Under the pieces are notes generated by a model, which did not search any database, was not told where the DNA came from, and saw only the letters and a list, made by a program, of their open reading frames with translations. 64,000 nucleotides of DNA from Panax quinquefolius. Lineage: Eukaryota > Streptophyta > Magnoliopsida > Apiales > Araliaceae. This document shows positions 1-64,000 of the stretch, in pieces. How positions within the stretch are numbered: position 1 is the first letter of the stretch; each line of letters begins with the position of its first letter. The DNA lies in contig CM035173.1 in the NCBI GenBank assembly GCA_020205615.1, positions 47,420,617-47,484,616 of the forward strand, written 5' to 3'. The position numbers and the translations under genes are program-made.

Positions 1-1341
1 AAATCGGTTGTGAATAAATCAATTAGAACAATTTAATCTTATTTAAATAAATAAATTAAACAATTAATTTATTTAAATAAATAATATTTATTCTATAATA
101 GGGATAAGCCTCCCCAAATGATCAACGACTTTCCAGATAATATAGATTTCAACATTAATCATAAAAGAACCTTTGAGTAAATAGTTACTGCATAATTCAA
201 TCCTTCCACCATACAATGTCCCAATTAAATATAAGACATGAAATTACCGTCAAGTCTTATTTTATTTAATTATATGTATTTCGACTCTTAAATGCACAAC
301 TCAAATAATGCAAATTAGAAACTCCTTTCTAATTTCATTACGCCTTAACGCCAAGGACTCTTGGGTTGTCATTTATCGAATCACATAGGACATTTCTCTT
401 CTTTTATTAGAAGTGGTAGATTCTTTATTGATCATACATTATCTCCATGTACAACTTATTATACCCAAGCATACCCTTTGATATACCCTAAGGGTCTTAA
501 GGAATAAGTCAAAGTATAACTCATCATACACAAGATACTATGATGATCTCAAGTCCAAGGATCACTTAGACTACTATCACTACAGAATTCCTATTAACAG
601 CAATTAAAACTCCATTAGGTATTCCTTAGCGAGCCAACGCTTCGGTGAACTTATTCTCTAATAAGCACCTACATACTTGCTTTAGTGTCTCCACACAAAT
701 GATCATGAGATCAATCATCCTCATCCAATGAGCAAGCAACGTATGTACCAATTTATCCGGATTCACTAATCCCCAATTTAGTAATCCAATGATTGGGAAC
801 TATTTTAATTTTAAGCTTTCTAAGAATTTAGATCTCATTAGAATGATCATCATCATTATTCTAAAAGCATTGCTTAAAACTATGGGTTTATCACATATTA
901 TAAAACAGCATCATGTAGATAATTAAAAGCCTTTAATAAATTAATACTTTTTATTAATAAATGAATAAGATTGTTACAAAGTATATGCTTTATCATCAAA
1001 CATGATTGGCTTGTGTGCATACTACTTTCAAATATATATGGATTTGGGAGATGAAATATAGATTTAGATCTAATCATAATAGCATATGATTGTGTTTTCT
1101 GCATGGTGTTGGAAATCATGATTTGTGTTTAGGATATGGATATGCCTTTACGCCGCGTGTAATCTGATAGGGAACCTATACTTTAAATCCTTTTTAATTG
1201 TAATTCACATAGGAATATAATGAATTAGTTAATTAGGGTGTTTGATTCAATTCTATCAACTGTGGATTTTGATTAATATGTTTGTGATACATCGGAAGGT
1301 GGTTATAAATACTAATAAGTTCCTGATTAAAAATCCAGAAT
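1..1341. repeat. Non-coding, retroelement-like remnant
   Basis: No supported gene lies here; the only open frame, 73 codons at 898-1119 on the minus strand, has no recognisable motif. The stretch is AT-rich with short ATTTAAATAAAT-type runs near the left edge. Its general look resembles non-coding parts of Ty1/copia-type repeats, and a TGTTGGAAATC-like start occurs near 1110, but this is an impression and not a family call. It ends at the chromovirus LTR terminus at 1342, so it is probably the DNA into which element C inserted. Confidence 0.4.
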
Positions 1342-1385
1342 TGTGACGCCCCCAAAATAGGTATACATCACCCATTCTGAGTCGT
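1342..1385 (-). mobile_element. Terminal 44 bp of a chromovirus LTR (likely split end of element C 3' LTR)
   Basis: On the minus strand this reads as the very end of a chromovirus LTR, finishing in GGGGGCGTCACA. It matches the end of C's 5' LTR (58219-58262) with only about two differences, more closely than it matches A or B. No PBS follows it, so it is the outer end of a 3' LTR. It abuts the terminus of LARD LTR1 directly. I infer it is the detached end of C's 3' LTR, whose remainder lies at 53399-55856 on the far side of the array. Confidence 0.65.
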
Positions 1386-2349
1386 TGTGATAGCCCCGAA
1401 TCCGGGTCCCAAATCACCGCGGATCCGGTACAATCATTCTACAACTATTGCGGAAGATATAAAAATAAATTGTTTATACAGTACACTTTACACATTATTC
1501 CCCAAAATCGAGTAACCTTAACTTATACACAAATCATAAACTATCTAACACATAACATTATTATCCAACTATACTATTACAAACTAGTCACACATTTTAT
1601 CCCAAGCTGAACTTGGCATTATCCTTTTTCCTGTATCCGAACGCATTCGCCTTATCTACAATGTTTATCATGATATAGTAAGGGTGAGCATGAAAGTTGC
1701 CCAGCAAGTTTAAATACAATTTAAGGATATATCATGATTGAAAGAGTTTGAATAATAAGCTGGCTATAATTCATCAATATAATTGAGAACTAGCACGAAC
1801 AAACTTTTGACTAAACAAGTATTGAACATGATCAAATATATCTGGACCAACTGGTAATGAAGGTGATCAGCCTTTCATACTTGACTTATACATGCAATAT
1901 GTACAGAGTACAATTATCCATGGAAATCAGTAATGATTAACCATAAGCATATCTGAATGAAACAACTCTTAGTAGAGTTAAGTAAAACTTGCATGAACCG
2001 TTGATTACCGCTACACAATTTATAACGCTTTATCCGAAGACCTAATATTAGTAATATAGATCTCCAATATTAGAATAATATCATCACAATATAATACTAT
2101 TATATATATACACATAGAATAACCTAAACACATAGCACATAATCCTATCAGTCTACAATACACATAAGACTTAGCATCAAGTCAGACTATTTAAGTCTGA
2201 GTTGAACCCGACAAAAATTCTAACATCCTGACGGTCAAGTCGGACAATCATCGAGTTTAAGTTCAATTAAACTCTGCCTAAACACTTAACAATATCTTAG
2301 AAAAATTTCTTATCAGTTAAAACAATTTTCATAGACTTGTAATAATTTT

Positions 2350-3060
2350 CAAATAACAACTACCTTTAATTCACTTAATATTATTAATCTTGATAATATT
2401 TAATTCCCCTCTTAGTATTACTAGTTCACTAATAACACTTTTATCCGCTTAATAATATTATTAATATCTTAATAATATTTTAATCTTTATCTTAATATTT
2501 TTAATTCTCTTAATTATATTTTAATCATGCATTAATATTATTACCTTAATAATATCTTACTTATGCTTTTAGTATCATTAATCAATTAATAATACTTTTA
2601 GTCGATTTTACCAATCGTATTAATATTTTATTTATTTACTAATATTATTAATCATTTAATAATATTTTATTCATTTACTAATGTTATTACATTAATAACA
2701 TTTTATTTAATCTCGAATATTATTATTTACTCAATAATATTTTAATCATCCAATAATACTTTAACTTAATATTATTAATCTAAGATTAATATCTTAATCT
2801 AATATTATTAATCATTTAATAATACTTTAATCATTTAATAATATCTTATTTATTAATATCTTATTCCATTACTAATATTATTAATTATTTAATAATATTT
2901 TAATCATTTATTTTGTGCTTAAATCAAATATTATTAACCATTTAATAATATTTTATAGAAATCTTAAATCTTAATATTTTATTTACTTAACAATATCATA
3001 TTCTAATATTATTAATATCATAATAATATTTTAATAATTTATTGGATTAATAAACAATTT
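2350..3060. repeat. AT-rich hairpin-forming block, LTR1
   Basis: About 700 bp made almost only of A and T, built from repeated AATATTATTAAT and ATTTAATAATATTTTAAT words. The words are near-complementary (AATATTATT against AATAATATT), so neighbouring units can pair as hairpins or cruciforms. The same block recurs near 8590-9310 (LTR2), 33100-33790 (LTR3), 39340-40020 (LTR4) and 48060-48790 (LTR6). It differs in copy number between LTRs and is deleted from LTR5. Confidence 0.75.
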
Positions 3061-4158
3061 ATTCTAATTGTTCACCCTTTATTAAACCTCTTATTTAATA
3101 TCCATAAAAGGTCATAAATGATATTTCTTATCATAAATCACCAAAATGGCCTAAGACAGTCATGATATAACATATTATGAGTATTCAAGCATAAAAATCA
3201 CATTTTTCTTATTAAAGACATCATTTAACTATTTATTTCCTTTTATTCATAACTTAATCATTTTTAGGAAAAATAGGAAACTGATTTAAAAAATTCTCAA
3301 CTTCTGGATTTTGACATAATATGAACCAACAATGATCCCTAAATTTTTTCGGAATTTTAGAAAATGATTTACTATTTTTAAAGTGCCCAAAACACTCGGA
3401 TCTTGCTTCATTTTTCATAAATTGAGTTTTGCTCAGAAACATCTGAAATTTTTCGGGTATGCTCTCCTAACATACATGAACATACTGTAAAGATTTCGGA
3501 ATTTTCCAGTGTATACACAGTGAGATATTCGAAGGTTAATATTTCGAAGTCCTTTCCGGAAAATAGCCATTACGCACAACCTATACATCGGAACGCGTCC
3601 GTTCTTTTTCCTACATGTAGATAACTTCTTAAGGTAACTCTGTGATTTTTCCTAGATTTTTAAAAGACTAGCAATGGATAGAAACAGCCTCAAGAAAAAT
3701 GAGAACAATAACTATTTTAGGGTTTTGAACCCTTAAAATTCAAAGTAGACTATTTTGGGGAAAACAGCCCCCAAGGTTTCAAAACTTGCTAGATTTGTGT
3801 TCTAACACTTGGGTTTACTAGGTAACTCATGTATCTAGCACCACTCTTCGACGGATCACAAATCCAAGTTGTAAAACTTGAGTTACACAAGATTTAGTGG
3901 AAGAAAAACAAGAGTTTTCACCCTTGGAGAACATATGCTCATTTTCTTCCTCTAAGCCTTTGATCCAACACTCAAGATACTTAGTTCCATACATGACGAT
4001 ATGTAGAACAAGGGTATCTTGAGTATTTGTTCATAAACCCAACAAAACTCAAGCTATAAAACAAAGTAGAAGAAGAAAATGAAAGTTAGGTTATACCTTG
4101 ATTTAATGGCTACCTTCCTTGATTTGCCAAAGTAAGTAATGAACTTAGGATGCATCAA

Positions 4159-4347
4159 TTAACCTAGCACACCTCTCCCTCCCTTGCTCTCTCTCTCAAA
4201 GCCGAACCTCTCTCTCTTGAAGTTGCTAGCTTGGGACAAAAAGTTAGAAGAAGAAGAATGAGAGAAAGTGGAGTATTCTAGCAAATGAAATGGTTGATTC
4301 ATTATTATCCACCATATTTTCCTTGTCCCATGGATAAAAGGCTTCAC
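4159..4347 (-). CDS. Recurrent short ORF in LARD LTR leader (62 codons)
   Basis: Starts MKPFIHGTRKIW, is Ser-rich in the middle and ends in a basic segment (RERFGFERESKGGRG). It begins about 160 bp downstream of the LTR TATA run on the sense strand, so it could lie early in the transcript. Closely similar versions occur at 10411-10599 (LTR2), 41106-41300 (LTR4) and 49868-50053 (LTR6). In LTR3 it is broken by expanded CT/GA runs. There is no known domain. Conservation may only reflect young copies, so treat it as hypothetical. Confidence 0.2.
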   Translation of the reverse strand: MKPFIHGTRKIWWIIMNQPFHLLEYSTFSHSSSSNFLSQASNFKRERFGFERESKGGRGVLG

Positions 4348-4504
4348 CTTATCCCTTTCAATTAAGCCTAATCATGTGGTTAAGAGTGCTTAATAGATTT
4401 TTAACCAATGAGAGCTTGACACCCATGTACTTGTGTGTAAGAGTTACTAATTATGGATATTGTTTAGCTTAATTAGTTGCCTTAAAAGGCCTAATAGGGC
4501 CAGC

Positions 4505-4514
4505 TATATATATA
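4505..4514 (-). promoter_or_regulatory. TATA run of LARD LTR1
   Basis: A TATATATATA run about 1.28 kb inside the LTR, upstream of a GA-rich leader on the sense (minus) strand, placed as an RNA polymerase II TATA element between U3 and R. Equivalents are at 35221-35231 (LTR3), 41461-41468 (LTR4) and 50211-50220 (LTR6). In LTR2 element A is inserted exactly here. The transcription start is not determined. Confidence 0.45.
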
Positions 4515-5103
4515 CTAATTCCTTCATTTAGCCTTTATTTTAATGCATAAATTAGATAAATCAAAGGTCTAAAATACCCTTAATCAAGTAGACTAAGTTT
4601 GGGCTTGCATTTTATTTCTTTTGGGCTTCCCCTTTAATTGTTTTGGGCCATGTAATGAACATAGTCTAACAAATTTAATATATGCTACCTAAATTGTTTA
4701 TTTAGGGTTTCCATTTCCAATCTTATAAAATTTAATTACTTATACATGTGACTTTAGCTCATAACCTAATTAGGTTTACACGAAATAGGTTTAAAATTAT
4801 TAGTCACTTGAAGTAACAAAATTATCCACTTAAGTTAGTATACATATAAATACTAATCTTTCCTTATTACCATAACCTTAGGTTATTTAATTGTCTCACC
4901 TAATGTATAATTAGGTTATGAAGCTTTCATTTTTTTAATGAAATTTATAAATGTATATATCCATAACTATAGTATATATGTTTATTGATCCATGCACCAC
5001 TTCACATATGTTGTCACATATTAAATCACTGTATAACACAAAGTTTTAAATATCAATAATGTACATACATATATAGTGACTTAAAATTCACGGTTATTAA
5101 CCC

Positions 5104-5488
5104 TTAGGGTTTTCAAAAAATAGAAAATTAATATTTCTAAATTGTAATTAGGATTCTCGAATTAAATTAAACTTTCCCATTCATAAATCAATTTTGTTAA
5201 TTAGGATTATTTATCCCAATTTAAATTGGTAATTTAGCAATTAAGTCAACAATTGTACATTAGGGTTTCTGACGGAACAATTAGGGTTTAAAAATCTAAA
5301 ATTAGAGTTTGCTAATTAATTAAGCTTTACCCTAATTAATATTATAATTAATATCACTTAAGCATTATAATTATCCTTTAAATTCCCAGATTAGGGTTTT
5401 CAATTTCCAAATTAGGGTTTTGGATTCCAAAAACTGAAATTAGGGTTTCAGAACAAGTTTTAGGGTTTCTTATCAATCATTAGGGTTT
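5104..5488 (-). promoter_or_regulatory. Telobox cluster in U3 of LARD LTR1 (8 sites)
   Basis: Exact TTAGGGTTT (telobox AAACCCTAA on the sense strand) lies at 5104, 5260, 5281, 5391, 5412, 5440, 5460 and 5480. A ninth position near 5518 has one mismatch here and is exact in several other LTRs. Spacing is irregular, so this is not a telomeric tract. Two more sites occur near 4704 and 3717. Teloboxes are bound by TRB/Myb-type proteins in plants and can recruit Polycomb group factors; a role here is inferred from position in U3. Confidence 0.7.
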
Positions 5489-5788
5489 TCTAACTGAATG
5501 TTGTCGTTCTTAATAATATTAGGGTCTAACACTGATAAAATTTATCTGGCCAACCCTTGACCCTTAACCACATACTGTGCACACATAATACCATATTCAC
5601 ATAACATAAACACATATACACTTAATCCTGAATAATTCACCTAAATCCTTCACAGAATTTTGAAATCCTCAAAATTCCTTCCCAAAAATATCAAACGCAT
5701 ACACTCATTTTCTGTCTAGGTCTATCATTTGACCTTAAATTCATCATTTAAAATTTTAATAAATTGTCTGATTTCTCGGATCGTCACA

Positions 5789-7627
5789 TTCACCCCTTCT
5801 TTTAAAAATTTCGTCCCCAAAATTTACCTTATACCTTACTCCTTATACCATGCGCTATACACCATTCATACACATCATCACATGCTACCCAATACATCAC
5901 TCACATGAGTAAAAGTTTTTAAATTTGTGCTGAGGGGTCATATAGACCATGAACACATAGTTTTAACGGTATTCCTACCGCAAAACAGTACATTACTTGG
6001 TATGTTTACAATCACAAAGAAGGTAAACTACCATTACTAGTACTTTAGGTGATTAGCCTATCGTACCCTTACGTCATGCATAACGTATTAATTATGTCTA
6101 GCGAATATTTACGCTATTAGATTGGATTATTTATCCAAACAACATAGTTCACCTCAGTCTTATCATAGGATTCCGCACCAAAACAATTTGGTTCGAGAAA
6201 TTTCTTTCAATGAACACTTAGAGTTTTCATAAACATTAGTCTAGCTGAATCGAATAGCGTAGACTCACATCAATAATTCAATACAATCGAATTATTTAGG
6301 TGTAGCCAAACCCTGTTGGCAAACTAAATTTTGGAAAATATTTTCGAGAATGACGTCATGATGCCGTACTGTATTAACAGTCCGTTTGAGGATGTCGTCG
6401 TCGTATGAATTTGTCATAACACATCATACAATAGTGGAACAATGATTTTTAGATCGAATTCACACTAAGTATTCTTGTATTTACAACTCCATCAACTTTT
6501 TATCATCTCAGCACCAGGTTACATGGTACATAAGTGAAAAATAAAATATATTTTGATATTTCAAATATTTTGTGTCTAGCTGAAATAAGTAGCATAGATT
6601 ATACTTTAATAGTTTAAAAATGATTACAGTCTACATATTTTTTTAAAAGCACATAGTGCGTATTTAGCTTGATGTCAAAATTTCGAAGTCTAGCATAGCT
6701 AGGAGTTTTGGAAAGCTTATGTCTCCACTAATGATCATTTGCTTAAACAGTCTATCTATTCTTATTATCCTTAATACTCCATTTACACACAACTATACCC
6801 AGTTCGTCAAACCACACTTAAGTTTTCATGAACTTGCCACAATCATATGAGTTTAAGAACTTGTCCTAGACAGACATTTGGCGTCCATTGCTGAGGGGTT
6901 CATAAACATTTCATATAACTATGACTCAAGAATGTCACATAAGTATAAGTTTTAAGAACTCATACTTAACCTTATATTCTCTATCTATGACCTATCTACC
7001 TGTTATACACATGAGAAAGGAATCACCCTCTTAACATGCATATAGCAAATAACGTGACACAAACATTTTAATGATTATGAGTGTCATAAACTAAGTGGTT
7101 TTTACACCAAGTACAATTCCCCCGCCCATACAAGGAATCATACAACTCAGCTGCTGACACGAGTCCTCAATTGAATCCCCACCTATTACTAACCCCCTTT
7201 TCAATATGAATTTCATTTAATCCGTATTCTTTCATGAATTTGTACCAATTTATAGTACAACTTGCACACAACATTCTTGCTGTAAACTTTCCAATCATCA
7301 GATTGATTCTTTTTCCATATTATAACCTTATCAGATCAAGGAGTGATCTCATCGTATATATTACAATTTATTTCTCTGTCTTGATCGTTTTGTTTTACGA
7401 TCTCCTATCCCTGTACTTTCAGTCTTTTAGACTCGATCTATTCACCACTACTGTTTAAATTTATTATCAGAGTTAGGGAACTCTATGTCTTAACAACTCG
7501 CCGAGATTCGTCTTTGAATCTTACCGATCAACTAACTCTATGCGAGTTAGATCTTATTCCAATTAATACGGTTATTGGTCTCAGGTATTCCTACCTAAGG
7601 TTCATAACCAACAACTTTAATACCAAC
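5789..7627 (-). mobile_element. LARD internal region 1 (1839 bp, non-coding)
   Basis: Lies between two LTRs. On the minus strand a PBS-like GTTGGTATTAAAG follows the end of LTR2 (7628), and a purine tract with GACGAAATTTTTAAAAG precedes the start of LTR1 (5788). The GACGAAATTT word is shared with chromovirus 3' ends in this window, tying the LARD to that clade. No gag, protease, RT or integrase motif is seen. A plus-strand (antisense) ORF of 74 codons at 7234-7458 matches part of a 120-codon ORF in other internals. Confidence 0.75.
7608..7627 (-). other. PBS of LARD (iMet-type, diverged), adjacent to LTR2
   Basis: Immediately after the LTR end the minus strand reads GTTGGTATTAAAGTTG, related to the tRNA-iMet-complementary PBS (TGGTATCAGAGC) but altered at its 3' part. 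The same site is better kept next to LTR7 (GTTGGTATCAAAG, 53325-53338). It sets the element's orientation as minus strand. Confidence 0.6.
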
Positions 7628-10600
7628 TGTGATAGCCCCAAAACAAATCACCGCGGATCTGGTACAATCATTCTACAAATATTGCGGAAGATATAAACAT
7701 ACATTGTTTATACAGTACACTTTACACACTATTCCCCAAAATCGAGTAACCTTAACTTATACACAAATCATAAACTATCTAACACATAACATTATTATCC
7801 AACTATACTATTACAAACTAGCCACACATTTTATCCCAAGCTGAACTTGGCATTATCCTTTTTCCTGTATCCGAACGCATTCGCCTTATCTACAATGCTT
7901 ATCATGATATAGCAAAGATGAGCATGAAAGTTGCCCAGCAAGTTTAAATACAATTTAAGGATATATCATGATTGAAAGAGTTTGAATAATAAGCTGGCTA
8001 TAATTCATCAATATAATTGAGAACTAGCACGAACAAACTTTTGACTAAACAAGTATTGAACATGATCAAATATATCTGGACCAACTGGTAATGAAGGTGA
8101 TCAGCCTTTCATACCTGACTTATACATGCAATATATAGAGAGTACAATTATCCATGGAAATCAAAGAATGATTAACCATAAGCATATCTGAATGAAACAA
8201 CTCTTAGTAGAGTTAAGTAAAACTTGCATGAACCATTGATTCTGAATTCTGCAATTTATAACGCTTTATCCGAAGACCTAATATTAGTTATATAGATCTC
8301 CAATATTAGAATAATATCATCACAATATAATACTATTATATATATACACATAGAATAACCTAAACACATATGTACATAATCCTATCACCACAATACACAT
8401 AAGACTTAGCATCAAGTCGATTTATTTAAGTCCGAGGTTGAACCCTAACAAAAATTCTAACATCCCGATGATTCAAAGTCGGACAATCATCGAGTTTAAG
8501 TTCAATTAAACTCTGCCTAAATACTTAACAATATCTTAGAAAATTTTCTTATCAGTTAAAATAATTTTCATAGACTTGTAATAATTTTCAAATAACAACT
8601 ACCTTTAATTCACTTAATATTATTAATCTTGATAATATTTAATTCCCTCTTAGTATTACTAGTTCACTAATAACACTTTTATCCGCTTACTAATATTATT
8701 AATATCTTAATAATATTTTAATCTGTATCTTAATATTTTTAATTACATTAATTATATTTTAATCATGCATTAATATTATTACCTTAATAATATCTTACTT
8801 ATGCTTTAGTATCATTAATCAATTAATAATACTTTTAGTCGTTTACCAATCGTATTAATATTTTATTTATTTACTAATATTATTAATCATTTAATAATAT
8901 TTTATTCATTTACTAATGTTATTACATTAATAACATTTTATTTAATCTCGAATATTATTATTTACTCAATAATATTTTAATCATCCAATAATACTTTAAC
9001 TTAATATTATTAATCTTTTAATAATATTTTAATCTAAGATTAATATCTTAATCTAATATTATTAATCAATTAATAATACTTTAATCATTTAATAATATCT
9101 TATTTATTAATATCTTATTCCATTACTAATATTATTAATTATTTAATAATATTTTAATCATTTATTGGTGCTTAAATCAAATATTATTAACCATTTAATA
9201 ATATTTTATAGAAATCTTAATCTTAATATTTTTATTTACTTAAAAATATCATATTCTAATATTATTAATATCATAATAATATTTTAATAATTTATTGGAT
9301 TAATAAACAATTTATTCTAATTGTTCACCCTTTATTAAACCTCTTATTTAATATCCATAAAAGGTCATAAATGATATTTCTTATCATAAATTACCAAAAT
9401 GGCCTAAGATAGTCATGACATAACATATTATGAGTATTCAAACATAAAAATCACATTTTTCTTATTAAAGACATCATTTAACTATTTATTTCCTTTTATT
9501 CATAACTTAATCATTTTTAGGAAAAATAGGAAACTGATTTAAAAAATTCTCAACTTCTGGATTTTGACAGAATATGAACCAACAATGATCCCTAAATTTT
9601 TCCGGAATTTTAGAAAATGATTTACTATTTTTAAAGTGCCCAAAACTCTCGGATCTTGCTTCATTTTTCATAAATTGAGTTTTGCTCAGAAACATCTGAA
9701 AATTTCAGGGTATGCTCTCCTAACATACAAGAACATACTATAAAAATTTCGGAATTTTCCAGTGTATACACAGTGAGATATTCGAATGTTAATATTTCGA
9801 AGTCTTTTATGGAAATAGCCATTACGCACAACCTATACATCGGAACGGGTCCGTTTCTATTCCTACATGTAGATAACTTCTTAAGGTACCTCTGTGATGT
9901 TTCCCAGATTTTTAAAAGACTAGCAATGGATCGAAACAGCCACAAGAAAAATGGGAACAATAACTATTTTAGAGTTTTGAACCCTTAACATTCAAAGTAG
10001 ACTGTTTTGGGGAAAACAACCCCAAAGGTTTCAAAACTTGCTAGATTTGTGTTCTACCACTTGGCTTTACTAGGTAACTCATGTTTCTAGCACCCCTCTT
10101 CGACGGATCACAAATCCAAGTTGTAAAACTTGACTTACACAAGATTTAGTGGAAGAAAAACAAGAGTTTTCACCCTTGGAGAATATATGCTCATTTTCTT
10201 CCTCTAAGCCTTTGATCCAACACTCAAGATACTTAGTTCCATACATGATGATATGTAGAACTAGGGTATCTTGAGTATTTGATCATAAACCCAACAAAAC
10301 TCAAGCTATAAAACAAAGTAGAAGAAGAAAATGAAAGTTAGGTTATACCTTGATTTAATGGCTACCTTCCTTGATTTGCCAAAGTAAGTAATGAACTTAG
10401 GATGCATCAATTAACCTAGCACACCTCTCCCTCCCTTGCTCTCTCTCTCAAAACCGAACCTCTCTCTCTTGAAGTTGCTAGCTTGGGACAAAAAGTTAGA
10501 AGAAGAAGAATGAGAGAAAGTGGAGTATTCTAGCAAATGAAATGGTTGATTCATTATTATCCACCATATTTTCCTTGTCCCATGGATAAAAGGCTTCACC

Positions 10601-10760
10601 TTATCCCTTTCAATTAAGCCTAATCATGTGGTTAAGAGTGCTTAATAGATTTGCAACCAATGAGAGCTTGACAACCATGTATTTGTGTGTAAGAGTTACT
10701 AATTATGGATATTGTTTAGCTTAATTAGTTGCCTTAAAAGGCCTAATAGAGCCAGCTATA
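7628..10760 (-). mobile_element. LARD LTR2, left (downstream) part
   Basis: The U5-side ~3.1 kb of LTR2, interrupted at its TATA run by element A; the U3 side resumes at 29137. It contains the AT-rich block (about 8590-9310), a 99-codon sense-strand ORF (9661-9960) also found at 34119-34418 and, shorter, at 49118-49402, and the 62-codon leader ORF (10411-10599). None of these ORFs carries a recognisable domain. Confidence 0.8.
10411..10599 (-). CDS. Recurrent short LARD leader ORF, LTR2 copy
   Basis: 62 codons, near-identical to the copy at 4159-4347 (same MKPFIHGTRKIW start). It is separated from its U3 by the insertion of A/B. Hypothetical, no domain. Confidence 0.15.
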   Translation of the reverse strand: MKPFIHGTRKIWWIIMNQPFHLLEYSTFSHSSSSNFLSQASNFKRERFGFERESKGGRGVLG

Positions 10761-12113
10761 TGTAAGACCCCAAATTATTAATAAATGAAATTTATTTTCC
10801 TCTATTTATTATTTTTGAAATAGTAAGGGTTGATTTGATTAATGTGGATAGTTATGGGTAAAATACGCAAATATTTCGAATAAGCAAGTGGTTATAAAAT
10901 ATTCATTATTGTCGGAGAATATTCGTTTGGTCGTGGAATATTAGTATTGTCGGGGAATATTCGTACGACGGCGCAGTCTTTTATGGGCCCCATAACGGAA
11001 AGCGATTGGATGAAGAAAATGACAAATATAAGTTGTTTATAAATAACTTGGCGTAGTTATTACCAATTAATCTTTGTTGGAATACCCGGTGGTTAAAAAC
11101 ACACTTGTCTGGCGTTGTTGAACGATAGACACGGTATTGCACCAATTATTGATTCTTACGTGAAGGCACTACTCAATAATTGTTACGGTAATTCTTGATT
11201 CGTATTTTATTTTATTGATTCAATAATTGTTGCGTTGATATTTTATATTACCGTTGTTTCAATAAATTGTCATTACACAGTATTTTCCATTATCGGAGCA
11301 ATAATTCATATTATTTGAATAATATTATTAGAAAACATTATTGGCAATGTCTAGAAAGTTCTTTCTAAGGAGAGGTTTGGTCACCTAATTGCGCGCCAGT
11401 AAGGAGAAATTCTTATTAGAAAGCCCCTCTTTCACAGGAACTACTGGTTGCCAAGATCTTGTGATTCTGTAATATTATTTGTGAATAATTAATTATTGAT
11501 TTATATGATGAGGAAAATATTGATTTTATGTGGATATAGATGGAGAAAATTTTTAAAGTGACAATTGTTGAAAATTAATATTTTATCTTTTTCTGATAAA
11601 ATAATTCATTTAAATATATTATTTTAATAATATATTAACGGTGATATTTTTATAATGAATGTGGGATATATGAGTATATGAGGAGGAAGAGTATTTTGTG
11701 GTAATAAATGTTTAACACATATTTTGTGTGTTGGTGGACACATTATTATTGACCAAATTTGATTATAGCTTGTAAAATCGCTTGGTTTGTGGATTTTGGT
11801 CGATTTCATTTGGAATTTGGAAAAACTTTCTTACGCAAAGTTGTAGAGAATTGAATTTCCTATAAAAAGTCACATGATTCAAATTTTTACGACAAAAGGA
11901 CTATTTATTATGAATTATTGAAGTTTCAAGTTCAAATAATTGATTTTTGGGAGTTTTAATTAATTATTTTGAGAAAACGTTTTTGGTGAGTTTGTGAACC
12001 TCATTTAACATGTGCTATGGCTGAAATCAGATTTCAAAGATGGGCTAAGGAATTTTGTTTATAAATAATATTATTATATTCAATTTTCTACTTTTGTGTG
12101 TTAAGCAAATTTC

Positions 12114-12121
12114 TATAAATA
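12114..12121 (+). promoter_or_regulatory. TATA box of element A 5' LTR
   Basis: TATAAATA followed by a short GC-containing stretch and a CT-rich leader, typical of plant LTR promoters. Counterparts: 17857-17864 (B 5' LTR), 25291-25298 (B 3' LTR) and 27708-27715 (A 3' LTR). Confidence 0.6.
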
Positions 12122-12395
12122 GGGAGCTTAGGTTAGAATTGAAAATCATACCGTAAACTGAAGTTTTCTCTCTATTTCTCTCTCGATATTTTGAGCGTAT
12201 TCTTGTGAGTATACTTTGAGTGTTGATATCTGGTGCAAGTTCAAGTCATAGCCTTTATCCAGGTTTCAACTAGAAGTCTTGTCTTTCGAGGTAAGGGATG
12301 TTATTTTATTCGAAAATGATATTATTTCTTCAATATCATTATCTTAGAAATATTGGTTGGAAATTTTATCAAATTTGGAACTTTTTTCATGTCGG

Positions 12396-12482
12396 GGTTA
12401 CTAATCATGAGTTACTATTCACGAGTTACTATTCATGAGTTACTATTCACGAGTTACTTATTCACGAGTACTATTCACGAAG
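12396..12482 (+). repeat. TACTATTCACGAG-type tandem repeat in LTR leader
   Basis: About six 13-16-bp units alternating CATGAGTTACTATT and CACGAGTTACTATT. Equivalent arrays lie at 18129-18212, 25566-25640 and 27990-28074, and on the minus strand in C at 53990-54065 and 59158-59221. They sit 250-300 bp downstream of the TATA box in A and B. Confidence 0.65.
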
Positions 12483-13562
12483 CGTGAAGATGTTTTTTGT
12501 GAAATTTCTATCTTTTGGTGTTTGAGTTACTTATTCACGTATACGGACTTTATTCACGATATCTGACCTTTATTCACCGAAAAATAAAATTTCTTCTTTT
12601 TATCCAAAATATCTATTACGGATACTAGCTTTGATTGTATCCATGTTTTGATCATTCTTGAATTTTACTCCACTCGATTACTTATGAAGTATTTTTGAAC
12701 TTGGATTGTTTAAAATACGAATCCTTAATATTGTTCTTTTGTTTCTTTGGATTCGTTTCCTTTAAAATATTTTTCATCATCCTCGGTCCTAAATGATGAT
12801 ATTCTTTGAATATCTTTGGCTCAGTAGTGCAAAAGATGAATGATTTCTTGATGAATATCTTTGGCCCGTAAAGTAAAAGATGAGCAGTGTTGAGATGAAC
12901 ATGACCGATCGATTAATATCTTTGGCAGTAGTGCAAAGATGAGCAGTGTTTAGATGAACATGACTAATTTGGTGAATATCTTTGGCTGTAGTAGCAAAGA
13001 TGAATATTTGATTTGAGATGAATATTGATTGATGTTACAAGGATAAAATATTGATGATGGATTTGTTAAATTCATAGATTATAGTAGATTTCATTTCTAC
13101 GTAACTCTTCTATGAATTATTATTTCATTGCGAATATTGATCCGAAACTTGTTGTTCATTGTATTCTATCAGATTTTTCCTGTTGAAGACTAACGATAAT
13201 TTGTTGTACATTATCTTAGTCATAACATTCTTTCTTGGGCTAGTTGAGCTCACCCTTTTCCTTGTTGTTCCATTTTTCTTCTCGAGGCGAGATTATAGCG
13301 AGGAACTAGTGAGGTGTGGAGTGATGGTTCTAGATAGTTGTTTTAGTAGTCTTCACTATTCTGTAAAATAGTGTATCAATAATGAGGATTTATTTGGGTA
13401 TGTATATTATCTAGAAGACAATAATTGTATTTAAACTCACAGTATATATGTTGTCGTATTTTGCACGACAAATGTATTAATAAAGTTTTAGTTATTTCTG
13501 TACCATGTATTTGGCGACTCAGAATGGGTTGGATGGAATGGACCTATTTTGGGGGCGTCACA

Positions 13563-13582
13563 GTTATCAGAGCTTAGGGATA
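13563..13582 (+). other. PBS of element A
   Basis: GTTATCAGAGCTTAGGG directly follows the LTR. It matches the tRNA-iMet PBS (TGGTATCAGAGC) with loss of part of the GG. It fixes the + orientation. Confidence 0.65.
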
Positions 13583-13749
13583 TGATCTCTGGCGGAGATC
13601 GGGGAATAGAACTAGGAGGGGAGAGATGAGTAAATCCTTCGCTAGTATGTCCTACCTAAGCTTATTTGTTGGTTGGTCATAATATAGGGGTATTATGTGA
13701 TTTGTTAATTTATTTAATTAACCCTTGTTTTTTTATGATAGTTTTTAAG

Positions 13750-14235
13750 AATGGTCACGAGAACGTTAACAATGGAGTGAATGAGATCGTGGAGACACTC
13801 TAATCGCATGACCGAGGATAATGTGATGTCAAAGTGAAGAAGGAATTAGAGATATCCATGTGTGGTGAGTGAAGAATTAATAGTTACCCGAGATAATCGC
13901 AGAGGTAACAGCTGAGAGTGAGGAAGAAGAGGAAGAAGAGGTACCTGAAGAGAGTTTATTAGAGGTATTTTATGATCAAAATGTAGAATTGCAAAATCGT
14001 ATTCATGAGTTAGAAGAGCAGGCTGAAGAATTGCAGGCAGTCGTGGAGCAAAAGGATGCAACAATTCAAGCTTGTGTTACCCGATATGTGATGCTTGAAC
14101 AGAAGCACTCTTTGGCAGAGTATAAGATGATAAAGTTTGGAATCTGAATTTGAAAGAAGAAATAATCGAACAGTGAGAATGAGTGATGCATGGGTAAAAG
14201 GCGCATGACGACGCATTGATATTATGGAAAGAGAT
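13750..14235 (+). pseudogene. Element A acidic coiled-coil ORF, decayed
   Basis: Matches in decayed form the coiled-coil ORF of C: the start (ENVNNGVNE), an acidic run of Glu codons near 13920-13945, the FYDQNVELQNRIHELEEQAEE heptad stretch and a later RRIDIMERDVQ segment. Stops and frameshifts interrupt it early. Where C continues, A jumps straight to the basic, zinc-knuckle part of gag, so the capsid domain is missing. The role of the ORF is unknown; a coiled coil suggests oligomerisation. Confidence 0.55.
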
Positions 14236-14460
14236 GTCCAATATAAAAAGAGAAGATTTAACGATGACGGGAAGACGTCGGCAGCAGCATGAGCACCATC
14301 AACAAATTCTAGGGGAAGAGAACGATCGCCAGTTAGATGCTACAGATGCGGAGAGGAGGGACATATAAGGTCAAACTGTTCAAAGCCTTCCAAGGTATGT
14401 TTTAGTTGTGGAAAAGATGGTCACATAGCTCGATTTTTGTCCTATAGCGAAATCAAGTCC
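14236..14460 (+). pseudogene. Element A gag nucleocapsid fragment with two zinc knuckles
   Basis: A basic stretch (KKRRFN) precedes [14 protein letters not shown] (from about 14338), a perfect CX2CX4HX4C knuckle, then [13 protein letters not shown], whose last Cys is lost to a frame or base change. This is the RNA-binding end of gag. The capsid domain that should precede it is absent. Confidence 0.7.
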
Positions 14461-14559
14461 GGTTGGGACATTGGCACGAGGCGGATCTGAGAAAAGTCAA
14501 AGTCAACGATTCACGGAAGAAGCGTTTGTCGTGGCCGGTCAAAATGCGAGGAACCCGAA

Positions 14560-15070
14560 CGAAGTTAGTACAGGTTAGTTAATTATAAATTCTTGCAAAG
14601 TTTATACCTTACTAGAATCTGGGTTCTACCCATTCTTTTATCTCTCTTACTTGCGCTCAACATTTGAACTTGACTACGGAGAAATTAGACTTTGACCTAT
14701 TTATGGAGAATCCGTTAGGAGAAACTTTCATTACATCCGTTGTTTAGAAATCTTGCTTGATTTAGGTTGGCACTATCACATTACCGTTAACCTTATTTCT
14801 ATAGAGATATTTGCTTTTGATGTGATTTTAAGGTTAACTATTCATCAAATAGAAATTGATTACTTTCGTAAGGTTGTTAGTTTTCATATTCCTAAGCAAC
14901 TTTGTTATTCAATTCAAGTAATCAAACCATTGTAATCAAACATTTTCATATCAAGCCATGAAGTCATTCGTTTATTACGGATGTCAAGTTTTCTTAGTCC
15001 ATGTTATGGATTTGAATAAAGACACGTCAGATTTGAATAATATTCCTGTTGTTATTGATTTTTTCTGACG
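14560..15070 (+). pseudogene. Element A protease region, decayed
   Basis: Recognisable pieces of the retropepsin region and its linker: a SGFYPFFYLSYLRSTFELD-like stretch near 14620, FAFDVILRL near 14810, a histidine/isoleucine-rich HQIEIDYFRKVVSFHIPKQ near 14840, and the D-L-N-K linker near 15010. The catalytic D-S-G is not intact. Several frameshifts are present, some at CTG/CAG sites. Confidence 0.5.
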
Positions 15071-15079
15071 TATTTCTTG

Positions 15080-15665
15080 AAGAATTTCTTGGTTTACTCC
15101 CAAAGACTGATATTAAATTTTGTATCGACTTTGAACCCCGGTGACAAAACTCATTTCTAAAATCTCATATCGAATGGCTCCTATTGAACTTCAGGAGTTA
15201 AAAATTCAACTATAGAATTTGGTACCTGAGCTTTTATCTGGTGACTTCCTTTGTGGAATGCACCGAAGCCAGACTCTCCGTAGGGGACACCATATTCGTG
15301 CAATAGTAAACTGATAGGTGTCATTGTAACGTGCTATCCAAGGTTGGGATATGAGTCACAGTTGAGAACAACCTAAGTAGGTAATCGAAATACGTAGCTT
15401 TCTAGGCTTAGTTGGTTATTATCGGAGATTGGTTGAAGGATATTCTCGAATCGCTATTCCATTAACGCAACTAACTCGTAGAGATACAAAATTCGAATGG
15501 AGCAAGGAATGTGGGAAGAGCTTGAAGAACTCAAGAGGAGACCCATTTCAATTACATGTTACGACCATGCCATCCGGAAAAGCGAACATGGTAGGCGGCG
15601 TGTTGAGTAGAAGATCGTATACACAAATGAAAGTACGATATTGTCAAAGACTCATTTCATTATAA
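15080..15665 (+). pseudogene. Element A RT/RNase H/linker remnants
   Basis: Starts with the RT N-terminal region (LPKTDIKFCIDFEP, then the MAPIEL-like segment near 15175) and is then scrambled. The RT catalytic core is missing. Pieces from the RT/RNase H connection (SRIAIPLTQLTRRDTKFEWS near 15445) and the end of RNase H (ANMVGGVLSRRSY near 15585) follow. These parts are contiguous in an intact element only over more than 1 kb, so at least one internal deletion is required. Confidence 0.5.
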
Positions 15666-16195
15666 TTTACAAATAATAGAGACGGAGATGAAAACTCTAG
15701 TTACCCAGCGTGATGATATCTGAGTATAATCGACTTTAATCGATAAAGTTAAAGGCATTCAAGCTACACACCGGAAATGATGAATTTGAAGAAGGAGGTG
15801 CAAGAAGTTGTTATTTCAAAAGCGAGAATCGGTGAGGTGAGGAAAGCTCAAACCTTCGATTTATTAATCCATTTGAAATTCTCGATCGAATAGGGGCGTG
15901 GCCTATAGACTCGTTTTATCGCCAAGTATGACGCGTGTTCATAACGTTTTCACGTATCAATGTTACGTAAATATGTGGACGACCGAACTACGTCATTGAG
16001 TTAGAACAGGACGAGATAGCCGAAGACTTAACGTATGAGGAGGTACTGTCAAGATCTTGGATAGGAAAGAACATGTCCCATATGTCTGAGGTTATACCAC
16101 AAGTTAAAGTTTTGTGGAGAAACCATGCTATTGAGGAAATGACACGGGAGTTGGAAGCGGAAATGAAAGCGAGGTATTCTCATCTTTTGAAAACA
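15666..16195 (+). pseudogene. Element A integrase C-terminus and chromodomain, decayed
   Basis: A linker (KVKGIQATHRK) is followed directly by the GPY/F-end region (VAYRLVLSPSMTRVHNVF near 15900) and a chromodomain-like tail (PQVKVLWRNHAIEEMTREL near 16100), as in chromoviruses of the Tekay/Del type. The integrase zinc finger and DDE core are absent. The junction occurs at the same place as in element C (about 56215-56260). Confidence 0.6.
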
Positions 16196-16231
16196 CCAGT
16201 CGTCACGACAATTTCGAGGGACGAAATTTCA

Positions 16232-16244
16232 TAAGGAGGGAGGT
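16232..16244 (+). other. PPT of element A
   Basis: The purine tract TAAGGAGGGAGGT directly precedes the 3' LTR start and follows GACGAAATTTCA, the usual chromovirus 3' end. It would prime plus-strand synthesis. Confidence 0.7.
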
Positions 16245-16542
16245 TGTAAGACCCCAAATTATTAATAAATGAAATTTATTTTCCTCTATTTATTATTTTG
16301 AAATAGTAAGGGGTTGATTTGATTAATGTGGATAGTTATGGGTAAAATACATAAATATATTTGAATAAGCAAGTGGTTATAAAATATTCATTATTGTTGG
16401 AGAATATTCGGTTTGGTCGTGGAATATTAAATCTGTCGGAGAATATTAAATGCAATGGCCTTGATCTTTTCTTGGGCCCCAACTTGAAAGCGATTGGATG
16501 AAGAAAGCGACAAATATAAGTTGTTTATAAATAACTTACGTA
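16245..16542 (+). mobile_element. Element A 3' LTR, first part
   Basis: The first 298 bp of the 3' LTR (TGTAAGACCCC...), ending ...TTACGTA where B is inserted. It continues at 26647-29136. Confidence 0.85.
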
Positions 16543-19226
16543 TGTAAGACCCCAACTTATTATTAATGAAATTTAATTTTTTCTATTTATTATTTTGAAA
16601 TAGTAAGGGTTGATTTGATTAATGTGGATAGTTAGGGTAAAATACATAAATATTTCAAAATAAGCAAGTGGTTATAAAATATTCATTGTTGTGGGAAATA
16701 TTCGTTTGGTCGTGGAATATTAAATGCTTTGTCGGGGAATATTAAATGCGACGGTAGCGATGATATGGGCCCCATGTGAAAGCGATTGGATGAAAAAAGC
16801 GACAAATATAAGTGGTTTAAAATAACGGCGTGGTTATTACAGATTATCTTGTTAAAATACCGGTGGTTAAAACACGGTAGCACTGCAGTATTGCACAATT
16901 ATTGATTCTTACGTGAAGGCACTTTACTCAATAATGGTTACGATAATTATTGTTCGATATTTTATTGAGTTAATAATTGTTGCGTTGATATTTTATATTG
17001 ATGTTGTTTTGATAATTGTCATTACGATTATTTTTCATTATCGAGCAATAATTCATATTATCTGAATAATATTATTAGATAACATTATTGGCAATGTCTA
17101 GAAATTTACGTAAGGAGAGGTTTGGTCACCTAATTGCGGCTTGATGAAGAAATTCTTATTGGAAAGCCCCTCTTTCACAGGAAGCTGCCGGTTGTCAATA
17201 ATGTGATTATGTAATATTATTTATGAATAATTAATTATTGATTTATATGATGAGGAAAATATTGATTTTATGAGGATATAGATGGAGAAAATTTTTAATG
17301 TGACAATTGTTGAAAATTAATATTTTATCTTTTTCTGATAAAATAATTCATTTAAATATATTATTTTAATAATATATTAACGATGATATTTTTACAATGA
17401 ATGTGGGATATATGAGTATATGAGGAGGAAGAGTATTTTTGTGGCATTAAATGTTTAACACATGTTTTGTGTGTTGGTGGACACAATTATTGACCGAAAT
17501 TTGATTATAGCCTGTAAAATCGTCCGTTTGTGGATTTCGGTCAATTTCTATTTGGAATTTGGAAAAACTTTCTTCTAAAATGTTGTAGAGAATTGAATTT
17601 TCTATAAAAACTCATGAGATTTGAATTTTACGATGAAAGGGCTATTTAGTATGAATTATTGAAGTTAGAAGTTAAAATAATTAATTTTTGGGAGTTTTAG
17701 TTAATTATTTTGAGAAAAACATTTTTTGCAACTAAGTTGGCCTCACATGTGATTTAAATGGGCTGAGATCAGTTGTCTACAGGTGGGCTAAAGAAAATGT
17801 GAAAAATATATTAATATTATATTCAATTTTACGCTTTGGTGTTCTAAGCATTTTCCTATAAATAGGGTGCTTAGGTTAGAATTGAAAAACACACCGTAAA
17901 CCTGAAGTTTCTCTCTATTTTCTCTCGATATATTGGCGTATTCTTGTGAGTATACTTTGAGTATTGTTAGGCGGTGCAAGTTCCTTGACTTATATACGGT
18001 ATTCACTAGAAGTACTAATCTTTCGAGGTAAGGATGTTATTTTCTTCTCAAATGATATTATTTCTTCAATATCATTATCTTTGAAATATTGGTTGGAACT
18101 TTTTATCAAATTTGGAACTTTTTCATGTGGGGTTACTATTCATGAGTTACTTATTCACGAGTTACTATTCATGAGTTACTATTCACGATTACTTATTCAC
18201 GAGTACTATTCGTGAAGCGTGAAGATGTTTTTTTGTGGAATTTCTATCTTTTGGTGTAGAGTTACTTATTCACATGATATACAAGCACTATTCACGTATC
18301 TGCACTATTCATAGAAAAATAAAATTTCTTCTTTTTGTCCAAAATATCTATACGGATACTAGCTTTGATTGTATCCATGTTTTGATCATTCTTGAATTTT
18401 ACACCACTATGATTATTTTGAGGTATTTTTGAACATGGATAAAACAAAGTACGAATCCTTAATCCTTAATCCTTGTCATTTTGTTTCCTTTGGATTCGTT
18501 TCTTTAAAAAATATTTTTCATCATCCTCGGTCTTAAATGATGATATTATTGAATATCTTTGGCACATGTAGTGCAAAGATGAATGATTTCTGAAGAATAT
18601 CTTTGGTCGTAGTGCAAAGATGAGCAGTGTTTAGATGAACATGATTAATGATGAATATCTTTGGCTGTAGTGCAAAGATGAATATTTGATTCGGATGTAT
18701 ATTGATTGATGTTACAAGGATAAAAGATAGGCGATGAACTTTTAAATTCATACATAGAAGATAGTAGTTTGCATTCTCTACTTAACTCTTCTAATGAATT
18801 ATTATTTCAGCTGCTGAATATTGATTTAAAATTTGTTGTCTATTGCATTCTATTAGATTTTTCCTGTTGAAGACTAACGGTAATTTGTTGTATATTATCT
18901 TAGTCATAATATTCTTTCTTGGGCTAGTTGAGCTCACCCTTTTCCTTTTTGTTCCATTTTTCTTCTCAGGAGGCGAGAATATAGCGAGTACGAGTCGGGG
19001 TATGGAATGAAGGTTTAGAAAGGATTGTTTAGTAGTCCTCACCATTTTTGTAAAATAATGTATCAATAAATGTGATGAGGATTTAATTGAGTATGGATAT
19101 TGTCTAGAAGATAATATTTGTATTCAAACTCAGCTTTTTCTTGTTGTATTAATAAAGTTGTAGTTGTTTACGTACCATGTATTGACAACTCAAAATAGGT
19201 GATGTATACCTTTTTTGGGGGCGTCA
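16543..19226 (+). mobile_element. Element B 5' LTR
   Basis: Starts TGTAAGACCCC and ends GGGGGCGTCA, followed by TGAT and the PBS. It contains a TATA box at 17857, a CT-rich leader near 17910-17930, the TACTATTCACG array (18129-18212) and ATCTTTGGC/GTGCAAAGATGA repeats (about 18550-18690). No coding domain. Confidence 0.85.
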
Positions 19227-19230
19227 TGAT

Positions 19231-19245
19231 TGGTATCGAGCTTAG
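19231..19245 (+). other. PBS of element B
   Basis: TGGTATCGAGCTTAG, matching the iMet-type PBS TGGTATCAGAGC except at CAG, read here as CG. It lies 4 bp after the LTR end. Confidence 0.75.
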
Positions 19246-19417
19246 GGATATGATCTCTGGCGGAGATCGGGGAATAGAACTAGGAGGAGGCGAGTAAATC
19301 CTTTCGCTAGTGTGTCCTACCTAAGCTTATTTTTTTAGTTAGTTAGGTATATAAGGATATTATGTGATATATTGATTTCCTTAATTAACCCTTGTTTTAT
19401 GACAGCGGTATTTGAGA

Positions 19418-20640
19418 ATGTCGATTGAGAATATTAACAATGGAAATGAGACCAGTGGAGACGCTGTACTCACCAACGAGGAGAGCGTGTAAGCAGTGGC
19501 AATGTTCCTCCTGTGAACAACACCACCGAAAAGAGATGATGAGCGAGGGGATGTTTAGAAGCTTTTACGATTCATGCAAAATCGGACGAGGAGACTCGTG
19601 TTCAAAATACAAGAGGAAATGATAGCAATTCACGGGTTGTCACAAACAAGAGTTCAAAAAGTTGGGACCACGAATTTAAGGAAAGCGAGATCCGATCATG
19701 GCGGAAACATGGGTCAAACAAATTACCAAGATATTCGATGTCTTGGGATGCGGAGGAACAGAAGGTTCCATTCGCCACCTTTATGTTCCTCATGGCGAGG
19801 CGGACTCATTTGGTGGGAGATGCGTAAGCGTCCATCCATCCGGTACTTTTCGGCATGTCTTGGGAAGCGTTTGAAACTATTTAATGACAAATACTTTCAC
19901 GAAAGTGTTAAACGTCGTATGAAGGAAGTGGAGTTCATCGATTAGAGCAAAACAACATAGCGGTGTCTCGATGCGAGGCAAAGTTTGCGAGTTATCTAGG
20001 TTTGCACCTCATTTGGTGGAGAATGAGTAACGTATGATGCGGATGTTTCTTAGAGGTTTGAAACCCGGCATATGTCGGTATCTCATTTCTCATAAACTTT
20101 CTCTCTATTCGAGATGTTGTAAGCGAAGGGCTCAATTATTAGGCGAGATAACGAGTGCGGTCGGTTGAGGACCACAACCGAGGATCGTACGGAGATAGCG
20201 GTCAGCAGAATAATGATAACCCGGCGGAAAAAAGCAGACGGACAAAAATGGTAACCACTCTGGTGGTAATCATGGCCGTGAAAAAGAAGAAGCGAGTCGG
20301 GGAGGAGATTTTAAAAAGAGGAGATTTAACAACGACCATATGAAGGCAGCGGTCTTGGTGACAAGATTGGTTCTAGGGAGGAGAAACGACCACCGGTCGT
20401 ATGCTATAAATGCGGGAAGAGGGACATATCGGTCAAGCTGTCACAACGATTCAAGATATGCTATAATTGTGGAAAGGAAGGACATATCGCTCGAGATTAT
20501 GCGGTAGCGAAACCTAGTTCAATGGGGATGGTGACTCAAAAGACATCCCGAGAAAAGTCAAAGTCAAGCGATTTCGGAAGAAAGCGTTTGTTGTGGTTGG
20601 TCAAAATGCGAGGAACCCAAGCGAGGTGATCACGGGTAAG
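19418..20640 (+). pseudogene. Element B gag (capsid and nucleocapsid), frameshifted
   Basis: Gag packages the RNA into cytoplasmic virus-like particles. The start MSIENINNG at 19418 resembles the start of C's first ORF, but the long coiled coil of C is not seen. Capsid motifs follow in shifting frames: AETWVKQITKIFDVLG (from about 19697), FATFM-like near 19775, WEAFETIFNDKYFHESVKRR near 19862 and MRMFLRGLKPG near 20035. The basic region KKKKRVGE lies at 20280. Zinc knuckles are at 20400-20500; the second, CYNCGKEGHIARDY, has lost its final Cys and the first is frame-broken. Confidence 0.7.
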
Positions 20641-21130
20641 CTATTTATAAATTCTTGCGAAGTTTATACCTTACCAATCTGGGGTGCTACCCATTCATTT
20701 ATCTCTCTGCTTGTGCTCAACGTTTAAACTTGACTCAGGAGAAATTAGACTTTGACTATCTCTGTGGAAACTCAGTTAGGAGAAACTTTCATCACATCCA
20801 CTTTGTTTATAAATCTTGTTTGATTGAGTTGGCACCATCACCTTACATTGACCTTATCTCTTTAAAGATACTTGCTTTTGATGTGATTTTAGGGATTGAT
20901 TGGTTAACTACTCATCATGCCAAAATTGATTGTTTTCGTAAGGTTGTTAGTTTTCATATTCCTAATCAACGACTTTGTTATGCGAATTCAAGCAACTAAA
21001 CCATTAAAATCAATCCTTTGTCATATCTAATCATAAAGCTATTCGTTTATTGAAAAAGCGGATGTCAAGCTTTCTTAGCCCATGTTATGGATTTGAATAA
21101 AGACACGTCAAATTTGAATAATATTCTGTT
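20641..21130 (+). pseudogene. Element B protease (retropepsin-like)
   Basis: GATHSFIS near 20688 follows a damaged active site: the expected D-S-G reads as I-W-G, with the damage at a CTG-type site. Then comes LISLKILAFDVILGIDWLTT (about 20845-20905), the ILG-x-DWL flap/helix motif of Ty3 proteases. Most of 20655-20999 is open. Protease cleaves Gag-Pol during particle maturation; this copy looks inactive as read. Confidence 0.65.
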
Positions 21131-22010
21131 GTTATTGACTTTTCGGCGTATTTCTAGAAGAACTTCCGTCTACCCCCGAGCGTGAAGTTGAATTCTTTAT
21201 TGATCTTGAACTTTGTACAAAGCCCATTTCTAAACCCCATATCGAATGGCTCTATTGAACTTGAGTTAAAGGTCCAACTACGAGGAATTGTTGGACATCG
21301 GTTTCATTAAATCTAGTACATCTCCTTGGGGTGCTCTGTTTTATTTGTAAAGAAGAAGAAAGGCGGGAGTATGCGACTTTTGTATTGACTATCGGGAATT
21401 GAACCATGTCACCATCAAGAATAGGTATCCTCTACCTCGTATTGATGACTTGTTTGACCGATTGCAAGGGCATAATTCTTTTCAAAATCGATCTTCGATT
21501 ACGGATATCATCGGTGAAGATTAGGCGAGGATATTCCAAAGCGCCTTGAACTTCGGTATGGGCATTATGAATTCTTAGTCATGTCTCTTCGGACTAACTA
21601 ATGCTCTGCTGGCTTTCATGGATATGATGAACCAAGTATTCAAGGAATATTTGGATCGATTCGTTGTTGTCTTTATTGATGACATCCTTATATATTCAAA
21701 AGTCGTGAAGATCATGAGCACCATTTGAAATTTGGTACTCAAAGGCTTCGTGAAAACAAACTATATGCCAAATTGAAGAAATGCGAGTTACGGCTTGAGG
21801 AAGTAGCATTCCTTGGGCACGTGGTGTCGAAACATGGAGTATCTGTTGATCGGTGAAGATTGAAGCCATACAAAGTTGGGAGCAAAAGTCGGTGATGAAA
21901 TCACGTAGCTTTTGGGCTTATTTGGTTATTATCGGAGATTCGTGGAAGGTTTTCTCGAATCGCTACTCCATTAACTTCAGCTAACTTGGAAGGATACAAA
22001 ATTCGTTTGG
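21131..22010 (+). pseudogene. Element B reverse transcriptase, frameshifted
   Basis: RT motifs in order: EREVEFFIDLE region near 21180, the SPWG segment near 21322, the DYRELN-type segment near 21385, [18 protein letters not shown] near 21420-21470 and the catalytic [12 protein letters not shown] at 21666-21701, with both Asp of F/Y-x-DD intact. LKKCEL and FLGHVVS follow near 21775-21830. It copies element RNA into DNA in the particle. Frame changes separate these blocks, several at CAG/CTG/CCTGG sites. Confidence 0.75.
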
Positions 22011-22460
22011 AGCGAAGAATGCGAGAAGAGTTTCCAAGAGCTTAAGAGGAGACTTATTTGGCACTGTTCTAACAATACCATCTGGTTCGGATGGATTTGT
22101 TATCTCTGACGATGCTTGAGGCAAAGGGTTAGGATGTGTTCTCATGCAGCGTGGGAAAGTCATAGCCTATGCCTCGCGACAACTTAAAGAGTATGAGAGG
22201 AATTATCCTACTCATGATCTAGAGTTAGCGGTGATCGTTTTCACGCTAAAGATATGGAGGCACTATCTATATGGGGAGAAAGTGGAGATATATTCGGACC
22301 ATAAAAGCCTTAAATATTTCTTCACTCAAAAAAGAACTCAACATGCTGGCGAATGACGTTGGCTCGAGTTATTGAAAGACTACGACCACACTATTCAATA
22401 CCATCTTGGAAAAGCGAGCGTGGTAGGTGACGGCGTTGAGTAGAAGATCATATGCGAGAG
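22011..22460 (+). pseudogene. Element B RNase H
   Basis: The first catalytic block reads SDDA then a stop (TGA) where Ser is expected (about 22110). The long open stretch 22144-22356 carries [20 protein letters not shown], the [20 protein letters not shown] helix with catalytic Glu, and the [14 protein letters not shown] block with Asp and His. It ends at the H-TIQYHLGKAS segment near 22395. RNase H removes the RNA template strand. Confidence 0.75.
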
Positions 22461-23500
22461 CGAGTGCGATGATGTCAAGTATCTGCGTAGAGCCAACTTT
22501 AATAGAAAAAGTTAAGGTTGCTCGAACCCTTGGGCCGGAAGTCGATCGTATGAAGAAGAAAGTACAAGAAGGAGCTATTTGGGCGAGAATTGATGAAGAA
22601 GGAATACTTGAGTCCACTCTGAACTTTGTGTTCCTAACGACTCGATTTGAAGTACAAGATTATGATGGAGGCACACAATACACCATTTGCAATCCATCAC
22701 GGAAGTACTAAAATGTATCGTGATCTTGACATACATTTTGGTGGAACAATATGAGAGAGAGATTGCAAAGTTTATCTCAATGTGTTTAACTTGTCGGCGT
22801 GTAAAAGGCGAGCATCTAGTACCTAAGGGGTCGTTGCAACCACTTGAGATTCGAAATGGAAGTGGGAACACATTACCATGGATTTCGTTACGGGTATTCC
22901 TACGGTTTCTCGGGGCATCAATGCTATTTGGATTATTGTTGATAGATTAACCAAGTACGCTCATTTCTTTTTGCGTCGGAGACTTATTCACTTGAGCGTC
23001 TTGCTAGTATATGCGTGAATGAGATTGTGAGGTTGCATGGCATGCCGGTATCCATAGTTTGGATCGTGACCCAAGATTCACTTCAAGATTTTGGGTTAGC
23101 TTGCAAAAAGCTATGGAGCGCAGATTTACGATTGATTCGGCATACCATCCTCAAGCAGACGGACAATCGAAAGGACTATTCAAACTCTTGAAGATTTATT
23201 AAGACTACGTGTCCAGAGACTTCAAAGGCGGTTAGGATAAGTATTTACCATTGGTGGAATTCTCCTACAACAAGCAGATTATCGGCAAGTATAGGTGTAG
23301 CTCCATTTGAAGCATTATATGGACGAAAGTGTCGCTCTCCGGTATGTTGGGGACGAGGTGGGTGAAGCAACCTTTGTTGGGACCCGAGAGTTGATACGTA
23401 TGACTACGGAAAAGATCCAAATGATTGACAAGCGTATACAAAGCGGCACAAGATCGACAAAAGAGTTATGCGGATCTTCATCGAAAGGGCGTGGAATTTA
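22461..23500 (+). pseudogene. Element B integrase (zinc finger and DDE core), frameshifted
   Basis: The linker EPTLIEKVKVARTLGPEV is followed by the second half of the HHCC zinc finger (CLTCRRVKGEH near 22775) and core blocks: TMDFVTG-like with first Asp near 22875, INAIWIIVDRLTKYAHF near 22920-22970, the DRDPRFTS block with second Asp near 23065 and AYHPQADGQSER-like with the Glu near 23150, where one base is lost. The MKHYMDESVALRYVGDE stretch at 23307 is the post-core region in a shifted frame. It inserts element DNA into the chromosome. Confidence 0.7.
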
Positions 23501-23940
23501 GTGTAGGGGATCATGTATTATTGTGAGTTGCTCCATGGAAGGGAGTTACAAGATTTGGGAAGAGAGGAAAGCTCGATCCACGATTTATTGGTCCATTTCA
23601 AATTCTTGACCGAGTAGGAAATGTAGCCTATAGACTCGCGTTACCTCAAAGTATGTCTCGTGTTCATAATGTGTTTTCATATCTCGTACTTCGTAAATAT
23701 GTGAAAGACCGAACCACATTATAGAGTTAGAAGCAGGACGAGATAGCAGAAGACTTAACGTATGAGGAGGTACTGTTAAGATTTTTTGGATAGGAAGGAG
23801 CATGTCCTGCCATGAAAGGTCATACCACAAGTTAAAGTTTTGTGGAGGAATCATGCTTATAGAGGAAATGACACAGGAATTGGAAGCGGAAATGAAAGCG
23901 AGGTATCCTCACCTTTTGAAACACCAATACGTACGTCAAT
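23501..23940 (+). pseudogene. Element B GPY/F region and chromodomain
   Basis: The GPF-type block LDPRFIGPFQILDRVGNVAYRL (about 23570-23640) and SMSRVHNVFSY lead into a chromodomain-like end: YEEV, DRKEHV, an LVKVLWRNH-equivalent near 23830-23860, EEMTQELEAEMKARYPHLL to about 23925. Chromodomains of this type are thought to guide integration to heterochromatin. One frameshift lies between the two halves. Confidence 0.7.
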
Positions 23941-23956
23941 TTCGAGGACGAAATTT

Positions 23957-23970
23957 CATAAGGAGGAGGT
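23957..23970 (+). other. PPT of element B
   Basis: CATAAGGAGGAGGT directly before the 3' LTR start at 23971, preceded by GACGAAATTT. Confidence 0.75.
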
Positions 23971-26646
23971 TGTAAGACCCCAACTTATTATTAATGAAAT
24001 TTAATTTTTCTATTTATTATTTTGAAATAGTAAGGGTTGATTTGATTAATGTGGATAGTTAGGGGTAAAATACATAAATATTTCAAAATAAGCAAGTGGT
24101 TATAAAATATTCATTGTTGTCGGAAATATTCGTTTGGTCGTGGAATATTAAATCTTGTCGGGGAATATTAAATGCGATGATACTTGACCCATATGTGGGC
24201 CCCATGTGAAAGCGATTGGATGAAGAAAGCGACAAATATAAGTGGTTTAAAAATAGCAGGCGTGGTTATTCACAGATTAATCTTGTTAAAATACCGGTGG
24301 TTTAAAAACACGATAGCTTTACGGTATTGCACCAATTATTGATTCTTACGTGAAGGCACTACTCGATAATGGTTACGGTAATTCTTTATTCGGTATTTTA
24401 TTGAGTTAATAATTGTTGCGTTGATATTTTATATTCTTAGTTGTTTGATAATTGTCATTACACAGTATTTTTCATTATCGAAGCAATAATTCATATTATC
24501 GAATAATATTATTAGATAACATTATTGGCGATGTCTAGAAATTTACATACAGGAGAGGTTTGGTCACCTAATTGCGGCATGTGATGAAGAAATTCTTATT
24601 GGAAAGCCCCTCTTTCTCAGGAAGCGCACGGTTGTCAATAATGTGATTACGTAATATTATTTATGAATAATTAATTATTGATTTATATGATGAGGAAAAT
24701 ATTGATTTTATGAGGATATAGATGGAGAAAAATTTTAATGTGACAATTGTTGAAAATTAATATTTTATCTTTTACGATAAAATAATTCATTTAAATATAT
24801 TATTTTAATAATATATTAACGATGATATTTTACAATGAATGTGGGATATATGAGTATATGAGGAGGAAGAGTATTTTGTGGCATTAAATGTTTTAACATG
24901 TTTTTTGTGTGTTGGTGGACACAATTATTGGTAGAAATTTGATTATAGCTTGTAAAATCGTCTGTTTGTGGATTTGGTCAATTTCTATTTGGAATTTGGA
25001 AAAACTTTCTTCTAAAATGTTGTAGAGAATTGAATTTTCTATAAAAACTCATGAGATTCAAATTTTACGATGAAAGGGCTATTTAGTATGAATTATTGAA
25101 GTTAGAAGTTAAAATAATTAATTTTTGGGAGTTTTAGTTAATTATTTTGAGAAAAACGTTTTTTGCAACTAAGTTGGCCTCATGTGATTTAAATGGGCTG
25201 AGATCAGTTGTCTAAGGTGGGCTAAAGAAAATGTGAAAAATATATTAATATTATATTCAATTTTACGCTTTGGTGTTCTAAGCATTTTTCTATAAATAGG
25301 GTGCTTTAGGTTAGAATTGAAAAACACACGAAGCTGAAGTTTCTTTCTCTCTATTTCTCTCGATATATTGGCGTATTCTTGTGAGTATACTTTGAGTATT
25401 GTTAGGCGGTGTAAAGTTCCTTGAAACTATAAATTTATTCCATTAAAGTACTAATCTTTCGAGATAAGGGATGTTATTTTCTTCTCAAATGATATTATTT
25501 CTTCAATATCATTATCTTTGAAATATTGGTTGGAATTTTTATCAAATTTGGAACTTTTTTTATGTCGGGTTACTATTCATGAGTTCTTATTCACGAGTTA
25601 CTATTCATGAGTTCTTATTCACGATTCTTATTCATGAGTACTATTATAAAAGCGTGAAGATGTTTTTGTGGAATTTCTATCTTTTGGTGTCGGAGTTACT
25701 TATTCACGTATCTGGCCTTTATTCATAGAAAAATAAAATTTCTTCTTTTTGTCCAAAATATCTATTCTGGATACTAGCTTTGATTGTATCCATGTTTTGA
25801 TCATTCTTGAATTTTACACCACTATGATTATTTTTGAGGTATTTTTGAACATGGATAAAACAAAGTACGAATCCTTAATCCTTAATCCTTGTCATTTTGT
25901 TTCACTGGATTCGTTTCTTTAAAAAAATATTTTTCATCATCCTCAGTCTTAAATGATGATATTATTGAATATCTTTGGCCTGTAGTGCAAAGATGAATGA
26001 TTTCTGAAGAATATCTTTGGTTGTAGTGCAAAGATGAACAGGTGTTTAGATGAACATGACCAACTGATGAATATCTTTGGCCTGTAGTGCAAAGATGAAT
26101 ATTTGATTCCAGATGTATATTGATTGATGTTACAGGGATAAAAGATAGACGATGAACTTTTAAATTCATACATAGAAGATAGTAGTTTGCATTCTCTACT
26201 TAACTCTTCTAATGAATTATTATTTTCGCTGTGAATATTGATTTAAAATTTGTTGTCTATTGTATTCTATTAGATTTTTCCTGTTAAAGAATAACGGTAA
26301 TTTGTTGTATATTATCTTAGTCATAATATTCTTTTTTGGGCTAGTTGAGCTCACCCTTTTCCTTTTGTTCCATTTTTCTTCTCGGGAGGCGAGAATATAG
26401 CGAAAATGCAGTCGGGGTATGGAATGAAGGTTTAGAAAAGGATTGTTTAGTAGTCCTCACCATTTTGTAAAATAATGTATCAATAAATGTGATGAGGATT
26501 TAATTGAGTATGGATATTATACAGAAGATAATATTTGTATTCAAACTCACGCGATTTCTTGTTGTAATAATAAAGTTGTAGTTGTTTACGTACCATGTAT
26601 TGACAACTCGGAATAGGTGATATATACCTATTTTGGGGGCGTCACA
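23971..26646 (+). mobile_element. Element B 3' LTR (2676 bp)
   Basis: Nearly the same length as the 5' LTR and visually very similar, with TATA at 25291, TACTATTCACG array at 25566-25640 and ATCTTTGGCCTGTAGTGC repeats near 25975-26100. The latter keep CCTG, which the 5' LTR shows altered. Confidence 0.85.
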
Positions 26647-29132
26647 CGTAGTTATTACAGATTATCTTGTTGGAATACCCGTTGGTTAAAACACACTAAT
26701 CTGGCGTTGTTGAGCAGTAGCTTTGCGGTATTGCACCAATTATTGATTCTTACGTAAGAAGGCCTTTACTCGATAATTATTACGATAATTCTTGTTCGAG
26801 TATTTTATTTTATTGATTCAATAATTGCTGCATTGATATTTTATATTACTGTTGTTTCAATAAATTGTCATTACACAGTATTTTCCATTATCGGAGCAAT
26901 AATTCATATTATTTGAATAATATTATTAGAAAACATTATTGGCAATGTCTAGAAAGTTTTGTCTAAGGAGAGGTTTGGTCACCTAATTGCGCGCCAGTAA
27001 GGAGAAATTCTTATTGGAAAGCCCCCTCTTTCTGAGGAGCGGCACGGTTGCGATCTTGTGATTCTGTAATATTATTTGTGAATAATTAATTATTGATTTA
27101 TATGATGAGGAAAATATTGATTTTATGTGGATATAGATGGAGAAAATTTTTAAAGTGACAATTGTTGAAAATTAATATTTTATCTTTTTTACGATAAAAT
27201 AATTCATTTAAATATATTATTTTAATAATATATTAGCGGTGATATTTTTATAATGAATGTGGGATATATGAGTATATGAGGAGGAAGAGTATTTTGTGGT
27301 AATAAATGTTTAACACATATTTTTGTGTGTTGGTGGACACAATTATTGATAGAAATTTGATTATATTTTGTAAAATCGTCAGTTTGTGGATTTGGTCAAT
27401 TTACATTTGGAATTTGGAAAAACTTTCTTACGCAAAGTTGTAGAGAATTGAATTTCCTATAAAAATTCGCGAGATTCAATTTCTCGACAAAAGGCTATTT
27501 ATTATGAATTATTGAAGTTTGAAGTTAAAAATAATTGATTTTTGGGAGTTTTAATTAATTATTTGAGAAAAACATTTTGGTGAGTTTGTGAACCTCATTT
27601 AACATGTCTTATGGCTGAAATCAGATTTCAAAGGTGGGCTAAGGAATTTTGTTTATAAATAATATTATTATATTCAATTTTTCTACTTTGGTGTTCTAAG
27701 CAATTTCTATAAATAGGGAGCTTAGGTTAGAATTGAAAATCATACCGTAAAGCTGAAGTTTTTTCTCTATTTCTCTCTCGATATTTTGAGCGTATTCTTG
27801 TGAGTATACTTTGAGTGTTGATATACGGTGCAAGTTCAAGTCATAGCCTATATCCGGTGTTTCAACTAGAAATCTTGTCTTTCGAGGTAAAGGATGTTAT
27901 TTTATTGAAAATGATATTATTTCTTGATATCATTATGCCGAAATATTGGTTGGAAATTTTTATCAAATTTGGAACTTTTTCATGTCGGGGTTACTATTCA
28001 TGAGTTACTATTTACGAGTTACTATTCATGAGTTACTATTCACGAGTTACTATTCACGAGTTACTATTCACGAAGCGTGAAGATGTTTTTTGTGAAATTT
28101 CTATCTTTTGGTGTCAGAGTTACTATTCACGTTATCTGGCCTTATTCATAGAAAAATAAAATTTCTTCTTTTATCCAAAATATCTATTACGGATACTAGC
28201 TTTGATTGTATCCATGTTTTGATCATTCTTGAATTTTACTCCACTCGATTACTTATGAAGTATTTTTGAACTTGGATTGTTTAAAATACGAATCCTTAAT
28301 ATTGTTCTTTTGTTTCTTTGGATTCGTTTCCTTTAAAATATTTTTCATCATCCTCGGTCCTAAATGATGATATTCTTGAATATCTTTGGCCTGTAGTGCA
28401 AAGATGAATGATTTCTTGATGAATATCTTTGGCGCGTGTAGTGCAAAGATGAACATGTGTTGAGATGAACATGATTGGTGATTAATATCTTTGGCCCGTA
28501 GTGCAAAGATGAGCAGTGTTTAGATGAACATGATTAATGGTGAATATCTTTGGCACGTAGTGCAAAAGATGAATATTTGATTTGAGATGAATATTGATTG
28601 ATGTTACAAGGATAAAATATTGATGATGGGATTTATTAAATTCATAGATTATAGTAGATTTCATTCTCTACGTAACTCTTTATGAATTATTATTTTCATT
28701 GCGAATATTGATCTGAAACTTGTTGTCTATTGTATTCTATCAGATTTTTCCCTGTTGAAGACTAACGATAATTTGTTGTACATTATCTTATTCATAACAT
28801 TCTTTACTGGTCTAGTTGAGCTCACCCTTTTCCTTGTTGTTCCATTTTTCTTCTCAGGAAGCGAGATTATAGCAGGAACTAGTCGGGGTGTGGAGTGATG
28901 GTTCTAGATAGTTGTTTTAGTAGTCTTCACTATTCTGTAAAATAGTGTATCAATAATGAGGATTTATTTGGGTATGTATATTGTCTAGAAGACAATAATT
29001 GTATTTAAACTCACAGTATATATGTTGTCGTATTTTGCACGACAAATGTATTAATAAAGTTTTAGTTATTTCTGTACCATGTATTTGGCGACTCAGAATG
29101 GGTTGGATGGAATGGACCTATTTTGGGGGCGT

Positions 29133-29136
<4 letters not shown>
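26647..29136 (+). mobile_element. Element A 3' LTR, remainder
   Basis: Resumes with CGTAGTTATTA, matching A's 5' LTR from about 11052, and ends GGGGGCGTCACA. TATA at 27708; tandem TACTATTCACGAG array at 27990-28074; ATCTTTGGC repeats at about 28375-28565. Confidence 0.85.

Positions 29137-29190
<54 letters not shown>
29133..29190. repeat. (CA)n(TA)n microsatellite at the A / LARD LTR2 junction
   Basis: About 7 CA-type and more than 20 TA dinucleotides fill the right junction of element A, where other LARD LTRs have a short TATATATA run. It probably grew from the LTR TATA run after insertion and hides the target duplication. Confidence 0.85.
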
Positions 29191-29191
<1 letters not shown>

Positions 29192-30465
29192 TAATTCCTT
29201 CATTTAGCCTTTATTTTAATGCATAAATTAGATAAATCAAAGGTCTAAAATACCCTTAATCAAGTAGACTAAGTTTGGGCTTGCATTTTATTTCTTTTGG
29301 GCTACCCCTTTAATTGTTTTGGGCCATGTAATGAACATAGTCTAACAAATTTAATATATGCTACCCAAATTGTTTATTTAGGGTTTCCATTTCCAATCTT
29401 ATAAAATTTAATTACTTATACATGTGGCTTTAGCTTATAACATAATTAGGTTTACACGAAATAGGTTTAAAATTATTAGTCACTTGAAATAACAAAATTA
29501 TCCACTTAAGTTAGTATACATATAAATACTAATCTTTCCTTATTACCATAACCTTAGGTTATTTAATTGTCTCACCTAATGTATAATTAGGTTATGAAGC
29601 TTTCATTTTTTTTAATGAAATCTATAAATGTATATATCCATAACTACTGAGTATATATATTTATTGATCCACGCACCACTTCACTTATGTTGTCACATAT
29701 TAAATCCTTTGTATAACACAAAGTTTTAAATATCAATAATGTACATATATATAGTGACTTAAAATTCACGGTTATTAACCCTTAGGGTTTTCAAAAATAG
29801 AAAATTAATATTTCTAAATTGTAATTAGGATTCTCGAATTAAATTAAACTTTCCCATTCATAAATCAATTTTGTTAATTAGGATTATTTATCCCAATTTA
29901 AATTGCTAATTTAGCAATTAAGTCAACAATTGTACATTAGGGTTTCTGACGGAACAATTAGGGTTTAAAAATCTAAAATTAGAGTTTGCTAATTAATTAA
30001 GCTTTACCCTAATTAATATTATAATTAATATCACTTAAGCATTATAATTATCCTTTAAATTCCCAGATTAGGGTTTTCAATTTCTGAATTAGGGTTTCGG
30101 ATTCCTAGAACTGAAATTAGGGTTGCGGAATCAGTTTTAGGGTTTCTTATCAGTCATTAGGGTTTTCTAACTGAACGTTGTCGTTCTTAATAATATTAGG
30201 GTTTAACACTGATAAAATTTATCTGGCCAACCCTTGACCCTTAACCACATACTGTGCACACATAATACCATATTCACAGAACATAAACACATATACACTT
30301 AATCCTGAATAATTCACCTAAATCCTTCACAGAATTTTGAAATCCTCAAAATTCCTTCCCAAAAATATCAAACGCATACACTCATTTTCTGTCTAGGTTT
30401 ATCATTTGACCTTAAATCCATCATTTAAAATTTTAATAAATTGTCTGATTTCTCGGGTTGTCACA
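29191..30465 (-). mobile_element. LARD LTR2, U3 part
   Basis: The upstream (U3) ~1.3 kb of LTR2, ending at the LTR start (TGTGACAACCCGAG on the minus strand) at 30465. The telobox cluster lies at about 29790-30215 and includes a ninth site (TTAGGGTTTAAC) that is mutated in LTR1. With A and B removed, LTR2 would be about 4.4 kb. Confidence 0.85.
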
Positions 30466-32130
30466 TTCACCACTTCTTTTAAAAATTTCGTCCCCAAAAT
30501 TTACCTTACACCTTACTCCTTATACCATGCGCTATACACCATTCATACACATCATCACATGCTACCCAATACACCACTCACATGAGTAAAAGTTTTCAAA
30601 TTTTTGCTGAGGGGTCATATAGACCATGAACACATAGTTTTAACGGTATTCATACCGCAAAAAAGTACATTACTTGGTATGTTTACAATCACAAAGAAGG
30701 TAAACTACCATTACTAGTACTTTAGGTGATTAGCCTATCGTACCCTTACGTCATGCATAACATATTAATTATGTCTAGCGAATATTTACGCTATTAGATT
30801 GGATTATTTATCCAAACAACATAGTTCACCTCAGTCTTATCATAGGATTCCGCACCAAAACAATTTGGTTCGAGAAATTTCTTTCAATGAACACTTAGAG
30901 TTTTCATAAACATTAGTCTAGTTGAATCGAATAGCGTAGACTTTTGGGAATTCACACTAAGTATTCTGTGTATTACTGACTCCATCGACTTTTTATCATC
31001 TCGATTAATTTCACCAAGGTTACATGGTACATAAGTGATAAATAAAATATATTTTGATATTTCAAATCTTTGTGTCTAGCTGAAATAAGTAGCATAGACT
31101 ATACTTTAAACCGTTTCAAAAATGATTACGAGTCTACATATTTTTTTTAAAAGCACATAGAGCGTATTTAGCTTGATGTCAAAATTTCGAAGTCTAGCAT
31201 AGCTAGGAGTTTTGGAAAGCTTATGTCTCCACTAATGATCATTTGCTTAAACAGTTTATCTATTCTTATTATCCTTAATACTCCATTTACACACAACTAT
31301 ACCCAGTTCGTCAAACCACACTTATGTTTTCATTAACTTGCCACAATCATATGAGTTTAAGAACTTGTCCTAGACAGACCTTTGGCGACCATTGCTGAGG
31401 GGTTCATAAACATTTCATATAACTATGAGTCAAGAATGTCACATAAGTATAAGTTTTAAGAACTCGTACTTAACCTTATATTCTGTATTTATGACCTATC
31501 TACTTGTTATACACATGAGAAAGGAATTACCCTCTTAACATGCATATAGCAAATAACGCGACACAAACATTTCAATGATTATCAGTGCCAGAAACTAAGT
31601 GGTTTTTACACCAAGTACAATTCTCCGCCCATACAAGGAATCATACAACTCAGCTGCTGACACGAGTCCTCAATTGAATCCCCACCTATTACTAACCCCC
31701 TTTTCAATACGAATTTCATTCAATCCGTATTCTTTCATGAATTTGTACCAATTTATAGTACAACTTGCACATAGCATTCTTGCTGTAAACTTTCCAATCA
31801 TCAGATTGATTCTTTTTCTATATTATAACCTTATCAGATCAAGGAGTGATCTCATCGTATATATTACGATTTATTTCTATGTCTTGATCATTTTGTTTTA
31901 CGATCTCTTATCCCTGTACTTTCAGTCTTTTAGACTCGATCTATTCACCACTACTGTTTAACTTTATTATCAGAGTTAGGGAACTCTGGGTCTTAAGAAC
32001 TTGCCGAGATTCGTCTTTGAATCTTACCGATCAACTAACTCTATGTGAGTTAGATCTTATTCCAATTAATACGGTTATTGGTCTCAGGTATTCCTACCTA
32101 AGGTTCATAACCATCAACTTTAATATCAAC
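30466..32130 (-). mobile_element. LARD internal region 2 (1665 bp, internal deletion)
   Basis: Same layout as internal 1 but about 170 bp shorter. Near 30945 the sequence jumps, removing the part holding the GTGTAGCCAAACC and GATGTCGTC segments. It carries the full-length 120-codon antisense (plus-strand) ORF at 31599-31961. No retroviral domain. Confidence 0.75.
31599..31961 (+). CDS. Recurrent antisense ORF in LARD internal (120 codons)
   Basis: Runs opposite to the element. It starts MVFTPSTI, has a Pro/Leu-rich middle and a hydrophobic C-terminal half with membrane-like stretches. Same-length versions are at 43973-44335 and 52807-53169; shorter ones are at 46556-46786 and 7234-7458. I recognise no family, and AT-rich DNA readily gives hydrophobic ORFs. 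Additional antisense ORFs are known in some plant Ty3/gypsy elements, so it is worth recording, but coding status is doubtful. Confidence 0.2.
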   Translation: MVFTPSTILRPYKESYNSAADTSPQLNPHLLLTPFSIRISFNPYSFMNLYQFIVQLAHSILAVNFPIIRLILFLYYNLIRSRSDLIVYITIYFYVLIILFYDLLSLYFQSFRLDLFTTTV

Positions 32131-35100
32131 TGTGATAGCCCCGAACCAAATCACCGCGGATCCGGTACAATCATTCTACAACTATTGCGGAAGATATAAA
32201 CAAAAATTGTTTATACAGTACACTTTACACACTATTCCCCAAAATCGAGTAACCTTAACTTATACACAAATCATAAACTATCTAACACATAACATTATTA
32301 TCCAACTATACTATTACAAACTAGCCACACATTTTATCCCAAGCTGAACTTGGCATTATCCTTTTTCCTGTATCCGAACGCATTCGCCTTATCTACAATG
32401 TTTATCATGATATAGCAAGGGTGATCATGAAAGTTGCCCGACAAGTTTAAATACAATTTAAGGATATATCATGATTGAAAGAGTTTGAATAATAAAGTGG
32501 CTATAATTCATCAATATAATTGAGAACTATACGAACAAACTTTTGGTGAACAAGTATTGAACATGAACAAATATATCTGGACCATTTGGTAATGAAGGTG
32601 ATCGACCTTTCATATACGACTTATACATGCAATATATAGAGTACAATTATCCATGGCAATCGAAATGATTAACCATAAGCATATCACGAATGAAACAACT
32701 CTTAGTAGAGTTAAGTAAAACTTGCATGAGCAGTTGATTCTAGCTACATGATTTATAACGCTTTATCAGAAGACCTAATATTAGTAATATAGATCTCAAT
32801 ATTAGAATAATATCATCACAATATAATACTATATATATATATATAAACATAGAATAACCTAAACACATAGCGTAATCTATCGATTCTACAATACACATAA
32901 GACTTAGCATCAAGTCAAACTATTTAAGTGCGAGTTGAACCCGAAACAAAATTCTAACATCCAAGGCGGTCAAAGTCGGACAATTTATCGAGTTTAAGTT
33001 CAATTAAACTACTACTAAAACTTAACAATATCTTAGAAAATTTTCTTATCGGTTAAAACAATTTTCATAGACTTGTAATAATTTTCAAATAACAACTACC
33101 TTTAATTCACTTAATATTATTAATCTTGATAATATTTAATTCTCCTCTTAGTATTACTAGTTCACTAATAACACTTTTATCGCTTACTAATATTATTAAT
33201 ATCTTAATAATATTTTAATACTTTACTAATATTATTAATTCTCTTAATTATATTTTAATCATGCATTAATATTATTACCTTAATAATATCTTACTTATGC
33301 TTTAGTATCATTAATCAATTAATAATACTTTTAGTCGTTTACCAATCGTATTAATATTTTATTTATTTACTAATATTATTAATCATTTAATAATATTTTA
33401 TTCATTTACTAAAGTTATTACATTAATAACATTTTATTTAATCTCGAATATTATTATTTACTAATAATATTTTAATCATTTAATAATACTTTAATTTAAT
33501 ATTATTAATCTTTTAATAATATTTTAATCTAAGATTAATATCTTAATCTAATATTATTAATCATTTAATAATACTTTAATCATTTAATAATATCTTATTC
33601 CATTAATAATATTTTAATCATTTATTGGTGCTTAAATCAAATATTATTTACCATTTAATAATATTTTATAGAAATCTTAATCTTAATATTTTATTTACTT
33701 AACAATATCATATTCTAATATTATTAATATCATAATAATATTTTAATAATTTATTGGATTAATAAACAATTTATTCTAATTGTTCATCCTTTATTAAACC
33801 TCTTATTTAATATCCATAAAAGGTCATAAATGATATTTCTTATCATAAATTACCAAAATGGCCTAAGATAGTCATGATATAACATATTATGAGTATTCAA
33901 GCATAAAATCACAATTTTCTTATTAAAGACATCATTTAACTATTTATTTTCTTTTATTCATAACTTAATCATTTTTAGGAAAAATAGGAAACTGATTTAA
34001 AAAATTCTCAACTTCTGGATTTTGACAGAATATGAACCAACAATGATCCCTAAAGTTTTCTGGAATTTTAGAAAATGATTTACTATTTTTAAAGTGCCTA
34101 AAACACTAGGATATTTCTTCATTTTTCATAAATTGAGTTTTGCTCAGAAACATCTGAAATTTTCAGGGTATGCTCTCCTAACATACATGAACACATTGTA
34201 AAAATTTCGGAATTTTCCAGTATATACACAGTGAGATATTCGAAGGTTAATATTTTGAAGTCCTTTATGGAAATAGCCATTACGCACAACCTATACATCA
34301 GAACGCGTCCGTTCTTATTCCTACATGTAGATAACTTCTTAAGGTACCTCTGTGATTTTTCCCAGATTTTTAAAAGACAAGAAATGGATCGAAACAGCCT
34401 CAAGAAAAATGGGAACAATAACTATTTTAGGGTTTTGAACCCTTAACATTCAAAGCAGACTGTTTTGGGGAAAACAACCCCAAAGGTTTCAAAACTTGCT
34501 AGATTTGTGTTCTACCACTTGGGTTTACTAGGTAACTCATGTATCTAGCACCCCTCTTCGACGGATCACAAATCCAAGTTGTAAAACTTGAGTTACACAA
34601 GATTTAGTGGAAGAAAAACAAGAGTTTTCACCCTTGGAGAACATATTCTCATTTTCTTCCTCTAAGCCTTTGATCCAACACTCAAGATACTTAGTTCCAT
34701 ACATGATGATATGTAGAACTAGGGTATCTTGAGTATTTGTTCATAACCCAAACAAAACTCAAGCTATAAAACAAAGTAGAAGAAGAAAATGAAAGTTAGG
34801 TTATACCTTGATTTAATGGCTACCTTCCTTGATTTGCCAAAGTAAGTAATGAACTTAGGATGCATCAATTAAACTAGCACACCTCTCTCCTCCTTCTCTC
34901 TCTCTCTCAAAAACTCTCTCTCTCTCTCTCTCTCTTGAAGTTGCTAGCTTGGGAGAAAAGTTAGAAGAAGAAGAATGAGAGAAAGTGGAGTATTCTAGCA
35001 AATGAAATGGTTGATTCATTATTATCCCCATACTTTCCTTGTCCCATGGATAAAAGGCTTCACCTTATCCCTTTCAATTAAGCCTAATCATGTGGTTAAG

Positions 35101-36503
35101 AGTGCTTAATAGATTTGCAACCAATGAGAGCTTGACAACCATGTACTTGTGTGTAAGAGTTACTAATTATGGACATTGTTTTAGCTTAATTAGTTGCCTT
35201 AAAAGGCCTAATATGGCCGATATATATATATACTAATTCCTTCATTTAGCCTTTATTTTAATGCATAAATTAGATAAATCAAAGGTCTAAAATACCCTTA
35301 ATCAAGTAGACTAAGTTTGGACTTGCATTTTATTTCTTTTGGGCTTCCCCTTTAATTGTTTTGGGCCATGTAATAAACATAGTCTAACAATTTTAATATA
35401 TGTTATCCAATTTGATTATTTAGGGTTTCCATTCCTAATCTTATGAAATTTAATTACCTATACATGTGACTTTAGCTCATAACCTAATTAGGTTTACTAG
35501 AAATAGGTTTAAAATTATTAGTCACTTGAAATAACAAAATTATCCACTTAAGTTAGTATACATATTAAATACTAAACTTTCCTTATTACCATAACCTTAG
35601 GTTATTTAATTGTCTCACCTAATGTATAATTAGGTTCTGAAGCTTTCATTTTTTTAATGAAATCTATAAATGTATATATCCATAACTATAGTATATATGT
35701 TTATTGATCCATGCACCACTTCACATATGTTGTCACATATTAAATCACTGTATAACACAAAGTTTTAAATATCAATAATGTACATACATATATAGTGACT
35801 TAAAATTCACGGTCATTAACCCTTGGGGTTTTCAAAAAATAGAAAATTAATATTTCTAAATTGTAATTAGGATTCTCGAATTAAATTAAACTTTCCCCAT
35901 TCATAAATCAATTTTGTTAATTAGGATTATTTTATCCCAATTTAAATTGCTAATTTAGCAATTAAGTCGATAATTGTACATTAGGGTTTTAACGGAATAA
36001 TTAGGGTTTAAAAATCTGAAATTAGAGTTTGCTAATTAATTAAGCTTTACCCTAATTAATATTATAATTAATATCACTTAAGCATTATAATTATCCTTTA
36101 AATTCCCAGATTAGGGTTTTCAATTTCGAATTAGGGTTTGATTCCGAAGGCGAAATTAGGGTTTGAGAACCGGTTTTAGGGTTTCTTTATCGGTCATTAG
36201 GGTTTTCTAAGCTGAGCGTTGTCGTTCTTAATAATATTAGGGTTTAACAACGATAAAATTTATCGTGACCCTTGACCCTTAACCACATATTTTGCACACA
36301 TATACCATATTCACGAACATATATTCACATATACACTTAATTCTGAATAATTCACTAAATCCTTCACAGGAATTTTGAAATCCTCAAAATTTCTTCCCAA
36401 AAATATCAAACGCATACACTTATTTTCTGTCTAGGTCTATCATTTGACCTTAAATCCATCATTTAAGATTTTAATAAATTGTCTAATTTCTCGGGTTGTC
36501 ACA
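32131..36503 (-). mobile_element. LARD LTR3 (4373 bp)
   Basis: Complete ends at both sides. It differs from LTR1 and LTR6 at many CAG/CTG positions (for example GATCGACC for GATCAGCC near 32600). AT-rich block at 33100-33790; 99-codon sense ORF at 34119-34418; expanded CT/GA runs at 34885-34935 disrupt the leader ORF; TATA at 35221; teloboxes at about 35980-36250. Confidence 0.8.
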
Positions 36504-38352
36504 TTCACCACTTCTTTTAAAAATTTCGTCCCCAAAATTTACCTTACACCTTACTCCTTATACCATCTGCTATACACCATTCATACACATCATCACATCT
36601 TTACCAATACACCACTCCACATGAGTAAAAGTTTTCAAATTTGTCTTTGAGGGGTCATATAGACCATGAACACATAGTTTTAACGGTATTCATCTGCAAA
36701 ACGATACATTACTTGGTATGTTTACAATCACAAAGAAGGTAAACTACCATTGCTAGTACTTTAGGTGATTAGCCTATCGTGCCTCTTACGTCATGCATAG
36801 CATTATTAATTATGTCTAGCGAATATTTACGCTATTAGATTGGATTATTTATCCAAACAACATAGTTCACCTCGGTCTTATCATAGGATTCGCACCAAAA
36901 TAATTTGGTTAGAAATTTCTTTCAATGAACACTTAGAGTTTTCATAAACATTAGTCTAATTTGAATCGAATAGCGTAGACTCACATCAATAATTCAATTC
37001 AATCGAATTATTTAGGTGTAGCCAAACCAGTTGGCAAATTAAAATTTTGAAAACATTTTTTGAGAATGGCGTCGTGATGCCGTCTTTATATTAACGGTCC
37101 GTTTGAGGATGTCGTCATTGTATGACTTTGTCGTAACACATCATCTGATAGTGGAACAACGATTTTAGATCAAATTCACACTAAGTATTCTGTATTTACA
37201 ACTCCATCACCTTTTTATCATCTACTTTTGAGTTACATGGTACATAAGTGATAAATAAAATAATTTTGATATTTCAAATCTTTTGCGTCTAGCGAAAAAT
37301 AAGTAGCATAGACTATACTTTAAAAATGTTTCAAAAATGATTACGAGTCTACATTTTTTTTTAAAAGCACATAGTGCGTATTTAGCTTGATGTCAAAATT
37401 TTGAAGTCTAGCATAGCTAGGAGTTTTGGAAAAACTTATGTCTTCACTAATAATCATTTGCTTAAACAGTCTATCTATTCTTATTATCCTCAATACTCCA
37501 TTCACACACAACTATACCCAGTTAAATCAAACCACACTTATGTTTTCATGAACTTGCCACAATCATATGAGTTTAAGAACTTGTCCTAGACAGACCTTTG
37601 GCGTCCATTGCTGAGGGGTTCATAAATATTTCATATAACTATGACTCAAGAATGTCACATAAGTATAAGTTTTAGAACTCGTACTTAACCTTATATTCTC
37701 TATCTATGACCTATCTACCTGTTATACACATGAGAAAGGAATCACCCTCTTAACATGCATATAGCAAATAAGCGCGACACAAACATTTCAATGATTATCG
37801 AGTGCGAAACTAAGTGGTTTTTACACCAAGTACAATTCCCCGCCCTATACAAGGAATCATACAACTTCATTTTAGCGACATGAGTCCTCAATTGAAATCC
37901 CCACCTAATCTTAACTCCCTTCTCAATCTGAATTTCATTTAATCGTATTCGTATTCTTTAATGAATTTGTACCAATTTATAGTACAATTGCACATAACAA
38001 TCTTCTTTGTAAACTTTCCAATCATCAGTTGATTCTTTTTCCATATTATAACCTTATCGGATCAGAGGTGATCTCATCGTATATATTACGATTTATTTCT
38101 ATGTCTTGATCATTTTGTTTTACGATCTCCTATCCTGTACTTTTCGGTCTTTTAGACTCGATCTATTCACCACTCTTGTTTAACTTTATTATAGAGTTAG
38201 GGGACTCTACGTGTCTTAACAACTCTAGAGATTAGTCTTTGAATCTTACCGATCAACTAACTCTATGTGAGTTAGATATTATCTAATTAATCTGCGGTTA
38301 TTGGTCTTAGGTATTCCTACTAAGGTTCATAACCAACAACTTTGATACCAAT
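36504..38352 (-). mobile_element. LARD internal region 3 (1849 bp)
   Basis: Full-length non-coding internal. The antisense ORF seen in other internals is broken by small changes near 37850-38030, several at CTG/CAG sites. The PBS at the right end reads AATTGGTATCAAAG on the minus strand. Confidence 0.75.
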
Positions 38353-41300
38353 TGTGAGAGCCCGAATCAGGGTCCCCAAATCACCGCGGATTAGGTACAA
38401 TCATTCTATAACTATTGTGGAAGATATAAACATAAATTGTTTATACAATACACTTTACACACTATTCCCCAAAATCGAGTAACCTTAACTTATACACAAA
38501 TCATAAACTATCTAACACATAACATTATTATCAACTATACTATTACAAACTAAGCGCACATTTTATCCCAATTTGAACTTGGCATTATCCTTTTTCTGTA
38601 TCCGAACGCATTAGCCTTATCTCTGATGTTTATCATGATATATAGTGAGGGTGAGCATGAAAGTTGCCGACAAGTTTAAATACAATTTAAGGATATATCA
38701 TGATTGAAAGAGTTTGAATAATAAGTGGCTATAATTCATCAATATAATTGAGAACTAGCATGAACAAACTTTTTTTGGTGAACAAGTATTGAACATGAAC
38801 AAATATATCTGGACCAATTTGGTAATGAAGGTGATCGACCTTTTATACACGACTTATACATGCAATATGTACAGAGTACAATTATCCATGGCAATCAGCA
38901 ATGATTAACCATAAGCATATCTGAATGAAACAACTCTTAGTAGAGTTAAGTAAAACTTACCTGAACCGTTGATTACCGCTACGCAATTTATAACGCTTTA
39001 TCTGAAGACCTAATATTAGTAATATAGATCTCCAATATTAGAATAATATCATCACAATATAATACTATATATATATATATACATATAATAACCTAATAAC
39101 CTAAACACATAGTACGTAATCTATCGGTCTGATACACATAAGACTTAGCATCAAGTCAAACTATTTAAGTCCGAGTTGAATTCGACAAAATTCTAACATC
39201 CCGACGGTCAAGTCGGACAATCATCGAGTTTAAGTTCAATTAAACTCTGCCTAAACACTTAACAATATCTTAGAAAATTTTCTTATCAGTTAAAACAATT
39301 TTCATAGACTTGTAATAATTTTCGAATAACAACTACCTTTAATTCACTTAATATTATTAATCTTGATAATATTTAATTCCCCTCTTAGTATTACTAGTTC
39401 ACTAATAACACTTTTATAAAACTTACTAATATTATTAATATCTTAATAATATTTTAATACTTTATATTAATATTATTAATTCTCTTAATTATATTTTAAT
39501 CATGCATTAATATTATTACCTTAATAATATCTTACTTATGCTTTAGTATCATTAATCAATTAATAATACTTTTAGTCGTTTTACCAATCGTATTAATATT
39601 TTATTTATTTACTAATATTATTAATCATTTAATAATATTTTATTCATTTACTAATGTTATTACATTAATAACATTTTATTTAATCTCGAATATTATTATT
39701 TACTTAATAATATTTTAATCATTTAATAATACTTTAATTTAATATTATTAATCTTTTAATAATATTTTAATCTAAGATTAATATCTTAATCTAATATTAT
39801 TAATCATTTAATAATATTAATCATCATTAATAATCATTTAATAATATTTTAATCATTTATTGGTGCTTAAATCAAATATTATTAACCATTTAATAATATT
39901 TTATAGAAATCTTAATCTTAATATTTTTATTTACTTAAAAATATCATATTCTAATATTATTAATATCATAATAATATTTTAATAATTTATTGGATTAATA
40001 AACAATTTATTCTAATTGTTCACCCTTTATTAAACCTCTTATTTAATATCCATAAAAGGTCATAAATAATATTTCTTATCATAAATTACCAAAATGGCCT
40101 AAGATAGTCATGATATAACATATTATGAGTATTCAAGCATAAAATCACAATTTTCTTATTAAAGACATCATTTAACTATTTATTTCCTTTTATTCATAAC
40201 TTAATCATTTTTAGGAAAAATAGGAAACTGATTTAAAAAATTCTCAACTTCTGGATTTTGACAGAATATGAACCAACAATGATCCCTAAAGTTTTCTGGA
40301 ATTTTAGAAAATGATTTACTATTTTTAAAGTGCCTAAAACACTAGGATCTTGCTTCATTTTTCATAAATTGAGTTTTGCTCAGAAAAATCTGAAATTTTC
40401 AGGGTATGCTCTCTAACATACATGAACCTATTGTAAAAATTTCGGAATTTTCCAGTGTATACACAGTGAGATATTCGAAGGTTAATATTTCGGAGTCCTT
40501 TATGGAAATAGCCATTACGCACAACCTATACATCGAAACGCGTCCGTTCTTTTCCTACATGTAGATAACTTCTTAAGGTACCTCTGTGATTTTTCCCAGA
40601 TTTTTAAAAGACATGAAACTGGATTGAAAACAGCCTCAAGAAAAGCATGGGAACAATAACTATTTTAGGGTTTTTGAACCTTAACATTCAAAAGTGATTG
40701 TTTTGGGAAAACAACCCCAAAGGTTTCAAAGCTTGCTAGATTTGCTTTCTACCACTTGGGTTTACTAGGTAACTCATGTATCTAGCACCGCCCTTCGATG
40801 GATCACAAATCCAAGTTGTAAAACTTGAGTTACACAAGATTTAGTAGAAGAAAAACAAGAGTTTTCACCCTTGAAAAACATAAGCTCATTTTCTTCCTCT
40901 AAGCCTTAGATCCAACACTCAAGATACTTAGTTCCATACATGATGATATGTAGAACTAGGGTATCTTGAGTATTTGTTCATAACCCCAACAAAACTCAAG
41001 CTATAAAACAAAGTAGAAGAAGAAAATGAAAGTTAGGTTATACCTTGATTTAATGGCTACCTTCCTTGATTTACCAAAGTAAGTAATGAACTTAGGATGC
41101 ATCAATTAACCTAGCACACCTCTCTCCTCTCTCTCTCTCAAAAACCGAACCTCTCTCTCTTTCTCTCTCTTGAAGTTGCTAGCTTGGGAGAAAAAGTTAG
41201 AAGAAGAAGAATGAGAGAAAGTGGAGTATTCTAGCAAATGAAATGGTTGATTCATTATTATCCCCCATATTTTCCTTGTCCCACGGATAAAAGGCTTCAC

Positions 41301-42713
41301 CTTATCCCTTTTAATTAAGCCTAATCATGTGGTTGAGAGTGCTTAATAGATTTGCAACCAATGAGAGCTTGACAACCATGTACTTGTGTGTAAGAGTTAC
41401 TAATTATGGACATTGTTTAGCTTAATTAGTTGCCTTAAAAGGCCTAATAAGACCCGGCTATATATATACCCACTAATTCCTTCATTTAGCTTTTATTTTA
41501 ATGCATAAATTAGATAAATCAAAGGTCTAAAATACCCTTAATCAAGTAGACTAAGTTTGGGCTTGCATTTTATTTCTTTTGGGCTTCCCCTTTAATTGTT
41601 TTGGGCTATGTAATAAACATAGTCTAACAATTTTAATATATGTTACCCAATTTGATTATTTAGGGTTTTCATTTCCTAATCTTATGAAATTTAATTACTT
41701 ATACATGTGACTTTAGCTCATAACCTAATTAGGTTTACTAGAAATAGGTTTAAAATTATTAGTCACTTGAAATAACAAAATTATCCACTTAAGTTAGTAT
41801 ACATATTAAATACTAATCTTTCCTTATTACCATAACCTTAGGTTATTTAATTGTCTCACCTAATGTATAATTAGGTTCTGAAGCTTTCATTTTTTAATGA
41901 AATCTATAAATGTATATATCCATAACTATAGTATATATGTTTATTGATCCATGCACCACTTCACATATGTTGTCACATATTAAATCTTTGTATAACACAA
42001 AGTTTTAAATATCGATAATATACATACATATATAGTGACTTAAAATTCACGGTTATTAACCCTTAGGTTTTCAAAAAAATAAAAATTAATATTTCTAAAT
42101 TGTAATTAGGATTCTCGAATTAAATTAAACTTTCCCATTCATAAATCAATTTTGTTAATTAGGATTATTTTATCCCAATTTAAATTGCTAATTTAGCGAT
42201 TAAGTCGACAATTGTACATTAGGGTTTTAACGGAACAATTAGGGTTTAAAAATTTAAAATTAGAGTTTGCTAATTAATTAAGCTTTACCCTAATTAATAT
42301 TATAATTAATATCACTTAAGCATTATAATTATCCTTTAAATTCCCAGATTAGGGTTTTTAATTTTACGAATTAGGGTTTGGATTCCGGGCTGAAATTAGG
42401 GTTTGAGAAGCGGTTTTAGGGTTTCTTATCGGTCGTTAGGGTTTTCTAGCTGAGCGTTGGCGTTTTAATAATAATATTAGGGTTTAACTTGATAAAATTT
42501 ATCTGTGACCCTTGACCCTTAACCACCACATAATAACAATATTCACAGAACATAAACACATATACACTTATTCTGAATAATTCACCTAAATCCTTCACGA
42601 ATTTTGAAATCCTCAAAATTCCTTCCCAAAAATATCAACAGAACATATTCACAGTTATATCATTTGACCTTAATCATCATTTAAAATTTAATAAAATTTC
42701 TCGGGTTGTCACT
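38353..42713 (-). mobile_element. LARD LTR4 (about 4360 bp, scrambled start)
   Basis: The right 100 bp (the LTR start) is irregular, with short segments repeated or missing from 42640 onward. The rest is collinear. AT-rich block at 39340-40020, leader ORF (64 codons) at 41106-41300, TATA at 41461, teloboxes at about 42220-42490. Confidence 0.75.
41106..41300 (-). CDS. Recurrent short LARD leader ORF, LTR4 copy
   Basis: 64 codons, starting MKPFIRGTRKIW. It differs from other copies by GA-run length changes near its C-terminus that stay in frame. Hypothetical. Confidence 0.15.
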   Translation of the reverse strand: MKPFIRGTRKIWGIIMNQPFHLLEYSTFSHSSSSNFFSQASNFKREKEREVRFLREREERGVLG

Positions 42714-44504
42714 TCACCACTTCTTTTTTGAAATCCTCAAAATTTACCTTACACCTTTCCTTATACCATGCGCTAAAACACATCATCACACGCAATACAC
42801 CACTCTGAGTAAAAGTTTTCAAATTTTCTTTGAGGGGTCATATAGATCTATGAACACATAGTTTTAGCAGTTTGACCTTAAATCAATCATTACTTGGTAA
42901 GATTTTAATAAATTGTCTAATTTCTAGGTGGTTGTCTTACGTCATCATACATAGCGTATTAATTATGTCTACAGCGAATATTTACGCTATTAGATTGGAT
43001 TATTTATCCAAACAACATAGTTCACCTCAGTCTTATCATAGGATTCCGCACCAAAATAATTTGGTTCGAGAAATTTCTTTCAATGAACACTTAGAGTTTT
43101 CATAAACATTATTCTAGCTGAATCGAATAGCGTAGACTCACATCAATAATTCAATTCAATCGAATTATTTAGGTGTAGCCAAACCCCGTTGGCAAACTAA
43201 AATTTGGAAAACATTTTAGAGAATGACGTCATGATCCCGTACTGTATTAACAGTCCGTTTGAGGATGTCGTCATCGTATGAATTTGTCATAACACATCAT
43301 ACAATAGTGGAACAATGATTTTTAGATCGAATTCACACTAAGTATTCCTGTATTTACAACTCCATCAACTTTTTATCATCTCTGCACCAGGTTACATGGT
43401 ACATAAGTGATAAATAAAATATATTTTGATATTTCAAATCTTTTGTGTCTAGCTGAAATAAGTAGCATAGACTATACTTTAAACCGTTTTAAAAATGATT
43501 ACGAGTCTACATATTTTTTTTAAAAAGCACATAGTGCGTATTTAGCTTGATGTCAAAATTTCGAAGTCTAGCATAGCTAGGAGTTTTGGAAAGCTTATGT
43601 CTCCACTAATGATCATTTGCTTAAACAGTTTATCTATTCTTATTATCCTTAATACTCCATTTACACACAACTATACCTAGATCGTCAAACCACACTTATG
43701 TTTTCATGAACTTGCCACAATCATATGAGTTTAAGAACTTGTCCTAAACAGACCTTTGGCGTCCATTGCTGAGGGGTTCATAAACATTTCATATAAGTAT
43801 GAGTCAAGAATGTCACATAAGTATAAGTTTTAAGAACTCGTACTTAACCTTATATTCTCTATCTATGACCTATCTACCTGTTATACACATGAGAAAGGAA
43901 TCACCCTCTTAACATGCATATAGCAAATAACGCGACACAAACATTTCAATGATTATCAGTGCCAGAAACTAAGTGGTTTTTACACCAAGTACAATTCCCC
44001 GCCCATACAAGGAATCATACAACTCAGCTGCTGACACGAGTCCTCAATTGAATCCCCACCTATTACTAACCCCCTTTTCAATACGAATTTCATTTAATCC
44101 GTATTCTTTCATGAATTTGTACCAATTTATAGTACAACTTGCACACAACATTCTTGCTGTAAACTTTCCAATCATCAGATTGATTCTTTTTCCATATTAT
44201 AACCTTATCAGATCAAGGAGTGATCTCATCGTATATATTATGATTTATTTCTATGTCTTGATCATTTTGTATTACGATCTCTTATCCCTCTACTTTCAGT
44301 CTTTTAGACTCGATCTATTCACCACTACTGTTTAACTTTATTATCAGAGTTAGGAAACTCTGTGTCTTAACAACTCGCCGAGATTCGTCTTTGAATCTTA
44401 CCGATCAACTAACTCTATGTGAGTTAGATCTTATTCCAATTAATACGGTTATTGGTCTCAGGTATTCCTACCTAAGGTTCATAACCATCAACTTTAATAC
44501 CAAC
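42714..44504 (-). mobile_element. LARD internal region 4 (1791 bp, patchwork left end)
   Basis: From 42720 to 42940 the sequence mixes pieces of the LTR start (GACCTTAAATC, GATTTTAATAAATTG) with expected internal pieces, replacing about 200 bp. To the right it is collinear and carries the 120-codon antisense ORF (43973-44335). The PBS adjoins LTR5. Confidence 0.7.
43973..44335 (+). CDS. Recurrent antisense ORF, internal 4 copy
   Basis: 120 codons, near-identical to 31599-31961. Hypothetical, hydrophobic C-terminal half, opposite to the element's sense. Confidence 0.18.
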   Translation: MVFTPSTIPRPYKESYNSAADTSPQLNPHLLLTPFSIRISFNPYSFMNLYQFIVQLAHNILAVNFPIIRLILFPYYNLIRSRSDLIVYIMIYFYVLIILYYDLLSLYFQSFRLDLFTTTV

Positions 44505-45873
44505 TGTGATAGCCCCGAACCAAATCACCGCGGATCCGGTACAATCATTCTACAACTATTGCGGAAGATATAAACATAAATTGTTTATATAGTACACTTT
44601 ACACACTATTCCCCAAAATCGAGTAACCTTAACTTATAAACAAATAATAAACTATCTAACACATAACATTATTATCCAACTATACTATTACAAATTAGCC
44701 ACACATTTTATCCCAAACTGAACTTGGCATTATCCTTTTTCCTGTATCCGAACGCATTCGCCTTATCTACAATGTTTATCATGATATAGCAAGGGTGATC
44801 ATGAAAGTTGCCCAGCAAGTTTAAATACAATTTAAGGATATATCATGATTGAAAGAGTTTGAATAATAAAATTATTATTATTATTATTAGTCACTTGAAA
44901 TAACAAAATTATCCACTTAAGTTAGTATACATATAAATACTAATCTTTCCTTATTACCATAACCTTAGGTTATTTAATTGTCTCACCTAATGTATAATTA
45001 GGTTATGAAGCTTTATTTTTTAATGAAATCTATAAATGTATATATCCATAACTATAGTATATATGTTTATTGATCCATGCACCACTTCACATATGTTGTC
45101 ACATATTAAATCACTGTATAACACAAAGTTTTAAATATCAATAATGTACATACATATATAGTGACTTAAAATTCACGGTTATTAACCCTTAGGGTTTTCA
45201 AAAAATTAAAAATTAATATTTCTAAATTGTAATTAGGATTCTCGAATTAAATTAAACTTTCCCATTCATAAATCAATTTTGTTAATTAGGATTATTTATC
45301 CCAATTTAAATTGCTAATTTAGCAATTAAGTCAACAATTGTACATTAGGGTTTCTGACGGAATAATTAGGGTTTAAAAATCTGAAATTAGAGTTTGCTAA
45401 TTAATTAAGCTTTACCCTAATTAATATTATAATTAATATCACTTAAGCATTATAATTATCCTTTAAATTCCCAGATTAGGGTTTTCAATTTCCGAATTAG
45501 GGTTTCGGATTCCCAGAACTGAAATTAGGGGTTCAGAACCAGTTTTAGGGTTTCTTATCAGTCATTAGGGTTTTCTAACTGAACGTTGTCGTTCTTAATA
45601 ATATTAGGGTTTAACACTGATAAAATTTATCTGGCCAACCCTTGACCCTTAACCACATACTGTGCACACATAATACCATATTCACAGAACATAAACACAT
45701 ATACACTTAATCCTGAATAATTCACCTAAATCCTTCACAGAATTTTGAAATCCTCAAAATTCCTTTCCAAAAATATCAAACGCATACACTCATTATCTGT
45801 CTAGGTCTATCATTTGACCTTAAATCCATCATTTAAAATTTTAATAAATTGTCTGATTTCTCGGGTTGTTACA
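44505..45873 (-). mobile_element. LARD LTR5, internally deleted (1369 bp)
   Basis: Keeps about 365 bp of the U5 end and about 1 kb of U3 with teloboxes (about 45187-45610), but lacks the ~3.0 kb between them. That removes the TATA run, leader ORF and AT-rich block. The junction at 44868-44891 is a (TTA)n tract. The LTR start reads TGTAACAACCC, one base off the others. It cannot act as a promoter in the way of the full LTRs. Confidence 0.8.
44868..44891. repeat. (ATT)n tract at deletion junction
   Basis: A short AATAATAAAATTATTATTAT run joins two LTR parts that are 3 kb apart elsewhere. AT-rich repeats flanking the lost segment could have served as the recombination substrate. Confidence 0.75.
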
Positions 45874-47096
45874 TTCACCACTTCTTTTAAAAATTTCGTC
45901 CCCAAAATTTACCTTACACCTTACTCCTTATACCATGCGCTATACACCATTCATACACATCATCACATGCTACCCAATACACCACTCACATGAGTAAAAG
46001 TTTTCAAATTTGTGCTGAGGGGTCATATAGACCATGAACACATAGTTTTAACGGTATTCATACCGCAAAACAGTACATTACTTGGTATGTTTACATATTT
46101 TTTTTAAAAGCACATAGAGCGTATTTAGCTTGATGTCAAAATTTCGAAGTCTAGCATAGCTAGGAGTTTTGGAAAGCTTATGTCTCCACTAATGATCATT
46201 TGCTTAAACAGTCTATCTATTCTTATTATCCTTAATACTCCATTTACACACAACTATACCCAGTTCGTCAAACCACACTTATGTTTTCATGAACTTGCCA
46301 CAATCATATGAGTTTAAGAACTTGTCCTAGACAGACCTTTGGCGTCCATTGCTGAGGAGTTCATAAACATTTCATATAAGTATGAGTCAAGAATGTCACA
46401 TAAGTATAAGTTTTAAGAACTCGTACTTAACCTTATATTCTCTATCTATGACCTATCTACCTGTTATACACATGAGAAAGGAATCACCCTCTTAACATGC
46501 ATATAGCAAATAACGCGACACAAACATTTCAATGATTATCAGTACCAGAAACTAAGTGGTTTTTACACCAAGTACAATTCCCAGCCCATACAAGGAATCA
46601 TCTGACTCAAATTGCCGAACCACGAGTCCTCAATTGAATCCCCACCTATTACTAACCCCCTTTTCAATACGAATTTCATTTAATCCGTATTCTTTCATGA
46701 ATTTGTACCAATTTATAGTACAACTTGCACACAACATTCTTGCTGTAAACTTTCCAATCATCAGATTGATTCTTTTTCCATATTAAAACCTTATCAGATC
46801 AAGGAGTGATCTCATCGTATATATTACGATTTATTTCTATGTCTTGATCATTTTGTTTTACGATCTCTTATCCCTGTACTTTCAGTCTTTTAGACTCGAT
46901 CTATTCACCACTACTGTTTAACTTTATTATCAGAGTTAGGGAACTCGTGTCTTAATAACTTCATCGCAGAGATTCGTCTTTGAATCTTCTCGATCAACTA
47001 ACTAACTCTATGTGAGTTAGATCTTATTCAATTAATACGGTTATTGGTCTCAGGTATTCCTACCTAAGGTTCATAACCATCAACTTTAATATCAAC
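45874..47096 (-). mobile_element. LARD internal region 5, deleted (1223 bp)
   Basis: About 620 bp are missing at 46095, where TATGTTTACA runs directly into the TATTTTTTTTAAAAG segment. It retains both PBS and PPT ends and a shortened antisense ORF (46556-46786) ended by a TATAAC to TAAAAC-type change. Confidence 0.75.
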
Positions 47097-50000
47097 TGTG
47101 ATAGCCCCGAACCAAATCACCGCGGATCCGGTACAATCATTCTACAACTATTGCGGAAGATATAAACAAAAATTGTTTATACAGTACACTTTACACACTA
47201 TTCCCCAAAATCGAGTAACCTTAACTTATACACAAATCATAAACTATCTAACACATAACATTACAACTATACTATTACAAACTAGCCACACATTTTATCC
47301 CAAGCTGAACTTGGCATTATCCTTTTTTCTGTATCCGAACGCATTCGCCTTATCTACAATGTTTATCATGATATAGCAAGGGTGAGCATGAAAGTTTCCC
47401 AGCAAGTTTAAATACAATTTAAGGATATATCATGATTGAAAGAGTTTGAATAATAAGCTGGCTATAATTCATCAATATAATTGAGAACTAGCACAAACAA
47501 ACTTATAAGCGAACAAGTATTGAACATGAACAAATATATCAGGACCATTTGGTAATGAAGGTGATCGACCTTTCATATACGACTTATACATGCATTATAT
47601 ACAGTACAATTATCCATGGCAATCAGCAATGATTAACCATAAGCATATCTGAATGAAACAACTCTTAGTAGAGTTAAGTAAAACTTGCATGAACTGTTGA
47701 TTACCGCTACACAATTTATAACGCTTTATCCGAAGACCTAATATTAGTAATATAGATCTCCAATATTAGAATAATATCATCACAATATAATACTATTATA
47801 TATATACACATAGAATAACCTAAACACATAGCACATAATCCTATCAGTCTACAATACACATAAGACTTAGCATCAAGTCAAACTATTTAAGTCTGAGTTG
47901 AACCCGACAAAAATTCTAACATCCCGACGGTCAAGTCGGACAATCATCGAGTTTAAGTTCAATTAAACTCTGCCTAAACACTTAACAATATCTTAGAAAA
48001 TTTTCTTATCAGTTAAAACAATTTTCATAGACTTGTAATAATTTTCAAATAACAACTACCTTTAATTCACTTAATATTATTAATCTTGATAATATTTAAT
48101 TCCCCTCTTAGTATTACTAGTTCACTAATAACATTTTTATCCGCTTACTAATATTATTAATATCTTAATAATATTTTAATACTGTACTAATATTTTTAAT
48201 TCTCTTAATTATATTTTAATCATGCATTAATATTATTACCTTAATAATATCTTACTTATGCTTTAGTATCATTAATCAATTAATAATACTTTTAGTCGAT
48301 TTTACCAATCATTATTAATATTTTATTTATTTACTAATATTATTAATAATTTAATAATATTTTATTCATTTACTAAAGTTATTACATTAATAACATTTTA
48401 TTTAATCTCGAATATTATTATTTACTCAATAATATTTTAATCATCCAATAATACTTTAACTTAATATTATTAATCTTTTAATAATATTTTAATCTAAGAT
48501 TAATATCTTAATCTAATATTATTAATCATTTAATAATACTTTAATCATTTAATAATATCTTATTTATTAATATCTTATTCCATTACTAATATTATTAATT
48601 ATTTAATAATATTTTAATCATTTATTGGTGCTTAAATCAAATATTATTAACCATTTAATAATATTTTATAGAAATCTTAATCTTAATATTTTATTTACAT
48701 AAAATATCATATTCTAATATTATTAATATCATAATAATATTTTAATAATTTATTGGATTAATAAACAATTTATTCTAATTGTTCACCCTTTATTAAACCT
48801 CTTATTTAATATCAATAAAAGGTCATAAATGATATTTCTTATCATAAATTACCAAAATGGCCTAAGATAGTCATGATATAACATATTATGAGTATTCAAG
48901 CATAAAATCATATTTTTCTTATTAAAGACATCATTTAACTATTTATTTCCTTTTATTCATAACTTAATCATTTTTAGGAAAAATAGGAAACTGATTTAAA
49001 AAATTCTTAACTTCTGGATTTTGATAGAATATGAATGAAAAATGATCCCTAAATTTTTCTGGAATTTTAGAAAATGATTTACTATTTTTAAAGTGCCCAA
49101 AACACTCGGATCTTGCTTCATTTTTCATAAATTAATTTTTGCTCAGAAACATCTGAAATTTTCAGGGTATGCTCTCCTAACATACATGAACATACTGTAA
49201 AAACTTCGGAATTTTCCAGTGTATACACAGTGAGATATTTGAAGGTTAATATTTCGAAGTCCTTTTCGGAAATAGCCATTACGCACAACCTATACATCGA
49301 AACGCGTCCGTTCTTTTTTCTACATGTAGATAACTTCTTACGGTACCTCTGTAATTTTTTGTAGATTTTTAAAAGACTAGAAATGGATCGAAACAGCCTC
49401 AAGAAAAACGGGAACAGTAACTATTTTAGGGTTTTGAACCCTTAACATTCAAAGTAGACTGTTTTGGGGAAAACAACCCCAAAGGTTTCAAAACTTGCTA
49501 GATTTGTATTCTACCACTTGAGTTTACTAGGTAACTCATGTATCTAGCACCCCTCTTCGACGGATCACAAATCCAAGTTGTAAAACTTGAGTTACACAAG
49601 ATTTAGTGGAAGAAAAACAAGAGTTTTCACCCTTGGAGAACATATGCTCATTTTCTTCCTCTAAGCCTTTGATCCAACACTCAAGATACTTAGTTCCATA
49701 CATGATGATATGTAGAACTAGGGTATCTTGAGTATTTGTTCATAACCCCAACAAAACTCAAGCTATAAAACAAAGTAGAAGAAGAAAATGAAAGTTAGGT
49801 TATACCTTGATTTAATGGCTACCTTCCTTGATTTGCCAAAGTAAGTAATGAACTTAGGATGCATCAATTAACCTAGCACACCTCTCCCTCCCTTGCTCTC
49901 TCTCTCAAAGCCGAACCTCTCTCTCTTGAAGTTGCTAGCTTGGGACAAAAAGTTAGAAGAAGAATGAGAGAAAGTGGAGTATTCTAGCAAATGAAATGGT

Positions 50001-51494
50001 TGATTCATTATTATCTCCCATATTTTCCTTGTCCCATGGATAAAGGGCTTCACCTTATCCCTTTCAATTAAGCCTAATCATGTGGTTGAGAGTGCTTAAT
50101 AGATTTGCAACCAATGAGAGCTTGACAACCATGTACTTGTGTGTAAGAGTTACTAATTATGGATATTGTTTAGCTTAATTAGTTGACTTAAAAGGCCTAA
50201 TAGGGCCAGCTATATATATACTAATTCCTTCATTTAGCCTTTATTTTAATGCATAAATTAGATAAATCAAAGGTCTAAAATACCCTTAATCAAGTAGACT
50301 AAGTTTGGGCTTGCATTTTATTTCTTTTGGGCTTCCCCTTTAATTGTTTTGGGCCATGTAATGAACATAGTCTAACAAATTTAATATATGCTACCCAAAT
50401 TGTTTATTTAGGGTTTTCATTTCCAATCTTATAAAATTTAATTACTTATACATGTGACTTTAGCTCATAACTTAATTAGGTTTACACGAAATAGGTTTAA
50501 AATTATTAGTCACTTGAAATAACAAAATTATCCACTTAAGTTAGTATACATATAAATACTAATCTTTCCTTATTACCATAACCTTAGGTTATTTAATTGT
50601 CTCACCTAATGTATAATTAGGTTATGAAGCTTTCATTTTTTTAATGAAATCTATAAATGTATATATCCATAACTGTAGTATATATGTTTATTGATCCATG
50701 CACCACTTCACATATGTTGTCACATATTAAATCACTGTATAACACAAAGTTTTAAATATCAATAATGTTCATACATATATAGTGACTTAAAATTCACGGT
50801 TATTAACCCTTAGGATTTTCAAAAAATAGAAAATTAATATTTCTAAATTGTAATTAGGATTCTCGAATTAAATTAAACTTTCCCATTCATAAATCAATTT
50901 TGTTAATTAGGATTATTTATCCCATTTTAAATTGCTAATTTAGCAATTAAGTCAACAATTGTACATTAGGGTTTCTGACGAAACAATTAGGGTTTAAAAA
51001 TCTGAAATTAGAGTTTGCTAATTAATTAAGCTTTACCCTAATTAATATTATAATTAATATCACTTAAGCATTATAATTATCCTTTAAATTCCCAGATTAG
51101 GGTTTCTAATTTCTGAATTAGGGTTTCGGATTCCCAGAACTGAAATTAGGGTTTCAGAACTAGTTTTAGGGTTTCTTATCAGTCATTAGGGTTTTCTAAC
51201 TGAACGTTGTCGTTCTTAATAATATTAGGGTTTAACACTGATAAAATTTATCTGGCCAACCCTTAACCCTTAACCACATCACGTGCACATGAGATAATAC
51301 CATATTCGAGAACATAAACACTTATACACTTAATCTGAATAATTCACTAAATCCTTCATGGAATTTTGAAATCCTCAAAATTCCTTCCCAAAAATATCAA
51401 AGCGATACACTCATTTTACATACAGGTTTATCATTTGACCTTAAATCCATCATTTAAAATTTTAATAAATTATGCGATTTCTCGGGTTGTCACA
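47097..51494 (-). mobile_element. LARD LTR6 (intact, 4398 bp)
   Basis: The best-preserved copy together with LTR1. AT-rich block at 48060-48790, 94-codon sense ORF at 49118-49402, leader ORF at 49868-50053 (61 codons), TATA at 50211-50220, telobox cluster about 50930-51235. Confidence 0.82.
49868..50053 (-). CDS. Recurrent short LARD leader ORF, LTR6 copy
   Basis: 61 codons, one Ser codon shorter than the LTR1 copy by loss of one unit of a GAA repeat. In-frame length changes in two copies are consistent with, but do not prove, coding. Hypothetical. Confidence 0.15.
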   Translation of the reverse strand: MKPFIHGTRKIWEIIMNQPFHLLEYSTFSHSSSNFLSQASNFKRERFGFERESKGGRGVLG

Positions 51495-53338
51495 TTCACC
51501 CTTCTTTAAAAATTTCGTCCCCAAAATTTACCTTACACCTTACTCCTTATTCCATGCGCTTATACACCATTCATACACATCATCACATCTTTACCCAATA
51601 CACCACTCACATGAGTAAAAGTTTTCAAATTTGTCTTTGAGGGATCATATAGACCATGAACACATAGTTTTAGCGGTATTCATACCTGAAAGCGAAGACA
51701 TTACTTGGTATGTTTACAATCACAAAGAAGGTAAACTACCATTACTAGTACTTTAGGTGATTAGCCTATCGTACCCTTACGTCATGCATAACGTATTAAT
51801 TATGTCTAGCGAATATTTACGCTATTAGATTGGAATATTTATCCAAACAACATAGTTCACCTCAGTCTTATCATAGGATTCTGCACCAAAACAATTTGGT
51901 TCGAGAAATTTCTTTCAATAAACACTTAGAGTTTTCATAAACATTAGTCTAGCTGAATCGAATAGCGTAGACTCACATCAATAATTCAATTCAATCGAAT
52001 TATTTAGGTATAGCCAAACCCCATTGGCAAACTAAAATTTGGAAAACATTTTTGAGAATGACGTCATGATGCCGTACTGTATTAACAATCCGTTTGAGGA
52101 TGTCGTCATCGTATGAATTTGTCATAACACATCATACAATAGTGGAACAATGATTTTTAGATCGAATTCACACTAAGTATTCCTGTATTTACAACTCCAT
52201 CAACTTTTTATCATTTTTGCACCAGGTTACATGGTACATAAGTTATAAATAAAATATATTTTGATATTTCAAATCTTTTGTGTCTAGCTGAAATAAGTAG
52301 CATAGACTATACTTTAAACGGTTTCAAAAATTATTACGAGTCTACATTTTTTTTAAAAGCACATAGTGCGTATTTAGCTTGATGTCAAAATTTCGAAGTC
52401 TAGCATAGCTAGGAGTTTTGGAAAGCTTATGCCTCCACTAATGATCATTTGCTTAAACAGTCTATCTATTCTTATTATCCTTAATACTCCATTTACATTA
52501 ATAACTATACCCGGTTCATTGAACCACACTTATGTTTTCATGAACTTGCCACAATCATATGAGTTTAAGAACTTGTCCTAGACAGACCTTTGGCGTCCAT
52601 TGCTGAGGGGTTCATAAACATTTCATATAAGTATGAGTCAAGAATGTCACATAAGTATAAGTTTTAAGAACTCGTACTTAACCTTATATTCTCTATCTAT
52701 GACCTATCTACCTGTTATACACATGAGAAAGGAATCACCCTCTTAACATGCATATAGCAAATAACGCGACATAAACATTTCAATGATTATCAGTGCCAGA
52801 AACTAAGTGGTTTTTACACCAAGTACAATTCCCCGCCCATACAAGGAATTATACAACTCAGCTGCCGACACGAGTCCTCAATTGAATCCCCACCTATTAC
52901 TAACCCCCTTTTCAATACGAATTTCATTTAATCCGTATTCTTTCCTGAATTTGTACCAATTTATAGTTCAACTTGCACACAACATTGTTGCTGTAAACTT
53001 TCCAATCATCAGATTGATTCTTTTTCCTTATTATAACCTTTTCAGATCACGGAGTGATCTCATCGTATATATTACGATTTATTTCTATGTCTTGATCGTT
53101 TTGTTTTACGATCTCCTATCCCTGTACTTTCAGTCTTTTAGACTCGATCTATTCACCACTACTGTTTAACTTTATTATCAGAGTTAGGGAACTCTGTGTC
53201 TTCACAACTCGCCGAGATTCGTCTTTGAATCTTACCGATCAACTAACTCTATGTAAGTTAGATCTTATCCTAATTACTGCGGTTATTGGTCTCAGGAATT
53301 CCTACCTAAGGTTCATAACCAACAACTTTGATACCAAC
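51495..53338 (-). mobile_element. LARD internal region 6 (1844 bp)
   Basis: Complete internal, with the clearest PBS at 53325-53338 (GTTGGTATCAAAG on the minus strand) and the 120-codon antisense ORF at 52807-53169. No gag or pol motif. Confidence 0.78.
52807..53169 (+). CDS. Recurrent antisense ORF, internal 6 copy
   Basis: 120 codons, close to the copies at 31599 and 43973, with a few amino-acid changes and no frameshift. Hypothetical. Confidence 0.18.
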   Translation: MVFTPSTIPRPYKELYNSAADTSPQLNPHLLLTPFSIRISFNPYSFLNLYQFIVQLAHNIVAVNFPIIRLILFPYYNLFRSRSDLIVYITIYFYVLIVLFYDLLSLYFQSFRLDLFTTTV

Positions 53339-53398
53339 TGTGATAGCCCCGAATCCGGGTCCCAAATCACCGCGGATCCGGTACAATCATTCTACAAC
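53339..53398 (-). mobile_element. LARD LTR7, truncated to 60 bp
   Basis: Only the last 60 bp of the LTR remain before the sequence switches to element C's LTR. CAAC at 53395-53398 is shared by both partners, which suggests a microhomology-joined deletion of about 4.3 kb of LTR7 together with part of C's LTR. Confidence 0.75.
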
Positions 53399-54258
53399 AA
53401 TGTTAAACTGATAAAATATACTAAACATCAAGTTTAACTGCAGTGGAACAAGCAATCCATTAGAAGAGTCAAGTAGAGCATGATATCTACTATCTTCTAT
53501 GATTTAAAAGGTTTATCATCAATTTTATCGCTGAGACTCAGCTTAATAAATAATCCACATCACTGAATTATCCATGCACCATGGGCCAATGATATTCATT
53601 ATTATCACAATTAGTCATGTTCATCTCAACAATTGTCCATTAATGCACTACGGGCCAATGAGGACTTTTACCACATCATTTGTAACATTACAGGTCATGA
53701 TTATACCGAATGATTCATGGTCATAATCATACCAATCAACAGTCCATCTATGCACGTAAGCCAAAGATGACTTTCATCATAATATAAGCATGAGGATGAT
53801 GACAATGATATAAGAATTCAATTAAAAGAAAACAAAGGATAAATTTTAAAGATTTATAATTCAATTTATCCAGAATTCCATAATGTCCAAATTGTCAACA
53901 TGATACTGCTTTGTGGAGTAAAATTCAAGAATAATATTGTATCAAAAATGATTTGGACATAAAAGAAATCAATTTTTGTCATGAATAGTACCCCGGATGA
54001 ATAGTACCCGAGTGAATAGTATCTCGTGAATAGTACTTCGAGAATAGTACCCCGTGAATAGTACTCCAACATGAAAGGGTTAAAACTTATCAAGAATGCT
54101 TAGAATAATATTTCCATGAAAAGATATTGGATGAAGTGCAAATATCAAAGAATTTCTGATCATTTCAGGAATTATAGAAGCAATGCTTACCATAGTAAGT
54201 TTAGAGTTAGGAATCTGAAATAAACAATATACGAAAATGCAAATGGATTTTCAATTGT

Positions 54259-54540
54259 CATGCGGTAGTCCGCGTATACGATCATTTCCATAATTTAATA
54301 ACAAATGAATATGAAGGGTTATTCACCAGGCATGCGGTAGTCCGCGTAGACAGGTTATTCCCACAGAATAATAAAGAATGGAATAACAAAAGAATTTCAC
54401 CATGCATGCGGTAGTGCGCGTAGACAGATTATTCCAACAGAATGATAAATAATAGAATAACAACAGGATTTCACCATGCATGCGGTAGTCCGCGTAGACA
54501 GGTTATTCAAACAGAATGATAAAGAATGGAATAACAACCC
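54259..54540 (-). repeat. 72-74-bp tandem repeat with GCGGTAGTCCGC hairpin, 4 units
   Basis: TGCGGTAGTCCGCGTA recurs at 54261, 54333, 54407 and 54481, separated by AT-rich stretches containing AATAAAGAATGGAATAAC. GCGG and CCGC can pair around a TAGT loop. The third unit has GTGCGC in place of GTCCGC. The array lies 200-470 bp downstream of the TATA box, in the likely R/U5 leader. Confidence 0.8.
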
Positions 54541-54730
54541 TTACGAGTATTGAAAGAAATAACTCTCTTCATAAAATACGAAAGAAATAATACCCCTTAC
54601 CTTAGTAGGAGATTAGATACTTCAATAGTGTAGTAACAGAATACTCTTCTTCTTTCTCTCTTATTCTCTCTATACTTTCTTTCTCTATAGCTTGAATGAA
54701 TTGGTGAAAAATAATGAAGAACTAGGCTTC

Positions 54731-54740
54731 TATTTATAGA
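54731..54740 (-). promoter_or_regulatory. TATA box of element C LTR
   Basis: TCTATAAATA on the minus strand, within the near-palindrome CTTCTATAAATAGAAG. It stands about 20 bp downstream of the 31-bp repeat array and upstream of a GA-rich leader. Confidence 0.65.
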
Positions 54741-54758
54741 AGATTTCTAGCTTAGCCC

Positions 54759-55006
54759 TTGCAATGTGAAAAGGCAAGCGGCTTGACGACTGGTGATGTG
54801 AAAAGAAAAGTGTTTTGACGTTTGTAATGTGAAACAACAAGTGATTTGACGCCTGTAATGTGAAACAACAAGTGGTTTGACGCCTGTAATGTGAAACGAC
54901 AATTGGTTCGATGCCTGTAATATGAAACGACAATTAGTTTGACGCCTGTAATGTGAAACGACAATTGGTTCGACTCCAGTAATATGAAACGACAAGTGGT
55001 TTGACA
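54759..55006 (-). repeat. 31-bp minisatellite in U3 of element C, 8 units
   Basis: Eight units with exact 31-bp spacing (GCCTGTAATGTGAAAC phase marks at 54851, 54882, 54913, 54944). It sits directly upstream of the TATA box, the classic place for retrotransposon enhancer repeats. Since 31 leaves remainder 1 on division by 3 and the unit has no minus-strand stop, all three minus frames are open. The resulting peptides are permutations of SHYRRQT / FHITGV words. Confidence 0.85.
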
Positions 55007-55924
55007 TTTGGTAAAGGCAATTACTATTGGCGAAAGTGACTCTTCGATGATGACATATGGGCCTCCATAGAATAAACCAAACTTACCACAAACGTCTCAT
55101 AACAGACTTCTTATTTATATCAAAGATTGAATAAATATTAACACAAATCATTTTATCTTCAATCAACACATAATTAATCTTTCAACAATTATTCATCATT
55201 AATATTATAACTCACAATATTTAACAACCAGATCATTCTCAGGAAAGAGGGGACTTTCCAATAAGGATTTCTCTCTATTGGAGCGCAATTTGGTGACCAA
55301 ACCTCTCCTCGACAGAACTTTCTAGACATCGTCAATATTGCAAATAATAATATGAATAAATATATCATCTCAATTATTGATTTAAAAATATATAAAATAT
55401 CGACAATAATTGAATCAAATAACGTGAGATACTATGCAACAATTACTATAGCAATAATTGAACAAAATTGAGTGACTTCTCACGTAAGCATCAATAATCA
55501 ATACCGTATGCTACTATAAAACCACGCGTATTACTGTACTTTTATTACCAGGTATTTCAACAGTTAACGGAAAAACTTCTGCCGTTATTTCATTAAAAGA
55601 TAATTTTGTCATTTTTTAACTCTGACAATAATTCTGTTGTGGGGTCCACCAATGATTGTGTCGTCATACGAATATTCCACGATAAAAGAATATTCCCCGA
55701 CCAAACGAATATTTTATAACAACTTGCTTTACCTTACAAAATTTTCATATATCACCCTTAGCTTTAATCCTTTTTATCAATTTAACCATTTACTAAATGA
55801 AATAATAATTATAAGAAAATTGAATACTTTTATTTCATAAAATTCGGGGTCTTATAATCTCCCATCCTTATGAAATTTCGCCCTCGAAATTAGGGTACAT
55901 ACTTGGTATGTCAAAGAGGTGAAG

Positions 55925-56265
55925 ATACCTTGATTTCATTTCAGATTCTAACTCCCAAGTCATTTCCTCAACATCGTGGTTTCTCTACAAAACTTTAACT
56001 TGAGGTATAACCTTGAAGCGTATAATATGTTCCTTCTTATCTATGATTTTAACAGAAACCTCTTCATACATTAAATTTTCCGCTATTTCGTCCGCTTCTA
56101 ACTCAATAATGTGGTTCGGGTCTTCCACATAATTACGTAACATAGATATGTAAAAAAAAACGTTATGAACACGCGACATACTTGGCGGTAAAGCGAGTCT
56201 ATAGGCCACAGTACCTACTTGATTGAGGATTTCAAATAGACCAATAAAATTGAGGGTTGAGATTT
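55925..56265 (-). pseudogene. Element C integrase C-terminus and chromodomain
   Basis: Open from 56209: VAYRLALPPSMSRVHNVFF, then YEEVSVKIIDKKEHI and PQVKVL. It stops at TAG where chromodomains of this type have Trp (55985), followed by RNHDVEEMTWELESEMK in the same frame. A Trp TGG to TAG change fits deamination of a methylated C on the other strand. Directly upstream is the linker joined at the same point as in element A. Confidence 0.65.
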
Positions 56266-56397
56266 CCTCTCTTCATCGATTCTTGCTTCTAGAATAACAC
56301 CCTCTTGAACCTTCTTCTTCACATTCATCGACTCTGAGTCTGTAGCTTGAGCGGCTTTAACTTTATCAATTAAAGTCGGTTCTACTCGTATATTCAC
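56266..56397 (-). pseudogene. Element C integrase linker segment
   Basis: EPTLIDKVKAAQATD and KKKVQEGVILEARIDEE correspond to the stretch between RNase H and the integrase zinc finger in B (about 22490-22600). It is joined straight to the sequence preceding VAYRLAL, skipping about 1 kb of integrase. Confidence 0.6.
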
Positions 56398-56406
56398 TAT
56401 CTACAC

Positions 56407-56744
56407 TTAGGTTCTTGGAGTCTTTAACTCTATCTCCATCTTTTGTAAGTCATACGAAATGGGTCTTTGTGTTAACAACGTCACACTCGTAACTGCATAC
56501 GATCTTCTACTCAACTTGTCAGATACCACGTTCGCTCTTCCACGATGATATTGAATGGTATGGTCGTAATCTTCAACAGCTCGAGCCAACGTCTTTGGCG
56601 CATTATATGTTCGTTTTGGTTGAAGAAATATTTAAGGGTTTTAGAAATGGATTTTGTACTGGGGTCAATACAAAATTCAATATCACACTTTGGGGGTAGG
56701 CCAGGAAGTTTATTCAGGAAATACGTCAGGAAATTCACTAACAA
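56407..56744 (-). pseudogene. Element C RT start fused to RNase H end
   Basis: LPGLPPKCDIEFCIDPSTKS (RT N-terminus) runs directly into LKYFFNQNEHIMRQRRWLEL (RNase H end), then DHTIQYHRGRANVVSDKLSR after a frame change. In B the equivalent ends are about 1.1 kb apart, so the whole RT catalytic region including Y/F-x-DD is lost. The fusion stays open across the junction. Confidence 0.75.
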
Positions 56745-57230
56745 CCGAAATATTATTCAAATCTGACGTATTTTTATTCAAGTCCATGACATGGGCTAAG
56801 AAAGCTTGACATCCGTTTTTTAATAAACGAATGACTTTATGGCTTAATATGAAAGTGTTTGACTTTAGTGGTTTGGTTGCTTGAATTCGCATAATAGGTT
56901 GGTTAGGAATATAAAAACTAATAACCTTACGAAAATAATCAATTTTAGCATGATGAGTGGTTAACCAATCAATCCCTAAAATCACATCAAATGCAAGTAT
57001 CTTTAAAGAGATAAGATCAACAGGTAACGTGAAATTGTCGATTTGAATCAAACAAGATTAATAAATAGTGGAGGTAACGAAGGTTTCTCATAATGGAGTT
57101 TCAATAGATAAGTCAAAGTCTAATTTCTTAGGGGTCAAGTTCAAATGTTGAGCGCAAGCAAGAGAGATAAAAGAATGGGTAGAACCGGTATCTAATAAGG
57201 TATAGACTTCGCTAAAGTTTATGATTAGCT
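56710..57230 (-). pseudogene. Element C protease region
   Basis: LISLKILAFDVILGIDWLTT and KIDYFRKVISFYIPNQ, then the linker LLKNGCQAFLAHVMDLNKN leading to FPDVFPE, are open from 57051 to 56710. Upstream (57230-57060) the active-site half is present in other frames: AEVYTLLDTGSTHSFIS-like text can be seen around 57190-57160, so D-T-G is recognisable but not in one frame with the rest. Confidence 0.6.
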
Positions 57231-57359
57231 TACCCGTGATAACTTCATTCGGGTTCCTCGTCACGAAAAACGCTCTCTTAAACTACCGATTTTGAATTGT
57301 CTAGGACATCCTTTGGCGTCACCATCCCAGCTGGACTTAACTTTGCTATAAAGGACATT

Positions 57360-58030
57360 CCACTCTTAATTGCTTTGTCACATTCCTGATCCATGATTTG
57401 AATCATTACTCTCTGATCCATATCAAATTGGGGTTAACCGCTCTGCACAGGGTAATTTCGAACTCGATGTTGGATTCTACCAATTGCTGTCCAAAAAGCG
57501 AAATCCATTTCATCTATTTTGGCCTTATTGGATCGGACGTCTTTTTCTACAATATCAACGCGTCGTGAGGCTTTTACACATGCATCCTCCATTCTCATTT
57601 GTTCAGTTGTTTCTTCTTTCATCAGAACTTTGATCACAACATTATTAGATTCCAGCTCTAATATCTTATACTCTGACAAAGAGTGCTTCTGTTCAAGAAT
57701 CGCACATTGGGTAACACAATTTTGAATTGTTGCATCTCTTTACTCCCTGACCGCCTGCCCTTCTTCAGCCCGCTCTTCTAACTCATGAATACGATTTTGT
57801 AATTCTAAATTTTGATCATAAAATTCTTCTAATAAATTCTCCTCAGGTTCCTCTTCTTCCTCACTCTCAGCTGCTACCTCTGCGACTAGCTCGGGTGCAA
57901 CTATTAGTTCTTCATTTACCACGTAGATATCTCTAATTTCTTCTTCGTCTGACATCACATTAACCTGGTTGGTGATTAAAGGTGTTTCAACGGTCTCATT
58001 CACTCCATTGTTAACATTTTCAACTGACAT
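57360..58030 (-). pseudogene. Element C acidic coiled-coil ORF upstream of protease
   Basis: The first part (58030-57740, 96 codons) starts MSVENVNNGVNETVE, includes RDIYVVNEELIV, an acidic ESEEEEEPEE run and a coiled coil (FYDQNLELQNRIHELEERAE), then stops. The second part (57679-57434) continues the coil to RIQHRVRNYPVQ and, past another stop, DQRVMIQIMDQECDKAI. The same order occurs in D's intact 239-codon ORF. No gag capsid or zinc knuckle follows; the sequence goes on to the pre-protease linker. Function unknown. Confidence 0.6.
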
Positions 58031-58200
58031 TTTTCAAACACTGCCACAAAACAAGGGTTAATTAACATGCCACATATTATCCCTATACTCTGACCGACCA
58101 ATTAAATAACAAATAAGCTTAGGTAGGTCATACTAGCGAAGGAATTACCCGCCTCTCCCCTCCTAGTTCTAGTCTCACATCTTAGCCAGGGATCATATCC

Positions 58201-58218
58201 CTAAGCTTTGATACCAAC
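58201..58218 (-). other. PBS of element C
   Basis: GTTGGTATCAAAGCTTAG on the minus strand directly after the LTR end, an iMet-type PBS with one change (CAGAGC to CAAAGC). Confidence 0.75.
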
Positions 58219-59221
58219 TGTGTCGCCCCCAAAATAGGTATACATCATCCATTCTGAGTCGCCAAATACATGGTACAGAATACAAATACAAACTTAAATA
58301 TATAGCATGAGCTGTGAGTTTTAATACAAATATTGTCTTCTAGACAGTATTTAAACTCAAAATAAGTCCTCAATACATTTATTATCACACTATTTCACAA
58401 AATAGTGAGGACTACTAATGCAAACATCTGGACCGTCACACTCCGTTCCCCGACTAGTCCCAGCTATATTCTCATTTTCTGAAGAGAAAAATGAAAGCAA
58501 AGGGGTGAGCTCAACTAGCACATCAAGAAATATTATGACTAAGATAATGCATAATAAATTATCGTTAGCCTTCAACAGTGTTAAACTGATAAAATATAAT
58601 AAACATCAAGTTTAACTGTAGTGGAACAAGCAATCCATTAGAAGAGTCAAGTAGAGCATGATATCTACTATCTTCTATGATTTAAAAGGTTTATCATCAA
58701 TTTTATCATTTGAGACTCGACAATAAATAATCCACATCACTGAATTATCCATGCACCACGGGCCAAGGATATTCATTATTATCATAATTGGTCATGTTCA
58801 TCTCAACAACTGTCCATCAATGCACTACGGGCCAATTAGGACTTTTACCACATCATTTGTAACATTACAGGTCATGATTATACCGAATGATTCCTGGTCA
58901 TAATCATACCAATCAACAGTCCATCTATGCACGTAAGCCAAAGATGACTTTCATTATAATATAAGCATGAGGACGATGACAATGATATAAGAATTCAATT
59001 AAAAGAAAGCAAAGGATAAATTTTAAAGATTTATAATTCAATTTATCCAGAATTTCATAATGTCCAAATTATCAACATGATACTGCTTTGTGGAGTAAAA
59101 TTCAAGAATAATATTGTATCAAAAATGATTTGGACATAAAAGAAATTAATTTTTGTCATGAATAGTACCCCAGATGAATAGTACCCAAGTGAATAGTATC
59201 CCGTGAATAGTACTTCGGGAA
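58219..59221 (-). mobile_element. Element C 5' LTR, end part
   Basis: Ends GGGGGCGACACA at 58219 and matches the 3' LTR from 58578 onward (53399 equivalent). It is interrupted by D at 59222 inside the TACTATTCACG array and continues for about 20 bp at 62337-62357 before E. The rest of the LTR is expected beyond the window. Confidence 0.8.
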
Positions 59222-59272
59222 TGTGACACCCCCAAATCCGGTACTTCCATTTCCACAGGATTTGGTGTTCAC
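59222..59272 (+). repeat. Element D left terminal inverted repeat
   Basis: TGTGACACCCCCAAATCCGG...GGTGTTCAC, 51 bp. It pairs with 62281-62331 in inverted orientation; mismatches are at position 2 (G/A) and in ATCCGG/ATCTGG. Both orientations begin TGTGA-like and end TCAC(A)-like, so the arm can pass for an LTR terminus read either way. Confidence 0.85.
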
Positions 59273-59713
59273 TGTACAAGCATCATCTATCTTCGAAAAG
59301 TATCTTGCTCCCTTTAACTGATCGAAAAAATCGTCGATTCGCGGTAATGGATACCTATTCTTAATCGTGACCTTATTCAGTTCTCTATAGTCGATGCAGA
59401 GCCGCATCGTTCCATCCATCTTCTTCACAAATAAAACCGGCGCTCCCCACGGTGATACGCTTGGTTGAATATACTTTTTATCCAGTAATTCTTGTAGTTG
59501 AACCATCAGTTCTTTCATCTCTATCGGTGCCATTCGGTACGGTGCCTTTGATATTGGGGCCGTTCCTGGAGCCAAATCGATCACAAATTCAACTTCTCTG
59601 TATGGAGGAAGTCCTGGCAAATCGTCCGGAAATACGTCTATGAAATCTCTCACTACCGGAATCTCATCTATTTTTGGATTCTCTTTACGACTATTGACTA
59701 TGAAATCTCTCAC
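59273..59713 (-). pseudogene. Element D reverse transcriptase, N-terminal part only
   Basis: Open frame with [37 protein letters not shown], the [10 protein letters not shown] block, [20 protein letters not shown] and GARYFSKID, all well kept. It stops being RT one residue after SKID, where the left terminal repeat begins and reading continues into C's LTR (to 59156). The catalytic Asp-Asp motif is absent, so no polymerase activity is possible. A 23-bp word (TGAAATCTCTCACTACC...) is repeated 60 bp apart at 59641 and 59701. Confidence 0.8.
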
Positions 59714-60165
59714 TACCAGAATCTTCTGGCTTGCATCATCGTCAGAAAACTCGCTTGTTTAGGCGACTTGCTACCATAAAACACAACCTTTGACGAAGTT
59801 ATAAGGTTAATACGCTTCTTCTGGCAGTCAATTATCGCCCCATAATTGGATAACCAATCCATACCCAAAATAACATCAAATTCTCCAAGTCGAATAGGGA
59901 TAAGATCTACGTTCATGATATTACCCTTAATATCTACTTTACAGTTCTTGTGCACATGCTTAACAGGGATAATTTCTCTATTCGCAATTTCTATGTTCAT
60001 GGGGTATTCTAACTCGTCCTTAAACAATTCTAAGTTCTTAGCGAAGTCATCGGATATAAATGAACAAGTAGCACCCAAATCAAATAACACGTAAGCATTA
60101 ACTTTATTGATCGGAATGATACCTGACACCACATCGCGAGAGGTATCACGCGTCTGTCTTGTCAT
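59713..60165 (-). CDS. Element D protease (retropepsin-like)
   Basis: 150 open codons: [18 protein letters not shown] then LGATCSFIS, so the active-site triad reads D-L-G where D-T/S-G is expected, and [12 protein letters not shown] with the flap-helix motif. It ends in [12 protein letters not shown]. The Thr/Ser to Leu change would be expected to weaken or abolish catalysis. The reading frame is otherwise intact. In the element it would release gag and RT. Confidence 0.7.
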
Positions 60166-60173
60166 GTTGAGCG

Positions 60174-60389
60174 CTAATTTGTTGGTCTATTGGTTGCGGT
60201 TGGTCCTGCAATGGTTAGAGTGCTTCCACCAGTATTTCCTCTATTTCCTCCTGAACTCGTCCCTCCTGATCCCTTCTTAGGACAATCTCTTGCAATAAGG
60301 TCCTTTGATCCACATGTGAAACATGCACCCTTCTTTGGGTTCAGACAGTTTGGTACTATGTGGCCTTCTTGACCACAATTGTAGCACAC
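60174..60389 (-). pseudogene. Element D nucleocapsid zinc knuckles
   Basis: CYNCGQEGHIVPNC is a complete CX2CX4HX4C knuckle. The second, CFTCGSKDLIARDC, has lost its His. A Gly/Ser/Thr-rich tail follows. Just before, in the previous frame segment, CPTCGKTHLGVC looks like a third, shortened knuckle. A TGA stop separates it from the rest. Confidence 0.75.
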
Positions 60390-61132
60390 TCACTTCCCCT
60401 TCAGACAAACTCCCAAATGCGTTTTTCCGCAGGTTGGGCACGGTTCAATCTTCTTCTTCTGCCCTCCCTGTTGACTTCCGACCGACGAATTATCAGACCA
60501 CTTACTCTTCTGACTGTGATTACTCCCAGTGCTACTCCCACTAGTCTTGTTATTACCTTCCTTCTCACTCTTCTTCTTCTTCTTCTTCTTCTGCTCCTGA
60601 TTATACTTGTTATGTACTTGGTACGTGGCGAACCTAGCCAACTCGTTAAACCTTGCCGCATAATCAGCTACTGACATATTTCCCTGTTTCAACTCTAGAA
60701 ACTGAACCTCCATCTGATTTTGTGAACTAGTCAGAAAGTACATCTCGAAAACATCTCTTTGAATCTTTCCCAGGATATTACACCTTCACCTCCTCTCACT
60801 TTGTTTGCCTGCCACCAATAGCTGGCTTCGGACTTCAGCATAAACGTTGTATAAGCAGTTTTCTGGTCTTCCCTTACCCTAGCAACATCGAACACCTTCT
60901 CCATCTCTATTACCCAGGTCTGAGCTTCGATTGGGTTTATGGAACTCTTAAACTCTGGCGGTTCCACCGCCTTGAAGTCCTTAAACGAAGTATTTGGTGG
61001 AGCTTGTGGTTGATGGTTAATCACTCCAGCTAAAAGGTTTACCAATTACTGAACGGAGTTAGCATTGGCGTCGTTGTTATTGTTTGTTGACCCTTCCTGG
61101 GCTTGCTGACGAATTTGTCTTCTAGGCGGCAT
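60390..61132 (-). pseudogene. Element D gag capsid region
   Basis: ATG at 61132 (MPPRRQIRQQAQEG), with a premature TAA after about 28 codons. It reopens with the capsid blocks EAQTWVIEMEKVFDVARV and TTFMLKSEASYWWQA, then WERFKEMF, a frameshift near 60735, and VQFLELKQGNMSVADYAARF. The stretch after RFATYQVHNKY is shortened and rich in Lys (a CTT/AAG run at 60570-60592). Gag forms the particle shell. Confidence 0.75.
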
Positions 61133-61334
61133 ATTTCTGTTAAGAATATACGCTTATTACATCTTTACTCAATCTCTAAAACATTTAAGACTTAACTAAA
61201 TACTTAATCATAACTTACTTAACACATTACTTCAAATAAAATTTGACATTTCATTTAATTCAAAAGTCTTTACATCATAAGATAACATCACTGCTATTTA
61301 CATCCACTATCCCGAGATAAAGAATCTACAGGAT

Positions 61335-62054
61335 TTAAAACATCACAATAGCCTTGCTACGTTCCTCCTCCATGATGCGGCACATCGTTCTGCGATCTAA
61401 CATATATGATGGTAGATCCTCAAACTGGATTGGATACTTCCTAACTCGATCTTGGACCGCATCCATTGCATTTTGTAGTGTAGAGTACGTCTCCTCAAGT
61501 TTAGCCTTCTTCACACGACGATCATCTTCTGCACGATCAGCACGACGTGACTCTCGTACCCAGCCCTCCTCTGCTATGGTAAGCCTCTCTGAGCTTTCCT
61601 TCAGATCCTTCTTTAACTTCTCTATTTCTGCGGACTTATCCTCGATCTGACCCTTCTCGTGAACCAGATCCCACTCCACATTTCCCAAACGTGTGTGAAG
61701 AGTCACAATCTCTCTATCCTTCTGCTCAATAGTAATCTGCTGACTAACCGCCTGCTCGGTCAGATCTCGAACAGTATCCTGCAACTCTACAATACGATCA
61801 TAGAGTGCATCATACATCTCTACATCAATGGAGTTCAGTGGGAACTCCTCTTCTTCCTCTTCTTCTTCCTCTTCCTCAGGATCCTCCTCTAGATCTGTCC
61901 CCGGCTCATGCTCCTGACCAGCAACAGTGATCAATGGAGATGGCTCTCTATGTACAAGCTGTTCCCTAACGACATGAATGTCTCGGGGCTCCTCCTCTAT
62001 AGGTGATCGGAGTTCCTCCTCCCCAGCTCGACTAGCTCCTCCAACATCCGACAT
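61335..62054 (-). CDS. Element D acidic coiled-coil ORF upstream of gag (239 aa)
   Basis: Intact ORF between the PBS and gag, 202 bp upstream of the gag ATG. Residues 1-60 are acidic with RDIHVVREQLV; residues about 55-72 are an almost pure Glu run; 75-200 form a long heptad-rich coil (YDALYDRIVELQDTVRDL...); the tail has RVRKYPIQFEDLPSYML and DRRTMCRIMEEERSKAI. Homologous, decayed versions exist in A and C. It is not a capsid, protease or envelope by any motif I know. Oligomerisation or RNA/particle assembly is a guess. It is the best-preserved long ORF in the window. Confidence 0.65.
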   Translation of the reverse strand: MSDVGGASRAGEEELRSPIEEEPRDIHVVREQLVHREPSPLITVAGQEHEPGTDLEEDPEEEEEEEEEEEFPLNSIDVEMYDALYDRIVELQDTVRDLTEQAVSQQITIEQKDREIVTLHTRLGNVEWDLVHEKGQIEDKSAEIEKLKKDLKESSERLTIAEEGWVRESRRADRAEDDRRVKKAKLEETYSTLQNAMDAVQDRVRKYPIQFEDLPSYMLDRRTMCRIMEEERSKAIVMF

Positions 62055-62264
62055 CCTGACAACAAAATTTTAAGTTTTAGTTACTAATCCGTGCTAGCGA
62101 ACACATAGATTAACACATAAGCACATAAAGTCTTTTATTATCTTTAATGAATTTAAAAATTCATTTCTTAGAACTCGATAAGAGTTTACCACTACTATGT
62201 TCTCAATCTCCTACAAGGCTACTACCTAAGGTTGTTCCCCCCACCTAAGGTTCATAACCTTACA
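62055..62264 (-). other. Element D leader
   Basis: 210 bp between the PBS and the coiled-coil ORF. It has the ACCTTAGGTGG and GGTTATGAACCTTAGG words that also follow the LARD PBS, another link between the families. No further signal seen. Confidence 0.5.
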
Positions 62265-62277
62265 GCTCTGATACCAA
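62265..62277 (-). other. PBS of element D
   Basis: TTGGTATCAGAGC on the minus strand, an exact iMet-type PBS, 3 bp from the right terminal repeat. Confidence 0.8.
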
Positions 62278-62280
62278 CCT

Positions 62281-62331
62281 GTGAACACCAAATCCTGTGG
62301 AAATGGAAGTACCAGATTTGGGGGTGTCATA
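62281..62331 (-). repeat. Element D right terminal inverted repeat
   Basis: On the minus strand TATGACACCCCCAAATCTGG...GGTGTTCAC, the inverted partner of 59222-59272. It stands where a 5' LTR would, 52 bp long, between the target duplication and the PBS. Confidence 0.85.
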
Positions 62332-62357
62332 GGGAATAGTACCCCGTGAATAGTACT

Positions 62358-63624
62358 TGTTAGTTGATTTCACAATCAATGAATTTTTGCAAGTGTACAC
62401 AGTCAACAAGTAATAAAGTGATAAGATAGAGTGTCGATCCCACAGAGAATTCTAATCAATAAATTACAACTACTAGTACTATATCAATTCAATTTTATTT
62501 AAACAACCATAAATTGTGATTTTTTTTCGAATTAAGAAAACTAAATTAAACAACTAAAAGAGATTATCCTAAAATAAATCAAATAAACAAAACTAAGATT
62601 TTAACGAATGAATTAAAATAAATAAAGATTAAGACTTCAATATCCCCAACTATGAACTATAAACCAACTATCCAATTATCCAAATTATTATGCCCTCTTT
62701 GAATTGTTAATGAGAATTCTCAAATGCCAAAAGTCCTTTTCCAAGTGATCAATTGACTTCTATTTAATCCAGATTAATCTTGCTATATTCCTATGCAAAA
62801 CAATTGAATTAAATTCCTTCAATTCCAATTCCTTATATGTTACATGCGGTGAACAGATATTTCCATTCAATTCACGATCCTAATTATTCGCCATGCAAAT
62901 AACTAAGTCACATGTTATCGTGCCCAGTTCTAACCCTAGAATTCCTCTTCCAATTCCTTCTAGAGTAATAAGGTAATTACTGATCAGATAATTAATCAAT
63001 AAGCTCAAGGCAAGATAAACAATTCACTTCGACACAAATAGTTGGAATAAATTGAATAACTAATTTATAGACATAAAAGGTTCAATTGAAATCTTAAATA
63101 AAGAAATTAGCTCATGACAGAAATTAAAACCAACAATCTTTGAAAAATCATCCTTAAAGAATTACACCAATTGAAAAATAGGAGAAAAGAAAACTCTAGA
63201 GCCAATCCTTCAATCTCTAAATAATTCCTTGCTTGGTCCTCCAATTGTGGTTGATAGGTCTCTAATTCAATCAAAATAGCCTTTATATACTCCACTTATC
63301 CATGCTCCTTCAATCCTAGTCCAAATCAACTTCAAATAGCCTCCAATTGTGCAGTCAAACCAATAGTCAACGCATCGCGATCGGTCATCAGAATCATAAC
63401 CCGGTAGCCCGTATTTGAGATTAACTTCTAATAATAGCGCCATATTTGAGAAGCGAGAAATTACCAAAATTCCATTTCCCAGCTCTAAATCCCCCTATTG
63501 CTCCCACAGCTCCCGAATCTGCAAAATAACCACTATACACAGTAAAAATACTTCTAAATGACTTGAGAATACAATAATTTAAGCCCAAGTATATCTGATT
63601 CATGGATATATTACCCAATCATCA
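62358..63624 (-). mobile_element. Element E 3' LTR (Tat/Athila-type, 1267 bp)
   Basis: On the minus strand it starts TGATGATTGGG at 63624 and ends CAACTAACA at 62358. The GTGGGATCGACACTC stretch near the end is common in LTRs of the Tat/Athila group. It is inserted in C's 5' LTR just after GAATAGTACT. Short ORFs inside (63107-63618) show no domain. The other end of E lies beyond the window. Confidence 0.65.
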
Positions 63625-63660
63625 AATACCCCCAAACTTAAATCGTTGCTTGTCCTCAAG
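63625..63660 (-). other. PPT and conserved 3' end of element E
   Basis: The minus strand reads CTTGAGGACAAGCAACG followed by ATTTAAGTTTGGGGGTATT, the typical end of Tat/Athila internal regions with the G-rich PPT directly before the LTR. Confidence 0.75.
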
Positions 63661-64000
63661 CAACAAAATACAAAACAACACAAAAAATTAAACCACCATA
63701 CAAATGCCCCTAAAGCTATCTATATATTCGTAATTCCAGCAATCAAATAGCACACACATATTCATTAGGCCTCAGAAAAATCACAAAAACATGCTAATAC
63801 ATCATATTAAGGCAGATCAATAATGTCTCAACAATCAATAAATCTCAATCTGTTATAACTGATATCGTGTGTGTGTGTTCAACAACCATGCTAACCAGTG
63901 AAAAGCAAAACATGAAAGATAATAGCTTTCTTTGAAGGCATCATACAGTGCAATTCAGAAACTTCTCAAATAACTAGCTTTGACTAAAATCAACACTTAC
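63661..64000 (-). mobile_element. Element E internal region, 3' non-coding end
   Basis: AT-rich, no ORF or domain; a short (GT)n near 63868. Presumably the 3' untranslated part of E, with pol lying past the window edge. Confidence 0.5.

Follow-up and report, generated by a model that had tools for sequence, protein, structure and literature searches.

The window, by which we mean the whole 64,000-nucleotide stretch of Panax quinquefolius DNA that was analysed, holds a long retrotransposon array on its minus strand. Between 1386 and 53398, seven LTR 3' ends and six internal regions follow one another head to tail in strict LTR-internal-LTR order, and neighbouring units have one LTR in common throughout. 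Self-BLAST of the window returned direct repeats, 6-9 kb long, in the stretch from 1386 to 53401. On the minus strand the LTR 3' end reads GGGGCTATCACA. It was located at 1386, 7628, 32131, 38353 (2 mismatches), 44505, 47097 and 53339, and the sole further site at no more than 2 mismatches (59222) falls beyond the array. LTR starts read TGTGACAACCC preceded by the purine-rich AAAAGAAGTGGTGAA and were located at 5788, 30465, 36503, ~42713 (degraded), 45873 and 51494, giving LTR ends of the TG...CA type. Successive 3' ends are spaced by 6242, 24503, 6222, 6152, 2592 and 6242 bp. The intact period is thus 6.15-6.24 kb; the second interval is long because of a nested insertion, and the fifth is short because of two deletions in unit 5. 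A sequence-only reading of this DNA had proposed head-to-tail units with shared LTRs, seven LTR ends and a ~6.2-kb period. The shared-LTR arrangement is borne out by the self-BLAST repeats, the motif positions and the abutting junctions. The seven ends are likewise present, but only five LTRs are full length, and the period is regular in four of the six intervals, failing in the one with the nested insert and in unit 5.

LTR1 (1386..5788, 4403 bp) forms the left array edge, which coincides exactly with the LTR terminus, and is followed by internal 1 (5789..7627, 1839 bp; PBS-like site at 7615-7626, PPT side at 5789-5815). LTR2 is split into a left piece (7628..10760), delimited by self-BLAST and the LTR-end motif, and a right piece (29178..30465) with (AT)n before it. 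Internal 2 (30466..32130, 1665 bp) lacks ~190 bp. LTR3 (32131..36503), placed by its LTR-end motif, precedes internal 3 (36504..38352, 1849 bp), the most divergent of the internals. LTR4 (38353..42713) has a degraded start, and internal 4 (42714..44504, 1790 bp) a damaged PPT region at ~42.7 kb. In unit 5, LTR5 (44505..45873) is reduced to 1369 bp by loss of ~3.0 kb near 44870, and internal 5 (45874..47096) to 1223 bp by loss of ~0.6 kb near 46090. LTR6 (47097..51494), again placed by its LTR-end motif, and internal 6 (51495..53338, 1845 bp), with PBS-like site and PPT motif, are followed by LTR7 (53339..53398), of which the first ~60 bp are present before a short CAAC-type overlap joins it to a truncated chromovirus-like LTR. 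All these features lie on the minus strand. LTRs 1, 2, 3, 4 and 6 measure 4362-4422 bp (typically ~4.4 kb), and intact internals ~1.84 kb. At every junction the LTR directly abuts the internal, with no flanking DNA between units. The 5-bp duplications between LTR pairs that the sequence-only reading had named as counter-evidence are absent, as there is no room for flanks. Internals alternating with single common LTRs are what defines a tandem shared-LTR array. Without the nested insert the array amounts to 33 kb and six units, and in the notation used for TRIMs it would be written L7I6, with L7 truncated.

The array ends differ: the left is an LTR terminus, while at the right the LTR breaks off after ~60 bp. 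The 44 bp that adjoin the array on its left (1342..1385, minus strand) resemble the 3' end of chromovirus-like LTRs, a label that we assume from PPT and LTR-end motifs. This segment is 93.5% identical to 58216-58261, 90.9% to 26646-26603 (reverse complement) and more weakly similar to two other sites. It matches several copies about equally well, with 4 of 47 differences to the 58-kb LTR and 4-6 of 42-44 to the four nested LTRs. To the right, also on the minus strand, we find what is presumably the rest of the target's 3' LTR (53392..55854), in which 53392-54045 matches 58570-59222 in the same orientation at 96% over 652 bp. A short internal region (55855..58218; PBS-like site at 58206-58217) and the 3'-end part of a 5' LTR (58219..59222; terminus at 58219, interrupted at 59222) would complete the presumed target. 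This layout would place the array in the 3' LTR of a chromovirus-like element, 44 bp from the LTR end; the internal of that element would span 55.9-58.2 kb, and its 5' LTR would begin at 58.2 kb. Most of LTR7 was probably lost in a deletion with CAAC-type overlap, together with ~0.3 kb of the target and whatever target duplication had flanked the array. No outer 5-bp target duplication survives; the right flank is deleted, which leaves nothing to compare.

LTR2 hosts an 18.4-kb insertion (10761..29136, plus strand) of two nested Ty3/gypsy-type elements, delimited by self-BLAST and LTR alignments. The LTRs of the outer element occupy 10761-13562 and 16254-16542 + 26647-29136 on the plus strand, and the inner element (16543-26646, plus strand) sits in the 3' LTR of the outer one. 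ACGTA-like sequence flanks the inner insertion; the outer one has CTATA at its left, while the right copy is hidden by an (AC)n(AT)n run. In Pfam searches only the inner element had recognisable domains, a zinc knuckle and RVP_2, and five of the seven pieces tested from the nested elements had no match. A neighbouring protease piece had 21 matches; five of them are named, each a protein of Apium or Heracleum with 46-51% identity.

Coding capacity and cis motifs of the array element

The PBS-like TTGGTATYAAAG (at most 1 mismatch) lies beside the LTR end in all six internals, exact in four and with one mismatch in two. In the whole window it occurs at 8 sites against 1.82 expected in shuffles, and none of 100 shuffles reached 8. 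By its resemblance to TGGTATCAGAGC we take this site to be of the tRNA-Met type. At the PPT, GACGAAATTT was found in five of six internals as well as at the PPTs of both nested elements (7 sites in the window against 0.33 expected, a count that no shuffle out of 100 attained). The earlier claim that every internal has its own PBS and PPT is therefore correct for the PBS-like site, but not for the PPT, which is damaged in internal 4.

The array has no open reading frame of at least 150 aa; the window holds three, all outside it. None of three array ORF pieces had a Pfam match at E 0.1, and a 120-aa array piece had no homolog. When proteins homologous to the neighbouring protease and ten window pieces were used as tblastn queries, no match fell in the array, as against 68 in the nested elements and 70 in the right flank. 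No tRNA gene was detected in the window, nor any Rfam family at gathering score (e.g. no 5S). The array had been called non-coding from its letters, and both the ORF scan and the protein searches with the array pieces tested agree. A large element with LTRs, a PBS-like site, a PPT and an internal region without protein coding corresponds to what is termed a LARD. The array element is best read as a non-autonomous, LARD-like derivative of a Ty3/gypsy-type LTR retrotransposon. As the sequence-only reading had noted, PBS-like, PPT-side and LTR-end motifs are common to the array and the neighbouring Ty3/gypsy-type elements. Descent from chromoviruses, which it derived from this sharing, is plausible on the basis of such short cis motifs. 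Neither BLAST (matches of at least 300 bp) nor a translated search linked the array LTRs and internals to the neighbouring elements.

Divergence and mosaic structure of the units

Full-length LTRs are 93.8-96.8% identical to one another (10 pairs), internals other than internal 5 are 91.1-96.0% identical (10 pairs), and whole units differ by 2.6-6.0% (15 pairs). The units are therefore neither a recent duplication nor collapsed copies. Unit 5 was aligned as three fragments, split at its deletions. Its whole-unit alignment had inflated the distances, and the LTR5 and internal 5 rows from it were dropped, except for the comparison of internals 2 and 5. Divergence is uneven: units 1, 2, 5 and 6 differ among themselves by 2.6-4.3%, and any pair that includes unit 3 or 4 by 5.3-6.0%. 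Across the five long units, 480 of 583 two-state columns are private to one unit, which implies a near-star tree, as would also be expected from one simultaneous origin. Of the 103 shared columns, 40 unite units 3 and 4. None of these 40 lies to the right of 6184 in unit-1 coordinates, which leaves the last 1.4 kb without any; unit 5 shows the other state at all 13 of these sites that it covers.

The two parts of the unit yield different groupings. FastTree groups units 3 and 4 in the LTR tree (support 1.00), but the internal tree pairs 3 with 6 and 2 with 4 (0.88 each) and does not group 3 with 4. With two uncertain stretches masked (528 columns kept, 91 of them shared), a PHI-type test gave p=0.0005, 0.0005, 0.0005 and 0.0010 at windows of 3, 5, 10 and 20 sites, the statistic lying below the shuffled values. 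Sawyer-type runs were significant in all ten pairs; we gave them less weight than the PHI-type test because uneven rates along the unit can cause them. Since the LTR and internal groupings differ and the recombination test is significant, the units are mosaics, and so they exchanged sequence or arose from recombinant parents.

We then compared divergence between units with that of the nested LTR pairs, which is 7.0% (95% CI 4.8-9.6) for the outer and 5.6% (3.9-7.5) for the inner element. Units 1 and 2 differ by 3.3% (2.6-4.0), less than the outer nested pair inside unit 2 and just overlapping the inner pair, and units 2 and 5 by 2.6% (1.8-3.5), below both nested pairs; the pairs 2-3, 2-4 and 2-6 overlap the nested-pair range. 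If rates were equal, the low 1-2 and 2-5 values would mean that exchange took place after the nested insertions. We regard this order of events as suggestive only. Nested LTR divergence varies from 0 to 12.5% across 300-bp windows. Over the LTR stretch shared with the target, moreover, the target pair differs at 26 of 652 positions as against 38 of 743 and 43 of 694 for the nested pairs, yet the target element is necessarily older than the nested ones. (A multiple-alignment value of 103 of 638 for the target pair reflects misalignment, and the pairwise value was used.) Because of this window variation, and because the target pair is no more diverged than the nested pairs, the LTR clock is unsafe. 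We give no molecular date, since the clock is inconsistent across the nested layers and there is no calibrated rate. The 3-6% divergence between units carries a warning that LTR divergence within such arrays does not date insertion.

Origin of the array

How might such an array have arisen? The sequence-only reading had offered unequal exchange or a concatemer formed before insertion. The mosaic units lean towards exchange, a concatemer being less likely. We consider it moderately probable that a protein-less insertion was multiplied in place by unequal exchange between LTRs and units. A LARD-like Ty3/gypsy-type derivative would have inserted into the 3' LTR of a chromovirus-like element. Unequal homologous exchange, by crossing over or conversion between misaligned LTRs and then units, would have produced at least six units in place, and neighbours would share one LTR because the array grew in this way. 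Later, unit 5 and, probably, the right edge were cut back by deletions, and LTR2 received two more retrotransposons. The abutting junctions, the LTR terminus at the sole preserved edge and the mosaic units all fit growth in place. The data show the shared LTRs, the left LTR terminus, the deletions, the nesting and the mosaicism directly; from them we infer that one insertion founded the array and that it grew in place, as well as the order of exchange and nesting and the reliance on the enzymes of another element. Several points run against in-place exchange. Besides the near-star site pattern, divergence is highest in the middle of the array (units 3 and 4), and repeated unequal crossing over tends to homogenise an array's middle. 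In addition, template switching before insertion could also yield mosaics.

In a more far-reaching version, which we find doubtful, the array would be long-lived and still recombinationally active. Its units would have kept exchanging sequence despite the 18 kb of nested insertions that came later, and one protein-less insertion would thereby behave like a satellite, homogenising itself within heterochromatin rich in transposons.

We think it unlikely that the array was instead a concatemer before insertion, made of joined cDNAs or of the tandem transcript of a one-LTR circle, so that six already differing units inserted together. The near-star pattern of private sites would follow from it and, together with known template switching, is its best support; mosaic units also resemble the pairwise recombinants of plant transposition bursts, during which recombination is described in the excerpted text of PMC5668417. 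The authors of PMC11899658 and PMC7215508 consider the route open in the passages drawn on here. However, it would need a cDNA of more than 37 kb, a length that a particle would hardly package. The uneven divergence of the units speaks against it as well, and the low 1-2 and 2-5 values relative to the insert within unit 2 suggest later exchange.

Quite improbable, to our mind, is that incoming cDNA or other genomic copies recombined with a resident element and added diverged units singly by homology. Multimeric Ty1 arrays in yeast form by such cDNA recombination. It would explain the divergent 3-4 block, which comprises parts of LTR3, internal 3, LTR4 and the first part of internal 4, and the clustered private changes look like patches of other origin, but patches in AT-rich repeats may be alignment error.

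We give hardly any credence to an assembly artefact, with one contig pieced together out of copies that belong to separate loci or haplotypes. Short reads struggle with 4-6-kb repeats that are 95% identical, but the units differ throughout and carry private indels and nested insertions, the two halves of one LTR are bridged by 18.4 kb of nested elements, and both array edges join unique sequence arrangements. Equally remote is an ordinary satellite or segmental duplication that merely resembles a retrotransposon, since its regular period is outweighed by the recurrent PBS-like sites and PPT motifs, the TG...CA-type ends and the left edge at an exact LTR terminus. For the same locus, the term satellite-like used in the sequence-only reading is too strong: satellite DNA forms long arrays of many near-identical monomers, whereas this locus comprises six diverged units over 33 kb, is bounded on both sides and ends at an LTR terminus inside another element.

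Relation to known tandem retrotransposons

LARDs are usually described as dispersed, with many copies of uniform structure. Those of the Sukkula type have LTRs of ~4.4 kb and an internal region of ~3.5 kb. The array element is LARD-like in its long LTRs, its PBS-like site and PPT, and an internal region without detected coding, but that region is shorter (~1.84 kb) than in the Sukkula type. A Sukkula-type LARD of barley is named in the excerpt of PMC7215508, and coffee LARDs are mentioned, without such arrays, in that of PMC5818461. Among the open-licence papers searched we found none on a LARD tandem array of comparable size. The structure as a kind is nevertheless already in print, which weakens the novelty implied by the sequence-only reading; the array here is a long, old, non-coding and mosaic example of it. 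Morales-Diaz et al. 2025 (PMC11899658, as excerpted) list 66 tandem LTR retrotransposon candidates (TLIs) in one rice genome, 28 of them clear, and others in Arabidopsis, almond and cotton. All 28 clear rice cases have coding domains, and 82% of the gypsy ones are Tekay. The same two origins are discussed there and left undecided. TLIs resemble the present array in their alternating LTRs and internals, common LTRs and gypsy affiliation, with Tekay enriched in rice. The two loci detailed in that excerpt, however, consist of two internals and three LTRs, compared with six non-coding internals and seven LTR ends here, and no outer target duplication survives in the present array.

Protein-less, head-to-tail arrays with common LTRs are also formed by TRIMs, for which the part of PMC4717578 drawn on reports tandem copies in 35 of 43 plant genomes and a maize example of up to L5I4, and by Cassandra, with up to 12 repeats (PMC7215508, in excerpt). 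TRIM and Cassandra units are a few hundred bp long, as against 6.2 kb here, and the excerpt describes Cassandra units as almost identical, whereas those of the present array have diverged by 2.6-6.0%. PMC7215508 further cites at least 4600 multi-LTR BARE1 structures in barley, in which three LTRs and two internals are attributed to LTR recombination. BARE1 belongs to the coding copia elements, whereas the present array is longer and has gypsy-like motifs. In a different route, described in the excerpted text of PMC7004042, satellites arise out of short tandem repeats within Ogre elements. The less usual points of the present array are its six-unit size, its long non-coding units and its age.

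The layering of target, array and nested insertions makes it testable whether exchange came before or after later insertions, a question that the published rice cases left open. The locus provides a worked example of how one protein-less insertion may become a 33-kb tandem locus, which is a proposed first step from a dispersed transposon to a satellite.

Features of the array units

Internals 2, 4 and 6 of the array, which consists of six head-to-tail units of a protein-less LARD-like element, retain a 120-aa open frame that runs antisense to the element (31599-31961, 43973-44335 and 52807-53169, respectively). This frame is probably not a gene. Pfam searches with two of its three copies gave no match, and a homolog search with one 120-aa piece from the array found none. 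In every full-length LTR of the array, degenerate tandem repeats of 19-40 bp form an AT-rich stretch, located at 2366-3050 in LTR1 and at the equivalent place in LTRs 2, 3, 4 and 6.

Right edge of the nested insertion in LTR2

The target duplication flanking the nested insertion of two Ty3/gypsy-type elements is masked by a perfect (AT)23 run (29144-29190) at the insertion's right edge. At this position, the array's own sequence has a short TATATATATA only.

LTRs of the presumed target element

Two minisatellites lie inside the 3' LTR of the presumed target element, which is chromovirus-like: one of 74 bp x 2.9 (54322-54538) and one of 31 bp x 7.8 (54763-55005). Its 5' LTR is broken up by a 3.1-kb segment (59222-62329), whose minus strand carries gag-like, protease (RVP_2) and partial RT frames. 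This segment also has a PBS-like TTGGTATCAGAG at 62266 and is flanked by 49-bp copies (98%) in inverted, not direct, orientation.
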